Assembly: GCA_016871575.1 (NCBI GenBank) | Contig: VHCW01000002.1 | Coordinates: forward strand, 1 to 64,000 | Origin: Verrucomicrobiota bacterium | Lineage (GTDB): Bacteria; Verrucomicrobiota; Verrucomicrobiia; Palsa-1439 | Length of the DNA stretch: 64,000 bases | Direction of reading: 5' to 3' | Shown here: in pieces, positions 1 through 64,000 of the stretch | Position numbering within the stretch: position 1 is the first letter of the stretch | Layout: every line of letters starts with the position of its first letter | Translations under genes and position numbers: made by a program | The notes under the pieces: generated by a model | Database searches by the model: none | Told to the model about the DNA's origin: nothing | The model's input: the letters and a program-made list of their open reading frames with translations, nothing else

Positions 1-870
1 TGGATCTTCGCGGTTGCCGCGGGCTTGAATGACAGCCATCTCGAATTGGGCAACGTGCGCGGCGGCTCGCGCATGACGCCCGCCGAAGGCGCGTTCTGGC
101 TCGGCGTGCCGAACATGCTCTTCATCCGTGCCTACAACATCCCGCCCCTGCCCGGCTCGCTCGAAAGCTGGCGCGCCAAGACGACCTTCGAGCAACACGC
201 CATCTCATTCCAGCCGCTGGACCGGGTCGTCTGGTCCGTCGTCGGCAGCGGCGGTGAAGGCGGCATGAAAGAGCTGCCCCACGTGCTCTCGCTGGCCAAG
301 AAATTCCCCAACTTCACCGGCGTCTTTCTCGACGACTTCGTCATTGACAAGAAGAAGCAACCCGATGGCCGCATGGAAGGCCGCCCGGCTCTCCTGCCGG
401 ACGAACTGAAACGGGTGCGCGGGCAGATGAAAGCCGTCGGTCGGCCGATGGAAGTCTGGGTGACGCTCTACACCCATGAGGTTAATCCCACGCGGAAAGT
501 GGCATCGCCGCCCTTCAAGGACTGCAACCCGCCGCTGGCTTCGATCCTCGATCAGTTCGATGTGCTCACGCTCTGGACTTGGAACTCGGAGGAGTTGCGC
601 GAACTGGAGGAAAACCTCGTCGCACTGGAAAAGATCGCGCCGAAGGAACACCGCATCGCGCTGGGGCTCTACATCTGGGATTTCCACAACAAGAAGCCTG
701 TGCCGTTGGACTTGATGAAGCACCAGTGCGACTTGGGCCTGAAGTGGCTGAAAGAAGGCCGCATCAGCGACATGATCTTCCTCGCCAACACCGTGCTCGA
801 CGTCGGCCTGCCCAGCGCCGAGTTCTCCCGCGAGTGGATCAAGAAACACGGGGACGAGAAGTTGAAGTAA
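1..870 (+). CDS. 5'-truncated hypothetical protein, probable TIM-barrel
   Basis: The frame is open from the first base, so the true start lies upstream; 289 codons and a TAA stop are visible. No family is recognised with certainty. Alternating hydrophobic strands, a GVFLDDF segment near visible residue 107 and an EVWVTLYTHEVNP strand resemble the beta-strands of a glycosidase-like beta/alpha barrel, with acidic residues at a strand end. It is followed 42 bases later by a sialidase-like gene on the same strand, so it probably belongs to the same glycan-degradation transcript. Function is not assigned. The codon bias is that of the neighbours and there is no sign of disruption. Confidence 0.6.
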   Translation, partial: WIFAVAAGLNDSHLELGNVRGGSRMTPAEGAFWLGVPNMLFIRAYNIPPLPGSLESWRAKTTFEQHAISFQPLDRVVWSVVGSGGEGGMKELPHVLSLAKKFPNFTGVFLDDFVIDKKKQPDGRMEGRPALLPDELKRVRGQMKAVGRPMEVWVTLYTHEVNPTRKVASPPFKDCNPPLASILDQFDVLTLWTWNSEELRELEENLVALEKIAPKEHRIALGLYIWDFHNKKPVPLDLMKHQCDLGLKWLKEGRISDMIFLANTVLDVGLPSAEFSREWIKKHGDEKLK

Positions 871-912
871 TGAACCCGACAAGGACAAACCACGAAACAC
901 AATCGCATCACC

Positions 913-2841
913 ATGAATAGTAGAGAGTCATCATCTATGAACCGCTTCCACCGCCGGCGCTTTCTCAGGACCGTGGCTTTCGGCGCTGCGGCCCTCGTTC
1001 TGCTAGCCGCCTTTTGGACTCGCGTCTTGGGCGCCGATACCCCGAAAGTTATCAACAACGACAAAAGCCATGTTCTCAGGATCGATCACGGCCCGGACAA
1101 TCGCCGCAAAGAGTCCGGGTGGCGCTCGGCGATGCGCGAGATTCCCGACGCCAACAAGTTCACCATCGCCAACGAAACAAAAGGCGCGCCGAATAAGAAT
1201 GGGTGGTATACGTCCGTCCTCACCGTTGTAAACACCCCTGACGGTCTGGTTTGTGTCTACCGCCGCTCCGACTCGCACAATTGCGTGCTCGGCGACATTA
1301 TGGTTGCCCGCTCGACCGACAAAGGGCGCACCTGGACGGATCACCAGTCGGTTGCCCACGCCGACGTCTGGAACGAGGGCGGCATGTGGATCGCGCCGCA
1401 GCTTTCGCGGCTCAAGGATGGCCGACTGGTGATCATCTGCGACTTCGGGCGGCGCACTTCTAATCAAGACTACCCGATGCTCTCACAGTGGCAAAAGCCC
1501 GATCGCGGCATGTCAAATCACCTCTTCTGGAGCCGCGACAACGGCAAGACTTGGGACGGGCCGCACAAGATTGACGACGTGGGTGGCGAGCCCAGCTACA
1601 TCATCGAACTCTCGGATGGGACGCTGATGTTCACGCGAACGGAGTCGAGCGACACGGACAAGATATGGAATCCGCCGCTGCCCTGGGGCGGCAATTACTA
1701 CCGCAACGCGGCGGTCGTATCCAGTGACGGCGGCAAGACTTGGGCGCGCAGGTCCGTCATCTCGGACGATCCGCTGCAAGGCGATGCCGAGGTGGGGCTG
1801 GTCGAGATCGCGCCGAAGAGCCTGCTGGCCGTCACGCGCATCGGTTTCGGCGGCGGCTCGTTCGGACAGCCGAGCCGGTTCATCTACAGCGAGGACAACG
1901 GCCAGACCTGGGGGCGGCAGACGCTCACGCCGATCTACGGCCAGCGCACGGCGGTGCATAAACTGCAATCCGGCAAGCTGCTCGTCACTTACCGCAATTA
2001 CTGGGGCGCACCGGGGACTTACGCGCTGGCCTTCGACGCCGATGAAAAACTGCCTTACGAGCCGGCCTCGTTCCTCTGGGACGAAGAGCGCACGACGATC
2101 AAAGACGGCACGATGACCATCAGCACGGAAGAAGGCCCACAGAAAGGAGCGATCTTTGCCCTTTATCCGGCGCAAGCTCCCGATTCGCGTGTCGAGTTTG
2201 AGGCGGAGTTGCGCGTCGAAAGTGCCGATGTCAACGGCGTCCACATCAGCGCCGGTTGTGATGTGAAGTTTGAGCCGCGCCGGATCAGCCTGAATAATCG
2301 CCCGTCCGACGGCTTTGAGATTGATGCGACGCAGTGGCACAAATACCGCATCGTGCGCGAGGCCGGCACGATTGCGATCTACGTTGACGGGGAGTTGAAG
2401 TTGAAGAAGCCGGCGACGGGCCTTGAGACGCGGCTGGTGCGTTTTGGCAACCGGCAGGCGGGGCTGTGGTTCCCTGCAACTAACAATCCCGCTGGCCTAC
2501 AGCACATCATCGGCGAGAGCGCCGCGCCGAAATTCAAGTTCGGCAACGCTTCGGTGAGCCACTGGCGCTCGATCACGGTCAAAGTGGAGAACAAGAACGA
2601 TCACTCGATTGAGTGGAAGTGGTCGGCGCGCGATGGCTACCCCGACCAGTTCCGGCGCGACCGTATTGTGCGGCTGGATCGCAACGGCAGCTTCAAGCAA
2701 GGCAACAGTGGTTATAGCGGGTGGACGCAGATGCCAGACGGAACCATCGTCATCGCCGATTACACGAACGGCAATCCGCCGGCGCCGATGCCGTTCGCGC
2801 GGGCTTACATCACGACCGAAGAATTTCTGACCCGGAAGTAG
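913..2841 (+). CDS. Tat-exported Asp-box (sialidase-like) protein with LamG-like C-terminal region
   Basis: The 642-residue product has a twin-arginine signal (RRRFLR at about residues 14-19, then a hydrophobic stretch ending ...RVLGA). Four Asp boxes follow: STDKGRTW (~134), SRDNGKTW (~207), SSDGGKTW (~270) and SEDNGQTW (~326), which mark a six-bladed sialidase-type propeller. The (F/Y)RIP arginine motif of true GH33 sialidases is not visible, so sialic-acid hydrolysis is not assured. Residues ~395-540 look like a concanavalin/LamG-type beta-sandwich. It has a clear full-length paralogue at 14602-16368, which has a Sec rather than a Tat signal. An alternative start at 937 (MNRFHRRRF) is equally plausible because neither ATG has a strong ribosome site. 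Confidence 0.85.
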   Translation: MNSRESSSMNRFHRRRFLRTVAFGAAALVLLAAFWTRVLGADTPKVINNDKSHVLRIDHGPDNRRKESGWRSAMREIPDANKFTIANETKGAPNKNGWYTSVLTVVNTPDGLVCVYRRSDSHNCVLGDIMVARSTDKGRTWTDHQSVAHADVWNEGGMWIAPQLSRLKDGRLVIICDFGRRTSNQDYPMLSQWQKPDRGMSNHLFWSRDNGKTWDGPHKIDDVGGEPSYIIELSDGTLMFTRTESSDTDKIWNPPLPWGGNYYRNAAVVSSDGGKTWARRSVISDDPLQGDAEVGLVEIAPKSLLAVTRIGFGGGSFGQPSRFIYSEDNGQTWGRQTLTPIYGQRTAVHKLQSGKLLVTYRNYWGAPGTYALAFDADEKLPYEPASFLWDEERTTIKDGTMTISTEEGPQKGAIFALYPAQAPDSRVEFEAELRVESADVNGVHISAGCDVKFEPRRISLNNRPSDGFEIDATQWHKYRIVREAGTIAIYVDGELKLKKPATGLETRLVRFGNRQAGLWFPATNNPAGLQHIIGESAAPKFKFGNASVSHWRSITVKVENKNDHSIEWKWSARDGYPDQFRRDRIVRLDRNGSFKQGNSGYSGWTQMPDGTIVIADYTNGNPPAPMPFARAYITTEEFLTRK

Positions 2842-2921
2842 TTGCCATGCCCGAAACCAACCAAAAAACCGAATCACAACCGTCAACAGGGTTCCGCAGG
2901 ATAGTTACCGGGAGTTCCCCC

Positions 2922-4172
2922 ATGAAACACACCCTCACTCTCCTCACCGCCCTGCTGCTCGCGCCGCTGGCCGCATTCACACAAGACTCCGCAACGAAGC
3001 CCGGCTCAGGACGGGCTGCCTTCTTTGAGGAAGACATCCTCTGGCAGAACAAAGAAGAGAATGCCTGGCCTTATCATGTCTATGGCCTCGTCCAGTCCGC
3101 AAAGGGCACGCTGCTCGCCTTTGCTGAAGGACGGCAGGGAAAGGGCGGCGATGCAGACCCGCATCATCTGGTCGTGAAACGCAGCACCGACGGCGGACGC
3201 TCTTGGTCTCGAAATATCTATGTGGAAAAGGCGGACGGCTCTTTCTGGGCCGCCAACGGCCAGCCGGGCAAATTGGAATGCTGGACAAATACCGGGCCGG
3301 TCGTGGATGAAAAGACGGGCCGGGTATTCTTCTTCTACGCGCTGAACGAAGGCACGCGGCACCAGAACTGGACCCGCGTCTTCTACCGCTACAGCAACGA
3401 CGACGGCCTGACTTGGTTGCCATCGCCGCAAGAGGGTGGCCGCATTGAGGTGACGCACCTATTCAAGGACAATCCCCACGGATGGACGTTCCACATGCCC
3501 GGCCCCGGCCACGGCATCCAGCTCCGCCATCAGCAGGGCAGACACGCGGACAAGAACGGGCGTCTCGTGCTCGCGGTCTGGCATCGGCGCGCGGTGACAG
3601 CCAGCCCGCGTCTCTACGGTGTTTCGATGCTGGTCAGCGACGATCATGGCAAGACGTGGCGGCGCGCAGGCGATGCCGGCATCGGGCATGGGATGGGCGA
3701 GGGCCGCATCGTGGAACTGGAGGATGGCCGGATTCTCCTGAACGCCCGCGGAGGCGCGGCGGAGAAGATCAATACCCAGAAGCACCGCGTCTATGCCTGG
3801 AGCACGGATGTGGGCGAGACCTTTGGGAAACCGGTGATCCGCACCGAGTTTGAATACAGCGAAAATGGTTGCGATTCCTCGATCCATCGTTACGCCACGA
3901 CGGCGCAACACGGGAAGAGCATCCTTCTGTTCAGCCGCCCGGCAGATCCGCAGCAGCGCGCCCGCATGACCGTGAGCCTGAGCACCGACGAAGGCCAGAC
4001 TTGGTCCCGTCACAAGCTCGTCCACGAGGGACCGAGCTTCTACTCGGACTTGGTCGTCCTCCCCGACCGCACCATTGGATTGCTCTACGGCAAGGGCAAA
4101 AGCCCGCACCGCCAACTCCCCGACCATGTCGCATTCGCGCGATTTAACCTAGAATGGATCAAACAACCATGA
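2922..4172 (+). CDS. Secreted sialidase-family (Asp-box) protein with altered RIP motif
   Basis: The 416-residue product starts with a Sec signal peptide (MKHTLTLLTALLLAPLAA); the frame is open further upstream but this ATG begins the signal. Asp boxes include STDGGRSW, SNDDGLTW, SDDHGKTW, STDVGETF and STDEGQTW. The fold and the late motifs (GEGRIVELEDGRILLNARG, then SFYSDL...LLYG) follow the GH33 sialidase plan. The usual YRIP motif near the N-terminus is replaced by VYGLV, although the following GTLLAFAEGR is intact, so one arginine of the carboxylate-binding triad is missing. The substrate may therefore not be a standard sialoside. The gene overlaps the next sialidase gene by ATGA, which implies translational coupling. 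Confidence 0.85.
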   Translation: MKHTLTLLTALLLAPLAAFTQDSATKPGSGRAAFFEEDILWQNKEENAWPYHVYGLVQSAKGTLLAFAEGRQGKGGDADPHHLVVKRSTDGGRSWSRNIYVEKADGSFWAANGQPGKLECWTNTGPVVDEKTGRVFFFYALNEGTRHQNWTRVFYRYSNDDGLTWLPSPQEGGRIEVTHLFKDNPHGWTFHMPGPGHGIQLRHQQGRHADKNGRLVLAVWHRRAVTASPRLYGVSMLVSDDHGKTWRRAGDAGIGHGMGEGRIVELEDGRILLNARGGAAEKINTQKHRVYAWSTDVGETFGKPVIRTEFEYSENGCDSSIHRYATTAQHGKSILLFSRPADPQQRARMTVSLSTDEGQTWSRHKLVHEGPSFYSDLVVLPDRTIGLLYGKGKSPHRQLPDHVAFARFNLEWIKQP

Positions 4173-5314
4173 AAACGAACTGCTTGATGACCGTGCTGCT
4201 AATGTGCGCCGTTGCTGGCGCGGAACCGTTAGTCCATCCCGAAGTGACCGGCCTGCTCGCGAAGACAAACGTCTTCATCTCCGGCCAGGACGGCTATCAC
4301 ACCTATCGCATCCCCGCGCTGATCGTCACCAAGCGCGGCACGTTGCTGGCGTTCGCCGAAGGCCGCAAGAACAACTCCTCCGACACCGGCGACATTGACA
4401 TGCAGTTGAAACGCAGCGCCGACAACGGCGCCACGTGGTCCGCCGCGCAAGTCGTCTGGGACGACGCCGCAAACGTCTGCGGCAATCCGTGTCCCGTCGT
4501 GGACCGCGACACGGGCACGATTTGGCTGCTGATGACTTGGAACCGCGGCGACGACCGCGAGAAAGACATCATCGCCCAGAAGAGCAAGGACACCCGGCGC
4601 GTGTTTATCACGCACTCACGCGACGACGGCGTCTCGTGGGCCAAGCCTGTTGAGATCACCGCGTCCACGAAGAAGACCAACTGGACATGGTACGCAACCG
4701 GCCCCGGCGCCGGGATCCAGATCGAGCGCGGCCCGAACAAAGGCCGGCTCGTCATCCCGTGCGACCACATCGAGACCGGCTCGAACCGTTACTACTCGCA
4801 CATCATTTACTCTGACGACCACGGTGCGACGTGGAAACTCGGCGGCTCGACGCCGCAGGACAAAGTCAACGAATGCGAAGTCGTTGAACTGACCGGTAAC
4901 CGGCTCCTGCTCAACATGCGCAACTACGACAAGGCGCAGCGCGCCCGCCAGCAAGCCATCAGCGCCGATGGCGGCATGACGTGGACCGACCAACGTCACG
5001 TGCCCGAACTCATCGAGCCGATTTGCCAAGCCAGCATCCGCCGCTACTCATGGCCCGGCGACGGTCGCAAGAGCGTCATCCTCTTCTCCAATCCCGCCAG
5101 CGCCAAACGCAACACGATGACCGTTCGCGCCAGCTTCGACGACGGCCGGACATGGCCCGTTTCGCGCCTGATTGATCCGCGTTCCAGCGCCTACTCTTCT
5201 CTCGCTGTGCTCCCCGACCACACCATCGCCCTCTTCTACGAAGCCGGCGACCAGCGCTCTTACGAAACCATCGTCTTCGCCCGGTTCAACCTCGAATGGC
5301 TGACCGGCAAGTAA
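4169..5314 (+). CDS. Exo-alpha-sialidase (GH33)
   Basis: This 381-residue protein has a short Sec signal (MKTNCLMTVLLMCAVAGA). It looks like a canonical GH33 sialidase: YRIPALIVTKRGTLLAFAEGR carries the first triad arginine, SSDTGDID carries the likely acid/base aspartate, NECEVVEL...LLLNMRN supplies the glutamate and second arginine, and SAYSSLAVL...LFYEAG supplies the nucleophile tyrosine and its partner glutamate. Five Asp boxes are visible (for example SADNGATW, SDDHGATW, SFDDGRTW). It would release terminal sialic acids from glycoconjugates outside the cytoplasm. The ATG overlaps the upstream stop (ATGA). An FAD oxidoreductase follows after 34 bases. Confidence 0.92.
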   Translation: MKTNCLMTVLLMCAVAGAEPLVHPEVTGLLAKTNVFISGQDGYHTYRIPALIVTKRGTLLAFAEGRKNNSSDTGDIDMQLKRSADNGATWSAAQVVWDDAANVCGNPCPVVDRDTGTIWLLMTWNRGDDREKDIIAQKSKDTRRVFITHSRDDGVSWAKPVEITASTKKTNWTWYATGPGAGIQIERGPNKGRLVIPCDHIETGSNRYYSHIIYSDDHGATWKLGGSTPQDKVNECEVVELTGNRLLLNMRNYDKAQRARQQAISADGGMTWTDQRHVPELIEPICQASIRRYSWPGDGRKSVILFSNPASAKRNTMTVRASFDDGRTWPVSRLIDPRSSAYSSLAVLPDHTIALFYEAGDQRSYETIVFARFNLEWLTGK

Positions 5315-5348
5315 ACCAAGAAATCTGTCAGAAGGAGATATTAGCACC

Positions 5349-6881
5349 ATGAACACACACAAAATGAACCGGCGGAGGTTTCTTCAGAAGAGCGTTTTTT
5401 CCGGGAGCGCGGCGGCGTTGACGCTTTGCGGCTGCGGCAAGACAACTCCATCAGGGAATGCCACGGCGCTAAGTTACACGAAGCGAATCCCGGTCACCGA
5501 ATCGTACGACGTTGTCGTGTGCGGCGGCGGACCTTCCGGTTGCGCCGCCGCGCTGGCGGCCCGGCGCGAGGGACTCAATGTGCTCTTGGTGGAAGGCCAA
5601 TCGCAACTCGGCGGCATGGCCACGTCAGGTCTCGTTTCGCACTGGCTGGGCGGGCGGACACAAAACGGGGAGTGGGTTGTCGGCGGACTTTTCCGCTCAA
5701 TCGTGCAGGAAGCCGCGTCGCGCGGCGGCGCGAAGGTCCCGGAGTTGCCGAAAGACCGGGTGTATCATCCGTATGGCTGGCTGCCGTGGTTCATTCATGG
5801 CATCCCGCTCGACCCGTTTGCCGTCGCGCAGTTTCTCGACGACAAAATGCAGTCAGCCGGCGTCGCGGTGTTGCTCGACACGCGCGTGATTGACACGCAG
5901 GTTCGGAACGAACGGATCACCCACATCGTGCTCCAGAACAAGGGCGGTCTCCAAGCCGTGCCGGCCACGATGGTGATTGACGCCACCGGCGATGCCGACG
6001 TGGCCGCCTTGAGCGGATGCGAGGTGCAGGTGGGCCGTGAAGAGGACGGGTTGATGACGCCGGCGTCGTTGACGTTCCACTTGTACAACGTGGATCATCG
6101 CGCTCTCGGCGATGCCATCGAGATCGGCAAGACGCCGAAATTCCGGGAAAAGATCAGCGAGCTTCGCCAAAAGGGCGAATGGCCGTTCCCTTACGACATC
6201 TTCATCACCGTCAAGCTTGTGCAGGAGGACGTGGCCATGGTCAACACGATGCGCCTGCCGGGCGTGAATGGCATTGATGGCCGTTCGCGGACCAAAGGGC
6301 TGGTCGCGGGCCGAAAGGAAGCGTTCGAGTTGCTCAAGATTTTCCGGAAACATTTTCCCGGTTTCCAAAAGGCCGAGATGAAGGCCGTCGCTTCCTCGTT
6401 GGGAATCCGTGAGACCCGGCGGATCAGGGGCGATTTCAGTTTGCGCGTGGCCGATTTGCGCGACGGGCCGGAGTTGCCGGATACTGTCGGCTTCAGCATG
6501 TACGGCTGGGATCTGCCGGACCCGCACAAGCCGAGTGTCCAGCCGTTGGTGGATGAGTCCACCGGCAAATACGTTGACAAAGTACAGAAGGCGTTGAGCA
6601 CGCCCATTCCCTATCGCATCATGGTGCCGCGTCCGGTTCTGAATCTGCTCTGTCCGGGCCGCGCGGTCAGCGTGGAACGCGACGTGTTGGGGCCGCTACG
6701 CGTGATGGCGCCCTGCATGGCGATGGGCGAAGCCTGCGGCACGGCGGCAGCCCAGATCATTCGCGGCAAGATTGCAGCGGCAGAAGTGACAGTGTCGCGC
6801 CTGAAAGCCCGGCTGCGCGAGGTCGGCGCGATTGTGGACCGGCAAGCATTGCCGGTCATCCCGCCGCGCCAAGACCCTTGA
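5349..6881 (+). CDS. Tat-exported FAD-dependent oxidoreductase (PF12831 type), possible lipoprotein
   Basis: The 510-residue product has a twin-arginine signal (MNRRRFLQKS) followed by a hydrophobic stretch ending LTLCGCG, a plausible lipobox, so it may be exported folded with its FAD and then lipid-anchored. The dinucleotide-binding motif VVVCGGGPSGCAAA lies near residue 55, followed by LLVEGQSQLGGMATSG and a late DATGDADVAALSG segment, all typical of the FAD_oxidored family. The ribosome site AGAAGGAGAT sits just upstream of the ATG. The substrate is unknown. It is the first of three Tat-type paralogues (also 8077 and 51846) and directly follows a canonical sialidase gene, which suggests action on a released sugar (inference). 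Confidence 0.85.
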   Translation: MNTHKMNRRRFLQKSVFSGSAAALTLCGCGKTTPSGNATALSYTKRIPVTESYDVVVCGGGPSGCAAALAARREGLNVLLVEGQSQLGGMATSGLVSHWLGGRTQNGEWVVGGLFRSIVQEAASRGGAKVPELPKDRVYHPYGWLPWFIHGIPLDPFAVAQFLDDKMQSAGVAVLLDTRVIDTQVRNERITHIVLQNKGGLQAVPATMVIDATGDADVAALSGCEVQVGREEDGLMTPASLTFHLYNVDHRALGDAIEIGKTPKFREKISELRQKGEWPFPYDIFITVKLVQEDVAMVNTMRLPGVNGIDGRSRTKGLVAGRKEAFELLKIFRKHFPGFQKAEMKAVASSLGIRETRRIRGDFSLRVADLRDGPELPDTVGFSMYGWDLPDPHKPSVQPLVDESTGKYVDKVQKALSTPIPYRIMVPRPVLNLLCPGRAVSVERDVLGPLRVMAPCMAMGEACGTAAAQIIRGKIAAAEVTVSRLKARLREVGAIVDRQALPVIPPRQDP

Positions 6882-6895
6882 GAAGGAGAACCGCG

Positions 6896-8062
6896 ATGAC
6901 CCCCGTAAACTCCATGAGCACGCCGAAAGAAACAGAACTGGATCGCCTGTTGGCGATGATCGAGGAGCACGTTGACCTCGACCACTGCCGCGAGGTGGAC
7001 CGGCGTTATCGCGCCACGCTCGCGTGCGAACCGGTGGACCGGCCGCCGTTGGTGGTGCGCCCGCCGTTCGCCGCCCAGCTACGGTTGCCGGCCCCGTGGG
7101 ATGCGTTTACGCTCTTCCCGCACCGGCAAGCCTACAACGACCCGGTTGCAATGATGCAAAACCAGTTGCTCGGCTCCGTTGTGCCGGGGATGCTGTTAAA
7201 GGACGATCATCCGCTGTTGATTCGCGCGGACCACGGAACCATCCAGATCGCTTCGTTGCTCGGCGCGCGCTGGGAACAAGCGGACGACAATCCGCCGTGG
7301 GTTTATTCGCTCGGCTCGCCGGAGGCTGTCGTCGCGGTGGCCGATGGCCGGACTGCGCCGGACTTGGAGAACGGCGGCGTGCTCGCCCGCTCCTTCGCCA
7401 CGCTCCGGTTCTTTCACGACAAACTCGCGGCCTATCCCCGGGCGCGGCAGGCCATCCAGATTGCCATGCCGGATTTGCAGGGACCGCTCGACACCGCCGA
7501 CCAACTCTGGGGCTGCGGCATGTTCGCGGCGTTCTACGAAGAACCGGAACTCGTGGACAAGCTGCTGGGCCGGATCGTGGACGTGATGTTGCAGGTGGCG
7601 GACAAATTCCGGGCGTTCGCCACCGACCGTCTCGATCCCTTCGCCAACGCGCAACATGCGTGGCAGGTGCCGGGGCGGTTGCTCATCCGCAACGACTCCG
7701 CCATCATGCTCTCGCCCCAGATGTATGCCGGGCAGGTGCGCCCCCACGACCAGCGGTTGCTGCTGGCCGTGGGCGGTGGTTCCCAACATTTCTGCGGCAA
7801 CGGCCAGCACCTGATCCAGCCCATGCTCGACACCGAGGGCATGAAAGGATTCGATTTCGGCCAGCCGTGGCTCATGGACGAGGACTGCATCTACGCACAG
7901 ACCGTGGCCCGTCGCGTGCCGTTCACCAATCACCGCCCGCCGCGCGAACAACTGCTCAACGGCCACGCGCGCCGCCGGTTCCCGACGGGAGTGGTATTCA
8001 CCTACGAGCCGCGCGACTTCGACGATGCCAAGCAAGTCGTGAGAACTTTCCAAGAGACTTGA
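6896..8062 (+). CDS. Uroporphyrinogen-decarboxylase-like (UroD/MtaA superfamily) protein
   Basis: The 388-residue product has no signal peptide and so is cytoplasmic, unlike nearly all its neighbours. The layout resembles UroD-superfamily proteins: an N-terminal helix with YRATLACEPVDRPP, a central IAMPDLQGPLDTADQLWG strand/loop, EEPELVDKLLGRIVD, and a C-terminal CGNGQHLIQP segment with a possible metal-binding cysteine. Members include porphyrinogen decarboxylases and corrinoid-dependent methyltransferases (MtaA, CmuA). The gene has no obvious heme context, so a methyl-transfer or unknown role is likelier than heme synthesis. The ATG is preceded by GAGAAGGAGAACC; a TTG 18 bases upstream is in frame but lies within that ribosome site. 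It sits between two FAD oxidoreductase genes with 14-base gaps. Confidence 0.65.
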   Translation: MTPVNSMSTPKETELDRLLAMIEEHVDLDHCREVDRRYRATLACEPVDRPPLVVRPPFAAQLRLPAPWDAFTLFPHRQAYNDPVAMMQNQLLGSVVPGMLLKDDHPLLIRADHGTIQIASLLGARWEQADDNPPWVYSLGSPEAVVAVADGRTAPDLENGGVLARSFATLRFFHDKLAAYPRARQAIQIAMPDLQGPLDTADQLWGCGMFAAFYEEPELVDKLLGRIVDVMLQVADKFRAFATDRLDPFANAQHAWQVPGRLLIRNDSAIMLSPQMYAGQVRPHDQRLLLAVGGGSQHFCGNGQHLIQPMLDTEGMKGFDFGQPWLMDEDCIYAQTVARRVPFTNHRPPREQLLNGHARRRFPTGVVFTYEPRDFDDAKQVVRTFQET

Positions 8063-8076
8063 AAGGATGACAAACC

Positions 8077-9594
8077 ATGAAACCAATGAGTGAGTCGCAA
8101 CCATTGGACCGAGATTGTCCGAACACAAGTCGTCGTCGCTTTATTACGACGGCTGTCGCGGGCGCCGTGTTCGGGCCGGCCATGCCGGCATTGTCTCACG
8201 CGGCGAATGCGAGCGATGCACCGTCGCGCGCTGGTGCCCGGCAGATGGACGTTGACGCCGCGGCAAAAGTCGTGGCGGAACCTGCGCGGAAGACGCCTGT
8301 TGTTGCCGAGGTGGATGTGGTGGTCGTGGGGGGCGGGCCGACCGGTGTGGGCGCGGCGTTGGCTGCGGCCAGCGAGGGCGCCAAGACGCTGCTCGTCGAG
8401 CGCCACGCGATGCTGGGCGGGATGTGGACCGCCGGGCTGCTCAATCCGCTGTTTGACCCGCGCAAGGGCTGGATCGTGGACCGCCTGATTGACAATCTGC
8501 AGCAGCGCGGCGCCTGGGTTCGCAAAGGCATGGACGTCTTCGACGTCGAGGTCATGAAATACGTGCTCGAACAAATGATGGCCGAGGCCAACGTTGAGTT
8601 CTGGTATCACTGCCCGTTTACCGAGCCGATCCTCCAAGGGGATCGGGTCCGCGGCGTGATCGTCGAAAGCAAGTCCGGACGCGAGGCGGTATTGGCGCAA
8701 GTGGTCATTGACTGCACGGGCGACGGCGATGTCGGGGCCCGCGCGGGTGTGCCGTTCGAGATGGGGCGAGGCACGGACGGGCTGTGCCAGCCGATGACCT
8801 TGATGTTCGAGATCAGCGGCTACGAGGGCTTTCGCGGCCTCGCCGCCGACCGGCTGGCCACGCACGAGTTCTATCGCGACCTGACGAAGGCCATCGAGAA
8901 GCACGAACTCCCGATTCAACTTCCTTACGGCCCGCAACGCAGTGGCACGCCGTTTCTCATTGCCCTGCCCGGCAAGGCCGTGGCGGTGGTGCAGGCGACG
9001 CACGTTTACCGGGTCAGCGCCACCGATGTGCGGCAGGTGACCCGGGCCATAGTGGAGGCGCGGCGCCAAGTGCATGAGGCGTTCCTGCCCGCCATGCGAA
9101 AGATCCCCGGTCTTGAGAATCTTCGTCTCTCCCAGACCGCGCCGCAGATCGGCGTGCGTGAAGGGCGACGGCTCGAAGGCCGGTATCGCCTGGAGTTGGA
9201 AGACCTGTTGCAGGCGCGCCGCTTCGACGACGCAGTGACCAGCATCGGATTCCACGTTGACCTGCACGAACTCGATCCGAAGGATTCGACCCCGAAGTTG
9301 CCGGCGTTTCCACCGGGCGTGACCCGGCACACGATTTCCAAGTGCGACATTCCTTACCGCTGCCTCGTGCCCAAACAGGTGCAGGGGCTGCTGTGGGCCG
9401 GGCGTTGCATTTCCGGGTCGCACCTGGCCCATTCTGCGTATCGGGTTACGGGAACCTGCATGGCAATGGGTCAGGCTGCCGGGCTGGCCGCCGCAACGGC
9501 AATCCGACGAAAAATCCTGCCCGCAGACCTCGACGGCGCAGAACTCCACGCAATGCTCCGCCAGCGCGGCGCGCAGTTCCTGCCGCGCGCATGA
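8077..9594 (+). CDS. Tat-exported FAD-dependent oxidoreductase (PF12831 type)
   Basis: The 505-residue product has a twin-arginine signal (SRRRFITTAVAGAVFG at ~18-33) and a cleavage region near SHAANA. The FAD motif VDVVVVGGGPTGVGAAL (~80-96) is followed by LLVERHAMLGGMWTAG, an ADP-binding second glycine pair. Downstream are the DCTGDGDVGARAG segment and the C-terminal AGRCISGSHLAHSAYRVTG stretch that contacts FAD in this family. The latter stretch recurs almost unchanged in the 51846-53282 paralogue (AGRCISGDFIAHSSYRVTG), so these two are closer to each other than to 5349-6881. GAAAGGA precedes the ATG. The substrate is unknown; co-transcription with the UroD-like gene is likely from the 14-base gap. 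Confidence 0.87.
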   Translation: MKPMSESQPLDRDCPNTSRRRFITTAVAGAVFGPAMPALSHAANASDAPSRAGARQMDVDAAAKVVAEPARKTPVVAEVDVVVVGGGPTGVGAALAAASEGAKTLLVERHAMLGGMWTAGLLNPLFDPRKGWIVDRLIDNLQQRGAWVRKGMDVFDVEVMKYVLEQMMAEANVEFWYHCPFTEPILQGDRVRGVIVESKSGREAVLAQVVIDCTGDGDVGARAGVPFEMGRGTDGLCQPMTLMFEISGYEGFRGLAADRLATHEFYRDLTKAIEKHELPIQLPYGPQRSGTPFLIALPGKAVAVVQATHVYRVSATDVRQVTRAIVEARRQVHEAFLPAMRKIPGLENLRLSQTAPQIGVREGRRLEGRYRLELEDLLQARRFDDAVTSIGFHVDLHELDPKDSTPKLPAFPPGVTRHTISKCDIPYRCLVPKQVQGLLWAGRCISGSHLAHSAYRVTGTCMAMGQAAGLAAATAIRRKILPADLDGAELHAMLRQRGAQFLPRA

Positions 9595-9624
9595 CCGCCC
9601 GATGAATCCAAACACCGGAGAACT

Positions 9625-10971
9625 ATGAACCCCCAACCATTCATGAACATCGCTATTGCCACAGTTTTCACCTTCTCTCTCTCGGCCAAGCTCTGTGCCG
9701 CGCCACCGGCGATCAGTTTGCGCGAACTGCCGCTGTTGTTTGCGGACGATAACGGCATCGCGTCGAGCACCGGCGTCGTTCGCACCGTGCACGTCGCCAA
9801 GACGCGCAGCGCGCCGGTGATTGAGGCGGACGCTCGCGTTTACGTGTATGGCTCGGTCTATTCTGAAAACGGTTTGTTGCGCCTGTGGTATATGGCCCGC
9901 CCGAAGGGCGATCAGGTGTTGCATACGACCTCACAGGATGGCTTGCACTGGCTCAAAGGCACCAACGTCTTCAACATTCACAGCCCCAGCGTCCTGCTCG
10001 ACACTCACGAAACTGATCCAGCGAAACGCTACAAAATGCTCGGCTCGAAGTCGGGCGGTTATCACGCGGCATTTTCCGCCGATGGCTTGCATTGGTCGTG
10101 GTATCCGAAGAACCCGGTGCTGAAAGATTCCGACACCATCACGCTCACGCAAGCCCCAGTCAGCGGCGAGTATATGGCTTTCCATAAACGCTACACCAAA
10201 GTCCGGGGTTTTGGCCGGCGCGTGGTCTGGCTCGCGCGCAGCCGGGATTTTCAGGAGTGGAGCGAGCCGGAGCTGGTTTTCGCGCCCGACGAGAAAGACG
10301 ACACTTGGGCCACCGGCCCGGAACAACGCACCGAGGTTTACAACATGTCGGTCTATCCGCACGCCGCCGGGTTCATCGGATTGCCGACAATGTTCCGTCT
10401 CACCAAACGCATCGCCAAGAGTGAAGTCAAGCCGGGCCAAAGTCCCGATGACGGGCCGATTGATGTCCAACTCGCGACGAGCCCCGATGGCCGCGCGTGG
10501 CAACGCACCGAGCCGCGCGTGAACATCATTCCGCACGGCGCGCCCGGCAGTTTCGACGCCGGGGCGATCCTCGGCGTCACCAGCACTTGTGTCAACGTCG
10601 GCGACAAGACGTGGGTTTATTACACCGGGCTGACGACCGGCCATGGTGGAGCGATGCCGGCCAAACGTCTCTCGATTGGCCGGGCCGAGTGGCGACGACA
10701 CGGGTTCGTCTCGATTGACGCCGGGCGCGTGGAAACGAAACCGTTGCAGCTCAGCACACCGACACTGATCGTCAACGCAGACGCCTCGCGCGGCGAACTT
10801 CGCGTCACGCTGCTCGAAGCGGATGGTCGTCCGATCCCCGGCATCAGCGTGCTGCGCACCGACGACACACGCTGGTGTGCATTCGCCAACGCGCCGACTG
10901 ACCGGCCTGTGCGCGTCGTTCTCGAACTGAACAACGCCCGGCTCTACAGCGTGTCAGGCGGCAAACAATGA
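9625..10971 (+). CDS. Secreted GH43/GH32-like beta-propeller protein
   Basis: The 448-residue product has a Sec signal with cleavage near KLCA-A. It has repeated blade-like motifs: SENGLLRLWYMA, TSQDGLHWL, SADGLHWSWYPKNPV and SPDGRAWQRTEP. This DG-x-x-W pattern with WYMA strands is seen in five-bladed propellers of the GH32/GH43/GH68 group, but I cannot place the catalytic triad. Residues ~375-448 form a separate beta-rich tail. It is probably a periplasmic or surface glycan-active or glycan-binding protein. The ATG at 9625 is preceded by GGAGA; a second ATG at 9643 would shorten the signal. It lies 30 bases after an FAD oxidoreductase gene. Confidence 0.6.
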   Translation: MNPQPFMNIAIATVFTFSLSAKLCAAPPAISLRELPLLFADDNGIASSTGVVRTVHVAKTRSAPVIEADARVYVYGSVYSENGLLRLWYMARPKGDQVLHTTSQDGLHWLKGTNVFNIHSPSVLLDTHETDPAKRYKMLGSKSGGYHAAFSADGLHWSWYPKNPVLKDSDTITLTQAPVSGEYMAFHKRYTKVRGFGRRVVWLARSRDFQEWSEPELVFAPDEKDDTWATGPEQRTEVYNMSVYPHAAGFIGLPTMFRLTKRIAKSEVKPGQSPDDGPIDVQLATSPDGRAWQRTEPRVNIIPHGAPGSFDAGAILGVTSTCVNVGDKTWVYYTGLTTGHGGAMPAKRLSIGRAEWRRHGFVSIDAGRVETKPLQLSTPTLIVNADASRGELRVTLLEADGRPIPGISVLRTDDTRWCAFANAPTDRPVRVVLELNNARLYSVSGGKQ

Positions 10972-11077
10972 ACATTCGCCCCAACGGCATTGCGCTTTGA
11001 TTTCCCGCAACTGGTCAGGTCACATAACCAGCCGAACAACCTTGCCACCGGCAGCTCAAACAGGGAGAATCGCCCGC

Positions 11078-14000
11078 ATGAAAGCATCCCTCGCTCTGTT
11101 TGTTCTCGCACTCAACGCACTGGCTGCCGCACAACCCAATCTTCCCACCGTTGACCTCTCCGGCGACACCAATCGCCACGTCATCATCGCGCAAGGCACC
11201 GACACAATTTATCAGGGCCATCCGACGACCCTGCTGTTGCCGGACGGCAGGACCATGTTCTGCGTCTGGTGCGTCAACCACGGCGGGCCGTGCGGCCCGA
11301 TGAAACGCAGCGACGACGGCGGCAAAACGTGGAGCGGGTTGCTGCCGGTGCCGGACAACTGGCGCGACGTGAAGAACTGCCCGGCCATTTATCGTCTGGC
11401 CGATCCGCGCGGCAAGGCGCAGCTCTTCATCTTCGCCGGCCAAGGGCCGGACGGCGCGATGCACCAGTCCGTCTCCACCGATGACGGCAAGACGTGGTCG
11501 CCAATGACAAGCAACGGCCTCGTCTGTGTGATGCCGTTCTGTACGATTGTGCCGATTGATGGCGGCAAGAAATTGCTGGGCATGACCAATATCCGCCGGC
11601 CGGGCGAGACGAAGGACAAACGTTCCAATGTCATCACCCAGAGCATCTCGGAAGACGGCGGCCTGACGTGGAGCGCGTGGCGCATCCTGCTCGATCTCGG
11701 CGACCTCAAACCGTGCGAGCCGGAACTGGTGCGCTCGCCCGATGGCAAACAGTTGCTCTGCCTGTTGCGCGAGAACAAGGAACACATCGCGCTTTACATG
11801 ACCACCAACGACGAAGGACGAACGTGGTCCAAAGCGAAACCGCTGCCTCCGGGACTGTTCGGCGACCGGCACAAGGCTCTTTATGCGAAGGATGGCCGGC
11901 TCGTGGTCTGTTTCCGTGACACCGGCAAGGACAGCCCGACGAAGAATCATTTCGTCGCGTGGGTGGGCCGGTACGAGGACATTATCGCCGGTCGGGACGG
12001 CCAGTATCGGATCAAGCTCTTGCACAGTCACAAAGGCAGCGACTGCGGTTATCCCGGCGTCGAAATGCTCCCCGACGGCACCATCGTCGCCACCACCTAC
12101 ATCAAGTATCGCCCCGGCCCGGAGAAACATTCCGTTGTCAGCACGCGATTCAAGCTGGAGGAGATTGACGAGTTGAACAGGCGTCTCGCCTGTTCGCCGG
12201 TGACAGGCGAGACGCCTGTCCAACTTGCGAGCATCCTGCTCGATGACAGCGCGGGAGAATTCACCGGCGTCTGGGCGATCAGCGACAAGCTCACGCCCTT
12301 GGTTGGCTCCGCCTACAGGACCGCTGATCGCAAGCAGAAAGCCGCCGCCATCTTCACACCGGAGATTCCCGAAACGGGCCGTTACGAAGTGAGGTTGTTG
12401 TACGTTGCCGCCACAAACCGCGCGCGCAGCACCCGAATCACAATTCGCTCCGCCGATGGCGAGAAAACTGTGACGCTCAACCAACGCGAGCCGTGTCTGG
12501 AAGACGGCATCCCGCATTCGCTGGGCGTGTTTGCGTTTGCGAAAGGAAAATCCGTCTCCATCGAAATCTCCAATGCCGGCGCAGACGGCTACGTCGTGGT
12601 GGACGGCCTGCAACTCGTCCCCGAGGAGATCGCCAAGGCCGAACGCGCGACGAAAACCGGCGGGGGATTCCCAATCAAAGTCACTGCCGCTGCTCCCGTC
12701 AAAGTGCCGCCGCCGATGTTGCTGAAGAGCGCCGCCAAACCGCAGGACGTGGACGGCAAGACGTTTGACCTCGTCGTCATCGGCGGCACGCCGGGCGGCA
12801 TCGCTTGCGCGGTGCGGGCGGCCCGCGAAGGGCTGCGCGTGCTGTTGGTCAATCACACGCAACATCTCGGCGGGTTCATCACCAGCGGCGGCGGCGGCTG
12901 GGAAGCGCCGTATGACGGCCTGCGTTCGCCGCTCTACGGCGAGATGCTGACCGGCGCGGCGGAGTATTACCGCAAAACCTACGGCGAAAATTCGCCGCAG
13001 CATCTCGCCTCGATGCCCAGCGCAACGAGCCGGGCGCACATTGATCGCGCGAAGATCGAGCCGCGCATCGCCGAGATGTTGTTCAATCAAATGGTGGAGC
13101 GCGAAAAAACGCTGACAGTGTTGCTCGGTCATATCGTCGCCGGCGCAGAGCGCGACGGCGCTGTGCTGAAACGCGTGACGCTGCGAAAATGTGGGGCAGG
13201 TTTGCAACCTGCCATGCCGTTGATAAAAGATGGGCAGGTTGCAAACCTGCCCCACACTGTCCGCGTGAGCGCGAAAATTTTCGCCGACGGCATGTACGAA
13301 GGCGATCTCATGGCCGCCGCCGGAGTGAAAACGCAGATTGGCCGCGAATCGCGGGAACAATACGGCGAGCCGCACGCGGGCGTCATCTATGTAAAGGAAC
13401 GCCGCAAAGCGCCGGGCCAGCGCGGGTTTCCGAAGGACGCCGATGAAGGCCGTCTCAACATCCGCTACAACAGCCACGCCACCGCCGAAATCATTGAAGG
13501 GCCGAACAGCAACGAAGCCGACGGTTCCGTGATGGCCTACAACTACCGGCTCATCCTCACCCGCGAGTCGTCGAATAAGATCATGGTCTCGAAACCCGCC
13601 AACTACGATCCCGCCATCGCCAAGTCAGCCGTGGGCGGCGGTTTCGTGCCGAACCTGCCCAACAACAAAGTCGCATGGAACGGCGGCCGCCTCATCGGCC
13701 CGCAAAACGATTATCCCGGCGGCGACTGGGCGACACGCGAGCGTATTTCGCGTCAATATCTCGATGCGATGTTGATGCGCTTGTGGTGGCTGCAAAACGA
13801 TCCCACGGCGCCGGAGGCGGAGCGCAGGAGGTTTGCCGGCTACGGACTCGCCGCGGACGAATTCCCCGACAACAATCATGTGCCTTACGAGATTTACGTC
13901 CGCGAAGCCCGCCGATTGGTTGGGCGATACGTGTTCAAGGAGCAGGACAACATGATTGCCGAAGGCATTGCGCGGACGCCGATTCACCCCGACAGCGTTG

Positions 14001-14605
14001 CCATCACTGATTGGCCGGTGGATTCGGTTGCGTGCCTCCGACGGAGCGTGCCCGGCTCGAATCTCGACGGCATCTTCTTTCTTGCTGAAGAAGGCCGTCC
14101 GGCGCAGGTCCCGTATCGGAGTCTGTTGCCGAAGGAACTGGACAACCTGCTTGTGCCGGTCGCGCTCTCGGCGTCGCACGTCGGCTGGGGCGCGATTCGC
14201 CTCGAACCGGTCTGGATGCAAACCGGCGAGGCGGCCGGGTTTGCCGCCGCGCTGGCCGTGAACCAAAACACCACACCGGCGGCGCTCGATTCTGACCTGT
14301 TGATAAAGACACTGGCGAAGAACCGTGTGATGGTGAGTTTCTTCAACGACAAGGAGCCGATGGATCCCGCCCTCCAGTATTTCGGCACAAAAGGTTTCTT
14401 CCCTGACTACGACGCGAAACTGGATGCGCCGGTGACGGAGGCCGTGAAGACTGTTTGGCAGGACGGTTTTGCGAAGTTGAAAGACGGCAAGCTCGATCCC
14501 AATGCGCTCGCTCGCGCCGTTGCACAAGCAGAACGTAGCCGATCCGAAAGTGGAAGCCTCACTCGCGGCGCTGTGTTACAATCCATGTGGGAGTTACTCA
14601 AATGA
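11078..14605 (+). CDS. Three-part fusion: sialidase propeller, golvesin/xanthan-lyase-like sandwich, FAD-dependent oxidoreductase
   Basis: This is a 1175-residue secreted protein (MKASLALFVLALNALAAAQ signal; GGGAGA ribosome site). Residues ~20-365 form an Asp-box propeller ([33 protein letters not shown]) closely similar to the N-terminal half of the 26968-29220 protein. Residues ~367-381 are encoded by an in-frame palindromic repeat. Residues ~385-515 match the beta-sandwich that precedes the FAD domain in 35158-37485 (IFTPEIPETGRYEVRLLY, VVVDGLQLVPEE). From ~555 to the end is an FAD_oxidored domain (DLVVIGGTPGGIACAVRAAR). A second, longer palindromic repeat is read in frame at about residues 705-727. 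The fusion ties a sialidase-type domain to a redox domain in one chain. The next gene overlaps by ATGA. Confidence 0.88.
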   Translation: MKASLALFVLALNALAAAQPNLPTVDLSGDTNRHVIIAQGTDTIYQGHPTTLLLPDGRTMFCVWCVNHGGPCGPMKRSDDGGKTWSGLLPVPDNWRDVKNCPAIYRLADPRGKAQLFIFAGQGPDGAMHQSVSTDDGKTWSPMTSNGLVCVMPFCTIVPIDGGKKLLGMTNIRRPGETKDKRSNVITQSISEDGGLTWSAWRILLDLGDLKPCEPELVRSPDGKQLLCLLRENKEHIALYMTTNDEGRTWSKAKPLPPGLFGDRHKALYAKDGRLVVCFRDTGKDSPTKNHFVAWVGRYEDIIAGRDGQYRIKLLHSHKGSDCGYPGVEMLPDGTIVATTYIKYRPGPEKHSVVSTRFKLEEIDELNRRLACSPVTGETPVQLASILLDDSAGEFTGVWAISDKLTPLVGSAYRTADRKQKAAAIFTPEIPETGRYEVRLLYVAATNRARSTRITIRSADGEKTVTLNQREPCLEDGIPHSLGVFAFAKGKSVSIEISNAGADGYVVVDGLQLVPEEIAKAERATKTGGGFPIKVTAAAPVKVPPPMLLKSAAKPQDVDGKTFDLVVIGGTPGGIACAVRAAREGLRVLLVNHTQHLGGFITSGGGGWEAPYDGLRSPLYGEMLTGAAEYYRKTYGENSPQHLASMPSATSRAHIDRAKIEPRIAEMLFNQMVEREKTLTVLLGHIVAGAERDGAVLKRVTLRKCGAGLQPAMPLIKDGQVANLPHTVRVSAKIFADGMYEGDLMAAAGVKTQIGRESREQYGEPHAGVIYVKERRKAPGQRGFPKDADEGRLNIRYNSHATAEIIEGPNSNEADGSVMAYNYRLILTRESSNKIMVSKPANYDPAIAKSAVGGGFVPNLPNNKVAWNGGRLIGPQNDYPGGDWATRERISRQYLDAMLMRLWWLQNDPTAPEAERRRFAGYGLAADEFPDNNHVPYEIYVREARRLVGRYVFKEQDNMIAEGIARTPIHPDSVAITDWPVDSVACLRRSVPGSNLDGIFFLAEEGRPAQVPYRSLLPKELDNLLVPVALSASHVGWGAIRLEPVWMQTGEAAGFAAALAVNQNTTPAALDSDLLIKTLAKNRVMVSFFNDKEPMDPALQYFGTKGFFPDYDAKLDAPVTEAVKTVWQDGFAKLKDGKLDPNALARAVAQAERSRSESGSLTRGAVLQSMWELLK
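12177..12219. repeat. Palindromic repeat read in frame (17-base arms)
   Basis: The arms ACAGGCGTCTCGCCTGT (12177-12193) and its exact reverse complement (12203-12219) are separated by 9 bases. The element lies inside the fusion gene between the sialidase propeller and the beta-sandwich and encodes an interdomain linker (NRRLACSPVTGETPVQL) without breaking the frame. It appears to be a dispersed genomic repeat that has settled in a tolerant linker. Confidence 0.85.
13190..13256. repeat. In-frame 24-base-arm palindromic repeat, copy A
   Basis: The left arm 13190-13213 begins TGTGGGGCAGG and the right arm 13233-13256 is its exact reverse complement; a 19-base spacer separates them. Read in the host frame it encodes CGAGLQPA...GQVANLPHT within the FAD oxidoreductase domain of the fusion gene. 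Copies B and C lie at the equivalent place in two paralogues. Confidence 0.95.
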
Positions 14606-16368
14606 AATCTGTCCTCGCTTGGTTCGCAATGTTGTGTGTTGCTGATGCCGCAACGAGCGGCGTGTTTCACCGTGATCCGTTGGTTGTGCCTGACTCGAAA
14701 AAGCACACGGTGTCACTGTCGGACTATCCGCTGCACAATCCAAACCCGCGCGGCTGGTATTACAAGTGCGCCAACGTCGTGCTGGCGCGCGACGGCGCCC
14801 TCGTCGCCAGTTGGCAGCTTTCGGATCAGCACACTTCGACGACAAGCTGGATCATGGTCGCGCGCTCGGCCGACGGCGGACGCACGTGGACGAATCACCG
14901 GACGATCGCCCATGCCAATGTCAACGACCACGGCGCCATCTGGGTCGTGCCCCAGATGAGCGTGCTGCGCGATGGCCGCATCGTCATCGTCTGCGACCGT
15001 GGGCAGCGCAATCCCGGCCAAAGCTTTCCGATGCTCTCCGACTGGCAGAAGCCAGACCGCGGGATGTCCAATTGGGTGTTCTGGAGCGCGGACCATGGGC
15101 AGACATGGACGCGCGGCGAGAAGATCGACGAGGTCGGCGGCGAGCCGGGCTACGTGTTCGAACTGGCCGACGGCACGCTAGCCTTCACGCGCACCTCGTC
15201 GAAGCAGACCGACCAGTTGCGCAACCCGCCCAAGCCGTGGAACGACATCTACTATCGCAATGAGATCGTGTTTTCCGACGACGGCGGAAAGACCTGGGGG
15301 CGAAGCGCGTGGCTGGCCGACAGCCCGTTTCACGGGGACTGCGAGGTAGGGCTGGCGGAACTCGCACCGGGCAAACTGATGGCCGCAACGCGCATCGGGT
15401 TAGGCAACGGCCGCTTCGGCCATCCGAGCCGGCTGATGTACTCGGACGACAACGGTCGCACGTGGCCGCGTGCGCATCCGGCGCCGTTCTACGGCCAACG
15501 CGTGCACCTCGGCAAACTGCAGTCGGGAAAGCTGCTGGCCACCTACCGCAATCTCTGGGGCACGCCCGGCAGCCGTGCGCTGGTGTTCGATCCGGCGGAG
15601 CCGCTCGGTTTCCAGCCGGCCTCCCACATCACCGACGAGTCGCGCTGCGAGCTGACAGCGGAAGCGCTGACGCTGCGGACCGGCGATGGCGCCCGCGGCG
15701 CGGTCGAGTTCAACCTATACCCGGCACAGGACGATCTGGCGCGCGTCGAGTTCGAGGCGACGCTGAAGGTTGACGAGGCGGAGCCGAACGGCGTGGCGAT
15801 CAGCGCAGGGTGCTGGGTGCGGTTCGAGCCTGCGCGCATCTCGCTGGCCGCACGGCCGGCGGCGGGCTTTGCCTTCGACACGCGCGGCTGGCACACCTAC
15901 CGCGTGGTGCGGGAGCGGGGGGAGATCGCAATCTTCGCCGACGGTATGGAGAGGCTGCGGGAGAAAATCGAAGGGATCTGGGTGCGCGAAGTGCGCTTCG
16001 GCAACCGCCGGGAGCCGCGGCCCGGCGAATCGCACCCGAAGAATCGTGCGGTGAGCCACTGGCGGGCGTTGCGGGTCAAGGTGGCCAACGATCCACGCGA
16101 CTACTCGATTGACTGGCGCTGGACCCCGAAGGACGGCTACCCGGACCAGTTCCGCCGCGATCGCACGGTGATCCTCGACCATGCATTTCCGCCGGCCGAC
16201 TGCGGCTACAGTTCGTGGACGCAGCTTCCCGACGGTCGCATTGTGATTCTCGACTACACCAACCTCCAGCGACCGGGCCAAGCCGCCGAGGGCGAGCATC
16301 CGCGCAACCTCATCCGGGCCTACTTGGTCACGGAGGCTGACCTCGTTCGGAGACCGGCCGGCAAGTAG
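14602..16368 (+). CDS. Secreted Asp-box (sialidase-like) protein with LamG-like region
   Basis: The 588-residue product has a Sec signal (MKSVLAWFAMLCVADAA). The ATG overlaps the previous stop (ATGA). Asp boxes include [24 protein letters not shown] and SDDNGRTW. It aligns along its whole length with 913-2841: compare GAIWVVPQMSVLRDGRIVIV with GMWIAPQLSRLKDGRLVII, and the shared KDGYPDQFRRDR and YSSWTQLPDGRIVI/YSGWTQMPDGTIVI ends. The C-terminal half again contains a LamG-like sandwich. No YRIP motif is evident, so the activity could differ from sialidase. It differs from its paralogue in using a Sec rather than a Tat signal. Confidence 0.85.
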   Translation: MKSVLAWFAMLCVADAATSGVFHRDPLVVPDSKKHTVSLSDYPLHNPNPRGWYYKCANVVLARDGALVASWQLSDQHTSTTSWIMVARSADGGRTWTNHRTIAHANVNDHGAIWVVPQMSVLRDGRIVIVCDRGQRNPGQSFPMLSDWQKPDRGMSNWVFWSADHGQTWTRGEKIDEVGGEPGYVFELADGTLAFTRTSSKQTDQLRNPPKPWNDIYYRNEIVFSDDGGKTWGRSAWLADSPFHGDCEVGLAELAPGKLMAATRIGLGNGRFGHPSRLMYSDDNGRTWPRAHPAPFYGQRVHLGKLQSGKLLATYRNLWGTPGSRALVFDPAEPLGFQPASHITDESRCELTAEALTLRTGDGARGAVEFNLYPAQDDLARVEFEATLKVDEAEPNGVAISAGCWVRFEPARISLAARPAAGFAFDTRGWHTYRVVRERGEIAIFADGMERLREKIEGIWVREVRFGNRREPRPGESHPKNRAVSHWRALRVKVANDPRDYSIDWRWTPKDGYPDQFRRDRTVILDHAFPPADCGYSSWTQLPDGRIVILDYTNLQRPGQAAEGEHPRNLIRAYLVTEADLVRRPAGK

Positions 16369-16418
16369 CAATAAGCCAAGCAATGTTGCGGGACCGACAA
16401 ACGAAAGGAATAAATGAA

Positions 16419-17573
16419 ATGAAATGCCACACGATGATACACGCCCTCACGCTCTTCGCCACTCTGCTTCCGGCGGTTGGTGGCGCCGAAAAGCCATCTC
16501 TTGAAAGGAGCGGCACCACAGTCAACCAGTCCACGCCCGACTGGGCCGGGCGCGCGACGGACGGCAAAGCCGCTCGCATTGCCGTGCCGGCACCGGAGGA
16601 TCCGCGCTATCATCACCTCGGCTGGCCAAAGGCCGTGCGCACGGCAGACGGCACAATCGTTTTGGGTTTTCTCATGGGACGGAAACATGTCGGCGAGAAT
16701 TGCCCGGCAGTCTCCTTGTCCACCGACGGCGGCCAGACGTTCTCCGCGCCGAAGCGTCTCAAGGAATTCGGCAAAGACAAAGATTACGGCGCAAGCGGCA
16801 ACATGGCGCTCGGCATCGCGCACGATGGCTCGGTGCTGTTGCTCTCGCATGGTTACTCGCCGAACGCCTGCCACATCTTCGGCTGGCGATCCACTGACAA
16901 CGGACGCACGTGGAAACCGGTGGACACCTCCGCGCTCGGCCCGAACAAAGCTGGTTCTTCCACCGGTCACATTGTGCAGTTGCCCGGCAAACGGCTCATG
17001 GCAGTCGGTCATTACCGCGACGGTTGCCAGCCACATACGCGCGGCATCTGGCGTTCGATTTCCGAGGACGATGGCCTGACGTGGGGCGAGCCGTCATTAG
17101 TCACCACGCAGCACGGTGTGGAGCCGGTGTTGGTGCGCCATGAAAACCGCCTGCTGGTGTTCATACGGAACAACAGCGGCGAAGGCGCGCCCCGTCAACT
17201 GATCGCCGTTTCGGATGACTGGGGCAAGACGTGGCGAACGGAGTTGTCCAATATCGGCGCTGTCCTGCCCGGCACTCGCGCGCTCGCGCATCCTTTCGCC
17301 ATGATGCATCCGCACCGGCCCGGTGAACTGCTGGCGGTCACCTTCGAGCGCGGCCCGATGGGCGCGGGGCAACTCTGGCGCGGCGACCCGGCGACGTTGA
17401 AATTCACGCATGAACGCACCTTGGTCGAGTTGTCCAAACAGAGCGTCAAAACCCACAACGATTACGGTTACGGCTGGTTGGTGCCGATGGAAGGACGACG
17501 CGCCTTGCTCTTCTACTATCACGGTCGCAAGGACGGCCCCGCCTCCATCTGGGTCTTGGAGACCGAGATTTGA
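16419..17573 (+). CDS. Secreted Asp-box (sialidase-family) protein
   Basis: The 384-residue product has a Sec signal (MIHALTLFATLLPAVGGA after MKCHT). The chosen ATG is nine bases after AAAGGA; an upstream in-frame ATG at 16383 adds a charged stretch and is less likely. Asp boxes are STDGGQTF, STDNGRTW, SEDDGLTW and SDDWGKTW. It lacks a clear RIP motif (WPKAVRTADGTIVLGF in its place) and so belongs to the wider sialidase-like superfamily with an undefined substrate. An FAD oxidoreductase starts seven bases after its stop, repeating the pairing seen at 4169/5349 and fused at 11078. Confidence 0.83.
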   Translation: MKCHTMIHALTLFATLLPAVGGAEKPSLERSGTTVNQSTPDWAGRATDGKAARIAVPAPEDPRYHHLGWPKAVRTADGTIVLGFLMGRKHVGENCPAVSLSTDGGQTFSAPKRLKEFGKDKDYGASGNMALGIAHDGSVLLLSHGYSPNACHIFGWRSTDNGRTWKPVDTSALGPNKAGSSTGHIVQLPGKRLMAVGHYRDGCQPHTRGIWRSISEDDGLTWGEPSLVTTQHGVEPVLVRHENRLLVFIRNNSGEGAPRQLIAVSDDWGKTWRTELSNIGAVLPGTRALAHPFAMMHPHRPGELLAVTFERGPMGAGQLWRGDPATLKFTHERTLVELSKQSVKTHNDYGYGWLVPMEGRRALLFYYHGRKDGPASIWVLETEI

Positions 17574-17580
17574 AAACGCC

Positions 17581-19494
17581 ATGAAACATCACGTTGCTTC
17601 TTTCATCGCACTGTTTCTCATCGCGTCGTCTCACCTGCGCGCCGCTGAAACTACTCTGCACCGTGCCGATCTCGTCGTCATCGGCGGCACGCCGGGCGGG
17701 ATCGCTTGCGCGGTGCGGGCGGCGCGGGAGGGGCTGTCCGTGGTGCTGGTGAACTGGCACGCCCATCTCGGTGGCATCATGTCCAGCGGACTGGGTGTGT
17801 GGGACACGCAGTGGGAAGGCGGGCGCGCGCCGATCTACAACGAGATGCGCGCGGCGTTCTTCGCGTTCTACCGCGCAAAGTATGGCGAAGACTCACCGCA
17901 GTATCGCGACGCGCTGCCGGGCGCGTTCGGCCACACCAATGGACGCTACGAACCGCGCGTGGCGGAAAAGATTTTCAACAATCTCGTGGCGCGCGAAAAG
18001 AAGATCACGGTGCTGAAAGGGTTTATCCCCGTGGCAGTGGAACGCGAGGGCGCGTTGGTGAAATCGGTGACGGTGCGCGAATGTGGGGCAGGTTTGCAAC
18101 CTGCCGCTCCGGACGGGCAGGTTGCAAACCTGCCCCACACTATTCGCGTGTTGCGCGGCAAGGTTTTTGCCGACTGCACCTACGAGGGTGACCTCGCCGC
18201 GCTGGCCAAGGTGCCCTATCATGTCGCGCGCGAGTCGCGCGATGAATTCGGCGAACCGCACGCCGGCATCGTGTTCATGAAGCCTGTTTCAAAGCCGCCG
18301 GATGCCGAAGCGGCGCAGTTGGCGGCGTTGCACGAAAAATTGAACCTCCGTAAGTTCCCCGGCTGGCAAATCCGGCTGCCGGAAAGCACCGGCGCGGCGG
18401 ATGACGCTGTGCAGGCGTGCAATTACCGCACCATGCTGACCACCAATCCCGCCAACCGCGTGCCCGTTTCGCAGCCCGCCAACTACGATCCGTATTTTCT
18501 CAAGACATTGGAAGTGTTCTCTGGCGTCAAATCCATCCCGAACGACAAGTTCGGCTGGAACCGCCCGCAACTGGTCGGACGCCAGACCGCGTACGTCGAG
18601 GCCGACTGGACCGAGCGACAGCGCATCATGGACGAACATTGGGAGACGACGCTGGGTCTTCTCTACTTTCTCCAGCACGATCCCACCGTGCCGGAGAAAG
18701 TGCGCGCCGCGTGGCTGGAGTATGGTTTGGCGAAGGATGAGTTCACCGACAACGGGCATCGCCCTTACGAAATCTACGTCCGCGAAGCGCGCCGCATCAG
18801 GGGCCGCGCCATTTACACACAGCACGACGCGATGCTGGCGCATGGTTTGGGACGCGCCCCGGTTCACACGGACAGCATCGCGGTGACAGAGTGGTATATG
18901 GACAGTCATTCCTGCACGCTGGCGCGCGTGCCCGGCTCGATGGAAGAAGGCAAAGCGATGCTGCACCAAGAGACTTTCCCCGGCCAGATTCCCTATCGTT
19001 GCCTGTTGCCACAGGGCGTGGACAACCTGCTCGTGCCCGTCTGTCTTTCCGCCACGCACGTCGCGTGGGGCACGGTGCGGCTGGAGCCGGTTTTCATGCA
19101 AACCGGCGAAAGCGCCGCGTTCGCCGCCGCGCTGGCCCTGAAACACAAGACCACACCCGCGGCGCTCGACCCCGACTTGCTCGTGCGCTCACTTTGCAAG
19201 GCCGGTTCCATGGTGTCGTTCTTCAACGACAAGGACGCGTTGACGCCCGCGCTCCAGTATTTCGGCACCAAAGGTTTCTTCACCGACTACGACGCGCGCC
19301 TGAACGAACCGCTCTCGGAAGATGTGCGCGCGATCTGGCAGCGGGGTTTCGCACAACTCAAACAAGGCGCGCTCCATCCCATCAAACTCGCCCTCGCCGT
19401 TCACGCAGCGGAAGCGAAGAATTCGTCCCACACCAGCCAACGACGCGGCGATTACCTCCTTCAACTCTGGAAGGAACTGAACAATCAACCATGA
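17581..19494 (+). CDS. Secreted FAD-dependent oxidoreductase (Sec-type paralogue)
   Basis: The 637-residue product has a Sec signal (MKHHVASFIALFLIASSHLRAA) immediately followed by the FAD motif LVVIGGTPGGIACAVRAAR (~30-48). Further family marks are HLGGIMSSGLGVWD, FADCTYEGDLAALAKV and the C-terminal LEPVFMQTGESAAFAAALAL. It lacks the N-terminal beta-sandwich of its two paralogues (the C-terminal part of 11078-14605, and 35158-37485). The palindromic repeat copy B is read in frame at ~168-187. The frame is open about 170 bases further upstream inside the previous gene, but only the ATG at 17581 gives a signal peptide. The next gene overlaps by ATGA. Confidence 0.88.
   Translation: MKHHVASFIALFLIASSHLRAAETTLHRADLVVIGGTPGGIACAVRAAREGLSVVLVNWHAHLGGIMSSGLGVWDTQWEGGRAPIYNEMRAAFFAFYRAKYGEDSPQYRDALPGAFGHTNGRYEPRVAEKIFNNLVAREKKITVLKGFIPVAVEREGALVKSVTVRECGAGLQPAAPDGQVANLPHTIRVLRGKVFADCTYEGDLAALAKVPYHVARESRDEFGEPHAGIVFMKPVSKPPDAEAAQLAALHEKLNLRKFPGWQIRLPESTGAADDAVQACNYRTMLTTNPANRVPVSQPANYDPYFLKTLEVFSGVKSIPNDKFGWNRPQLVGRQTAYVEADWTERQRIMDEHWETTLGLLYFLQHDPTVPEKVRAAWLEYGLAKDEFTDNGHRPYEIYVREARRIRGRAIYTQHDAMLAHGLGRAPVHTDSIAVTEWYMDSHSCTLARVPGSMEEGKAMLHQETFPGQIPYRCLLPQGVDNLLVPVCLSATHVAWGTVRLEPVFMQTGESAAFAAALALKHKTTPAALDPDLLVRSLCKAGSMVSFFNDKDALTPALQYFGTKGFFTDYDARLNEPLSEDVRAIWQRGFAQLKQGALHPIKLALAVHAAEAKNSSHTSQRRGDYLLQLWKELNNQP
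18082..18139. repeat. In-frame 24-base-arm palindromic repeat, copy B
   Basis: The arms 18082-18105 and 18116-18139 are exact reverse complements and identical to those of copy A; the spacer is 10 bases (GCTCCGGACG). It is read in frame as CGAGLQPAAPDGQVANLPHT inside the FAD oxidoreductase gene. Confidence 0.95.
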
Positions 19495-21206
19495 AACACG
19501 CTCTGCGCACCCTCACCATTCTTATCGCGCCGCTTGCCCTGTTGCAGGCTGCCAAGCCAAATAAAAATCCCGCGCGGCCCCCTCTCGTCCAACCGGGCGC
19601 GCCGCTCAGTGAGGAACAGCTTCACAAGGTCGCCAGACTGCGAACCGAAGCCCTTACCCGCCAGCGGCGTCACATTATGAATTGTGACAGCGGCCATTTG
19701 GGAAAATACCCGGGCGAGATCAAACCCGGTGATCCAGTGGATTCCAACCAGCTCTTGGCATGGCGTTTCCTGGGGCATGAAAACACGCAGGTGGACACTG
19801 TCTCGCTTTGCACGGGCGGGGCCGGCTGGGGGTATTTCGATCATCGCACACGGATCGGCGGGGCATTGGCCGATGCGGCGGAGAATCATGGCGAAAGAGC
19901 AGACTCGAACATTGACCGCAGTGTGCTGGTCAAGAACCTAGCCGCCGAAGGCACCGACCACATGGAGATCATCTCCAAATGGTGCCGGGACCATGGCAAG
20001 GAGTTCTTCTGGTCCCTGCGGATGAACGACATGCACGACTCCTGGGGCGGACGCTCCATTTCCGAGTTCAAACAGAAGCGCATCGACTGGCTGGTGGGCA
20101 GCGCTGAACGGCAGCCGCCCCACGGCAAATGGACAGCCTGGGACTACGCCCGGCCAGAGGTGCGGGAGATGGTGTTTCGCCTGATCGAGGAGACTTGCCT
20201 GAACTACGACCTCGACGGCATCGAACTGGATTTCTGGCGGTTTCCCATGCTGCTCCGAAAAGTGGCGGAAGGCGGCACCGCCGGAGACGAGGACCGGGCG
20301 GCGATCACCGATCTGATGCGGCGCATTCGCGAGATGACCGAGCGAGTCACGCTGAAACGCGGCAAGGCCATCCTGATCGCGATACGCGCGCCGGATTCGA
20401 CCGGCTACTGCAAGGACATCGGAATTGACTTGGAGACTTGGTTGAAAACCGGTCTGGTGGACATCTTCATTCCCGGCGGCGACTTCCGCCTCAACGAGTG
20501 GGAATACAGCGTGGACTTGGCGCGCCGGCACGGGGTCAAAGTCTATCCGTCTCTGGAGGTCAGCCGTCTCGGGGGCACCCATCTCAAACACAAGTCCACC
20601 CCGGCGCGCTTGCAGCGCGAGTCACTGGCGGGTTACGCCGCCCGCGCCGTCAACGTGTGGAATGCCGGGGCTGACGGCATCCACTCCTTCAACATGTCGT
20701 GGAGCCGCGCAGACGATCCACGATTCAAGACCTTGGGGTCGCCAGAGACGCTTCGCGGCGTGGACAAGCTCTTCTTCGCCAACTTCGAGGCGCGAGAACA
20801 TTATGCCTCGCGCTACGTGGCTTCGGGCGAGCAATTCATCCGCATCGAGCGATTGACGCCGGATCGCCCTCGCGAACTGGTTTCGGGCAAGACGGAAGCC
20901 GTGCAGGTTTATTTCGGTGAAGAGATCGCCTGGCTGGAGAACCGCCGCCCAACACTCGTCCTCGCTGTGCATCTCGCCGTCAGCGGCATCAAAAGCATGG
21001 AGGATCTGGCCGTGAAGCTCAATGGCACCGCGCTCAGCAAGGGATCGCTCGAAGACGGAGCGATCCGCTATCCCCTCCAGCCCGCCATGCTGCGCAATGG
21101 ACGCAATCAGTTCCAAATTTCCCGCGTCAATACCGACGGCAAGAGCATCCTGAGCGATCTTTACATCTCCCTTCATCATTCCGGTGCAAAGGAGAAACTT
21201 CGATGA
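19491..21206 (+). CDS. Secreted glycosyl-hydrolase-like TIM barrel (GHL10-like)
   Basis: The 571-residue product has a Sec signal (MKHALRTLTILIAPLALLQA). The barrel is recognisable from the strand ends HIMNCDSGHL, FFWSLRMNDMHDSW, LDGIELDFWRFP and VDIFIPGGDF. The acidic pair in GIELDFWRFP (~240) is the expected catalytic position in the family-10-like glycosyl hydrolases. A beta-sandwich tail follows (ESLEDGAIRYPLQPAMLRNG region, ~480-571). It is probably a hydrolase of unknown specificity acting outside the cytoplasm. Its ATG overlaps the stop of the FAD oxidoreductase gene (ATGA), so the two are very likely co-translated. Confidence 0.7.
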   Translation: MKHALRTLTILIAPLALLQAAKPNKNPARPPLVQPGAPLSEEQLHKVARLRTEALTRQRRHIMNCDSGHLGKYPGEIKPGDPVDSNQLLAWRFLGHENTQVDTVSLCTGGAGWGYFDHRTRIGGALADAAENHGERADSNIDRSVLVKNLAAEGTDHMEIISKWCRDHGKEFFWSLRMNDMHDSWGGRSISEFKQKRIDWLVGSAERQPPHGKWTAWDYARPEVREMVFRLIEETCLNYDLDGIELDFWRFPMLLRKVAEGGTAGDEDRAAITDLMRRIREMTERVTLKRGKAILIAIRAPDSTGYCKDIGIDLETWLKTGLVDIFIPGGDFRLNEWEYSVDLARRHGVKVYPSLEVSRLGGTHLKHKSTPARLQRESLAGYAARAVNVWNAGADGIHSFNMSWSRADDPRFKTLGSPETLRGVDKLFFANFEAREHYASRYVASGEQFIRIERLTPDRPRELVSGKTEAVQVYFGEEIAWLENRRPTLVLAVHLAVSGIKSMEDLAVKLNGTALSKGSLEDGAIRYPLQPAMLRNGRNQFQISRVNTDGKSILSDLYISLHHSGAKEKLR

Positions 21207-21352
21207 GACGCCCGCTCACCATGTTTGCCATCCCACTGTTCGCGTCGCTGGCCAGCGGCGGGCACTGCACCTGGCATTTTCGGAGCAAGACCTCGCTGAG
21301 TTTCCTGACCGTCAATCGTTCGAAACCAACCCATGAAAAGGAACCCACTAAC
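21207..21352 (+). other. Alternative N-terminal extension of the next gene
   Basis: An ATG at 21203 overlaps the upstream stop (ATGA) and stays in frame with 21353-24007. It would add 50 residues starting MRRPLTMFAIPLFASLASG, itself signal-peptide-like. The ATG at 21353 has its own signal peptide and an AAAAGGA ribosome site, so this stretch is more likely a leader or the remnant of another gene start than coding sequence. Confidence 0.4.
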
Positions 21353-24007
21353 ATGAAACCAACCCTCACCATCCTCACTTTCCTGTTGTTCACGCCGCTG
21401 GCCGCAATCGCGCAAGGCCTGACCCAGAATAGGCCAACGGCGTGGAGTTTTTCGGCGGGCGAGAGCCCCGTGTATCATCTGCGAACCATGCGTCAGCAGC
21501 CCAAGGGCAGGGCCGTGGTGGCGGCCAGCGTGGATGGAACCACCGCGTGCTTCACGCCGGAAGGCCAGCTAATTTGGACATCAAAGGGCGCGGGTGGTTT
21601 TCCTTTTGACATGGCTGCCGGTGATATTGACGGGGATGGCCTCGATGAAGTGCTGGTGGCCTCGGGCGATGGCTCGCTCTATGCCTACGATCAAAACGGC
21701 GCTCCGCTGTGGAGATTCGCCCGCAATGCGCCTCTCTACCAAGTCTGCGTGGCCCGCGACCGGAATGGCAAGGCCGTCATCCTCACCGGCGGGGTGGAGC
21801 AGGTGCTCTATGCCCTTTCGCCGAAAGGGACCGTGCTCAAAAGCCTCAAGACCGAGCATTGCATCCGTCATCTGCGGGCGGGGAATGTGTTCGGTAACGG
21901 CGACGACTTCCTCGCCATGGCCACGACGTCCAGCGGTCTGACCGGGATCCTGAAACTGTTTCTCGTGAATCCCCGGGATCTGTCGGTCCAGTGGCAGCAT
22001 GCCAATCTGGGCATTCCCGGAATGAACCCCGGCAAACGGTTCTTCAGCATGCTCATCACCGACTTGAATAAAGACGGTAAGGATGAAGTGGTGCTGGGTG
22101 GAGGCTGGCGCGAAAACGGGAATGTCCAGGCCTACAACGACCAGGGGAAACTCCTCTTTTCCAAGTCCGACCGGAGGATTCCCAACATCCCTTACCGGAT
22201 GAGTCTGCTCAGAAAGATTACAGTCCCGGGGAACGAGTATCTCCTCGGGCATTTTGGGAACCGGCTCGTCCTCTACGAAACCGACGGCACCCTCCGGGAG
22301 ATCATCGTGGGACCGTATTCCTTCGCCGACTCGCATTTCGATCCGGAAATGAAAACCTTGTTCATGGGAAGCGAAGTGTCCGGCGGAACTGAAATCTACG
22401 CCTATCGCCTCGATCAACCTGGATGGAAGGAGGCGTTCCGCACGCAGAAGGCACACGGCCGGCTCCAGGAAATCGAGAACAATCTCGCCGTTCTCAATCG
22501 GCAGATCGGCAAATTCAAAGCCCCGGCCTACCAGCCGGCGCCGCGCAAGACCCTCGCGATCACCCAGATCAAGGACACGAGGGGCTTTCGCCACGTCGAG
22601 TTCGCCTGGAGCATCACGCTGAGCCAGAAAGTGGAAGATCCCGCCGAGCTGTGGTGCCGGGAGAGGGATCGGCGCATGGCCTACAAGAACACGGCGGATG
22701 AGCTGGTTCAGATCATCAAGGATACAGAAGCCAAGGGCGAGAACACCTTGGTCTGGGCTGGGCATGGAGATGCCATCTACTTTCCCCTATCCACCTTTGA
22801 ACGATTGATGAAGGCGGGCCCGAAACACCTCAAGGGTTTTGTCTTCGCCGAGATGGAGGGGACGAACGAACACACCCGTGAGGTCGTGGAGAAGATCATC
22901 TCCCCCCTGGCGGAGCGGAGCCGGCAGCACGGCAAGATCGTCTTCTTCCGCAACAAGAACGTGTTCTGGAACGGCACCTGTTATCTGCCCTTTTGGAGCA
23001 AGGTGCTGCTGAACGAGAAATACAAAGACGTCTTTGTTCCCGGGCTGGAGGAAACCAACTGCCGGACCCAGGAACTGAGCTTGGCCGGCCGCATTGGCCT
23101 TTGGCAGTCCGGCTATTTCTCCCATTGGGCCTGCCGGGTGGTGACCGACAATGCCAACTTCCACCGGATGTTCGAATGGGGTGCTCACCAGATCATGGCG
23201 CACCATCTAAGGCATCTGGTCTCCACCTCCTCCATGGGAGCCGACATGTTCCTTTGCGATCTCCACGGAGGCGAACAAACCGACGCCTCGTTCGAACAAC
23301 TGGTTCCGTTTTACGACTTGCTTGAGAAAGGCATCATCCAGATTCCGACCCCAGACCAACTGATCTCCTGTTCCGACCTTGCCCTGGTGATGAAGTCCCC
23401 GCCTTCCGATGCTTACCTGCGCCATGGCATCAACGGCCACCGATACTCGTTCCCGCAAGACCAGGATCCGGAAATGGTTTTCAGCCGAATGGACACCTAC
23501 TGGGGCGGCAGCGTCCTGCCAAACTTCGACTTCTCGGCCTATGCCATGAACGTCCGGCAGCGCACCTGCAATTTTCTTCCCGAACTTCCCTACGGCCTCA
23601 TCCCCATCATCCCGGCACACGCGGCAAAGAACGCGAAATTCCGTCAAACCATCGCCACCGACGGAGAGAGTTTCTTTGATGGCAACGGCAAGAAACGCAC
23701 CGCCACGGAATTCAAGCCGGAGGTGGAGAAAGCCCTGAAGACCGCTGCGACCAGGCTTCCCGTAACCGTCGCGGGCAAGGCCCACTGGTCGGCGGTGAAA
23801 CTGGATGCAAAGCACATCCGCCTGACCCTCATTGATCCGGGCTACCTCGATCCCTCGGAACGGGCCGCGGACATCATCTTCCAGCACATAAGACCTGGAA
23901 AGTGTATTGATATCCTGAGCGGGGAAACCCTGAAACCCAGCGGAAACAAGCTGTCGGTTACGATTCCGGCGGGGATCTTCAGGATTCTCGATCTCGAGCT
24001 GCAATAA
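21353..24007 (+). CDS. Secreted FG-GAP/VCBS propeller plus TIM-barrel-like protein
   Basis: The 884-residue product has a Sec signal (MKPTLTILTFLLFTPLAAIA). Residues ~35-360 contain calcium-loop propeller repeats (AGDIDGDGLDEVLVASGDG, LITDLNKDGKDEVVLGGG). Residues ~400-884 form a barrel-like region with HGDAIYFPLSTFERL, KGFVFAEMEGTNEHT and MGADMFLCDLHGGE, followed by a beta-rich tail ending in GIFRILDLEL. The same plan, with matching order and tail, is found at 58076-61234, so both belong to one protein family. I do not recognise a named glycosidase family. An in-frame ATG at 21203 would lengthen it by 50 residues. Confidence 0.7.
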   Translation: MKPTLTILTFLLFTPLAAIAQGLTQNRPTAWSFSAGESPVYHLRTMRQQPKGRAVVAASVDGTTACFTPEGQLIWTSKGAGGFPFDMAAGDIDGDGLDEVLVASGDGSLYAYDQNGAPLWRFARNAPLYQVCVARDRNGKAVILTGGVEQVLYALSPKGTVLKSLKTEHCIRHLRAGNVFGNGDDFLAMATTSSGLTGILKLFLVNPRDLSVQWQHANLGIPGMNPGKRFFSMLITDLNKDGKDEVVLGGGWRENGNVQAYNDQGKLLFSKSDRRIPNIPYRMSLLRKITVPGNEYLLGHFGNRLVLYETDGTLREIIVGPYSFADSHFDPEMKTLFMGSEVSGGTEIYAYRLDQPGWKEAFRTQKAHGRLQEIENNLAVLNRQIGKFKAPAYQPAPRKTLAITQIKDTRGFRHVEFAWSITLSQKVEDPAELWCRERDRRMAYKNTADELVQIIKDTEAKGENTLVWAGHGDAIYFPLSTFERLMKAGPKHLKGFVFAEMEGTNEHTREVVEKIISPLAERSRQHGKIVFFRNKNVFWNGTCYLPFWSKVLLNEKYKDVFVPGLEETNCRTQELSLAGRIGLWQSGYFSHWACRVVTDNANFHRMFEWGAHQIMAHHLRHLVSTSSMGADMFLCDLHGGEQTDASFEQLVPFYDLLEKGIIQIPTPDQLISCSDLALVMKSPPSDAYLRHGINGHRYSFPQDQDPEMVFSRMDTYWGGSVLPNFDFSAYAMNVRQRTCNFLPELPYGLIPIIPAHAAKNAKFRQTIATDGESFFDGNGKKRTATEFKPEVEKALKTAATRLPVTVAGKAHWSAVKLDAKHIRLTLIDPGYLDPSERAADIIFQHIRPGKCIDILSGETLKPSGNKLSVTIPAGIFRILDLELQ

Positions 24008-24032
24008 TCAGGCTGCCTGCCCCAACAATACT

Positions 24033-25511
24033 ATGAACACTCACTCACTGCTTACCCTGCTCGCCCTCGCCAGTTCCGCGCTGTGCTCTCCGATCCGCGT
24101 GGCCGCCGCGCCGATTGTCCCCCACGGCGTCCCGGACGAATTCGCGTCCCTGGCCTACACCGTGACCGTGAACGGCACTCCCGTGAAAGTCTTCCATGCG
24201 GGGCTGAACGTGCATTTCGCAAGCTTCGATTTCACCGGCACCGCCGAGATCAAGGTGACGGTCACTCCGCCCAGAACCACGCCCTCGCCCGCTGCCCATT
24301 ATTCCGGGCAGTATCGGCACCGCTATGTGCCATCGCCCCCCGTTGACTTCTGGCAATCTCAGGCCATCGTGCGCCCGCTGTCCCGTCAGATCGCAGTCAC
24401 CACTCAGGGGCCCGAAGCTCGCTTCACCCTCACTGCTCCCGGCCAGTATTCGGTGGAGCGACCGGGCACGAGCCATTACCTTGATCAAGTTCTGCTGCTT
24501 TTCGCCAACCGGCCCGCCCCGGCACCGTCTCCAGAGCGCGGTCGGCCGGACGTGATCCACCTCGAATCGGGCATCCACCAACGCAACATTGATCTCTTGT
24601 CCGGCCAGACGCTCTACCTCGCCCCAGGCGCTGTGCTGTTCGGAGCCATCAACGTCTGGAATGCCCGCGACGTGAAGATCCTCGGCCGTGGGGTGGTCGT
24701 TTACGACGGCCCGCAATCCGAGCTTCGCGACACGGGTCTCCATCATCGCCGCAACTGGCACCCGCTCACCACCTGCAATGTGGACGGGCTGACGGTCGAA
24801 GGCATCACCTTCGTCGGGCGCAGCCGCACCTGGTCGCTTCAGTTGCACTCCACCGTCAACTCGTCCTTTGACAACGTGAAGGTGCTCGCGGTGCCCGCGG
24901 CGAACGTCAACGGCGACGGCTTTGACTGGTATGGCGGCGGCAAGGCCCGCATCTCCAACTCCTTCGTCCGTGCCGCCGATGACCTCTTCGCCTTCTTCGT
25001 GCCGCCGGAGCTTCAGGATTCCACCGGCACCGGCCGCCCCGCCGCCGAGGTGAAGGATATCCTCATCGAGAACTGTGTCCTCTGGTCAACGCTCGCGAAC
25101 GTTTACCGGATCGGCTTTGGCGACCAGCGCCTGCGCACCGAGAACATCCGCATGCGCCAGTGCGACGTGATTCACATCGCGCAGGGCGAGTGGCATGCCC
25201 CGTGGTCTATCGTGCACACCATGACCACCGGCGTGCATGGCAAGTCCGAGCATTCTGGGTATCTGTTCGAGGACGTGCGGTTCGAGGAGGCCACCGCCTT
25301 CATCGGCGTCCAGAACGAGCAGGCGACATTCCGGGATGTCGTCTTTCGCCGCGTCTCCATGCAGGGCACGCCGGTCCCCTCGCTCGTCCGCGGCCCGTTC
25401 CAAGGTCTCACATTCGAGGGCGTCACGCTCAACGGCAGGCCGATCCGCTCCCCCGCCGACCTTCCGCTCCGTGAGGACAGCCGCCCGGTCGAAGCCCTCA
25501 TTTTCAAGTGA
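24033..25511 (+). CDS. Secreted right-handed beta-helix protein, GH28-like
   Basis: The 492-residue product has a Sec signal (cleavage near RVAAA). An N-terminal beta domain (~30-170) is followed by parallel beta-helix coils: LSGQTLYLAPGAVLFG, DGLTVEGITFVGRS and ISNSFVRAADDLFAFF. The spacing NGDGFD ... ADDLFAFF resembles the N-x-D and DD catalytic aspartates of GH28 polygalacturonases (NTD ... DD-x-I-A), although the GHG and RIK motifs are not obvious. It may cleave a uronic-acid-rich or other polysaccharide. It follows the previous gene by 25 bases, with no strong ribosome site. Confidence 0.65.
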   Translation: MNTHSLLTLLALASSALCSPIRVAAAPIVPHGVPDEFASLAYTVTVNGTPVKVFHAGLNVHFASFDFTGTAEIKVTVTPPRTTPSPAAHYSGQYRHRYVPSPPVDFWQSQAIVRPLSRQIAVTTQGPEARFTLTAPGQYSVERPGTSHYLDQVLLLFANRPAPAPSPERGRPDVIHLESGIHQRNIDLLSGQTLYLAPGAVLFGAINVWNARDVKILGRGVVVYDGPQSELRDTGLHHRRNWHPLTTCNVDGLTVEGITFVGRSRTWSLQLHSTVNSSFDNVKVLAVPAANVNGDGFDWYGGGKARISNSFVRAADDLFAFFVPPELQDSTGTGRPAAEVKDILIENCVLWSTLANVYRIGFGDQRLRTENIRMRQCDVIHIAQGEWHAPWSIVHTMTTGVHGKSEHSGYLFEDVRFEEATAFIGVQNEQATFRDVVFRRVSMQGTPVPSLVRGPFQGLTFEGVTLNGRPIRSPADLPLREDSRPVEALIFK

Positions 25512-25531
25512 CACAACAGGAATCGCCAACC

Positions 25532-26950
25532 ATGAAACGCACGCTCCCGTTCCTCGCCGCCCTGCTGCTCGCACCGCTGGCCGCGATGTGCGCTTCGAAA
25601 CCGTCAGGTGATGCCGATCGGTATCTCAAGATCGTCCGCGCTTACGCCGACTGCATGGTCGAACATGGACGTGACACCTACGGCAAGGAGCACTCGCCGC
25701 TCTTTGCCGAGGCGCTTGACCGCCGCACGTTGAAGATGCTGGAGGGTGACGCGCTCAAGAAAGCAAAGGCGCTGACTTTCGAGGAATGGCTGATCCGTCC
25801 CAACGACCGGATGTTGACCGGGGCGAATCCCATGCACTGCCTGAATCTCTACCAGGTGCTCTACGCGTTGACCGAAATCACCAGCGAGAAACGTTACGCC
25901 GCCGAGGCCGATGCCTCGCTGAAGTATTTCTTCGAGCACTGCCAAAGTCCGGCGACGGGGTTGCTCTACTGGGGCGAACATGCGGGTTGGGATCTACTGG
26001 ACGATGCGCCGATCAAACAGCACCGACACGAGTTCTACCGTCCTTGGGTGCTCTGGGAGCGTTGCTGGAATCTGGCGCCGGAGGCTTGCGAGAAATTTGC
26101 CCGCGGACTGTGGGACCATCAGATCGGCGACAAGAAGACAGGCCTCTACTCGCGCCACGGGGATATCAGCGGCAAGAATCCCATACCGGCCGATGCGCCG
26201 TATCCCCGGCATGGCGGTTTTTACATCGAGACGTGGGCTTTCGCCTACAAGAGAACTCAGGACAAGGTTTTCCTGAAAGCGATCGAGACAGTGGTGGACC
26301 TGCAGGAGCGGATGCGCCTGAGCGGCGGCATGGTAGTGGGCGGCAACCTCAAAAGCCCCGGCACGCGGAAGGCGCAGGACGTGGGGTTCGCCGTGTCGTT
26401 GTGGGAGGCGGCGGCCCTGCTGCCGGAGCCGTTGGCGGCAAAGCTGCGCACCGTGGCACGCGCCAACGACATCCCGGCCTCCGAGGATGTCGCCCCACAA
26501 CTCAAATCGCCAAATCTTTGGTCCGGCGGCTACGGCGGCGCCGGTGGGCAAATCGCCGGCCCGGCGAATCTGCTGTTGCTGCGATACGGGCAGACGAAGC
26601 CGGATCGGTATCGCGAGCGTATCCTTGCCGTGGCCGATCTTCATCTCAGCAACCCTGTCAACCTCGACTTTCCGCTGCATCCCGATATCTTCGGCAAGGT
26701 GATCTACCTCATGCTCAACGCACACGAGATGACAGGCGATGCGCGTTACCTCGACCGCGCCGACGAACTGGCCCGCAAGGCCGTGGAACTGTTCCTCCCC
26801 GATGGCTGTCCGTTGCCCAAGGCCACGCACAAACACGATCACTACGAGGCGGTGACCAATGGGGACTCCTTGATGATGTCCCTGCTGCAGCTCTGGGCCG
26901 CACGCCAGAATCCGCCTAGGAAGCTGCCGTTGCTTTACACCGACCGCTAA
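25532..26950 (+). CDS. Secreted alpha/alpha-toroid-type protein, possible lyase or hydrolase
   Basis: The 472-residue product has a Sec signal (MKRTLPFLAALLLAPLAA). The rest is rich in amphipathic helices with aromatic loops (YWGEHAGWDLL, FYRPWVLWERCW, GGFYIETWAFAYKR, GGYGGAGGQIAGPAN), which suits an (alpha/alpha) barrel as in glycan lyases and unsaturated-sugar hydrolases. No exact family is recognised. The frame opens at a GTG 24 bases upstream, but the ATG chosen has AGGA at a good distance. It lies between the beta-helix gene and a double sialidase gene, which suggests a role in the same glycan pathway. Confidence 0.6.
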   Translation: MKRTLPFLAALLLAPLAAMCASKPSGDADRYLKIVRAYADCMVEHGRDTYGKEHSPLFAEALDRRTLKMLEGDALKKAKALTFEEWLIRPNDRMLTGANPMHCLNLYQVLYALTEITSEKRYAAEADASLKYFFEHCQSPATGLLYWGEHAGWDLLDDAPIKQHRHEFYRPWVLWERCWNLAPEACEKFARGLWDHQIGDKKTGLYSRHGDISGKNPIPADAPYPRHGGFYIETWAFAYKRTQDKVFLKAIETVVDLQERMRLSGGMVVGGNLKSPGTRKAQDVGFAVSLWEAAALLPEPLAAKLRTVARANDIPASEDVAPQLKSPNLWSGGYGGAGGQIAGPANLLLLRYGQTKPDRYRERILAVADLHLSNPVNLDFPLHPDIFGKVIYLMLNAHEMTGDARYLDRADELARKAVELFLPDGCPLPKATHKHDHYEAVTNGDSLMMSLLQLWAARQNPPRKLPLLYTDR

Positions 26951-26967
26951 AGTAACGAAAGGCCATC

Positions 26968-29220
26968 ATGAATACATCTCACGCTCTTTTCATTCTCACC
27001 TTCGGTGCGCTGGTCGCAATCGCTGAGGAGAAACCCGACATTCCCATCATGGACATCTCCGGCGAAACGAAGCGCCACGTCATCATCGCGCAAGGCACGG
27101 AGCAAGTTTATCAAGGTCATCCGACCACGCTGTTGATGCCGGACAAGAAGACCATCTTCTGCGTCTGGTGCATCAACCACGGCGGTGCGGCAGGCCCGAT
27201 GGCGCGCAGTGACGATGGCGGTTTGACTTGGAGGCGGCTCGACGACCAACTGCCGGCCGGGTTCAAGACGCACCAGAATTGTCCGAGCATCTATCGGATG
27301 GTTGACCCGAAGGGCAAAGAGCGGCTCTGGGTTTTCTCCGCCGCGCTCGACAAACGCGGCGGCCCGGCGATGCCGAGCATCATGAGCGAGGATGGCGGCA
27401 AGACGTGGAAAGAAATGCCGCCGTTGGGCGAAGCGTTTCAATGCGTGATGACCTTCAGCAGCATCGTGCGCCTGAAGGATGGGCGTTACCTCGGTCTCTT
27501 TCACAAAGGCCCGGATGGCAAGGACAGAAGCCCGCTGGAAGTGCTCCAGACCATCACCGCTGACGGCGGGTTCACGTGGTCGGAACCGAAAGTCGTCGCC
27601 AGCGTTGAGGGGAAGAATCCGTGCGAGCCGTTTGTGTTCCGCTCGCCCGATGGCGCAGAGCTTTGTTGTCTGATGCGGGAGAACACGCACAAGGGACGCA
27701 GCCTCGTCATGTTCAGCCGGAATGAAGGACGGTCATGGAGCAAGCCGGTTGACACCTCGTGGGGCCTCACCGGCGACCGTCACACGGGCGTGTACGCCAA
27801 GGACGGACGCCTTGTCATCGCCTTTCGCGATCAAGCGCTCAACAGCCCGACCAAAGGCCATTTCGTCGCGTGGGTCGGCAAGTACGACGACATCAAGCAA
27901 GGCAAACCCGGCCAATATCGCGTCAAGCTGTTGCACAGCCACGCCAGTCGCGTGGGCGATTGCGGTTATCCCGGCGTCGAACTTCTCCCCGACGGCACCA
28001 TCGTCGCCACCACCTACATCAAGTATCGGCCCGGCCCTGAAAAACATTCCGTTGTCAGCACGCGATTCAAACTGTCGGAAACGGATGCGCTGGCAAAGGA
28101 AACACCGGTCTCCAGTCACGCTGTTTCAGCGCGGCTGGACGAGTTCTTGGGCAAGCCGCTGTTTGTCCCGATGCAGGCGCTTTGGAAAGGTCGTGGCGGC
28201 TGGAGCATCATCACGGCAAAGGACGGCACCGTCATCGCGTTTCAAGGTCCGGGCGGCAACAACGTCCGGCGCAGCCGTGACGGCGGCCTGACTTGGGATG
28301 CGGACATCGAGATTGGTCCTGACACAAAAGAGGGAAAGGCCATCGTGGACGAAACCAACGGCGATATTCTTTGGGTCAATCCGAAAGCCGGCTGGCTGTG
28401 GCGCAGCCGCAATCACGGCGCGACTTGGGCGCGCGAAACCATTCAAGTGCGTCCCGATGGTTTCGGGTTGATTCCTTCCAGCGTGTCGGCGATGCAACCG
28501 GGCGTCACGTTGTCGTTTGGAAAATATCGTGGCCGGTTGCTGATGCCGGCGAGGATTACCGGGCCGAAACACTCGAATGATGTCCCGTGGCGTCCCTACC
28601 ACTACAGTACGGCGATCTACAGTGATGACGGCGGCAAGACGTGGCAGACCAGCAAACCGTTCCCTGTGTTCGGCACCGGCGAAGCGACGCTGGCCGAACT
28701 TTCCGACGGCAGCATCCTGTATAATTCCCGCGAGCACATGAGCCGCGGCAACCGGTTTTTCGCGTGGAGCCACGATGGAGGCGATCTTTGGTTGAATGCC
28801 TATCGCAGTCCTCACTTGCCCGACGGCGCTCGTGGAACTTCCTACGGTTGCATGGGCGGCATGATCCGCCTTCCCGTTGCCGGACATGACATTCTCCTGT
28901 ACAGCAATCTCGACACCGATGCTGGCGAAATGCCCAAACGAGTGGGCGCCTCCATTGACAAGGGCCGCGAGAAGATCACCGTGTGGGCCAGCTTCGACGG
29001 CGGCCGGACATGGCCGGTCAAACGATTGGTCTATGACGGCCCGAGCGCCTATTCCAATCTCGCTGTCGGACGCGCCGGCACTCCTAGCCAAGGAAAAATC
29101 TACCTGATCTTCGAAGGCGGCCCCGGCGGTCACTACGAAGCTGTTCAAGTCGTCTCATTCAACCTGAGTTGGCTGTTGAATGGTCGTGATCTTTCCCAGT
29201 TCCTAAAATCCAAACCGTGA
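26968..29220 (+). CDS. Secreted protein with two tandem sialidase-type propellers
   Basis: The 750-residue product has a Sec signal ([19 protein letters not shown]). The first propeller (~25-375) closely matches the N-terminal part of 11078-14605, including [16 protein letters not shown] and the shared [15 protein letters not shown] end. A second Asp-box propeller (~385-740) has [24 protein letters not shown] and SFDGGRTW, and carries GH33-like late motifs ([35 protein letters not shown]). Tandem propellers in one chain are unusual. The second domain looks more enzyme-like than the first, which could be a binding module. The gene overlaps the following sulfatase gene by GTGA. Confidence 0.83.
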
Positions 29221-30725
29221 AACACTCTTTCATCCTGCTCATCGTCCTGCTGTCTGCGCTCGTCGTGCCGAGCGAAGCGGCCAGCGCACCGCGCCCGAAC
29301 GTTCTGTTCATCGCCGTGGACGATATGAACGATTGGGTCGGGTGTCTCGGCGGATATGCGGGAAAGGTTCACACGCCTCACATTGACCGTTTGGCCGCGC
29401 GGGGCACGCTCTTTACGAACGCGCATTGTCCGTCGCCGAAATGCGCCCCCTCCCGCGCAGCGGTCCTCACCGGCCAAATGCCCTCGACCACCGGCCTTTA
29501 CGACAACGGCCACTGGTGGTATCCCCATCTGCCGGGGATTTCGACGCTTCCGATGCATTTCCGCGCGCACGGCTACCGCGCGCTCGGTGCGGGGAAAATC
29601 CACCACCACACGGCCGGCTTCAATCCGCCCCATCAATGGGATGCCTTCGAACCGCTGCTGTTCCGCGACGACCCGTGGTTCCGCGGTGACAAAAAAAACT
29701 ATCCGTGGTCGAAGAGCGGCCCGACGCCGGAGGGGTTCCCGTTCAGCGGAGTGCAGAACCTCGGACATGAGAACGACTGGGGAACGCTGCCGCTCCCGGA
29801 TCGTGATCTCGATGACGTCCACAGCGTCAACGCCGCGATCGAGCATCTGCGGCGGAAACATGACCGTCCGTTCTTTCTTGCCTGCGGCACTTTCCGCCCG
29901 CACCTGCCTTGGTACGTGCCGAGGAGGTTTTTCGACCTGTACGATCCCGGCAAAATCGTCCTGCCCGATGTTCCGGATGATGACCTCGATGATCTCCCCG
30001 CCCCGGCGCTGAAGTTTGCCGCCGAGCGCAGGAAGGATTTTGAGCTGATCCGGACGGCGGGAAAATGGCGCGAGGCCGTTCGGGCCTACTTGGCCTCGAT
30101 CAGTTTCGCCGATGCCCAGGTCGGCCGGCTGCTTGATGCGCTGGATGCGAGTCCCTACGCCGCGAACACCATTGTCGTCTTCTGGTCGGACCACGGCTGG
30201 CATCTTGGCGAGAAACAGCACTGGCACAAGATGACGCTTTGGGAACGCGCCACGCGGGTTCCATTCATCATCGCCGCGCCGGGCCATGCGCCCTCGCGCT
30301 GCGAAAGAGCGGTGAACCTTGTTGATCTGTATCCCACGCTGATTGAACTCTGCGGTCTGCCCAACGCATCGCATCCGGTGGACGGCCAGAGTCTCGTCCC
30401 GCTCCTGCGCGACCCGAACGCCCCGCGCGACCGTCCGAGCGTCACCGAGTTTCTGCCCGGTAACGCCGCCGTGTGCGACGAACGATACCGCTACATCCGT
30501 TATCATGACGGCAGCGAGGAACTCTACGATCATCACGTGGATCCCCACGAGTGGCGGAATCTCGCCGGCGACCCCGGCGCAGCCGGCGTCAAAGCCCGGT
30601 TGGCGCGGCGGCTGCCCAAGGCATGGGCACAGCCCGCACCGGTCAAGAACGCCTACCAGTTCGATCCGGATTCCCACACATGGACGGAAAAGGCGACCGG
30701 TCGGATTATCCGGCCGGGACCATGA
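29217..30725 (+). CDS. Secreted sulfatase (S1 family, iduronate-2-sulfatase-like)
   Basis: The 502-residue product starts at a GTG that overlaps the previous stop (GTGA) and encodes a Sec signal ending PSEAAS. The metal-binding start [12 protein letters not shown] is followed by the sulfatase signature [11 protein letters not shown], with formylglycine precursor Cys at residue 76. [22 protein letters not shown] supplies the second metal/active-site cluster. It would remove sulfate esters from glycans after activation by a formylglycine-generating enzyme that is not encoded in this window. It is the first of four consecutive sulfatase genes. Confidence 0.93.
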
Positions 30726-30742
30726 ACAGGAGACCATCCACC

Positions 30743-32179
30743 ATGAAAACCCTTCGCCTGCTCATTTTTTTCCTCGGCGTCTGCCTTGTGCGCCATGCCG
30801 CAACGGCCGCGCCGCCGAACATCATTCTATTTCTCATTGACGACCTTGGCTGGCGCGATCTCGGATGCCAGGGCAGCAGCTATTACCAGACGCCGCACAT
30901 GGACCGGCTGGCGCGCGAGGGCGTCCGTTTCACGGACGCCTACGCGGCGTGCGCCGTCTGTTCGCCGACGCGCGCGGCGGTGTTGACCGGAAAATACCCG
31001 GCGCGGCTGCTGTTGACCGACTGGTTGCCGTCGGGTCGCTGGAATCCGAAGGCGAAGTTGCGCGAGGGCCGGTTCGTTCGCGCCCTGCCGGTGGAGGAGT
31101 TCACGCTTGCGGAGGCTTTGCGCGAGGCAGGCTATCGCACGGCGAACATCGGCAAGTGGCATCTCGGCGGCGAACCGTTCTCGCTGCCGGAACATCACGG
31201 CTTCGATGTGAACATTGCCGGCAACGCCCACGGCGCGCCGGGCAGCTATTTCTTTCCCTATCAAGGCGACTGGCTGATTCCGACGACCGGTCTGCGGGCG
31301 CGATGGAACGTCTTCGCTGATGGCAAGCCCGGCGAGTATCTCACCGACCGGCTGACCGACGAGGCCGTGACGTTCATCCGCGCCAACCGCGACCGCCCGT
31401 TCTTCCTCTACTTCCCCCACTACGGCGTGCACACGCCGTTGCAGGCCAAGCCGGAGTTGATTGCCAAGTATGAAAAAACGCCGGAGGCCGAGCGCCAGGG
31501 CAAACCGGAATACGCCGCGATGATCGAGAGCGTGGACGACAGTGTGGGCCGTGTCATGGCGACGCTGAAGGAACTCGGATTGGAACAGAACACCGTGGTG
31601 ATGTTCACCAGCGACAACGGCGGATTCTACAACGCCACCAGCCACGCGCCGCTGCGGGCGAACAAGGGCGCGTATTACGAGGGCGGCATCCGCGTGCCGC
31701 TGCTCATCAAATGGCCCGGCGTCGCCAAGGCGGGCCGTGTCGTCAGCGAGCCAGTCACCAGCACCGACCTTTATCCGACTTGCCTTGCCGCCGCCGGATT
31801 GCCCTTGCGGCCGAACCAGCATCTCGACGGCGTGAATTTGCAGCCGATCCTTTCCGGCGCAGGACCGCTCGCGGCGCGTTCGCTTTTTTGGCATTACCCG
31901 CACTACAACGATCATCCCTCCAGCGTCCCCAGCAGCGTCATCCGCCAAGGTCCTTGGAAACTCATCGAGACCTTTGACCCCGCCGGCATCGAACTGTATA
32001 ACCTCGCCAACGACCTTGGCGAAACCAAGAACCTCGCTGCCGCCGAGCCTGGGCGCGTGAAGGAACTGCGTGCCAAACTCGACGCGTGGCGGAAGGAGGT
32101 CGGCGCGGAAATGATGAAACCCAATCCCGACTACGATCCGGACGCGCAGCCGAAACCCAGAAAGAAAACCAGACGCTAG
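30743..32179 (+). CDS. Secreted sulfatase (S1 family, arylsulfatase-like)
   Basis: The 478-residue product has a Sec signal (MKTLRLLIFFLGVCLVRHAATA). The start has AGGAG at good spacing, although the frame is open upstream into the previous gene. NIILFLIDDLGWRDLGC binds the metal; CSPTRAAVLTG is the signature, with Cys 73 as formylglycine precursor; GKWHLGG and FTSDNGG are further active-site strands. The overall pattern (QTPHMDRLAREGVRFTDAY) is that of S1_16-like arylsulfatases. The C-terminus is lysine/arginine-rich (PRKKTRR). Confidence 0.93.
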   Translation: MKTLRLLIFFLGVCLVRHAATAAPPNIILFLIDDLGWRDLGCQGSSYYQTPHMDRLAREGVRFTDAYAACAVCSPTRAAVLTGKYPARLLLTDWLPSGRWNPKAKLREGRFVRALPVEEFTLAEALREAGYRTANIGKWHLGGEPFSLPEHHGFDVNIAGNAHGAPGSYFFPYQGDWLIPTTGLRARWNVFADGKPGEYLTDRLTDEAVTFIRANRDRPFFLYFPHYGVHTPLQAKPELIAKYEKTPEAERQGKPEYAAMIESVDDSVGRVMATLKELGLEQNTVVMFTSDNGGFYNATSHAPLRANKGAYYEGGIRVPLLIKWPGVAKAGRVVSEPVTSTDLYPTCLAAAGLPLRPNQHLDGVNLQPILSGAGPLAARSLFWHYPHYNDHPSSVPSSVIRQGPWKLIETFDPAGIELYNLANDLGETKNLAAAEPGRVKELRAKLDAWRKEVGAEMMKPNPDYDPDAQPKPRKKTRR

Positions 32180-32180
32180 A

Positions 32181-33632
32181 ATGAACACCACTCTTGCCAT
32201 TCTCCTGACGGCAACAATCGCCGCGCCACTCGCCCCGGCGTCCCCGGCGCCGCGCCCAAACGTTCTCTTCATCGCCGTGGACGATCTGCGCCCGGCGCTC
32301 GGCTGCTTTGGGGATAAGGTCGCCCTCTCGCCGAACATTGACCGGCTGGCGGCGCGCGGCGTCGTTTTCAACCGGGCCTACTGCCAGCAGGCGGTGTGCA
32401 GTCCGTCGCGGCTGTCCCTGCTGACCGGCCGCCGGCCCGATACGATCCGCGTGTGGGACCTGAACACCCACTTCCGCGAGACACTGCCGGATGCCGTGAC
32501 GCTGCCCCAGTATTTCAAGAACCACGGATACCACACACGCTCAATCGGGAAGATTTTCCATGGAAGCGGCAAACCCGCGAAGGATCCGCCGTCGTGGTCT
32601 GTCGAACCGCTCTACGATATCGAGCGCGACGCCTCCGGCCGTTATGCGCTGCCAGAGAACCTCAAGGGCAAGGGACACAAGCGGGCCGCCACCGAAGCCG
32701 CCGACGTGCCGGACAACGCCTACATTGATGGCAAGGTCTGTGATGCGGCGGTGCAGGCGCTGGACGAACTCAAGCCAAGCGGCGCGCCCTTTTTTCTTGC
32801 CGTCGGCTTCCGAAAACCGCATCTGCCGTTTTGCGCGCCCACGAAGTATTGGGACCTTTACGACCGCGCTGCCATTCCGTCGCCGGTCACGACCGCGCCT
32901 CCCGAGGGCGCGCCGGAATTGGCGGTGCGAAGCTGGAGGGAATTGGAGGGGTACACGGACATTCCGGACGACGGGAAATTGCCGGCGGAGAAAGTCCGCG
33001 AGCTGAGGCACGGCTATTATGCGTGTGTCAGTTACATTGATGCGCAAATCGGCCGGTTGTTGGACAAACTCGACCGGCACGGGCTGGCGAACAACACGGT
33101 GATCGTATTCTGGGGCGACCATGGATTCCACCTCGGCGAGCAAGGCTTGTGGACCAAGGCGAACAATTACGAACTCTCCACCCGCGCGCCGCTCATTCTT
33201 GCCGTGCCCGGTCAGGGCCGCCCCGGCGCGAAAACCGATGCCCTGGTCGAGTTCATAGATGTGTACCCCACGTTGGTTGAAATCTGCGGCTTGCCCCTGC
33301 CATGCGGCTTGGAGGGAACCAGCCTGCTCCCTTGGATTCTCGATCCGACCCGCACGGGCAAACCGGCGGCGTTCAGCCAGTATCCCCGGATGCGCCAGGG
33401 ACACCGGCACCGGGGTCCCGGTGAGATCATGGGGTATGCCGTCCGAACCGACCGGCACCGCTACGTGGAATGGATTGACTGGTCCAATCGGGATGTCCTT
33501 GCCCGCGAGTTATACGATCTCTCCGCCGACCCGCACGAGACGCGAAACGTCGCCGGTCAACCCGGTCGCGCGCAGACAATCAAGGAGATGTCGCTTCTGC
33601 TCAACCAAGTTCGAAAGGGAAACCAGCCATGA
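32181..33632 (+). CDS. Secreted iduronate-2-sulfatase-like sulfatase
   Basis: The 483-residue product has a Sec signal and starts one base after the previous stop. The signature CSPSRLSLLTGRRPDT (Cys 73) and the following VWDLNTHFR, LPQYFKNHGYHTRSIGKIFH match the human iduronate-2-sulfatase plan closely (an RRPDT, then a yFk-nGY-GK-FH block). FWGDHGFHLGEQGLWTKANNYE is the C-terminal metal cluster. It would act on 2-O-sulfated uronic-acid or similar residues; specificity is inferred from similarity only. It overlaps the next sulfatase gene by ATGA. Confidence 0.93.
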   Translation: MNTTLAILLTATIAAPLAPASPAPRPNVLFIAVDDLRPALGCFGDKVALSPNIDRLAARGVVFNRAYCQQAVCSPSRLSLLTGRRPDTIRVWDLNTHFRETLPDAVTLPQYFKNHGYHTRSIGKIFHGSGKPAKDPPSWSVEPLYDIERDASGRYALPENLKGKGHKRAATEAADVPDNAYIDGKVCDAAVQALDELKPSGAPFFLAVGFRKPHLPFCAPTKYWDLYDRAAIPSPVTTAPPEGAPELAVRSWRELEGYTDIPDDGKLPAEKVRELRHGYYACVSYIDAQIGRLLDKLDRHGLANNTVIVFWGDHGFHLGEQGLWTKANNYELSTRAPLILAVPGQGRPGAKTDALVEFIDVYPTLVEICGLPLPCGLEGTSLLPWILDPTRTGKPAAFSQYPRMRQGHRHRGPGEIMGYAVRTDRHRYVEWIDWSNRDVLARELYDLSADPHETRNVAGQPGRAQTIKEMSLLLNQVRKGNQP

Positions 33633-35161
33633 AGATATTTTGTATCCTGGCGGCATCCGCCGCCCTTCTTGCGCCGCGCGCCGATGGCGCGCCGCGTCCG
33701 AACATTCTCCTCATCGTGTCCGAGGACAACGGCCCCGAACTCGGCTGTTACGGCGATCCGTTCGCCCGCACGCCGAACCTCGACCGCCTCGCCGCCGAGG
33801 GCGTCCGATTCGAGCGCGCCTACGTGGCTCAAGCCGGGTGCAGCCAGTCGCGCGCCAGCTATCTCACGGGTCTCTACCCGCATCAACACGGACAGATCGG
33901 CCTTGCGACGTGGGGCTTCCGGTTGTACCGCGAGGACACGCCCAACATCGTCCGCAGCCTGAAAGAGGCCGGCTACCGCACGGGGATCATCGGCAAATTG
34001 CACGTCAATCCCGCCACCGCCTTCCCGTTCGACTTCGCGGAGATCCCCAACGCCAACTTTGCGCGGAAGAACCTCGGCGATTACGCGAAACATGCCAAGG
34101 CTTTCATCGCGGCCGGCGACGCGCCGTTCTTGCTCAGCGTGAACTACCCCGACGCCCACGCCCCTTGGCTGCGGCAGGCGGACGGACTCCCGAAGTCGCC
34201 GCAGACCGGCGCCGACGTCAAGGTCATGCCCTACATGGGCATTGATCCGCCGGCGATGCGCGAGATGATCGCCGACCACTACAACTGCATGAGCCGCCTC
34301 GACTCGCTCATCGGCGATCTGCTCGCTCTGCTCGACCGCACCGGCAAGGCGAACAACACGCTCGTCATCTACCTTGGCGACCACGGCGCTGACATGTTGC
34401 GCGGCAAGCGCACCTGCTACGAAGGCGGCGTGCGCGTCCCGCTCATCATCCGCTGGCCCGGCCAAGCCAGGCCGCAGGTTCGCAGGGAACTCGTTTCCAC
34501 CATTGACCTCATGCCCACGTTGCTCGCTGCCGCCGGCGTCGCCCCCGTGCCCGGCTTGCCCGGACTGCCGCTGCAACCGTTGCTCGCCGGCGAACCCGTG
34601 AAATGGCGCACGCACCTGTTCACCGAGTATCACACACACGGGTCCCTGAACTATTTCCCGCAACGCACCGCGCGGAACGACCGCTACAAACTCATCGAGA
34701 ACCTGTTGCCCGGCTCGGTGAACCCTGATTACCACCTGACGCTCGGCAAGTTGCAGGCCGAAGTGCGACAGCACGGCCCCAAGGGCGCCCTCGACCTCGC
34801 CGCCACCATCGCCAACGCCGCGCCGGACGTGCGCACGGCTTACGCGACCATGCGACAGCCGCCAAGATATGAACTCTACGACCTGAAGACGGACCCTCAC
34901 GAGTTCCGCAATCTGGCCGGCGCGACGGAACACGCCGCCCGTCTTGCCGAACTGGCGCGCGCGCTCGATGACTGGCGACGGGAAACCCGCGACCCGCTTT
35001 TGAACCCCGCCATTCTTGAGCGTCTCACTGCCGAGGTGACCGCAGTGACAAGCAAGACCTCCGGGAAACAACTTGTCTGGAGCTATCCCGATTACTTTTT
35101 CGGGCGCGAGCCGGTCAAAACCGACAGTCCATCCAAAGGAAAGAGAAAGAAGAACCGATGA
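33629..35161 (+). CDS. Secreted sulfatase (heparan N-sulfatase-like) with CSQSR signature
   Basis: The 510-residue product has a Sec signal (MKIFCILAASAALLAPRADGA). The metal site NILLIVSEDNGPELGCYG and the context YVAQAGCSQSRASYLTGLYPHQHGQIG resemble sulfamidase-like (S1_8) sulfatases. The third signature position is Gln instead of the usual Pro/Ala (CSQSR, Cys 71), so processing by the formylglycine enzyme may differ. The C-terminus is basic (KGKRKKNR). ATGA overlaps join it both to the previous sulfatase and to the following FAD oxidoreductase gene. Confidence 0.9.
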   Translation: MKIFCILAASAALLAPRADGAPRPNILLIVSEDNGPELGCYGDPFARTPNLDRLAAEGVRFERAYVAQAGCSQSRASYLTGLYPHQHGQIGLATWGFRLYREDTPNIVRSLKEAGYRTGIIGKLHVNPATAFPFDFAEIPNANFARKNLGDYAKHAKAFIAAGDAPFLLSVNYPDAHAPWLRQADGLPKSPQTGADVKVMPYMGIDPPAMREMIADHYNCMSRLDSLIGDLLALLDRTGKANNTLVIYLGDHGADMLRGKRTCYEGGVRVPLIIRWPGQARPQVRRELVSTIDLMPTLLAAAGVAPVPGLPGLPLQPLLAGEPVKWRTHLFTEYHTHGSLNYFPQRTARNDRYKLIENLLPGSVNPDYHLTLGKLQAEVRQHGPKGALDLAATIANAAPDVRTAYATMRQPPRYELYDLKTDPHEFRNLAGATEHAARLAELARALDDWRRETRDPLLNPAILERLTAEVTAVTSKTSGKQLVWSYPDYFFGREPVKTDSPSKGKRKKNR

Positions 35162-37485
35162 TCCGTCCCATTTTTGCCAGCCTCGCCATCCTGGCCTGTT
35201 CCGGCCAAGTCCTCGCAACACCGCGTTCGAATGTTCATTTGATCCTCGTGGACGACGAGCAAGCGGTGTTCACCGGCGAATGGACGCTCAGCGCCAAACA
35301 ACGCGCGTTAATTGGCAAAGGCTACCGGCACGACGGCAACACGGGCCGCGGCGAGAAGTCCGCCGTCTTCACGCCGGACATTCCGGAAGCGGGCCGTTAT
35401 GAAGTTCGGGTGCTCTACACTTCCGGAGCGAGCCGTTCATCGCGCGTGCCGGTGACCGTCCGCAGCGCCGATGGCGAGAAGACCGTCATCATCAACCAGC
35501 GCAAGGAACCGCAGCCGCTGGGCGTGTTCCAGTTCGACGCCGGCACAAACGGTTCCGTGACTGTTTCCAACAAGGACGCGGACAGCTTCGTTGTTGTGGA
35601 CGCGGTGGAATTGAAAACAAGGAGCGGCGGTTTGAAACCGCCGCCCCGTGAACCGGTTCAGCTTGCCAAGGACGCCAAACCGTCCGACGTGGACGGCAAG
35701 TCCTTCGACCTCGTTGTGATCGGCGCGACGCCCGGCGGGATTGCGTGCGCGGTGCGCGCGGCGCGGGAAGGTCTGTCCGTGTTGCTCGTGCAACACAACC
35801 GTCACATCGGCGGGATGCTCGCCAACGGCCTGATGCAATGGGACGCGCTCTACGGCGGCCCGCGCGCGCCCATCTTCAATCAATACGCCAAGATGATTGA
35901 AGAACATTACCGCAAGACCTATGGCGAGAAATCATCGCAGTATCGGCAGGCGCGTTACACGCAGGAACATTATCCGATGAGCCGCTTCGAACCGTCGGTG
36001 GCCGAACGCGAGTTCAACCGTCTGGTTGCCGCCGAGAAAAACATCACGCTGTTGCTCGGTCATTACCCGTCGGCAGTTGAGCGCGACGGCGCGATGTTGC
36101 GAAGCGTCGCGCTGCGCGAATGTGGGGCAGGTTTGCAACCTGCCACTCCATACGGGCAGGTTGCAAACCTGCCCCACACTATCCGTGTGCGTGCCACGAT
36201 GTTCGCCGATGGAACTTACGAGGGCGATCTGGCCGCGCTGGCCAAAGTGCCGTATCGCGTGGGACGTGAAGGGCGCGACGAATACGGCGAGCCGCACGCG
36301 GGCAAAATCTTCACCAACATCAAGTCCGCTCGCGGACCGCGCGATGCCGTCGAAGGCCGGTTGAACCTGCATCCCTACGGTCACGTGCAGGGCAGCATTG
36401 ATCCGAACAGCCCGCACACCGCCGATCGCGCGATTCAAGCATACAACTACCGCTTTTGCCTGACCGACGAGGATGGCAACCGTCGCCTGCCGGAGAAACC
36501 ACCGGGTTACAAACGCGAGGAATACGTCAACTATTACCGCCTCGGCATGAGTGCCGGCGCCCTCAACGGCAAAAGCTCGTTCAACAGCGCGATTCTGCCC
36601 GGCGAAAATTACGATTACCCGGAAGCCGACTGGCCGACGCGGGAGAAGATCATCGAGCGACACAAGAATTTCGCGCTCGGCTTGATGTATTTCCTCCAGA
36701 ATGATGAATCAGTCCGTGCCGGCTCACGCGCCCGGTTCCGTCAAATCGGCTTGCCGCTCGACGAATACACCGACAACAACAACATCCCCTACGAAATGTA
36801 TGTTCGCGAAGCCCGCCGCATCGTGGGCCGCCACGTGTTCACCGAGCACGATAATCGTCTCGCCAAGGACTACGCGCGCACGCCGATCATGCCCGACAGC
36901 GTTGCCATCACCGATTGGTCAATGGATTCCCACGATTGCTCCTGGGATCGCAGTTCCGGCTACGCTTTCGATGGCAAACTCATCCTCACCGAGGAATCGC
37001 GTCCCGCCCAAGTGCCGTGGCGCAGTCTGCTCCCGCAGAACGTGAACAACCTCATCGTGCCAGTCTGCCTCAGCGCCACGCACGTCGCGTGGGGCGCAGT
37101 GCGATTGGAGCCGGTCTTCATGCAAACCGGCGAAGCCGCCGGTTTTGCTGCCGCGCTGTCGAAGAAACACGGCGTCACACCCGCCGCGCTCAACTCTGAC
37201 CTTTTGGTGCGCACGCTCTGCAAGGCCGGTTGCGTGGTGTCGTTTTTCAACGAGAAGGAAGCGCTGCAACCGGCGGCGCAATACTTCGGCACCAAAGGTT
37301 TCTTCCACGACTACAACGCCCGCTTGAACGAGCCGTTGAAAACAGCGACAGCCAAGCTCTGGGCCGACGCCAAACTCGACCCGAACACGCGCGCCCGCGC
37401 CGTCGCAGAGGCTGAAAAGAGCGCCGAGACCGGAACACTTGCTCGCGGCGCTGTGTTGCAGAAGATGTGGGAGTTGCTCCAATAG
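35158..37485 (+). CDS. Secreted golvesin/xanthan-lyase-like sandwich plus FAD-dependent oxidoreductase
   Basis: The 775-residue product has a Sec signal (cleavage near QVLA). Residues ~30-155 form the beta-sandwich also present in the 11078 fusion (FTPDIPEAGRYEVRVLY, VVVDAVELK). From ~183 comes the FAD_oxidored domain (DLVVIGATPGGIACAVRAAR, HIGGMLANGLMQWD, FADGTYEGDLAALAKV). Palindromic copy C is read in frame at ~322-341 and a shorter palindrome at ~156-163. Proteins with this sandwich are often labelled xanthan lyase, but no lyase domain is visible here. It ends the long run of plus-strand genes and faces the restriction-modification genes tail to tail. Confidence 0.87.
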   Translation: MIRPIFASLAILACSGQVLATPRSNVHLILVDDEQAVFTGEWTLSAKQRALIGKGYRHDGNTGRGEKSAVFTPDIPEAGRYEVRVLYTSGASRSSRVPVTVRSADGEKTVIINQRKEPQPLGVFQFDAGTNGSVTVSNKDADSFVVVDAVELKTRSGGLKPPPREPVQLAKDAKPSDVDGKSFDLVVIGATPGGIACAVRAAREGLSVLLVQHNRHIGGMLANGLMQWDALYGGPRAPIFNQYAKMIEEHYRKTYGEKSSQYRQARYTQEHYPMSRFEPSVAEREFNRLVAAEKNITLLLGHYPSAVERDGAMLRSVALRECGAGLQPATPYGQVANLPHTIRVRATMFADGTYEGDLAALAKVPYRVGREGRDEYGEPHAGKIFTNIKSARGPRDAVEGRLNLHPYGHVQGSIDPNSPHTADRAIQAYNYRFCLTDEDGNRRLPEKPPGYKREEYVNYYRLGMSAGALNGKSSFNSAILPGENYDYPEADWPTREKIIERHKNFALGLMYFLQNDESVRAGSRARFRQIGLPLDEYTDNNNIPYEMYVREARRIVGRHVFTEHDNRLAKDYARTPIMPDSVAITDWSMDSHDCSWDRSSGYAFDGKLILTEESRPAQVPWRSLLPQNVNNLIVPVCLSATHVAWGAVRLEPVFMQTGEAAGFAAALSKKHGVTPAALNSDLLVRTLCKAGCVVSFFNEKEALQPAAQYFGTKGFFHDYNARLNEPLKTATAKLWADAKLDPNTRARAVAEAEKSAETGTLARGAVLQKMWELLQ
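35624..35644. repeat. Short in-frame palindrome
   Basis: GCGGCGGTTT (35624-35633) and its reverse complement (35635-35644) are separated by one base. It lies in the linker between the beta-sandwich and the FAD domain and is read as SGGLKPPPR, without breaking the frame. Confidence 0.75.
36121..36178. repeat. In-frame 24-base-arm palindromic repeat, copy C
   Basis: The arms 36121-36144 and 36155-36178 are identical to those of copies A and B, with a 10-base spacer (ACTCCATACG). It is read in frame as CGAGLQPATPYGQVANLPHT in the FAD oxidoreductase gene, at the position homologous to copies A and B. Confidence 0.95.
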
Positions 37486-37549
37486 CGAACCACTCGCGTT
37501 CATTCGAGAGCAAATCTCCGTCGTCTTTCCAGCAGTTCCACTGGAGGCG

Positions 37550-37572
37550 GATACCTCGTACTGCGAGGTATC
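37550..37572. terminator. Hairpin between convergent genes
   Basis: GATACCTCG (37550-37558) and CGAGGTATC (37564-37572) form a perfect 9-base-pair stem with a 5-base loop. It lies in the 85-base gap where the plus-strand glycan run meets the minus-strand res gene, and reaches the res stop codon. There is no T-tract, so it is a possible bidirectional terminator only. Confidence 0.4.
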
Positions 37573-40087
37573 ATGCTGAACTCAGAACAGCGTTTAGCTT
37601 TCGCTGCCACTCGTCGCCGAATACCAATTCGAACACGATTTTGCGCTCAGGGAATTCAAGCCCCAACTCTGTCCAACTTTTGGCCTCGGCAAGTTTATTG
37701 CAGAGCTTGAAGACTTTCTTCTTGTAGTCGGTGTCTTCATTCTTCAGGTGTATCCCCTTGGTTTCGACGACAAAGACCTTGTCAAAGTCGGTCTTGTCCG
37801 TCTTCTTGGTGTGCGACACTATGAAGTCGGGATAAATCTTGTGCTGTCGCCAGCCTTGAATCCGGTAATCTTGCCGCGACAGATTGCGATACCACCAGAG
37901 CAGTTGCCCTTGCTTCTCGAAGTACCACGCTACGCTTCTCTCTTCGCTGTTGAATGCGTCCTCCGGTACTTGTTCAAACAGGCTAAGCTCCAACTGCGTA
38001 TTGTCTTCGCGCGTCAACCGCCGCGCGCCTTTGCGAATCGGAATCCTGCTTGGCAGCCGGTAGCCCGCATCGTCTTTGAGCAGTAAGAACCGAAGTGTCT
38101 TGTCGCGAACCAATCCGTCGAACACTTCTTCCGCGAGCCGGTCGCGTTCCATCAACGCGCACTTCACCAACTCCTGTACAATGAAGACACAGTTCGTTCT
38201 GACCATGACGGCGGCGTGCTTATCTTCCAACACGGTGAATACATCACGCACAATGTTGTGTGCAATCCACGGATTGGGCACGGCCTCCAGCAACTGCCGC
38301 GTCGCAAAAACAAAGTCCACGCCAGCATCGGCGCTCGTCCGATACTTGCGTCCGGTTTCTTTCACCCGCTCGGCTCGATTGTCGGTCAAGGTCACGATGA
38401 TCTCGGTATCGGCGGCGGGCATGACATTCAACTGAAGGTTGCGCACAACGGAGAAGTCAGCCTTGTTCCAGTCAATCCCGCTCACGATGTCCGTCTCGTA
38501 ACTGACTTCACGCCAGTGCCCGTCTTGCTGAATCGCAAACACCGGCAGGTAAATCTTACCGGCAAATTGGCGAAACTTCTCGCGCAATCCGATGAGTTCT
38601 TCGCCTTGCACTTCGCTTTCGTCAGCGTCCATGACAACTTGCCCGGCCAGATCGCCCAGCCCTTCACCTTCAAAACCACGACGAATGCTCTCCACCAAGT
38701 TTGCGCCCTTTTGCCGGTAACAGAACACGTAGCTTTCGTCCAAATCCCTGACCTTCGTCTTGCGCGCAAACGGCTGCCGCAGAATTCGTCCCACCAACTG
38801 CGTCAGGTTGTTCTTGGAGGCCGGGTTTGTGAGGATCGTCAGCACATAAGCAAACGCGCAATCCCATCCCTCCTGTAACGCCTGCTTGGTAATGATGTAC
38901 CTGATCGGGCAGCCTCGGGCGAACAGGTTGATTCCTTCGATGTCGTCCTTCTCGCTGGACTTCACGGCAACTTGCCCCGCGTCCACGCCGTATTCCTTCA
39001 CCAAAAAGTCCACCACATCGTCGGCGTGAATGTAGTTGCCGCCGCGCTGATCTTTCCCGGTACGCTCGACCTGCACCAAGCAGATCGGGCGGATGTGGTT
39101 GCCGGTGTTCGCCTCATACTTGCCGGCAATCGTCTCCAATTCCTCGCGCTTCTTGATGCTGGCCAGCAACGTGTCTTTCCAGCGCGTGCTTTCCTTGTTG
39201 AAGACGTGCAAATCCAGCTTGATCATCTCCTCGCGTTTCAACTCCACGCCCTTGATGTCCACCAACACATTGCTCGCTTCCGTCGGCGTGGCCGACAACT
39301 CCACGATCACCGATGGATTCAACCCGCGCAGCGTGTCCTGCGCCCGCTCGCTGTATGCCTTGTGCCCCTCGTCCAGGATGACCACCGGCGCAAGCATCCG
39401 CAGCGTGTTGCCCAGCGAAGTCTTTACCTGCCGCTGGAACAATCCCTTGCCGTCCCCGAACGCATCCAGATTCGGAAACCGCTCCAACAACTTCGCGTGC
39501 CCCTGCACGTCATCGTCTTTCGGAAAGAACGCGCCGAAGCCGCCGCTGTCCTTGAAAACCTTCAACGTCTCCTTGTTCTCGCGATTTGCCGACGGCAGCA
39601 TCAGCGTGAGGATCACCAGATTCTCCACCACATCCTCCGGTGTGAACCGGTCAGTCTTTTCGTAAATCACCGTCCGTCCGCCGCTGGCGATGTCCAACAC
39701 CTGCCGGTACGGATGATCGCGGTCGCGCAAATGCTCGATGGTCTGCCGGTAAATCTGCGTCGTCGGCATCACCCACAACACCAGACCGATTTGCTTCTGC
39801 CGATAAACGCGATTGATGATGTCAACCGTGTGAGCCGCCAGCAACGTCTTGCCACCACCGGTCGGGATTTTCAGGCAGAAGTTCGGCAGCCATTCGCCCA
39901 AGCCGTTCTTGCGCGACCGGTAGTTCTTGCCGCCAACTTCTTCCCACGCCTTTTGCGGCACATCCAACGCGGCTTCCTTGCCCGCTGCTTCGACAACCTT
40001 CTCATTCTTCGCGCGCCACCGGTTCAGCGCCTCCAAATACGCCTTCACCTGTGCAAGCGCCCGCTGCTGGTATTCCTTGAGTTCCAT
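37571..40087 (-). CDS. res: Type III restriction endonuclease subunit Res
   Basis: This 838-residue cytoplasmic protein has a superfamily 2 helicase core: IPTGGGKT (Walker A), VILDEGHKAYSE (DExH), ELSATP (motif III) and QLVGRILRQPFARK (motif VI). A C-terminal nuclease-like YPDFIV ... VVETKG (PD-(D/E)xK) follows. It would cleave unmodified DNA together with the Mod subunit encoded just upstream on the same strand. The ATG is preceded by GGTGA. The reading frame is intact. The region is less GC-rich by eye than the flanking glycan genes, consistent with horizontal acquisition. DEAD/Res proteins without restriction activity exist, but the adjacent mod gene supports type III restriction-modification. 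Confidence 0.92.
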   Translation of the reverse strand: MELKEYQQRALAQVKAYLEALNRWRAKNEKVVEAAGKEAALDVPQKAWEEVGGKNYRSRKNGLGEWLPNFCLKIPTGGGKTLLAAHTVDIINRVYRQKQIGLVLWVMPTTQIYRQTIEHLRDRDHPYRQVLDIASGGRTVIYEKTDRFTPEDVVENLVILTLMLPSANRENKETLKVFKDSGGFGAFFPKDDDVQGHAKLLERFPNLDAFGDGKGLFQRQVKTSLGNTLRMLAPVVILDEGHKAYSERAQDTLRGLNPSVIVELSATPTEASNVLVDIKGVELKREEMIKLDLHVFNKESTRWKDTLLASIKKREELETIAGKYEANTGNHIRPICLVQVERTGKDQRGGNYIHADDVVDFLVKEYGVDAGQVAVKSSEKDDIEGINLFARGCPIRYIITKQALQEGWDCAFAYVLTILTNPASKNNLTQLVGRILRQPFARKTKVRDLDESYVFCYRQKGANLVESIRRGFEGEGLGDLAGQVVMDADESEVQGEELIGLREKFRQFAGKIYLPVFAIQQDGHWREVSYETDIVSGIDWNKADFSVVRNLQLNVMPAADTEIIVTLTDNRAERVKETGRKYRTSADAGVDFVFATRQLLEAVPNPWIAHNIVRDVFTVLEDKHAAVMVRTNCVFIVQELVKCALMERDRLAEEVFDGLVRDKTLRFLLLKDDAGYRLPSRIPIRKGARRLTREDNTQLELSLFEQVPEDAFNSEERSVAWYFEKQGQLLWWYRNLSRQDYRIQGWRQHKIYPDFIVSHTKKTDKTDFDKVFVVETKGIHLKNEDTDYKKKVFKLCNKLAEAKSWTELGLEFPERKIVFELVFGDEWQRKLNAVLSSA

Positions 40088-40102
40088 TGTAATTCACCTT
40101 CG

Positions 40103-40160
40103 CCGCGTGAGGTCACGCGGCCTACAGTTGATCGTTGTAGGCCGAGTCACCCGGCTCGGC
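40103..40160. repeat. Cluster of three adjoining hairpins in the mod-res spacer
   Basis: In the 86-base gap between mod and res there are CCGCGTGA/TCACGCGG (40103-40120), GGCCTACA/TGTAGGCC (40119-40143) and GCCGAG/CTCGGC (40141-40160), each a perfect short inverted repeat. They overlap at their edges, giving a composite repeat. It could attenuate or stabilise the mod-res transcript or simply be a dispersed genomic repeat. Confidence 0.7.
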
Positions 40161-40173
40161 GTTTGCGTTGTTC

Positions 40174-41802
40174 TCATCTGGCCAGCTTGTAGATTTCAAA
40201 CGGCAACTGCGCGAAATCAATCCTCAGCGCGTCGAGTTGCTCCTGATCGAGATACTTCGTCGGCGCGAACACCAGCCGCCGCTTGCCATTCGCCTTCGGC
40301 TTGCCGAGTTCTTCCGCCCGCTCCAGCGTCAGCGCGGTCTTTTTCAGGTGGTCAATGTCCGGCTTGTAGAACAGATAAACCTCGTGATTCTTCGACTCAC
40401 CGACGAACTGCCGCTTCTCGTTCATCTTCCGCTCATCAAACTCCTCGCCGGTCGCCGTGTAGAACACATACCGGGCGAGTTCCAGATAGCTCGGCAGATT
40501 CTTGCCATCCAAAATGCTCTCCAACTCAATCGGCTTGCCCAACTCGAAATAGCTGAACGTGCCGCCCAAACCTTTTTTCAAGTCTTCATCGCTCGCGCCA
40601 CGCACACCTTTGATGACGCGCCGTACACGTTCCGCCGTGATTTCGTCGGCGTAGTCCTCGCACTCGACGAGAATGAACTTTCGGTTGCCGCCATCTTCTT
40701 TGTTCAACGCGAGAGTGGCGTGTGCCGTTGTACCGCTGCCAGCGAATGAGTCGAGCACGATGGAGTCTTTCGCTGTTGTGCGCTCAATGAAAAGCTTCAC
40801 CATCTGAAATGGTTTTGGGTTCTCGAAGACATCTTTCTTGCCGAAGATATCCGTCAGCGTGTTCGTGGCGTCGCCGGTAGTCGCAAGGTCAAACAGGATG
40901 CTCCGCTCCTTGATCTTGCGAGCTTTCCCTTCCTCAAATCTGACTTTCTCGTAGGCAACCCACGTGTCGCCCTTCTTCTCCCAGTGCATGAGATCGTTTT
41001 CGACCAGCAAGTCCGCTCGCGCTTTGCCCACGCGCCACCTGCCAGCACGGCCATCCGGTGTTTTCGGGTAGACGTTTGTTCCGTCCGGTGCCTCAAGCGG
41101 GAAATACATCTTTGGACGGTCTTCTCGTCTCGCACCTGATCCCCACTTCGCGAGTTTCACCGCTACAAACTTGCCTTCTTTATCTGACTTGTTGAAGTCT
41201 GCCTCTTCAAGAGGAATAGACTCATCAAGCCACTCGAACTCTTCGGACTTCGCGTAGACCTGAACGTATTCGTGTTCGGTCACAAAGTAATCGTCAGTCT
41301 GTCCGCCGCCCTCTTTCTTTCTCCAAATGAACGTGCCAACAAAATGCCCTTGGAAAACTTCGTCCATTAACATGCGCATGTGGTGAGTTTCGATGTTGTC
41401 GATGGAAGCGAAGATCACGCCGTCATTGCTGAGGAGTTCACGGAGGAGTTTCAACCGGGGCATCATCATGCAGAGCCACTTGTCGTGGCGGGTGAGATCG
41501 TCCCGGTCAACGGTCTTGCCAAGCCACTCTTGAATCATCGGGGAGTTGACGTTGTCGTTGTAGACCCAGCCTTCGTTGCCGGTGTTGTATGGCGCGTCAA
41601 CATAGATGCATTTCACCCTGCCGGCGTAGGTCGGCAACAGCGCCTTCAACGCCTTCAAGTTGTCGCCGTGGATGATGAGGTTGTCGTCGAGCCGGACCTT
41701 GTCGGTGAGGCTCTTGTCCTTCTTCGGGACAAGCTCGTGATACTTCACCGTCAGATGATAATTCTGCACCAGGGCTTTGCCTTTGAAATCGAGCGTGGCC
41801 AT
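40174..41802 (-). CDS. mod: Type III DNA methyltransferase subunit Mod (adenine-specific, beta class)
   Basis: The 542-residue product is an N6-adenine or N4-cytosine methyltransferase of the type III Mod group. The catalytic motif IV comes first (CIYVDAPYNTGNEGW, ~55-70) and the SAM-binding motif I later (LDSFAGSGTTAHA, ~350), the order of the beta class. Motif IV reads DAPY rather than the common DPPY. The region between (GGGQTDDYFVTEHEYVQVY) resembles family members of this type, and the variable target-recognition region lies at ~190-320. GGGAGA precedes the start. It lies 86 bases upstream of res and is probably co-transcribed with it. Confidence 0.92.
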   Translation of the reverse strand: MATLDFKGKALVQNYHLTVKYHELVPKKDKSLTDKVRLDDNLIIHGDNLKALKALLPTYAGRVKCIYVDAPYNTGNEGWVYNDNVNSPMIQEWLGKTVDRDDLTRHDKWLCMMMPRLKLLRELLSNDGVIFASIDNIETHHMRMLMDEVFQGHFVGTFIWRKKEGGGQTDDYFVTEHEYVQVYAKSEEFEWLDESIPLEEADFNKSDKEGKFVAVKLAKWGSGARREDRPKMYFPLEAPDGTNVYPKTPDGRAGRWRVGKARADLLVENDLMHWEKKGDTWVAYEKVRFEEGKARKIKERSILFDLATTGDATNTLTDIFGKKDVFENPKPFQMVKLFIERTTAKDSIVLDSFAGSGTTAHATLALNKEDGGNRKFILVECEDYADEITAERVRRVIKGVRGASDEDLKKGLGGTFSYFELGKPIELESILDGKNLPSYLELARYVFYTATGEEFDERKMNEKRQFVGESKNHEVYLFYKPDIDHLKKTALTLERAEELGKPKANGKRRLVFAPTKYLDQEQLDALRIDFAQLPFEIYKLAR

Positions 41803-42156
41803 CGGTCTCCCGTTGGTTGCTCGCGAGGCTTGGCCCTGTTCGGCTATCTGCCAGAGCTTGCGATGCCCAAAAACAAAGGTGGGACGTGTTACTCACGTCC
41901 CACACCGGGCATCGCCAGACGCCCTGGACAGAACGCTTTCAGCACGCCCCACGTGGGGCGTACTTCCAGCGCTGCCTGTCCTTGAAACTGGCGATTTCGG
42001 TGTGGATCAGCAGCCGAAGCTACGCGAATTGGTTTTGGTTATTCGTTACTTGTGACTCGTGAATGTTCCTTTCTTGAACGGCGGCAGTGTAGCGGAATGG
42101 CCAATCAGTGGCAATCGGAACTTCGCTGCATTATTGGATTCTGATACAGTTCAACT
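41803..42156. other. Divergent intergenic region with palindromic repeats
   Basis: This is a 354-base spacer between divergent mod (minus) and the sialidase-peptidase gene (plus). It holds an inverted repeat GTGGGACGTG/CACGTCCCAC (41879-41903) and a perfect 18-base palindrome ACGCCCCACGTGGGGCGT (41944-41961). Promoters for both genes must lie here, but I see no convincing -35/-10 pair. The plus-strand gene has no recognisable ribosome site before its ATG. No small gene is supported. Confidence 0.7.
41879..41961. repeat. Palindromic repeat cluster
   Basis: A 10-base inverted repeat with a 5-base loop (41879-41903) and a perfect 18-base palindrome (41944-41961) lie upstream of mod. They are of the same GC-rich dispersed kind as the mod-res spacer cluster, so the mod gene has such repeats on both sides. 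Confidence 0.7.
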
Positions 42157-44472
42157 ATGAAAGCGTCACTCACCATCATCCTCGCTTTGTTCGCAACGTT
42201 GTGCGCCGCCCACGCGGCGCCGCTGTTGGAGAAGATTGACATCTTCGAGTCCGGCACGGACGGCTACGCGCTCTATCGCATCCCCGGCGTGGCGGTGACG
42301 AAGAAAGGCACTGTGCTCGTTTGGTGCGAGGCGCGCAGGACGGGCAAGGGCGATTGGGGACCGATTGATGTGATGATGCGCCGCAGCACCGACGGCGGAA
42401 AAACGTGGTTGCCACGACAGTGCATCGTCCACGTCAAAGGCGAACTGCCGGTCAATCCAGTCGCTGCCGCACAGAAGCTCGACAAACCTGGCGACAACAC
42501 CGCCAACAATCCCGTCGCCATCCCCGACCTCGAAACCGGCGCGGTTCATTTCCTCTATTGCCTCGAATACATGCGCTGCTTCTACATGCGCAGCGACGAC
42601 GAGGGCGCAACATGGTCGAAGCCGGTTGAGATCACGGCGACATTCGATCGGTTCCGAAAAGAATACGACTGGAAAGTCATCGCCACCGGTCCGAACCACG
42701 GCATCCAACTCACGCACGGCCCGCACAAAGGCCGACTCGTTGTGCCGGTCTGGATGTCGCTCGGCACCGGCGGCCACGCGCACCGTCCGTCGGTGACGAG
42801 TACGATTTACAGCGACGATCACGGCAAAACATGGCAACGCGGCGAGATCGCAATCCCCGACAAACCGCCGTTCCGTTACCCGAACGAGACCGTCGCCGTG
42901 CAACTCACAAATGGAAACGTGCTGCTCAACGCCCGCAGCGAGTCCGACGCGCATCGCCGCCTCGTCTCGACCAGTCCCGATGGCGCCACGCAATGGTCGC
43001 AGCCGCGTTTTGACGATGCGTTGCTGGAGCCGATCTGCATGGCGAGCATGGTCCGGTTCGACACCAAACGAATCCTCTTCGCCAACCCCCACAATCTCGC
43101 CCGTCGCGACAAGAAGGAAGCGCCCGGCAAATCCCGCGACCGCATCAACCTGTCCGTCAAACTCAGCTCCGACGAAGGCCAGACATGGCTCGTCAACAAG
43201 CGGCTGGAAGAAAGTTTCAGCGCGTATTCCGACCTCGCAGTGATCAAGGACGGCACGATCCTCTGTTTCTACGAAGCCGGCGAGAAAGGCCCTTACGAAA
43301 AACTGCGGCTGGCCCGGTTCAACATGGAATGGCTGACTGCGATCGAAACTCCCTTGGAATTCATTGACACCAGCTTCGAGAACGCCTCGCCGCTCTGGTA
43401 CGAGATTGCCGGCGACGGAACCATCATGGTCAACCTGCTCTACGACCATGAACGCAATTCGCCCAACCGCGCCGCCGGGCACATTCATTTTCTGCTCCAC
43501 GCACAGCCCGGCTCGAAACTCACGCTCGAATTCAAGAACCTCGACAATGTTTGGAACGGTCGCCCCGGCTGGGTCGGCAGGGAATTGAATACCGTCGTCA
43601 TTTCCGAGAACGGCAAGGAGTGGAAACCGGTCGCCACGGAAAAACTTCCCGAGAACCGGGTGCGCGTGACCGTCGAGATGCCGGGGCCGCGATTATACGT
43701 GGCGCGCATCGAGCCGTACCGGATTTCCGATCTCGACCGGCTGCTGGCGTCCATCCGCAAACACCCGCTCGTCGAGATCACGCCCATTGGCAAGACCGTC
43801 GCCGGACGAGGACTCGAAATCGTCCGCGTCGGCGACCCGAAAGCGGCGCACCGCGTCTTCATCCGCGCTCGCGCCCATCCGTGGGAGAGCGGCGGCAACT
43901 GGGTCGTGCAAGGATTCATTCGCCGCCTTCTCAAGGAGCCGCAGCGCTATTGCGCCTACATCCTGCCGATGGCGAACAAGGACGGCGTGGCGCGCGGCAT
44001 GACCCGGTTCAATCTTCTCGGCAAAGACCTCAACCGCAATTGGGACAAGCCCGCCGACCCGCTGTTTGCGCCGGAGAACGCCGCACTGGAGAAATGGTTG
44101 GACGCGATGAGCAAGGCAGGGCGTCGTCCGCATCTGGCGCTGGAGTTGCACAATGACGGTCACGGTCGCTTGCACATCAGCCGTCCGCCGGTGCCGGACT
44201 TGGAGCGGTATCTGGAGCGGATGGCGACATTGGAGACGCTGTTGCGCCAGTACACATGGTTTACCGAAGGCAGCACGAAAGCGACGTTCCGCAACCCCGG
44301 TTCGCTCGGCGACGGCTGGCTGGAGCGGTTCGGCATTGACGCCGTGGTCCACGAGTTCAACTGCAACTGGATCGCCGGGCTGAACGACTACGCCGTGGGC
44401 CGGCATTGGGAAAGCTACGGCGAGAAACTTGTGACCGTGTTGGCCGAGTATTTCCAAACAACGAAACCCTGA
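42157..44472 (+). CDS. Secreted fusion of GH33 sialidase and M14-type zinc carboxypeptidase
   Basis: The 771-residue product has a Sec signal (MKASLTIILALFATLCAAHA). Residues ~20-405 are a canonical sialidase: YRIPGVAVTKKGTVLVW, Asp boxes STDGGKTW and SDDHGKTW, ETVAVQLTNGNVLLNARSES, and SAYSDLAV...CFYEAGE. A beta-sandwich (~410-530) links to an M14 peptidase domain: zinc ligands His 574 and Glu 577 in RAHPWESGG, substrate-binding LGKDLNRNW, third ligand His 665 in LELHNDGHG, and catalytic Glu 733 in VVHEFNCNW. The enzyme could desialylate and then trim glycoproteins such as mucins. A terminator follows. It has no clear ribosome site. Confidence 0.92.
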   Translation: MKASLTIILALFATLCAAHAAPLLEKIDIFESGTDGYALYRIPGVAVTKKGTVLVWCEARRTGKGDWGPIDVMMRRSTDGGKTWLPRQCIVHVKGELPVNPVAAAQKLDKPGDNTANNPVAIPDLETGAVHFLYCLEYMRCFYMRSDDEGATWSKPVEITATFDRFRKEYDWKVIATGPNHGIQLTHGPHKGRLVVPVWMSLGTGGHAHRPSVTSTIYSDDHGKTWQRGEIAIPDKPPFRYPNETVAVQLTNGNVLLNARSESDAHRRLVSTSPDGATQWSQPRFDDALLEPICMASMVRFDTKRILFANPHNLARRDKKEAPGKSRDRINLSVKLSSDEGQTWLVNKRLEESFSAYSDLAVIKDGTILCFYEAGEKGPYEKLRLARFNMEWLTAIETPLEFIDTSFENASPLWYEIAGDGTIMVNLLYDHERNSPNRAAGHIHFLLHAQPGSKLTLEFKNLDNVWNGRPGWVGRELNTVVISENGKEWKPVATEKLPENRVRVTVEMPGPRLYVARIEPYRISDLDRLLASIRKHPLVEITPIGKTVAGRGLEIVRVGDPKAAHRVFIRARAHPWESGGNWVVQGFIRRLLKEPQRYCAYILPMANKDGVARGMTRFNLLGKDLNRNWDKPADPLFAPENAALEKWLDAMSKAGRRPHLALELHNDGHGRLHISRPPVPDLERYLERMATLETLLRQYTWFTEGSTKATFRNPGSLGDGWLERFGIDAVVHEFNCNWIAGLNDYAVGRHWESYGEKLVTVLAEYFQTTKP

Positions 44473-44523
44473 GCACGCGAGATCGCACATCCTTTGTCGT
44501 GGCAGTGATTTCCGGTTTTCCTT

Positions 44524-44547
44524 CACGCGCAGCGCGGGTGTTTTTTT
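44524..44547 (+). terminator. Rho-independent terminator of the sialidase-peptidase gene
   Basis: CACGCGC (44524-44530) pairs with GCGGGTG (44534-44540) with one internal mismatch and a 3-base loop, and is followed by seven T residues. It lies 51 bases after the stop codon. Its T-tract runs into the -35 box of the next promoter. Confidence 0.7.
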
Positions 44548-44575
44548 GCCAAGGACCGGGATCTTGGTGTATAAT
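44546..44575 (+). promoter_or_regulatory. Sigma-70-type promoter of the sulfur module
   Basis: A -35 TTGCCA (44546-44551, five of six matches to TTGACA), an 18-base spacer and a perfect -10 TATAAT (44570-44575) are visible. Transcription would begin near 44582, giving a leader of under 20 bases that contains the AGGAG site (44588-44592) before the ATG at 44599. Confidence 0.7.
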
Positions 44576-44598
44576 CCCAATCAGAAAAGGAGCCCATC

Positions 44599-46728
44599 AT
44601 GAGCAAGCAGCCTTGTACTTCCATGAATCGCCGCCGGTTTTTGCGCAATGTTGCGGTCTGGTCGGCGGGCGCAGCGGCAGCGGCGCCCATCGTTCGTGGC
44701 CTGCCGCGCGCGGAAGGCGCCGCGCCTCAAACGCCGGCAGCAGTTGCAGGAAAGGGGACTGGGTCCGAGGCGTTGGCCGGCAGAGCCGTGACAGGCTCGG
44801 CGGCGACTGGAACGAAGATCAAGGATTCCGAATCGGCGTCGCATGGGGCGGCGGATGCTTTTCACCAGATTGTGGACACGTACCGGTTTCCGGGGTTTGA
44901 GGTTGTCCAGTTCAATTTGCCGGTGTTGAGCCATTATTCGTACCTGCTTGTGTCCGGCAACGAGGCGTTGTTGGTGGACCCCTCCCGCGACATCAATGCC
45001 TACCTTGAGCACGCGAAGAAGAACAACCTGACGATCAAAGGCGTGTTCCTTACGCACTCGCACGCGGATTTCGTGGCGGGACATCTCGAAGCCGTCCGCG
45101 CGTTGTCCATGCCCATCTTCCAGAACGCAGCCAGCGGCGCGCAGTACAAGATCCAACCGTTGCAGGAAGGCTCGACGTTCCGCGTCGGCAAAGCCACGGT
45201 GAAAACGATTGTCACGCCGGGACACACTCCCGATGGGATGTGCGGACTGGTCATTGCCGATGGCGAGACCGGGCCGCGCGCCATTTTCACCGGCGACACG
45301 TTGTTCGTCGGCTCGATTGGGCGGCCGGACCTGCTCGAAGGCACGATGACAGCCGCGACGCTGGCCAACATGAGTTACGAGACGTGGCACAATAAACTCT
45401 CGAAGCTGCCCGATGCCTGCGTGGTCTTGCCGGCGCACGGCGCGGGATCGTTGTGCGGCGCGAATTTGTCCGATGACCCGTCGTCCACGATTGGCCGGGA
45501 AAAGGCGTCGAATCCGTACGTCCGGAAGAAAGGCCGCAGCGAGTTCATCGCAGCGGTGCTCGAAGGATTGCCGGAAGCGCCGCAGTATTTCAAACACAAC
45601 GCGGCGATGAACCGCATCGGGCCGCCGTTGGTGAACTGGGACGCCGCGCCGAAGGCCGCGCCCGTGGCGGAGTCCATCACGAAAGCCGGCGGCCAATGGA
45701 TCGTGGATTTGCGCGAGGCCAAACCGTACGCCGCCGGGCACCTGCCGGGTTCGGTCAACATTGCATTGCGGGGCCGGGTTGAAACATGGGTTGGCACGAT
45801 GGTGCCGTGGAAGGCGCCGATGGTGTTGGTCGGCTCGGACGCGGAGATCAAGGAAGCGGTGTTCCGCTTGCACCGGGTCGGTTACGAAGGCGCGGTGTTG
45901 CCGTTCGATGCGTGGGCGAAAGCCGGATTGCCGGTCGCCCAGAGCGGGATGATTTCGCCCGCCGAGTTGTACGCCCAGATGCAGGCCGGCACGGCGCCAA
46001 TCATCGTGGACGTGCGGATGCCGCACGAATGGATGGGGATGCGCATCGGCACGGTGGTCAACCTTCCGATCACGCACTTGGCCGAGTTGTCCGGCAAACT
46101 CGACCCGAATCTGCCCGTCGTTGCCGTCTGCAACAGCGCGTACCGCTCCAGCCTCGCTGTCGGCATTCTCCAGCGGCGCGGTTTCCAGAACGTCGCCAGC
46201 CTCGACGGCGGCAGCGCGGCATGGATTGATGCCGGGTATCCCGTCTTCGGCAGCGAACAGAAAACCGCCGCGGCGCCGCCGCAACGCCACGTTCACATTG
46301 CCGAACGCATCTCGCCCGCCGACCTCAGCCGGCTCATCAAGGACATGCCGGGCACGTTCGACCTCGTGGACATCCGGCCTGCCGATGCGTTTGCGGATTA
46401 CGCGTTGCCGGGTTCGCGTCGGGCGGATTTGGCCGACGTGCTGGAAAACCCCGGCTACCTTGTCGGGGCCGGGCCGTTGATCCTCGTGGACCGGGACGGT
46501 TCGCTGGCGATGATGGCCGCCGGCATCCTCTCGCAAAAAACCAAGCGCCCGATCAAGGCGTTGCACGGCGGGCTGGATGCGTTTTGGGAAGAGACCGAAC
46601 TGAAAGGCGCTGTTCGCTCCGTGCCGATGCAGCCCGCCCCCGCGCGCCCGCACGCCGCGCCCCCGTCGTCGGCGCCGTCGGTTCCGTCGGCGCCCGCTGC
46701 GCCGAAACGGAAATCGGCTGGTTGTTGA
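44599..46728 (+). CDS. Tat-exported persulfide-dioxygenase-like MBL protein with three rhodanese domains
   Basis: The 709-residue product has a Tat signal (MNRRRFLRNVAVW). The MBL domain (~95-330) has THSHADFVAGH (~152), PGHTPDG and FTGDTLFVGSIGRPDL (~230), the ETHE1/CstB persulfide dioxygenase pattern with iron ligands. Three rhodanese-like domains follow: ~340-445 (no catalytic Cys), ~450-550 with active CNSAYRS (Cys 511), and ~575-685 (no Cys). A proline/alanine-rich tail ends in KRKSAGC. It would oxidise glutathione- or protein-bound persulfide to sulfite and transfer sulfur in the periplasm. Known CstB/ETHE1 enzymes are cytosolic or mitochondrial, so the Tat signal is notable. It is followed by two YeeE genes. 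Confidence 0.88.
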   Translation: MSKQPCTSMNRRRFLRNVAVWSAGAAAAAPIVRGLPRAEGAAPQTPAAVAGKGTGSEALAGRAVTGSAATGTKIKDSESASHGAADAFHQIVDTYRFPGFEVVQFNLPVLSHYSYLLVSGNEALLVDPSRDINAYLEHAKKNNLTIKGVFLTHSHADFVAGHLEAVRALSMPIFQNAASGAQYKIQPLQEGSTFRVGKATVKTIVTPGHTPDGMCGLVIADGETGPRAIFTGDTLFVGSIGRPDLLEGTMTAATLANMSYETWHNKLSKLPDACVVLPAHGAGSLCGANLSDDPSSTIGREKASNPYVRKKGRSEFIAAVLEGLPEAPQYFKHNAAMNRIGPPLVNWDAAPKAAPVAESITKAGGQWIVDLREAKPYAAGHLPGSVNIALRGRVETWVGTMVPWKAPMVLVGSDAEIKEAVFRLHRVGYEGAVLPFDAWAKAGLPVAQSGMISPAELYAQMQAGTAPIIVDVRMPHEWMGMRIGTVVNLPITHLAELSGKLDPNLPVVAVCNSAYRSSLAVGILQRRGFQNVASLDGGSAAWIDAGYPVFGSEQKTAAAPPQRHVHIAERISPADLSRLIKDMPGTFDLVDIRPADAFADYALPGSRRADLADVLENPGYLVGAGPLILVDRDGSLAMMAAGILSQKTKRPIKALHGGLDAFWEETELKGAVRSVPMQPAPARPHAAPPSSAPSVPSAPAAPKRKSAGC

Positions 46729-46739
46729 GGGGCCGCGCA

Positions 46740-47270
46740 ATGAACTCCCACTCTTCCACTCCCTCGACCGGTCCGAAACCCCACTTGAACCCGTACCTGG
46801 CCGGCGTTCTATTGGGTCTGGTGTTACTGGCCAGTTTCCTCACGCTCGGCGTCGGTCTCGGCGCGTCGGCGGGCATCGCGCGAGCGGGCGCGTACGCGCA
46901 AAGCTGTGTGATGCCGCAACACGTGGCCGGGAGCGCCTACTTCGGCGCGTGGGGCAACGACCCGTTGCGCTACTATCTCGTGTTCATGTTCGTCGGCACG
47001 TTGCTCGGCGGCCTCGTCTCGGCCATCGCCGGGCGGCGCGTCCAACCGCAACTGGAACGCGGCCCGACGGCGTCGCGCGGATTGAGGATCACGTTGGCGC
47101 TCGTTGGCGGCGTGCTGGCCGGGTTCGCGAGCCGCTTGGCATCGGGATGCACGTCCGGTCAGGGGTTGACCGGCGGGGCGATGCTGGTGACTGGCAGCCT
47201 GTTGTTTCTCGGCGCGATGTTCGTGAGCGGCTACGCGATGGCGTGGTTTGTCCGGAGGCAATGGCAATGA
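46740..47270 (+). CDS. YeeE/YedE (DUF395) half-transporter
   Basis: This 176-residue inner-membrane protein has about four hydrophobic segments: LAGVLLGLVLLASFLTLGVG, YYLVFMFVGTLLGGLVSA, ITLALVGGVLAGFASRLA and MLVTGSLLFLGAMFVSGYAM. The family signature SRLASGCTSGQGLTGG (~136-151) contains the conserved cysteine used for thiosulfate or persulfide-sulfur handling in YeeE/TsuA. GAGGGG precedes the ATG 11 bases after the MBL gene. The second half is encoded by the overlapping next gene. Together they resemble the paired membrane proteins of BigR-type sulfide-detoxification operons. Confidence 0.88.
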   Translation: MNSHSSTPSTGPKPHLNPYLAGVLLGLVLLASFLTLGVGLGASAGIARAGAYAQSCVMPQHVAGSAYFGAWGNDPLRYYLVFMFVGTLLGGLVSAIAGRRVQPQLERGPTASRGLRITLALVGGVLAGFASRLASGCTSGQGLTGGAMLVTGSLLFLGAMFVSGYAMAWFVRRQWQ

Positions 47271-49234
47271 TCGCGACCTTCTTCGGACAAGACGCGTTGA
47301 GCAGCAACGCGGCGTTCGTGTTGTCGTTGTTGCTCGGCTTCGGGTTCGGGTTCGCGCTGGAACAGGCCGGCTTTGGCAGCTCGCGCCGGTTGGCCGGCAT
47401 CTTCTACTTCCGCGACATGACGGTGCTGCGCGTGATGTTCACCGCGATGGTCACAGCGATGCTTGGTTTGCAGTTGGCGCTCGTGCTCGGCGTGGTCAGC
47501 GCCGACCAGGTTTATTTCCTGCCAACCATCTACGGCGCGCAGATCGTCGGCGGACTGCTGTTCGGCGTCGGGTTTGTGCTGAGTTCGTGGTGTCCCGGCA
47601 CCGCCGCGGTCGGGCTGGCCAGCGGCCGGCTCGATGCACTGATCTTCCTCGGCGGCGCGGCGCTCGGCAGCATCCTGTTCAACGAGATGTACGGCTTCGT
47701 CGCGCCGCTGGCGTCGTGGGGCGACAGCGGCGTGAAGTTTGCCTGGGCATCGCTCGGCATGTCGGGACCGGTGTTTGCGCTGTTGTTTGCGACGGTGGCG
47801 GTCGCGGCGTTCTGGGGATCGGAATGGATTGAGAAGAAGGTTGCCGGGACAGGGCCGTATCTTGGCAGCCCGTTTCTGAAAGCGTTCAGCGTGACGATTC
47901 TTGTGGCTGCGTTCGCCGTGGCGATGCTTCCACCGACGGCCAGCACGCGCCCAAGCGAGGCGGCGCTGTTGCAGGCGATGGACGCCGGCGAGGACCACAT
48001 TGACCCCGACGAACTCGCCGACCGGTTGATGGCGGGCGACGCGAGCCTGCTGGTGGTGGACATCCGGACGCCGGCGGAATTTGCGGCGTTCCACATCCGC
48101 ACGGCGGTCAACGTGGTTGCCGCCGACCTGACGGAGTTTCTTGCGCCGCACAAGAACCGGGGAATCATAGTTCTTTACTCCAATGGCATGACGCATCCCG
48201 CGCAGGCCCGCGACGCGCTGGCGCGGCTCGGTTTCAACAACGCCTACATCCTGACCGACGGCCTGCGGGGGTTCATGGAACAAATCCTGAAGCCCGTGTC
48301 GTTGCGGACTGCGCCGTTGTCGGCGCGCCAGGCAGCCAAAGTCAACGCGTGGCGCGCGTTTTTCCTCGGCGGCGCGACGGCTCCAGCGCCCGTTCCCGTG
48401 GGTGATTTGCCGCGGTTGGTGGAAACCGGCTGGCTGCAACAGCACTTGGGCCGCGATGATGTGCGGATCATTGATGTCCGCCCGCAACCGGCCTACAACG
48501 GCGGCCACATTCCCGGTTCCGTGCGGATGGATCCGGAACATTTCCGGGGCGTCATTGGCGGCGTCTCCTCGATGTTGTTGCCGGCGGAGATGATTGCGCG
48601 CCAGCTTGGATTGCTGGGCGTCACGCCGCAAACGATGGTGATTCTCGTGCCAAGCGAGAAGGTGCACGATGCCACGCTGATTGCCATCGCGCTGGAACGG
48701 GTTGGCCACACCCGTTATGCCATCCTGAACGGCGGCTGGGAACAATGGCTCGCCGAGAAACGTCCCGTGGACACCGCCTTGCCGCTCATCACGGCGACGA
48801 CGTATCCGACGCCGGCCGGTCCGGACAACTTCACCGTGGATTACCGGACAGTGCTTGCCCATTCCCAGCGCCGCACCGCGGTCCTGATTGATGTCCGACC
48901 CGCCGAGGCCTTCACCGGCAAGAAATCCGACGAAGCCCGCGCCGGCCACGTCCCCGTAGCCGTCAATCGTCCTTTCACAAGCGATGTTTCCACCACCAAC
49001 GGGGTGAGCCGTTTCCTGCCCGTGAGCGAACTGGCGGCGGCCTATGCGAAGTTGATACCGTCAGCCGATTCGCCGGTCATCGTGTCCTGCCGCACAGGAC
49101 ATCAGGCGAGCCAGGCGTTCTTCGTGCTGCGCCATCTGCTGGGGTATCGGAACGTGAGCTGGTACGATGGCGGTTGGTCCGAGTGGTCAAGCCGCCCCGA
49201 ATTGCCCGTCGAAACGCCGGCCAGTTCCGGCTGA
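47267..49234 (+). CDS. YeeE/YedE half-transporter fused to three rhodanese domains
   Basis: The 655-residue product starts at an ATG overlapping the previous stop (ATGA), eight bases after GGAGG; an ATG two codons upstream is too close to that site. Residues ~1-220 are membrane segments with VLSSWCPGTAAVGLASG, the second-half YeeE cysteine motif. Rhodanese domains follow at ~240-335 (SNGM, no Cys), ~385-500 (VPSEK, no Cys) and ~510-645 with the active-site SCRTGHQAS (Cys 608). Three rhodanese folds on a YeeE half is an unusual architecture. It would move reduced sulfur across the membrane and pass it to the sulfurtransferase. It ends the sulfur module. Confidence 0.88.
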   Translation: MIATFFGQDALSSNAAFVLSLLLGFGFGFALEQAGFGSSRRLAGIFYFRDMTVLRVMFTAMVTAMLGLQLALVLGVVSADQVYFLPTIYGAQIVGGLLFGVGFVLSSWCPGTAAVGLASGRLDALIFLGGAALGSILFNEMYGFVAPLASWGDSGVKFAWASLGMSGPVFALLFATVAVAAFWGSEWIEKKVAGTGPYLGSPFLKAFSVTILVAAFAVAMLPPTASTRPSEAALLQAMDAGEDHIDPDELADRLMAGDASLLVVDIRTPAEFAAFHIRTAVNVVAADLTEFLAPHKNRGIIVLYSNGMTHPAQARDALARLGFNNAYILTDGLRGFMEQILKPVSLRTAPLSARQAAKVNAWRAFFLGGATAPAPVPVGDLPRLVETGWLQQHLGRDDVRIIDVRPQPAYNGGHIPGSVRMDPEHFRGVIGGVSSMLLPAEMIARQLGLLGVTPQTMVILVPSEKVHDATLIAIALERVGHTRYAILNGGWEQWLAEKRPVDTALPLITATTYPTPAGPDNFTVDYRTVLAHSQRRTAVLIDVRPAEAFTGKKSDEARAGHVPVAVNRPFTSDVSTTNGVSRFLPVSELAAAYAKLIPSADSPVIVSCRTGHQASQAFFVLRHLLGYRNVSWYDGGWSEWSSRPELPVETPASSG

Positions 49235-49360
49235 AGAGAACCTCTGACGCCGACGAAATCGTATTTCACGAAGACCCCGCCAAGCTCATCGGCCCTGACG
49301 GCAAGATCATTCTCAACTGCCGTCTTTTCACCCGCCGCGCTCTCGCGTACACTGCCTCGC

Positions 49361-51757
49361 ATGAAACAACTGACGGTCATCCTCGCCCTTTGGCTGCCGC
49401 TGACAGGTCTGACGCAAACCAATCTTCCCGGTCTGTTGATCGAGGCGGAGAACTTCAGCCGCAAGGAACCCGCCAAAGGCGACTTCGCCCGTCCAGCCAA
49501 GAATCCGTCTTGCAGCGGTGGCGAGTATCTGGTCCGTTTTCATGAGGAAGGCCGTTGTTATTACGGTTTCACCGTGCCGGCAGGCGGATTGTATCGCGGC
49601 TGGCTCCGGTATGCCCGGAGAACCGGCGACGGCACGATCGCGATTACGCTGAACGGCAAGGAAATGAAAGCCCCCTTGCCAGCCACCGGTTCGCTCGAAG
49701 GCGCGGGAGCGTGGAAATGGACGAAGTTATTCGAGCAAAACCTGTCGCCCGGCAAGCACACGCTCGTTCTTCGCAATGCTGCCATTCGTCCCGATTGCAT
49801 CTTTATCTCCACAGTTACAAAGCCCCCCGAAATCACCAAACTGACTGACGTGACTTCCTCGGAAGCATTGCCAGCCGATGTGCAGGCCAAGCTGGCCAAG
49901 CCGATTGAACCGGTCTTTCCCGATTGGCTGAAAGATTGTAGCCGATATCAACTGCCGCGTTGGTACGATGAGGTTCGCGTCTGCGCGCACACTCGTCTCT
50001 CATCGAAATTGCAGAACCTGCCGATTTTCTTCCAAGCCGGCCAGGCCATCGCGTCGCTTGGTTTCAAGCAATTCGCCCGTCATATCAAATCCGGCGATGA
50101 AGCCGCTTGGTGGCCGAGCAGGGTCGGCGCGGTGCAAGACTGGGCGAAGAACCGCAACGTGGCGAAGGAACTCATTGACGACGCCCACAAAAACAGACTG
50201 CGCATCATGGTCTATCACCGGCACATGGAAGACGGATACATGGCCAAGCAACATCCCGACTGGGTCTGCGTCGGACCGGGCGGCAAATACCTGCACACCA
50301 AGCGCGGCGACAACCTCTGTTTCAACTCGCCCTACGTGGATTACTTGATTCAGCGCCAGTTGGAACTGGTGGACTTGGGCGCGGACGCATTTTATTACGA
50401 CGAAGTTCACATGCCGAAGTCGGGTTGCTGGTGCCGCTTCTGCAAGGAGAAGTTCAAGGTGGAAACCGGCGTTGATCACCCGACGGCGGTCAATCCCGCC
50501 GATCCCGTGTATCGCAAGCTCATCGAGTTCAACAACGCAACCATCGAACGGGCGTTCCTGCGGATTCGTCGCGCATTGCACGCCCGCAACCCCGAAGTCG
50601 TGATGCTCATTGGCAGCAACACCTATCCCGGCCTCGGAGACCCGCACCTGAGTCATCGGCTGTTTCGCATTGCCGACGCCATGAAAACCGAGTTCAGCCT
50701 CCCGGCGCGACCGGGAGTGAGTCGGGTCTTTTCGCGCGATGCCACTCTGAAACCGATTCCCCGCGACATCCGCATCGGCATGGGATACGCCTTGTCGCGC
50801 GACGCAACAGATGGCCGTCCGCCGCACGTCTGGTGTCACGGTTTGCTCGACAGCGAGTCGGCCTGTTTCGCGACGGCCGGCATGATCGCGCACGGGTGCG
50901 TCGCCAACTTGGACAACAATGAACGAGAGATTCCCAATCCTGCTCTTTTCAAAGACGCCGTGGCGCTCGGCAATCGTGTTGCCCCGGCGTTCGCCGGGAT
51001 GCGTCCGCTCCACTGGGCGGCGGTGCATTTCTCCGAACTCGCCCGCAACCGCCATCTGCCGAACGAGTCCGCCGCGTGGAAACAGGTCATCTATCCATCG
51101 GTGGGCGCGTATCAGGCGTTGTCGCGCGCCCGTTTGCCGGTGCGCGTGCTCACCGACAGCCATCTCGAAGAAGGCGCATTGGACGGTTACCGGGTTCTGT
51201 TTCTGCCGGCGCCGAAGGATTTGACCGGGACGATGCGACAAAACGTGGCGAAGTTCAAAGCCGCCGGCGGACTTGTCATCGAACAACAACCGTCATGGGA
51301 ATGGCACGATCCGAACGGCGGACAGGAGAAAGCCACAGCTGAATTCCTCCGGGCCATTACCGGCGAATCAGTCCTTGTCCCGGTTCAAGCTCTTGGCGGC
51401 CCGCCAACCATGCACTGCGAGAGCTACGTCGCGCCGGATCGCAAACGGTTGACGGTGGCGTTGGTCAATGATTTCTCATGGGTCGCCACCGGCACACAAG
51501 GCAACGAAGATCAGGCTGATGAGCCGCGACAGAAACGCGCCCCTCAATCATCAAAGCGAACAGAATCCGAACCGGTCAAAACGAAACGCCCCAGCCCCTG
51601 TCAGGGCGTGACAGTCGTCTTGCGCGTCCACGCGCAACCGAAACAGATCACCAATCTCATGACCGGCCAAACCCTGACAACCCGACAAGCGGGCAACACA
51701 TGGGAAGTCAGCGTGCCTGATTTTCCCATCCTCGCCGTATTGCGCATCGAGTTGTAG
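49361..51757 (+). CDS. Secreted multidomain TIM-barrel protein with CBM-like N-terminus
   Basis: The 798-residue product has a Sec signal (MKQLTVILALWLPLTGLTQ). Residues ~25-150 form a CBM6/35-like sandwich (LLIEAENFSRKE, AAIRPDCIFIS). A beta/alpha barrel covers ~190-560, with YYDEVHMPKSGCWCRFC around ~345-361 (likely active-site Asp/Glu plus a CxC...C cluster that could bind metal). A GH42-like trimerisation-type domain (~565-700; LPVRVLTDSHLEEGALDGYRVL split by turns) follows, then a beta tail interrupted by a ~40-residue charged insert. No named family is assigned; it is probably a glycosidase. It lies 126 bases after the sulfur module and starts a second glycan block. Confidence 0.65.
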   Translation: MKQLTVILALWLPLTGLTQTNLPGLLIEAENFSRKEPAKGDFARPAKNPSCSGGEYLVRFHEEGRCYYGFTVPAGGLYRGWLRYARRTGDGTIAITLNGKEMKAPLPATGSLEGAGAWKWTKLFEQNLSPGKHTLVLRNAAIRPDCIFISTVTKPPEITKLTDVTSSEALPADVQAKLAKPIEPVFPDWLKDCSRYQLPRWYDEVRVCAHTRLSSKLQNLPIFFQAGQAIASLGFKQFARHIKSGDEAAWWPSRVGAVQDWAKNRNVAKELIDDAHKNRLRIMVYHRHMEDGYMAKQHPDWVCVGPGGKYLHTKRGDNLCFNSPYVDYLIQRQLELVDLGADAFYYDEVHMPKSGCWCRFCKEKFKVETGVDHPTAVNPADPVYRKLIEFNNATIERAFLRIRRALHARNPEVVMLIGSNTYPGLGDPHLSHRLFRIADAMKTEFSLPARPGVSRVFSRDATLKPIPRDIRIGMGYALSRDATDGRPPHVWCHGLLDSESACFATAGMIAHGCVANLDNNEREIPNPALFKDAVALGNRVAPAFAGMRPLHWAAVHFSELARNRHLPNESAAWKQVIYPSVGAYQALSRARLPVRVLTDSHLEEGALDGYRVLFLPAPKDLTGTMRQNVAKFKAAGGLVIEQQPSWEWHDPNGGQEKATAEFLRAITGESVLVPVQALGGPPTMHCESYVAPDRKRLTVALVNDFSWVATGTQGNEDQADEPRQKRAPQSSKRTESEPVKTKRPSPCQGVTVVLRVHAQPKQITNLMTGQTLTTRQAGNTWEVSVPDFPILAVLRIEL

Positions 51758-51845
51758 CGGACTGTTGAGATTGTCGAAAACTCGTGACCGGTTTGGGCCG
51801 GTGGTTTATGGTGTGATGCACATTGAAAACCCGCAGACACAACCC

Positions 51846-53282
51846 ATGAATCACTCACAATCATCACGCGTTAACTATTCGCAATCGAGCCGCCGCTGTT
51901 TCATCAAGACCGCCATCGGCGGTGCGGTGCTCGGCCCGTTGGCGTTGACAACGGTCAATGGAGCAAGCGAAGGCTTCCCTAACTTTGCGCGCGGCGAAGT
52001 CGTTCGCACGGGCGGCGAGGTGACGGGCGATGGCCGTTTCATCGAGAAACAACGGGCGATTCCGGTGGCTGGTCGCGTCCAGGTGATTGTGTGCGGCGGC
52101 GGCCCGGCCGGCATGGGGGCGGCCATTGCGGCCGCGCGCGCCGGCGCCAAGACGCTGTTGATCGAAATGGCCGGGTGCCTCGGCGGCACGTGGACGGCGG
52201 GGTTGTTGACCAAGATCATTGATGGCGAACGCAAGACGGGCGTCATGCAGGAAATCCTGCAAGCGATGGCCGAGCGCGGCAGCGACGTGGCGAAAAAAAC
52301 CAAAGGCTCGATCTACGATCCCGAACTGATGAAACTCGTGCTGGAGGAGATGTGCCTCGCCGCCGGCGTGCGAATCCAGTTGCATACCCTGCTCGCCGGC
52401 GCAGTCACCGATGCGCGCAACCGGCTCGTGGCCGTCGTCACCGAATCGAAATCAGGCCGGCAGGCGTGGATGGCGGACCGGTTCATTGATTGCACGGGCG
52501 ACGGCGACCTCGCCGTGCAGGCCGGGTGCAAGTTCGACATCGGCGCCAACGACGATTGCGATTGCCAGCCGATGTCGCTGCTTGCCTTGTTGACCGGCGT
52601 TGATCCCGCCGCAATTCCCGGTTTCGTGCGCGAAATCGCCGGTGAAAAGGCGAAGACGAACTTGAGAAAGTTGATGGAAGACGCCGGGATTCACCCCAGT
52701 TACGCCCTGCCGACGCTCCGCCACCTGCACAGCGGGATTTTTTCGCTCATGACCAACCACGAGTACGGCGTGCCGGCGTACGACGCGGCCAAGATCAGCG
52801 AGGCGACCATCCGCGCGCGGCGGGAAGTGTTCGACATCATCCGCGACATGCGGAAACTGGGCGGCCCGTGGAAGAACCTCGCCGTCGTGGCCACCGCCGA
52901 ACAAATCGGCGTGCGCGAAGGCCGGCGGATCCACGGGCGCTATACCGTCACCGCCGACGACCTGCGGGAAGGACGCAAACACGCGGATGCCGTTTGCCGG
53001 GTGAATGCCGGCATTGACGTTCATTCGGTTGACCCGAAGAAGACGAAGGGCATCGCGAAGGCCGATTTTCGCGCGAAGCCCTACGACATCCCGTTGCGCG
53101 CGCTGATGGCGAAGGACGTGGACGGCCTGATGCTGGCGGGCCGCTGCATCAGCGGCGATTTCATCGCGCACTCCAGCTATCGCGTCACCGGCAACGCCGT
53201 CGCGATGGGCGAGGCCGCCGGAAAAGTGTCCGTCGAGTCGCTCCAGAAGGGTGTGCTCCCCCACGAACTCGCGGCCAGGTGA
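51846..53282 (+). CDS. Tat-exported FAD-dependent oxidoreductase (PF12831 type)
   Basis: The 478-residue product has a twin-arginine signal (SRRCFIKTAIGGAVLG). The FAD motif VQVIVCGGGPAGMGAAIA is followed by LLIEMAGCLGGTWTAG; later marks are DCTGDGDLAVQAG and AGRCISGDFIAHSSYRVTG. It is closest to 8077-9594. Several in-frame ATGs lie upstream (51816) without good ribosome sites; 51846 is chosen because it leaves a normal Tat n-region. It overlaps the following TIM-barrel gene by GTGA, again coupling an FAD oxidoreductase with a glycan-active protein. The substrate is unknown. Confidence 0.85.
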   Translation: MNHSQSSRVNYSQSSRRCFIKTAIGGAVLGPLALTTVNGASEGFPNFARGEVVRTGGEVTGDGRFIEKQRAIPVAGRVQVIVCGGGPAGMGAAIAAARAGAKTLLIEMAGCLGGTWTAGLLTKIIDGERKTGVMQEILQAMAERGSDVAKKTKGSIYDPELMKLVLEEMCLAAGVRIQLHTLLAGAVTDARNRLVAVVTESKSGRQAWMADRFIDCTGDGDLAVQAGCKFDIGANDDCDCQPMSLLALLTGVDPAAIPGFVREIAGEKAKTNLRKLMEDAGIHPSYALPTLRHLHSGIFSLMTNHEYGVPAYDAAKISEATIRARREVFDIIRDMRKLGGPWKNLAVVATAEQIGVREGRRIHGRYTVTADDLREGRKHADAVCRVNAGIDVHSVDPKKTKGIAKADFRAKPYDIPLRALMAKDVDGLMLAGRCISGDFIAHSSYRVTGNAVAMGEAAGKVSVESLQKGVLPHELAAR

Positions 53283-56176
53283 GATCCACCATCAATGCGC
53301 TTTGCGGGTTGCTTCTCAGCGCCATGACGCTTGCCGCGGCGCCGGCGCGGGAGTGGAACTTTGACACGGACGCCGCCGGGTGGCGCGGACCGGGCGGCGA
53401 CAGCGGCGTTGTGGCGGAGCCGGGCAACCCGGCCAATCGCGTTTATCAGGTCGTGGCGGCGAAACCGCATCACACGCTGTTGACGCTCACCGGCAGCGAG
53501 GCGGCGCCGGATTTTATTGTGTCGTTGCGATTGAAGGTCGTCTCGTTCGAGGGCGAACCGCCGGTCATTTACGTGTACGGTCGCCACAGTGGCGGAGGGT
53601 TTCGAGCGGTCACAATCCGTCGCGACGGCATCGGGCTGTTGTGCTATCGCGGGCAAGGATCGCCGGGCGAGCAATTTCCCGGACCAAAACTGTCGGCACC
53701 GTCGTGGGTGCGGGTGAAGTTCGCCTGCCACAAAAACCAGATGATCGGCAAAGCATGGCTCGACGGTGCGACGGAACCTGGCTGGCAGATGGAGGGCGAA
53801 GCGGACGGTCAGCCGAACGGCGCATTTGCGCTGGGTGTCTGGACTTCGCCGCGGACGCCCTCGAAGGCGCGCGTGTTGTTTGATGACATTTCGTTCGGGC
53901 CGATCAGCGAGACCGAATTCGCCGCGCTGCAAACGCAAACGACCGCGCGCCGGCCGCTTGATGTGGCGTCGCTGAAGGTGCAGGACGGCGTGTTTGAAAC
54001 GGCGACCGACATCGGTCTGGTGACGGCGAGCACGGTGGTGGCGTTCGACAAACGGACAGGCGGACTGGCGCACATCGTTCATCGCAAATCAGGACAAGAT
54101 TTTGTGTCGAGCCGGTCAGTGGAACCGTTGTTCAGCGTCGCGCTGACGAAACCTGCCGGGCGCGACAGCGACGGCGTGACGGCGGAAGAATTCCGCAACG
54201 TCAGCATCGCGCGGGCTGGCACCGGCAAATTGGAGTTGCGTTTTGCCGGACACGCATCGCTCTCGTTGACGGCGCGCGTGACGGCGACGGCCGGCGAAGA
54301 CGGGTTGGTGCGGCTGGGCATCGCTGTCGGCAACAAGTCGGACAAGGCTGTCGCGCGAATTGTGTTCCCGCGTTTTGTGTCCCCGGCCTCGCTCGGCGGG
54401 GATGAGCGGTTGTTGTTGCCGTTGTCGCACACCGACGGCGCGTTGATTGAAGCGCCGGGGACGCGCAGCCAGTTGCGCGAGGCGATGTATCCGGAAGCCG
54501 CCTTCACGCAATTTGCCGCGCGCTACGATAAAACGGCCGGGCTGTATCTGGCGGCGCACGACGGCAACGGGCACTGCAAACGGCTTGGCGTGCGGTCGGT
54601 GGCGCGGAAGTCCGTGGAGATTCCATTCACGCACCTCGTGCCGGAAGTGGCGGGGCGCGATGTGGCGCTGCCGTACGGCGTCGTGCTCGGCGCGTTCACG
54701 GGCGATTGGCGCGATGCGGCCGACATTTACAAGCGCTGGGCGAAACAACAGTTCTGGTGTGGCAAGAAACTCGCGGAGCGCGCCGACATTCCGCAGTTCC
54801 TCAAGGACGGCGCGGGCATCCTCATCGCCGGCATCCAGAACCAGAAAGGATACAACGATCTTCTCGGCGAAAACCTCGAACGCTTGCCATCGCTCTGCGC
54901 GGAGTATCGCCGGCGCACGGGACTCAAGCACATCGTGTTCGTGCCGTACGGCTGGGAGAACCGCGGCACGTGGGCGGGCATCCGCTATCTGCCGGCGGTG
55001 CCATCGAATGAAGCGTGGCAGAAGGCCAACGCCAGGTTGCGTGAGCAGGACGACCGCGTGGCGATGCTCACGTCCGGTTTTTGGTGGGTCGTGAAACGCA
55101 AGGAGACGCGCAACGGCCCGGCGTTTGACGACACCGCCGATTTCGAGCAGCGCAAGGCGATGGTGATCCAGAACGCCGACGGCTCGGCGTTTACCGCGGA
55201 TTTCTACGACAAGACGGATGCGCGGGCCGCGTGGCGCGGATTGTCGGTGAAACTCTGCCACGGCAGCGCGGCGGCGCGGGAGACGATGTTGAAGATATTT
55301 CTCGACGTGGCAAGGCTCGGAACGCCGTTGATCAGTTTCGACCAGGAAATCGGCGGCGGCCAACACCAACCCTGTTACAGCATGACGCACGATCATCCGC
55401 CCGGCTACGGCAACTGGATGTGGACCGATTTCCGCGACTTGTGCGCCGAGATGTTGCGGCAGGGCAAACCGATCCAGCCGGAGCTTGGCTTGTTCCTGGA
55501 GAACGTCAGCGAACTGGCGATTCCCTACATGGCGACCTACTGGAGCCGGCAGTTTGGCGAAGTGGACCACGGCACAACGGGCGCGCGCGGCGTCGGGTTG
55601 TTCTCCTATCTCTACCACGAATACGTCACCGCCATCGGCGCGGCGTGCGTGCAGGGCCAAGGCCCGCTCGGCACTCGTCCCTCCGCCGAACTGCGTTGTC
55701 ACGTGCTCGCCAACAACCTCACGCGCGGCCTCATCCCCGGTCCGTTCATCCAAGATGTGCCGCTGGAACCGGGCAACGACAAATGGAAATCGAAAGTCGC
55801 TCAGGCCTATTTCGCGTTCTGCAAACCGTACAGGCATTTCCCCGAATACCTGTTGCTCGGCGAAACGCACCGGCCGCCTGCGATCCAATGCGCCGAGAAA
55901 GAAGCATGGTTCTGGCGAGGCCAGACGCCAACACACCACAAGGCAACCATCACGCTTCCCGTTATCACCGCCGGCAGTTTCAGGGCGGCGGACGGTTCCA
56001 TCGGCACGATCATCGTCAACACGACCGACCAGCCCCAGCAGGCGACCGTGAAAATGAATGCACCCGCGATTCTCTACCGCGCCGATCGCGCCGAGGAACG
56101 CCGTTGGGAACAATCACCGGCCACCGTCACGCTTGCGCTGGAGCCGTTCGGCACGCGAATGTTGGTGACACGGTGA
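53279..56176 (+). CDS. Secreted glycosidase-like protein (DUF6259-like) with LamG-type N-terminus
   Basis: The 965-residue product starts at a GTG overlapping the previous stop and encodes a Sec signal ending LAAAPA. Residues ~20-210 form a concanavalin/LamG-like sandwich (EWNFDTDAAGW ... VLFDDISFGPI). A large beta-sandwich covers ~220-470, and a TIM barrel ~480-870 with HIVFVPYGWENRG, LISFDQEIGGGQH (~685) and GLFLENVSEL. This plan resembles DUF6259-type and GH101-like enzymes; I recognise it by layout only. The candidate nucleophile is the Asp of FDQE. It is likely to act on a glycan outside the cytoplasm. Confidence 0.65.
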   Translation: MRSTINALCGLLLSAMTLAAAPAREWNFDTDAAGWRGPGGDSGVVAEPGNPANRVYQVVAAKPHHTLLTLTGSEAAPDFIVSLRLKVVSFEGEPPVIYVYGRHSGGGFRAVTIRRDGIGLLCYRGQGSPGEQFPGPKLSAPSWVRVKFACHKNQMIGKAWLDGATEPGWQMEGEADGQPNGAFALGVWTSPRTPSKARVLFDDISFGPISETEFAALQTQTTARRPLDVASLKVQDGVFETATDIGLVTASTVVAFDKRTGGLAHIVHRKSGQDFVSSRSVEPLFSVALTKPAGRDSDGVTAEEFRNVSIARAGTGKLELRFAGHASLSLTARVTATAGEDGLVRLGIAVGNKSDKAVARIVFPRFVSPASLGGDERLLLPLSHTDGALIEAPGTRSQLREAMYPEAAFTQFAARYDKTAGLYLAAHDGNGHCKRLGVRSVARKSVEIPFTHLVPEVAGRDVALPYGVVLGAFTGDWRDAADIYKRWAKQQFWCGKKLAERADIPQFLKDGAGILIAGIQNQKGYNDLLGENLERLPSLCAEYRRRTGLKHIVFVPYGWENRGTWAGIRYLPAVPSNEAWQKANARLREQDDRVAMLTSGFWWVVKRKETRNGPAFDDTADFEQRKAMVIQNADGSAFTADFYDKTDARAAWRGLSVKLCHGSAAARETMLKIFLDVARLGTPLISFDQEIGGGQHQPCYSMTHDHPPGYGNWMWTDFRDLCAEMLRQGKPIQPELGLFLENVSELAIPYMATYWSRQFGEVDHGTTGARGVGLFSYLYHEYVTAIGAACVQGQGPLGTRPSAELRCHVLANNLTRGLIPGPFIQDVPLEPGNDKWKSKVAQAYFAFCKPYRHFPEYLLLGETHRPPAIQCAEKEAWFWRGQTPTHHKATITLPVITAGSFRAADGSIGTIIVNTTDQPQQATVKMNAPAILYRADRAEERRWEQSPATVTLALEPFGTRMLVTR

Positions 56177-56526
56177 ACATCTGGTAGGCGACGGTGCCCA
56201 GAGAAAGGAATTTCCGTTTTGAGTGAAACAATTGTTTCACTCAAAACGGAAAATGTGGATGCTCCTGTGCGAGGGCGCGCTGGCTGGTCAGGTGACGTTT
56301 TACGGCCACAACACCTTGAGGAGGCCGGTCCGGCGCTGCCGAACACCAGCCAGGCGGAGTTGACGCGGTAACGCAACAACAATCCCGCTGCGGCCGGTGG
56401 ATGGTGTCGGACTGCTTCATGACCGGACCTCCTGTGGGTTCGCGCCAACATACCGGGGTTGAACGGTGCATCCCTGTTCGCAAAGAAACTGGCTTGGCCG
56501 GGCGAAAACTGCTAAGGAGAGACGCC
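56177..56526. other. Intergenic region with a perfect 42-base palindrome
   Basis: This is a 350-base spacer between the DUF6259-like gene and the pectate lyase gene. Apart from the palindrome at 56211-56252 and an AAGGAG ribosome site at its end, I see no gene and no confident promoter. The frame of the next gene is open for 126 bases upstream of its ATG but lacks signal-peptide character there. Confidence 0.7.
56211..56252. promoter_or_regulatory. Perfect 42-base palindrome with GTGAAACA-NN-TGTTTCAC core
   Basis: The left arm 56211-56231 and right arm 56232-56252 are exact reverse complements with no loop. It is AT-rich against a GC-rich background and lacks a T-tract, so it does not look like a simple terminator. 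Its central 18 bases (56223-56240) resemble those of the palindrome at 61407-61450. It is a candidate operator or a mobile palindromic repeat. Confidence 0.6.
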
Positions 56527-57978
56527 ATGAAAAACCTCCTTGCCTTGCTGGCGTTGTGCGTCATCAGCCGCGAAATGTCTGCTGCCACGTTGCAGGAGGC
56601 GGAAGCCGCCATGGCCAAAGCCACTGCGTTCATGCAGTCCATCGCCACCGAGGGGGGCTACTTGTGGAAATACTCGGAGAACCTCAAGGAGCGCGCCGGC
56701 GAAGGGAAAGCCACGGACACCCAGATTTGGATTCAACCGCCCGGCACACCCTCGATGGGCATGACGTTCCTGCGCGCCTTCGAAGTCACCAAGGATCAGC
56801 GTTACCTGGATGCCGCCCGCGGCGCGGCCCGCGCGCTCGCGCGCGGCCAGTTGGAGTCCGGCGGCTGGGAGTATTCGGTGGATTTCGACTCGAAGAAGTT
56901 CCCGCTCTGTTACCGTCGCACCGACAAGGGCAAACTCACCGCCGCCGAAGCGGCGCAGCGCCGCAACACCACCACGTTCGACGACGACAACACCCAAAGC
57001 GCGCTTCGGTTCCTGATGGCATTCGTCGAAATGGACAAGAAAGACGCCGATGTCTGCGCCGCGCTCGAATACGGCCTCGCGAAGCTGATCGAAGCGCAAT
57101 ACCCCAACGGCGCCTGGCCGCAACGTTACGACGGCAAGCCGCGCAATCCCGCCGATTTCCCCGTCAAACGCGCCGAGTATCCCAAGGACTACCCGCGCAC
57201 CTGCCCGAAGGTCAACTACGCCGGCCACTACACGTTCAACGACCAAAGCATCTCCGATTGCGTTGGCGTGATGCTGGAAGCTTATCATCGTTACGGCAAG
57301 GCCGAGCACCTCGCGGCAGCGAAGAAAGCCGGCGACTTCATGATCCTCGCACAACTGCCGGAGCCGCAGCCCGCGTGGGCGCAACAATACAACGCCAACA
57401 TGGAACCCGCTTGGGCGCGCGCCTTCGAGCCGCCCGCCATCACCGGCGGCGAAAGCGTCCGCGTCATCCGCGATTTGATCGAACTCTATCTGGAAACCGG
57501 TGACGACAAATACCTGAAGCCGATTCCGCCCGCGCTGGCTTGGTATCAACGCTCCGCCCTCGCTCCCAACACGTGGGCGCGCTACTACGAGTTGGAGACC
57601 AACAAACCGATCTACGGCGACCGCGACGGCAACATTTACTACCGGCTCGAAGCGATCAGCGAAGAACGGCAACACGGCTACAGTTGGAAGGGCGGCTACG
57701 GTGTCCCGGTCGTCTTTGCATTATACGAGCGCGTCACGTTGCAGGGACGCGAAGCCTATCTGAAGAGTCGCAGGCCGAAACAAAAGTCGTCCTCGGCAAA
57801 ATCGCTCGAACCGCGCGCCGACAAGATCATCGCCGCGCTTGATGCTCAAGGCCGCTGGCTTACGCGCGGCAAGTTCGCGAACAAGGTCAAAGGGTTGGAG
57901 TTCGGCACGCGGATCGAGACCAGCGTCTTTGCCGCCAACATGAGAGCCTTGAGCGACTATGTCGAGGCCTGTCGGTAG
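56527..57978 (+). CDS. Secreted pectate lyase, polysaccharide lyase family 10
   Basis: The 483-residue product has a Sec signal (MKNLLALLALCVISREMSA); AAGGAG precedes the ATG. The (alpha/alpha) fold carries the PL10 pattern: QIWIQPPGTPSMGMTFLRAF (split), SGGWEYSVDF, TTFDDDNTQSALRFL, YPNGAWPQRYDG and a late HYTFNDQSISD block. It would cleave alpha-1,4-galacturonan by beta-elimination. About 70 residues of C-terminal extension (SRRPKQKSSSAKSLEPRADK...) exceed the usual catalytic domain. It suggests that pectin-like uronate polymers are among the targets. It may be controlled through the perfect palindrome in its upstream region (inference). Confidence 0.85.
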   Translation: MKNLLALLALCVISREMSAATLQEAEAAMAKATAFMQSIATEGGYLWKYSENLKERAGEGKATDTQIWIQPPGTPSMGMTFLRAFEVTKDQRYLDAARGAARALARGQLESGGWEYSVDFDSKKFPLCYRRTDKGKLTAAEAAQRRNTTTFDDDNTQSALRFLMAFVEMDKKDADVCAALEYGLAKLIEAQYPNGAWPQRYDGKPRNPADFPVKRAEYPKDYPRTCPKVNYAGHYTFNDQSISDCVGVMLEAYHRYGKAEHLAAAKKAGDFMILAQLPEPQPAWAQQYNANMEPAWARAFEPPAITGGESVRVIRDLIELYLETGDDKYLKPIPPALAWYQRSALAPNTWARYYELETNKPIYGDRDGNIYYRLEAISEERQHGYSWKGGYGVPVVFALYERVTLQGREAYLKSRRPKQKSSSAKSLEPRADKIIAALDAQGRWLTRGKFANKVKGLEFGTRIETSVFAANMRALSDYVEACR

Positions 57979-58075
57979 CGGAGGCCGAAGTCCTTGATCG
58001 TCGAGGAAGATGCGCGCCGGCGGGTCGTCACATCGAGGGGACGGCGGATGGTGTTGTACAAAAGAAAGGTGCCAC

Positions 58076-61000
58076 ATGAAAAAGCTGTTTTTCACCGCAT
58101 TGACAATTGGCGTCATCGTTTCCGCCGGCGCAGCGCAACCCCTGCTGGAGGAGGATTTCGCCAATCTTTCGGCATGGACGCCGGCTCCGGCCTTGCGCGA
58201 ATCGGGCGGGCCGGTTCTTCTTCCGAAAGAACAAGCAGTGCTGATTCGCGGGAAGGATCCGCAACGCGATTCCACCATCGTGCGCGAAGTTCCCGTAACG
58301 GGCGCCGGCCGGCTTGCCGTCTCCGTCGAAATCCGCCACGGCCACAACACCGGCGCGGGCGTGATCGTGATGTTACTCGATGCCGATGGACGGGTGTTGC
58401 GAACCATCACGCCGTTCAAAATCGGCTCGTGGGATTCGCAGCGATGGGATGTTCATTCGACGGTGATTGACCTGCCCCGTGGCACGGCGCGGCTTCGGAT
58501 TTCGCTCGGCGTGCTCAAGGGCGAGGTCGCGTTTCGCCAGCTTGCCGTCCGTGCCGTTGAAAAACAGGCGGGACGGAACACCGGGCGCGCCGAAATCGCC
58601 GGCGCCGGGTTTCAGGTGGAGCGGTTCGAGGTGCCGCGACCGATTTGGGAAATCGCTTCGGGACGATTGCCGGCGGGCGGTGAATCGTTCGTCGTCGGCT
58701 GCGACGTGGACGGGCGCATCGGGATCAGCCCGGCACATTCGGTCACGTGGACGGTGATTCACGAGGCCGGGGCGCTGGTGTTCGATTTTGCATTCGCCGA
58801 CGTGGATGGCGACGGCGACGATGAGATTCTCTTCTCGCTCATTGACGCGACCGCGCCACTGACGGCCATCAACCGGCAGGGCAAGATCGTTCGCCGGTTT
58901 GAGGCAGCGCGCGGTCCGTGCAAGATACGCACATGGAGCGACAAGGGGAACGCAGCCTCTTCGTTGATCGCCGTCAAGCAACGCGGCGGTCGCGGGGCAA
59001 TCCTGATGGACTGCTCCGGTGCGGTGCTTTGGAGCACGGACGACCGGACGGCGGGAATTGACTTTGCTCGTTTGGCCGGCGGCAACGACGTTCGCCTGGT
59101 GGTGTCCTACGGCGGGCCGCGCTTGAATTTCTTGATCGTGGACAAAGCGGGCCAAGCGCACAACATCCAAACACCCGACTCGCGTCGCCTGTTCAACAAT
59201 CAAATGCGCGCCGCCGACGTGGACGGCGACGGCGCGGACGAGCTGGTGTTTCTGCGCGGCAAGTCCGATGCGGCCATGGATTGCGTATGCTGCATCGCGC
59301 TCGACGGCAAGAAGCGATGGGAAACGCCCATGGAGGACAAGCTGCAAGGTTCATTCGGTTTTCTCGAAGTCGGGGATTTTATTCCTGAGGAAAAAGGTCG
59401 GGAGACTGTCGTGGGCGGGTCGCACGTGTTGTTTGTTCTGAACGCGCAAGGCGCCGTCCGCCATCAAAGCGCCTCGGCTCGCAAGCAAGGCGAGAACGCC
59501 GATCGTCAATGGGATCCGGGCCGGATCCTGATTCCCGATTTGACAGTGGAGCGCGGCAAGACGGATCGGCTCTGGGTGGCGTCGTCGCGCCTGCGTGACC
59601 GGGCGGTGTGCCGGTTGACGTTTGGCAAGAAAGGCCCGTTCGTGGGGGACTTCGCGGTTCCGGACGACGAAACGCATTTGGACGCGCTGGCTGAGTCGGT
59701 GCGGAAAACGACGGCGCGGGCGGCGAGCGACGGAAAGTTCAAGGTGATCTACACGCGCAGTTATTTCAGCCGCATGAGCCGCGAGGAAGTGCTGGAGTTG
59801 CACCGGGCGTTGCGCGCGAAAGAGACCGCCAATCTTGAATATGTTCTGATGTATGACGCCAGCGATCTGATGTCGCATCCGCGCGGCTCGAAGTTTTCCA
59901 CCGGGCAGATCATTGAAGACGCTCGCTGGATGGAGGCCCACAACATTCCGTTCGGCTACTTCGCCGTGCACGGCGGCGAGATTTGGTTGTCCGACCGCGC
60001 CATTGAAGGAGCGCTCCACGCGGCGCCGCGCATGTTTCGTTTTGTGTATGCCGCCGAGGACATGGAGGGGATGTACCTGCCGAAAGGCGCTGATTTCCTG
60101 CCGTGGTGCGCGCGGATGCTCCGGTTGCTTGGGCCGCGCGGCAAACAGCTTTTGTTGAAGGAAAAACATGACAGTTGGGCGACGATCATCAGCGACCCGG
60201 TCATTCGCGCGGCGTTGTTCGATCCGAAACTGCGGCGCGCGCTCGTGCCGATTTGGGCGACCAATCAGCCGTTCCATCCCGAAGCGCAATTCGGCGGAAT
60301 GCTCGGACTGAAAGCGTCGGAATGGGTGGGGGAATTTGGCATGTCCACACAGTATTGGAACTGGGGCGAGTGGGAACAACGCGACGTCAATCTCGCCCAG
60401 ATGACGCCGGCCGACATCACGTTGCGTCTGGAACTGCTCGGCGCGGCGTTGGGCGCGCACTGGCTCCACATCGAAGGCGGCCAGCCTTACATGACGCTGC
60501 CTCCGAATCCGCAGCTTGATCCGATGGCGAAACGACATCGTGATCTCGTCTATGAATTGATCCGCAAAGGATTGCTGCGGCCGAATCCCGCCGTGGCCAA
60601 CGTCAACGATTGCACGCTGCTCATGCAGCATCATCCGTATTACGATGAATTGCGCAAAACGGGGGCGTCATTAAAAAGCTTCAAAAGCTCCGCCGGTCCG
60701 AGTCCCTTGCGCGACGGGTTCATGCCGACCCGCCAAATGCTTGAGCCGTGGCCGAATTGGGCCTTCGCGGCCCTCGCCTGCGGCCAGCGTTGGCACGTCG
60801 AGACCTGTTTCCCGCGCACGCCACTGGGCTGGACGCTGATTGCCCAGGAAAAATGGCCGCGCGGCAAGGAGACCACGTGGATCGAGACTGATGGCGAGCG
60901 CGTGCGACTCGACGGCAAATGGGAAACAGCCCGCGAGGCGCAACCCGCCACCGAAAAGCGGCTTCGCCACGGCGCGCAACGAATCCCCGTGCGCGCTGCC

Positions 61001-61234
61001 GATGCTTGTCTGGTGCTGCAGCGCTTGGATGGCGCGGGCCGGTATCGCGCGATTCTTCTCGACCCCGGCTATCTCGCGCCCGAAGGCGTCCGCACGGCGC
61101 TCGAATGTGTCGCCGGAAAGTTCGAATCGGCGCAGGACGCCGTCAGCGACAAACCACTGCCCGTTGAACAAGGGCGGATTGCGGTGGACATCCCGCGCGG
61201 CGCATTCCGCATCATTGATCTTCAGGTTCGCTGA
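58076..61234 (+). CDS. Secreted CBM-like / FG-GAP / TIM-barrel protein
   Basis: The 1052-residue product has a Sec signal (MKKLFFTALTIGVIVSAGAA); AAAGG precedes the ATG. Residues ~25-165 form a galactose-binding-like sandwich (SWDSQRWDVHSTVIDLPRG), ~195-500 a VCBS/FG-GAP propeller (FADVDGDGDDEILFS, AADVDGDGADELVFL), and ~540-880 a barrel-like region (EYVLMYDASDLMSHPRG, IPFGYFAVHGGEIWLSD, FVYAAEDMEGMYLPKG). The tail ends GAFRIIDLQV, as GIFRILDLEL in the paralogue 21353-24007. The order propeller, barrel, sandwich is shared. The family is unnamed to me; the acidic residues in AAEDMEG, and AEMEG in the paralogue, are candidate catalytic residues. Confidence 0.7.
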   Translation: MKKLFFTALTIGVIVSAGAAQPLLEEDFANLSAWTPAPALRESGGPVLLPKEQAVLIRGKDPQRDSTIVREVPVTGAGRLAVSVEIRHGHNTGAGVIVMLLDADGRVLRTITPFKIGSWDSQRWDVHSTVIDLPRGTARLRISLGVLKGEVAFRQLAVRAVEKQAGRNTGRAEIAGAGFQVERFEVPRPIWEIASGRLPAGGESFVVGCDVDGRIGISPAHSVTWTVIHEAGALVFDFAFADVDGDGDDEILFSLIDATAPLTAINRQGKIVRRFEAARGPCKIRTWSDKGNAASSLIAVKQRGGRGAILMDCSGAVLWSTDDRTAGIDFARLAGGNDVRLVVSYGGPRLNFLIVDKAGQAHNIQTPDSRRLFNNQMRAADVDGDGADELVFLRGKSDAAMDCVCCIALDGKKRWETPMEDKLQGSFGFLEVGDFIPEEKGRETVVGGSHVLFVLNAQGAVRHQSASARKQGENADRQWDPGRILIPDLTVERGKTDRLWVASSRLRDRAVCRLTFGKKGPFVGDFAVPDDETHLDALAESVRKTTARAASDGKFKVIYTRSYFSRMSREEVLELHRALRAKETANLEYVLMYDASDLMSHPRGSKFSTGQIIEDARWMEAHNIPFGYFAVHGGEIWLSDRAIEGALHAAPRMFRFVYAAEDMEGMYLPKGADFLPWCARMLRLLGPRGKQLLLKEKHDSWATIISDPVIRAALFDPKLRRALVPIWATNQPFHPEAQFGGMLGLKASEWVGEFGMSTQYWNWGEWEQRDVNLAQMTPADITLRLELLGAALGAHWLHIEGGQPYMTLPPNPQLDPMAKRHRDLVYELIRKGLLRPNPAVANVNDCTLLMQHHPYYDELRKTGASLKSFKSSAGPSPLRDGFMPTRQMLEPWPNWAFAALACGQRWHVETCFPRTPLGWTLIAQEKWPRGKETTWIETDGERVRLDGKWETAREAQPATEKRLRHGAQRIPVRAADACLVLQRLDGAGRYRAILLDPGYLAPEGVRTALECVAGKFESAQDAVSDKPLPVEQGRIAVDIPRGAFRIIDLQVR

Positions 61235-61662
61235 CGAATAAACCAAGAGTCCCACGAAAACCCCGACACGAATGACACGGATGGCCGTCCTGATGATGAG
61301 TGGCCTCGCTCACGCCGCCGGAGCGCCAGGACCGATGTCGTTTTTCCAGGAGACATTACCGGGTTTGCTGAAAGCGTCGCCTGCCTGCAGAATTCCCCCT
61401 CCCCTTCCTGTTGAAATTCGTGTAACAGGTGTTACACGAATTTCAACAGGGGCGGGGGAGCGGAGTCGCTGCTGCTGGGGCGACCGGCGGGCGCGTTGAA
61501 CGAAATCTTGACGCCGTTGTCTGAGGGGGGCTAGAAAAGGATTGTTCCGACACGAAAGTGGAGAGACAGACCAATGGCAACAACCGCAACCAGCCGATGG
61601 CAATTGAGTTGGCCGGCACCTCAACAGGCGCTTCCGTGGCGCCCCGAAAGGCGGGGAACCCG
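61235..61662. other. Intergenic region before the sigma-54 activator gene
   Basis: This 428-base stretch holds the strong palindrome 61407-61450 inside a C-rich/G-rich frame, a TTCCGACA octamer (61545-61552) that also occurs in the upstream dyad of the porin gene, and a near match TGTCTGA (61518-61524). An open frame of 75 codons across the palindrome has no family marks and is not called. The GTG at 61558 and ATG at 61597 are in frame with the activator gene but less likely starts. Confidence 0.65.
61407..61450. promoter_or_regulatory. 44-base palindrome with GTGTAACA-NN-TGTTACAC core
   Basis: Arms 61407-61427 and 61430-61450 are exact reverse complements with a 2-base centre (GG). Outer C-rich and G-rich flanks extend the pairing imperfectly. 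It lies between the stop of the FG-GAP/barrel gene and the activator gene. The 18-base core (61420-61437) matches that of 56223-56240 at 14 positions. Confidence 0.6.
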
Positions 61663-63201
61663 ATGTCTTCATCACTGAACGGCCCATCCCCGACCGACCG
61701 CGAGCTTCGGTTGTTGTACGAAGTCAGCCGCCGGTTGGAGGAGAGTCTTGACCTGCGCGAGGTTGTCCAGCCCGTGCTGGAAGCGTTGGCCCGGCACATG
61801 AACATGACCTACGGGACGTTGACGTTGTTGCACCGTGACACCGGCCAAATCCAGATTGAGGCGGCGCATGGCCTGACGCCCGGCCAGTCCCGTCGGGGAC
61901 GCTACCGCTTGGGCGAGGGCGTGACGGGTCGCGTCATCCAGACCGGGGAAACGGTGGTCATTCCCCGCAAGAGCGAATCGCCGTTGCTGCTGGACCGCAC
62001 CGGCCGCGGGAAACGGCCCGACACAGCGTTTCTCTGCGTGCCCATCAAGATCGGGCAGGAAGTGGTGGGCGCGCTCAGCGTGGACACGCCGACCGAACCG
62101 GAAGCCGAGCTTCACGATGATGCCCGGCTGCTGAGCATTGTCGCCTCCATGATCGCGCAGGCGGTGCAATTGCGCCGCGCGGCGTTCGAGGAACAGGAGC
62201 GTTTGGCGGAGGAAAACCGCCGGTTGCGCGGCGAGCTGCGCGAGCGGTTTCAGCCGTCGAACATGATCGGCGCGTCGCACGAAATGCGCGAAGTCTATCA
62301 CCAGATTGCCAAGGTCGCGCGCACGGACACGACCGTTTTGATCTGCGGCGAGACGGGAACCGGCAAGGAACTGGTCGCGCAGGCGATTCACTACAACAGC
62401 GAATGCGCCGACGGCCCGTTTGTGCGCGTGCACTGCGCGGCCTTGCCCGAAGCGCTGGTGGAAAGCGAGTTGTTCGGCCACGTGCGCGGCGCGTTCACCG
62501 GCGCGGTGCGCGACCGCAAAGGCCGGTTTGAAGCGGCGGATGGCGGCACCCTGTTTCTCGACGAGGTGGGCGACATCCCGCCCTCCATCCAGGTCAAGCT
62601 CTTGCGCGTGTTGCAGGAGCAGGAATTCGAGCGGGTCGGCGACACGCGGGTGATCCGGGCCAATGTTCGCGTGGTCGCCGCCACGCACCGGGATTTGACC
62701 ACCATGATCGCCAACGGGCGGTTCCGCGAAGACCTGTACTACCGGCTCAACGTGTTTCCGATCTATGTGCCGCCGCTGCGCAAGCGCGTGCCGGACATTT
62801 TGCCGCTGGCGGAGCATTTTCTGCATGTGTACGCGGAACAACAACGCTCGCGGGTCCGTCATTTCTCGGCGGAGGTACGGAGCCGGTTGGCGGCCTACCC
62901 GTGGCCGGGCAACGTGCGCGAACTGGAAAACCTGATTGAACGGGCAGTCCTCGTCTGCGATGGCGAGACCATCGAAGCGCAGCATCTGCCCCCGGCGTTG
63001 CAGGCGATTGCGGACGCGCCGGCCGAGTCGGGCAACGGCTTGGCCGCGCAAATCGCCAAGCTGGAACACAAGCTCATCACCGACGCCTTGCGCACCGCCG
63101 GCGGCAACATGACGGCTGCGGCCTCGATGTTGCAGACCACGCCGCGCATCCTGTCCTACAAGATCCGCAAGCTCGGCATGGATCCCAGCCGGTTCCAGTA
63201 A
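61663..63201 (+). CDS. Sigma-54-dependent transcription activator with GAF domain (NifA-like)
   Basis: This is a 512-residue cytoplasmic regulator. A GAF domain lies at ~20-180 ([38 protein letters not shown]). The AAA+ domain follows at ~205-430: Walker A GETGTGKE (~229), the sigma-54-contacting GAFTGA (276-281), [10 protein letters not shown] (Walker B) and [14 protein letters not shown] Fis-type helix-turn-helix is at ~460-505 ([27 protein letters not shown]). The start at 61663 follows GGCGGGGA; GTG 61558 and ATG 61597 would add unconserved residues. It probably drives the sigma-54 promoter found immediately downstream. The signal sensed by GAF is unknown. Confidence 0.93.
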
Positions 63202-63236
63202 CGGTCGCGTCAGGGGAAAACGCCGTCCTTCAAAAT

Positions 63237-63263
63237 TGTCGGACGACCACGTTGCTTCCGACA
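63237..63263. promoter_or_regulatory. Inverted repeat TGTCGGA-N13-TCCGACA, candidate activator site
   Basis: TGTCGGA (63237-63243) and its reverse complement TCCGACA (63257-63263) are centred 20 bases apart, two helical turns. The site lies about 120 bases before the sigma-54 promoter, the usual distance for an upstream activator sequence. It is not the NifA TGT-N10-ACA site. Confidence 0.5.
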
Positions 63264-63385
63264 TTCCTGTTGGAACGCGTAGCGCCTCATTATCCCGGCA
63301 CAGCGCGGGGCAAAAGTTTTTGTGGCTCAAAATCCCCCGTAAACACCGATGGTTTTGGAGCGTGTCATTTCGGTTTGGCATCCCG

Positions 63386-63400
63386 TGGCATGGCGCGTGC
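63386..63400 (+). promoter_or_regulatory. Sigma-54 promoter (-24/-12)
   Basis: TGGCATGGCGCGTGC matches the consensus TGGCAYG-N4-TTGC at every key base: GG at 63387-63388 and GC at 63399-63400, with the required 10-base spacing between them. The start of transcription would be near 63412, some 25 bases before the porin ATG. The neighbouring gene is a sigma-54 activator. Confidence 0.75.
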
Positions 63401-63436
63401 CTATCTGTTACTGCCATGAAGGAGTCAACATCAAAA

Positions 63437-64000
63437 ATGAAAACTATGAATACCATGAAACGTTGGTCTGTTGGGGCGCTGGCCATGCTGGTCATCGCGG
63501 GGTCGTGGGCAGAAGCGAACGAAGCGGAATTGCGGGAACAGGTCAAGCGACTCGAACAGCGCGTCGTTGAGCTGGAAGGAAAACCCATCAAGTCCGATGG
63601 CGGTTCGCCGGCCGCGTTGGAGTGGCTGGGCAAGACGGCGGTCAGCGGGTTCGTGTCGGCCTCGTTCTTCCACAACTTCAACGACGCGAATCCAAGCGCG
63701 AACACGTTCGTGACCAAGAACGACGGCTTCACGATTCACAAACTGAAACTCGCGCTCGAAAAACCGGTGGACTACGACAAGGACAAATGGAACGCCGGGT
63801 TCCGCGCCGACGTGGTCGTGGGCGAAGACGCCAAGGTGATTCACGCGGCCGGTTTGGGTGATTCCGACCAGCCGTTCGACCTCGAACAGGCGTACGTCAA
63901 CATCAACATCCCCATCGGCAACGGCTTGAAGGTCGCCCTCGGCAAGATGGTCACGTTGATGGGCGTCGAGGTCATCGAGGAAACCGTCAATCCGAACTGG
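63437..64000 (+). CDS. Outer-membrane porin-like protein, 3' truncated by the window
   Basis: The frame runs open from ATG 63437 to the last base (188 codons). It begins MKTMNTMKRW and a Sec signal (ALAMLVIAGSWAEA), then a short coiled coil (LREQVKRLEQRVVELEG) as in porins that bind peptidoglycan, and then alternating beta-strands (VSGFVSASFFHNFND, FTIHKLKLALEKP, GFRADVVVGED, LEQAYVNINIPIGN, KVALGKMVTLMG). This is the pattern of BBP2/Omp-type beta-barrels. AAGGAG (63419-63424) precedes the ATG. Expression from the sigma-54 promoter 37 bases upstream implies control by nitrogen or another signal through the adjacent activator. The substrate is unknown. Confidence 0.75.
   Translation, partial: MKTMNTMKRWSVGALAMLVIAGSWAEANEAELREQVKRLEQRVVELEGKPIKSDGGSPAALEWLGKTAVSGFVSASFFHNFNDANPSANTFVTKNDGFTIHKLKLALEKPVDYDKDKWNAGFRADVVVGEDAKVIHAAGLGDSDQPFDLEQAYVNINIPIGNGLKVALGKMVTLMGVEVIEETVNPNW

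Follow-up and report, generated by a model that had tools for sequence, protein, structure and literature searches.

Probable repeated entry of REP doublets at one beta-hairpin turn of FAD oxidoreductases in Verrucomicrobiota

The closest described systems are the REPs of the GTAG superfamily, which carry a GT[AG]G tag, a stem of 6-13 bp and a short loop, form head-to-head dimers and are dispersed in their genomes (Di Nocera et al. 2013, PMC3733652). Most GTAG-20 elements of Opitutus terrae, a member of the Verrucomicrobia, bear the variant GTGG (PMC3733652). The same study reported in 2013 that in-frame REPs encode 20-30 residues in O. terrae, Xanthomonas, Thauera and others, that different REPs are found at about one site in recB of X. 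campestris and X. oryzae, and that two uvrA paralogues of O. terrae were both hit, at differing sites (PMC3733652). The Rickettsia elements RPE-4 and RPE-6 were assigned to the CGTC-type REPs (PMC3733652). In REPINs, two REPs in inverted order form a doublet whose arms are conserved and whose spacer varies; the doublet folds into a long hairpin, and REPINs have been described as extragenic (Bertels and Rainey 2011, PMC3116915).

Here, we describe REP doublets that are read in frame in three FAD oxidoreductase genes of a verrucomicrobial genome (G000). They resemble the GTAG superfamily in the tag, the stem, the loop, the head-to-head arrangement and the dispersal. They differ in that one and the same turn is occupied in all three paralogues of a single genome, that four unrelated REP families have taken this turn in different genera, and that an empty orthologue is available for each paralogue. 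The doublet form and the presence of Y1 transposases in the genome are shared with the REPIN/RAYT system (PMC3116915; TnpA-REP, PMC8266576), whereas several copies lie inside genes and none of the nine Y1_Tnp genes was found to have the GGCAGGTT REP within about 1.5 kb. The Rickettsia palindromic elements work alike, being palindromic repeats that are read in frame in functional genes and add a peptide loop. However, RPE-1 is longer, and the element described here is a GTGG-tagged REP doublet from another phylum; tag type and phylum are different.

The original prediction regarded a peptide-donating palindrome outside Rickettsia as novel. This did not hold, as in-frame REPs had already been reported in 2013 in O. 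terrae and several Proteobacteria (PMC3733652), the only relevant publication that we found on in-frame REPs in Verrucomicrobia. The kind of element is thus known. As far as could be found, what is new is the colonization of one turn in several paralogues and by four unrelated REP families, together with the empty orthologues.

In-frame palindromes and their family in the host genome

The window, i.e. the whole stretch of DNA that was analysed, comprises 64,000 nucleotides. It contains three palindromes with the arm TGTGGGGCAGGTTTGCAACCTGCC and its reverse complement, which are identical at 24/24 positions, at 13190-13256, 18082-18139 and 36121-36178, with spacers of 19, 10 and 10 nt, respectively; on re-check of the sequence these values agreed exactly with those predicted. 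A search of the window with the arm yielded 6 matches, compared with 0.00 expected in shuffled sequences. Translation and Pfam analysis placed all three palindromes in frame inside PF12831 FAD_oxidored genes, designated P1, P2 and P3 (Table 1). The true start of P1 is probably the ATG of MKASLALF..., and that of P2 is probably MKHHVASFIALF... The three copies have one orientation, one phase and the same CCACACT end, and all lie within 23 kb.

Table 1. Coordinates of the host genes and of the REP doublets in the window
Feature	Position	Strand	Description and basis
P1	10997..14605	+	BNR/sialidase-like + Golvesin_C + FAD_oxidored fusion, carries the first element; listed ORF, translation and Pfam
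P2	17410..19494	+	FAD_oxidored gene, carries the second element; translation and Pfam
P3	35158..37485	+	Golvesin_C + FAD_oxidored gene, carries the third element; translation and Pfam
REP doublet (REPIN-like) in P1	13188..13258	+	AATGTGG-GGCAGGTT-tgc-AACCTGCC-spacer 19-GGCAGGTT-gca-AACCTGCC-CCACACT, read as CGAGLQPAMPLIKDGQVANLPHT; hairpin z -9.1
REP doublet in P2	18080..18141	+	spacer 10, read as CGAGLQPAAPDGQVANLPHT; arm search and hairpin
REP doublet in P3	36119..36180	+	spacer 10, read as CGAGLQPATPYGQVANLPHT; arm search, hairpin and AlphaFold2

The unit is AATGTGG-GGCAGGTT-tgc-AACCTGCC, followed by the spacer and the reverse complement. Each arm by itself is a tagged hairpin with a GTGG tag, an 8-bp stem and a 3-nt loop, and the two are arranged head-to-head. 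In single-stranded DNA folding, each palindrome formed a perfect 24-bp hairpin of about -33 kcal/mol (z -9 to -11). Between the paralogues the arms are identical at 48/48 positions, whereas the upstream DNA is identical at only 39-40/60 nt and 59-60/90 nt (about 65%), which bears out the claim that arm identity far exceeds flank identity. Other details of the prediction had to be adjusted. The arms were described correctly, but on either side about 2 nt more belong to the element (AATGTGG...CCACACT). The peptide CGAGLQPA-x-GQVANLPHT was also correct, but its middle part has 3-6 residues (APD, TPY, MPLIKD) instead of 2-6, and the insert does not directly precede the FAD motif, but ends 7-8 residues upstream of FADxxYEGDL.

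Two further inverted repeats were observed in the window. P1 also contains, at 12171-12225, a palindrome doublet of unrelated sequence (ACAGGCGTCTCGCCTGT...ACAGGCGAGACGCCTGT), likewise read in frame (LNRRLACSPVTGETPVQL), at the junction of the sialidase-like part and Golvesin_C (hairpin z -7.8); it was not seen in the other loci analysed. A long imperfect inverted repeat with 38-nt arms of 79% complementarity at 61390-61467 is probably intergenic.

Pattern searches of the host genome (5.19 Mb in 257 contigs, an assembly that is 95% complete) revealed 30 doublets on many contigs, most of them in no long credible ORF, as well as additional, more degenerate arms. The palindrome is therefore a dispersed repeat, as had been proposed. 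The doublet was not found in any of 285 other genomes of the class. The arms of the copies are constant and the spacers are variable, and the paired stem variants AGC..GCT and GGC..GCC represent compensatory changes. The copies that were read thus have an unpaired GTGG tag next to the GGCAGGTT-tgc-AACCTGCC hairpin; the family shows compensatory stem variation and occupies many dispersed, mostly intergenic locations, and the REPs pair up in inverted order around a spacer that varies, forming a single long hairpin. Judged by these sequence features, the palindromes classify as REPIN-like REP doublets of the GTAG/GTGG-tagged superfamily.

Spacer length differed with location: the common 15-nt spacer is intergenic, whereas spacers of 10, 10, 14 and 19 nt are found in genes (Fisher p 5e-5, with the in-gene or intergenic assignment being our own judgement from ORFs and Pfam). 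This difference points to selection for frame. The intergenic copies with 15-nt spacers belong to the asymmetric GGC/AGC subtype. Among the 30 doublets, a spacer of 10 nt is found only in P2 and P3, with 7/10 spacer bases identical, and therefore copying between P2 and P3 is possible. The spacer of P1, ATGCCGTTGATAAAAGATG, is unlike those of P2 and P3 and resembles that of a dispersed copy (L030; reverse complement ATGCCGTTGATTGAAAGTG).

Several other copies were inspected individually. One (L004, 1501-1552, contig C31) is in frame in the gene of a right-handed beta-helix protein and immediately precedes a TVRV strand (NLPHTVRVEI); its first arm is read in a different frame. Another (L031, 1501-1552) lies inside a GH95-family gene upstream of the catalytic domain, and a third (L005, 1501-1552) lies at the 3' end of a gene for an epimerase and supplies C-terminal residues. 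Two copies with an identical spacer (L103, 1500-1552 and 2301-2353, contig C35) are separated by 800 bp and probably arose by local duplication.

Several of the nine Y1_Tnp genes in the genome have other GTAG/GTGG-tagged hairpins, of 8-9 bp, in their flanks. Four RAYT-like genes (L095, L096, L097 and L098) have hairpins of their own, i.e. GTAG-GCCGACAC, GTAG-TGGCCGCCG, GTAG-GCCGCGTG and GTGG-GACAACCG, which indicates that several REP systems coexist in this genome. In the 95% complete assembly, the GGCAGGTT REP was not found within about 1.5 kb of any of the nine genes. We infer that the doublet is mobilized by a RAYT/TnpA-REP transposase.

The insertion site and its empty orthologues

An AlphaFold2 model of P3 had a mean pLDDT of 93.8, and within the modelled region values below 50 were confined to residues 150-164, which correspond to the insert. 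The insert lies between the strands 139-147 and 167-177 of the model. The insertion site is thus modelled as a beta-hairpin turn ahead of the strand that leads into FADxxYEGDL, and the insert itself is predicted to be disordered, consistent with the surface loop that the original prediction had proposed to look for on a structure model. A fold search of the PDB retrieved only distant flavoproteins with TM scores below 0.5.

The closest relatives of P1, P2 and P3 belong to other families of the same class, and the wider homologue set comprised 77 loci, mostly from Verrucomicrobiota and Planctomycetota. In 114 homologous genes and 14 further genes, every orthologue outside the host genome lacked the CGAGLQPA...LPHT insert. 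The site comprises about 20-23 residues in the host genome; in the orthologues a short turn (YGGTKE, FRGEE, RHGGGP) is followed by the same strand. Empty orthologues were identified for P1 (L116, L160) and P3 (L068-L072), and P2 has an empty sister gene (L117:1389).

These comparisons bear on two readings that assume an old insert. The first is that the insert belongs to the protein itself, as a conserved motif whose codons have diverged in the ordinary way, and the peptide is indeed common to the three paralogues. However, CGAGLQPA...LPHT is not carried by all homologues across phyla, as this reading requires, but is absent from the orthologues outside the host genome; moreover, the arms are identical at every synonymous site and the same DNA is dispersed intergenically. 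We therefore reject a conserved motif as extremely improbable.

A maximum-likelihood tree was built after removal of the insert. P1 and P2 fell among empty genes, in two distinct clades with good support, and P3 was placed in a third clade. Together, the empty orthologues and the tree indicate that the insert is younger than the paralogues and that it was gained separately by P1, P2 and P3. The second reading, one of two options offered in the original prediction, is that the insertion preceded the duplication of the three genes and that the arms have been homogenized since. It would explain why position and arms are identical in the three paralogues, but several precise losses would be needed, because each paralogue lineage has empty orthologues in other genera, and the element was not seen in the 285 other genomes of the class. 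With separate gains in the tree and an identity that stops at the element, this order of events is rejected as very unlikely. The other option, repeated site-preferring insertion, fitted the data better.

Unrelated REPs at the same turn

The turn is occupied by other REPs in other Verrucomicrobiota. Brevifollis gellanilyticus (L119) has GTAG-AACGGGTT-ttc-AACCCGTT doublets in two paralogues, and a third gene with such a doublet comes from an Akkermansia-labelled MAG (L188). In Geminisphaera colitermitum TAV2 (L159) the turn contains a doublet of the type GTGG-CGCGGGCG-tcc-CGCCCGC, and in a Verrucomicrobiaceae MAG (L170) it contains only one REP, GTAG-TCATCACTC-tcc-GAGTGATGA. The Geminisphaera REP has 423 matches in its own genome (up to 3 mismatches), and the REP of L170 is dispersed and shows compensatory stem changes. 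The Brevifollis REP has few dispersed copies, single or variant, with compensatory changes, and the exact doublet is confined to the FAD genes; its two copies lie in the same 12-kb locus and share the REP order and a spacer length of 10. In all four REP families, the tag begins at codon position 2, and therefore the hairpin centre is in the same phase (LQ, FQ, VP, SP).

A full-length scan of the 114 homologous genes yielded eight strong inverted repeats, 7/8 of which lie in the turn, compared with one in codon-shuffled controls. Every GT[AG]G-tagged hairpin in these genes was located in the turn and none elsewhere; the fourteen additional genes contained no further REP. Two Prosthecobacter-type genes (L169, L173) have a longer degenerate sequence at the same turn, with a GTAG motif in L173 (PHSSHLAPR...), which is possibly an eroded REP insertion.

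In the tree, from which L170 was left out, seven label changes were needed for the seven insert-bearing genes. One of the Brevifollis genes (Brevifollis-b) and L188 may represent one gain and one loss, because both have the same doublet with the same spacer. Including L170, we count about seven gains, and six or seven as a minimum, spread over several Verrucomicrobiota. The presence of unrelated REP families at one turn argues that this turn is a recurrent landing site. In five insertions, the three in the host genome and the two in Brevifollis, the gene has also lost the residues of the ancestral turn, as if they had been replaced; in Geminisphaera the element was seemingly added beside a retained turn.

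We regard it as probable that REP doublets entered the three diverged FAD oxidoreductase genes separately at one turn, were selected for frame, and that the turn is a recurrent landing site. A short non-autonomous REP doublet would have spread recently in this genome, presumably mobilized on single-stranded DNA by a RAYT/TnpA-REP transposase. Separate insertions into the three already diverged genes would have hit the FAD domain at the same beta-hairpin turn and displaced an ordinary turn of 5-7 residues, and selection would have retained only frame-preserving lengths, so that a loop of about 20 disordered residues resulted. The loss of the turn in five insertions is not accounted for by simple insertion, and the common spacer length of 10 in P2 and P3, as well as the REP order and spacer of 10 in Brevifollis, would also fit copying between paralogues.

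Such copying would require a single insertion in one paralogue, after which gene conversion or template switching carried the element to the other paralogues of that genome. The uniform orientation, phase and CCACACT end of the three closely spaced copies, the single 12-kb locus of the two Brevifollis genes, and the turn loss in all five host and Brevifollis copies are in line with it. However, the flanks near the element are not clearly more alike than the more distant DNA (9-10/12 identical for the adjoining 12 nt, versus about 65% over 60-90 nt), the flanks of P2 remain P2-like up to the element edge, and the flanking DNA did not clearly show a conversion tract reaching past the element. 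The flank identity thus does not support conventional gene conversion, although a tract limited to the element is conceivable. In addition, the 19-nt spacer of P1 matches a dispersed copy and not P2 or P3, and copying does not explain the four unrelated REP families at the turn in different genera. In our view, copying is rather unlikely.

Tolerance, targeting and implications

Separate insertion at one turn could result from targeting or from survival. In the latter case REPs would insert everywhere and survivors would be found only at the least harmful turn, an explanation that competes with the targeting step only. The modelled disorder of the hairpin loop, the filtering of in-gene copies for frame, and the in-gene copy L004, which likewise ends just before a VRV-type strand, are in accordance with pure tolerance. 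However, among background indels in the empty genes only 3/135 lie in the turn, whereas 132/135 lie elsewhere, mostly in other loops; this count is indicative, because related sequences enter it as if they were independent and it varies with the alignment. A generally indel-tolerant loop was therefore rejected as an explanation, and the other length-variable loops, which take up these ordinary indels, contain no tagged REP. Tolerance alone is thus not the full answer. Moreover, with the target-gene number and window size that we assumed, the chance that 3/30 doublets lie in such turns is 6e-7 for the whole genome and 6e-4 if one tenth of it is available, so that the observed number is far above random expectation. 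We give pure tolerance a substantial chance, somewhat short of even.

Two possible bases of targeting were considered. Recognition of the target as a single-stranded hairpin was rejected, as a 54-nt folding profile across the homologues had no distinct minimum at the turn. A shared target-site motif was not found. Tentatively, the turn may be a true preferred REP target, at which unrelated REP/RAYT systems of several Verrucomicrobiota would recognize something in the DNA, or in the way it is replicated or transcribed, and would repeatedly put a frame-compatible REP in place of the turn. Overall, we infer that the recurrence reflects a real insertion preference plus tolerance.

These results bear on the question of how REPs choose their insertion sites. 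A loop with empty orthologues for each gene offers natural before/after pairs for the analysis of insertion boundaries, the loss of target bases, and the selection for frame. The loop also illustrates clearly how selfish palindromes can repeatedly supply coding sequence to one structural position. If the turn is indeed a preferred target, REPs would time and again donate peptides to a single, defined loop of the protein.

Follow-up and report, generated by a model that had tools for sequence, protein, structure and literature searches.

Both of the enzyme families considered here are already known. The GH33 exo-sialidase of Micromonospora viridifaciens (1eur/1eus/1eut) has a propeller fold with an Arg triad, a Tyr nucleophile, a Glu, an Asp acid/base, and Asp boxes, and it carries a carbohydrate-binding module. 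The CCP-type M14D enzymes of S. denitrificans (3l2n), B. cenocepacia (4b6z), and P. aeruginosa (4a37) have a two-domain fold, zinc ligands, an Arg/Asn-Arg carboxylate site, and a catalytic Glu; they are stand-alone and are called cytosolic. Their N-terminal beta-sandwich is CCP-specific, and no substrate is known for the one bacterial CCP that has been tested, that of B. cenocepacia (PMC3940198). Here, both kinds of enzyme were found in a single chain, encoded by one gene in a window of 64,000 nucleotides (the whole stretch of DNA that was analyzed). The fusion protein shares the fold and active-site residues of both counterparts, and the Asp boxes of the sialidase. It is 28% identical to the M. 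viridifaciens sialidase and carries a peptidase instead of the carbohydrate-binding module, and it is ~20% identical to the M14D enzymes and appears to be exported.

The fusion gene (42157 to 44472, + strand) was defined by its open reading frame and translation, by Pfam, and by matches to PDB sequences. It runs uninterrupted from ATG to stop over 771 aa. Read by eye, residues 1 to 20 (42157 to 42216; MKASLTIILALFATLCAAHA, followed by A) form a putative Sec signal peptide, by which the protein is probably exported. A GH33-type sialidase with a six-bladed propeller follows (residues 21 to 394, 42217 to 43338; Pfam, PDB matches, alignment, model, and Foldseek), and the junction, placed by alignments of both halves, lies at residues 394 to 397 (43336 to 43347). 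Beyond it come the CCP-type N-terminal beta-sandwich of the peptidase (residues ~397 to 521, 43345 to 43719; model and Foldseek) and the M14 catalytic domain (residues ~522 to 771, 43720 to 44469; Pfam, alignment, model, and Foldseek), all on the + strand. In the 771-aa protein, Pfam matched BNR_2 at residues 69 to 368 (E 7e-26) and Peptidase_M14 at residues 537 to 632 (E 1e-10), both exceeding the curated cut-offs. Structures were predicted for each half separately, each from an alignment of its relatives, and both folds were confident. Each half is firmly a member of a known family on every testable feature, and sialidase plus M14 is a new domain architecture built of known parts. The initial annotation had proposed a secreted chain joining a sialidase to an M14 peptidase; the frame, the Pfam matches, and the two folds confirm the joining, and the putative signal peptide supports secretion. 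Its further claim, that both halves keep their catalytic residues, also held, as every residue lies where it was placed and is conserved in the alignments described below.

For the sialidase half, the nearest PDB sequence is the GH33 sialidase of M. viridifaciens (E 1e-38). By alignment with 1w8n/1eut, R41 (in YRIP), R260, and R329 are the Arg triad, D66 is the acid/base, and Y357 and E244 are the Tyr/Glu pair, all of which are retained. Across 30 aligned sialidases, D66, E244, R260, R329, and Y357 are invariant; the position of R41, the first Arg of the triad, is occupied by His in three (L097, L068, and L101), which perhaps have a different sugar specificity. Four Asp boxes (SxDxGxTW) lie at residues ~77, 146, 219, and 337, one covered by a BNR/Asp-box Pfam match above cut-off (residues 217 to 228) and the other three read by eye. 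With the AF2 model of this half (pLDDT 91.9, pTM 0.90), the top Foldseek matches were all sialidases, the best being 1eur/1eus (E 4e-32), and TM scores to the M. viridifaciens enzyme were 0.76 to 0.85. From what is known of the family, this half would take an alpha-linked nonulosonic acid off a terminal position, and that sugar may or may not be sialic acid.

For the M14 half, the nearest PDB sequences are bacterial CCP-type M14 enzymes (3l2n, E 3e-19). Its model (pLDDT 88.3, pTM 0.90) matched 3l2n, 4b6z, 3k2k, and 4a37 over the whole length in Foldseek, with TM scores of ~0.8, followed by CCP5. Since these whole-length matches include the N-terminal beta-sandwich, the second half is an entire CCP-type (M14D) enzyme and more than a bare M14 domain. 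Thus, the M14 zinc carboxypeptidase proposed initially stands as to family but not as to extent, as a whole CCP-type protein begins at residue ~397. The zinc ligands H574, E577, and H665, the catalytic E733, and R617, N626, and R627, which by comparison with BcCCP bind the substrate carboxylate (PMC3940198), are retained in the fusion protein and invariant in 26 aligned M14 sequences. Fourteen residues before E733, D719 stands opposite Lys330 of BcCCP by simple residue count, and this position is D or E in 25 of the 26 sequences and N in one. Deglutamylase-type CCPs have an S1' Lys/Asn that suits acidic residues, and the S1' preference of the fusion protein may therefore differ. By analogy with the family, this half would trim C-terminal residues in a zinc-dependent manner.

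The zinc domain might instead resemble the M14-fold AstE/AspA deacylases and hydrolyze amide bonds on the glycan itself, where amino-acid or acyl groups would decorate an acidic sugar; a single decorated sugar would then be the target of both sites. The fold relation to AstE/AspA is real: AstE_AspA_cat is a secondary match in the fusion protein and is above cut-off, at 30 bits, in the M14 orthologue L037. Side-group removal would also fit the hydrolase partner of the sister sialidases and the SGNH esterase of others, and carbohydrate-degrading genes surround the fusion gene. However, the AstE_AspA_cat match of the fusion protein itself (23 bits) is under the 25-bit cut-off, whereas the M14 score is above its own and is the higher of the two in both this protein and L037. 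The CCP N-domain and the match to the whole CCP fold, at a TM score of ~0.8, likewise argue against a glycan amidase, which we regard as improbable.

At the junction (WLT-AI-ETPLEF), the final sialidase strand leads directly and in frame into the M14 protein at its mature start, with no linker, no second signal peptide, no sialidase stop, and no M14 start. The stand-alone M14 protein L034 has ETGLEF at the equivalent place. Alternatively, two separate genes might have been joined in a mis-assembled contig; the source is a draft of 257 contigs in which the fusion was observed once. However, the contig carrying it is 114 kb long, the in-frame junction falls only a few residues from either domain boundary, and it would take a large coincidence for the sialidase stop and the M14 signal peptide to be lost so exactly. 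In addition, the junction DNA occurs a single time in the genome, the next match, to a sialidase paralogue, being 81% over 71 bp. The fusion thus looks genuine and a misassembly unlikely, with very little probability left for such an artefact. The differences at codon positions 1, 2, and 3 were 0.15, 0.10, and 0.34 between the M14 half and L034, and 0.16, 0.13, and 0.37 between the sialidase half and L036. In both halves they fall mostly at third positions, a pattern expected under purifying selection.

Relatives were sought by a pattern scan of ~85,000 species genomes, which provided the coverage of Planctomycetota, and in genomes drawn from the same class and phylum. An M14 orthologue was present in 15 of 384 class genomes (the window's own and 14 others, at 49 to 82% identity). 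The orthologues are stand-alone proteins, mostly of 400 to 460 aa. Those of Verrucomicrobiota and Planctomycetota (e.g., L034, L037, and L040) are 58 to 82% identical over the whole half, apart from one at 48%, and have the same starting residue as the M14 half but, unlike it, a signal peptide of their own and no sialidase; the signal-peptide-like segment sits immediately ahead of the point where the M14 half starts. A few orthologues have longer open frames, in which there is no sialidase and the extra N-terminal part reads as noncoding upstream sequence. The M14 half of the fusion lacks 7 residues near residue 598 (43938 to 43965, RRLLKEP-------QRYC) that are present in nearly all orthologues. 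Around the M14 orthologues, only the M14 gene itself recurs widely. Of 22 loci, 4 had sulfatase-like genes (by eye) and 3 had GHL6 proteins, numbers too small to build on, and conserved neighbors were therefore set aside.

Neither the pattern scan nor the class and phylum draws yielded another genome in which a single frame encodes both halves. None of 50 further M14 loci from the class, which the Pfam model had picked up and which included the longest frames, contained a sialidase domain belonging to this group, and no plasmid record held both halves. No sialidase-M14 enzyme was found in the literature, where full text and annotation are partly searchable. Within these searches, the initial view that no described enzyme has this combination is uncontradicted, and the domain-architecture check it called for returned no family with the same architecture beyond the fusion-bearing genome.

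The sialidase relatives are numerous and about 50 to 82% identical, and they were never joined to M14. Residue ~394, following ...EWLT, is where all of them stop or switch partner. Some are stand-alone and end there. Others continue into an alpha/beta-hydrolase (L036 by Pfam; L041, L081, and L085 to L087 by eye), an FAD-dependent oxidoreductase (L051 by Pfam; L050, L052, and L056 by eye), an SGNH hydrolase together with an FAD oxidoreductase (L049, Pfam), GH88 (L112, Pfam), or another BNR domain accompanied by hydrolase, golvesin-like, or FAD domains (L108 to L111 and L114, by eye). The alpha/beta-hydrolase (L036, L041, and L081) and FAD oxidoreductase (L049 to L052 and L056) fusions share the sialidase group and the fusion point with the protein described here, but carry a serine-type hydrolase or an oxidoreductase in place of M14. 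With its second enzyme after residue ~394, the fusion protein belongs to what we define here as the PVC sialidase multi-enzyme group. Thus, these sialidases often carry a second enzyme, a pattern that the initial annotation overlooked and that makes an M14 fusion less surprising; what is new is M14 as the partner, found nowhere else in our searches.

In a maximum-likelihood tree, the sialidase of the fusion is sister to the alpha/beta-hydrolase fusions L035, L036, L041, and L081 (support 100/98), and M14 therefore probably represents a further exchange of partner at a joint that tolerates such changes. M14 probably either replaced an alpha/beta-hydrolase or joined before the hydrolase was gained, and the tree fits either order. 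Along its length, the sialidase half (42157 to 43338) reads as a mosaic, ~90% identical to L036/L035 over residues 31 to 270 and 60 to 70% thereafter, with residues 271 to 300 nearer to L039 (87%), as though recombined.

A hinge of this kind might accept any secreted C-terminal partner. On that account, an unlinked M14 gene displaced the ancestral alpha/beta-hydrolase or joined the free end of the sialidase, and both domains work on unrelated substrates. The five or more other partner types at the same hinge, the sister position to the alpha/beta-hydrolase fusions, and the occurrence of the fusion in one genome only among those searched fit such a chance event. In addition, orthologues of the two halves lie at unrelated loci in other genomes (e.g., G020, G003, and G038), so no operon history binds sialidase and M14 to one substrate. 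The sialidase (E <1e-90) was present in 36 of 384 class genomes overall and in 13 of the 15 genomes with an M14 orthologue. However, a control with distant M14 genes gave 6 of 7; the co-occurrence therefore reflects genome type, and it was rejected as a specific functional link. The conservation of both halves after joining and the exactness of the join at both domain edges speak for more than chance, although both are compatible with it. We consider a chance fusion without coupling somewhat unlikely.

Our preferred reading, held tentatively and at slightly less than even confidence, is a lineage-specific fusion acting as a coupled two-site degradative enzyme on a shared glycopeptide substrate. 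A GH33-type exo-sialidase with its own signal peptide would have gained a whole secreted CCP-type M14 enzyme at its C-terminus, and the captured enzyme would have lost its own start and signal peptide. Most likely in the periplasm or at the cell exterior, the propeller would cleave terminal sialic acid (or another nonulosonic acid) by the retaining Tyr/Glu mechanism, and the zinc site would next trim amino acids from the C-termini of the same glycopeptides or of others close by. Being fused, the two activities would stay side by side and equal in quantity. In favor of this reading are the completeness of both halves, with conserved catalytic residues and confident folds, the excess of third-position changes in each, the signal-peptide-like segment of the M14 relatives, the second enzymes that many related sialidases carry at the same hinge, and the sister position to the alpha/beta-hydrolase fusions. 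Secretion, both activities, and the shared substrate are all deduced from sequence and family knowledge.

Joint action on sialylated glycopeptides is plausible given two active sites on one exported chain and two gene pairs of the same genome. On contig C33 (L183), a gene for a LamG plus CCP-type M14 protein (Laminin_G_3, Peptidase_M14) adjoins, in the same orientation, a gene with weak BNR_2 similarity, and on C60 (20162 to 22146, L003) a sialidase paralogue (39%) adjoins a NanA/DapA-like aldolase gene, likewise in the same orientation. Against a shared substrate stand the unlinked families elsewhere, the nonspecific co-occurrence, a polysaccharide-type gene cluster nearby, and NanE, for which nothing above cut-off was found in the fusion-bearing genome. 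A stricter version, in which a bifunctional exo-sialidase/carboxypeptidase physically couples desialylation to C-terminal trimming of the same glycopeptide and would be a previously undescribed two-step deglycosylating peptidase, seems to us rather unlikely.

If the two sites cooperate, sialylated glycopeptides could be processed with this protein as a ready-made tool, and the fusion would hint at glycoprotein feeding by these bacteria. In any case, at least six kinds of catalytic partner have been accepted at the permissive C-terminal joint of this propeller sialidase, and the series forms a natural set for studying the origin of bifunctional enzymes. For secreted CCP-type M14 enzymes, the fusion also gives a first hint from context; what bacterial CCPs act on was unknown in PMC3940198.

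An attack on mucin or other sialoglycoproteins, as first suggested, found nothing specific in its support. The genome appears to be that of an uncultured, environmental Verrucomicrobiota and has 44 BNR_2 matches in a 5.2-Mb draft. Upstream of the fusion gene, a large carbohydrate cluster (913 to 37485, + strand) contains several BNR_2 proteins, two sulfatases, FAD_oxidored (PF12831) in five scanned proteins, and one protein with all three lambda-carrageenase domains; it looks like a cluster for the breakdown of sulfated polysaccharides. The fusion gene lies outside this cluster, beyond a type III restriction-modification pair on the opposite strand (37571 to 41802, - strand; res subunit by Pfam and DNA methyltransferase by eye), and shared transcription is not evident. 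Within the cluster, a further multi-enzyme chain, BNR_2 plus Golvesin_C plus FAD_oxidored, is encoded in one 1202-aa frame (10997 to 14605). Downstream of the fusion gene, a 709-aa protein (44599 to 46728) combines a metallo-beta-lactamase fold with one or more rhodanese domains, and its gene is followed by genes that resemble, by eye, those of sulfur transport.
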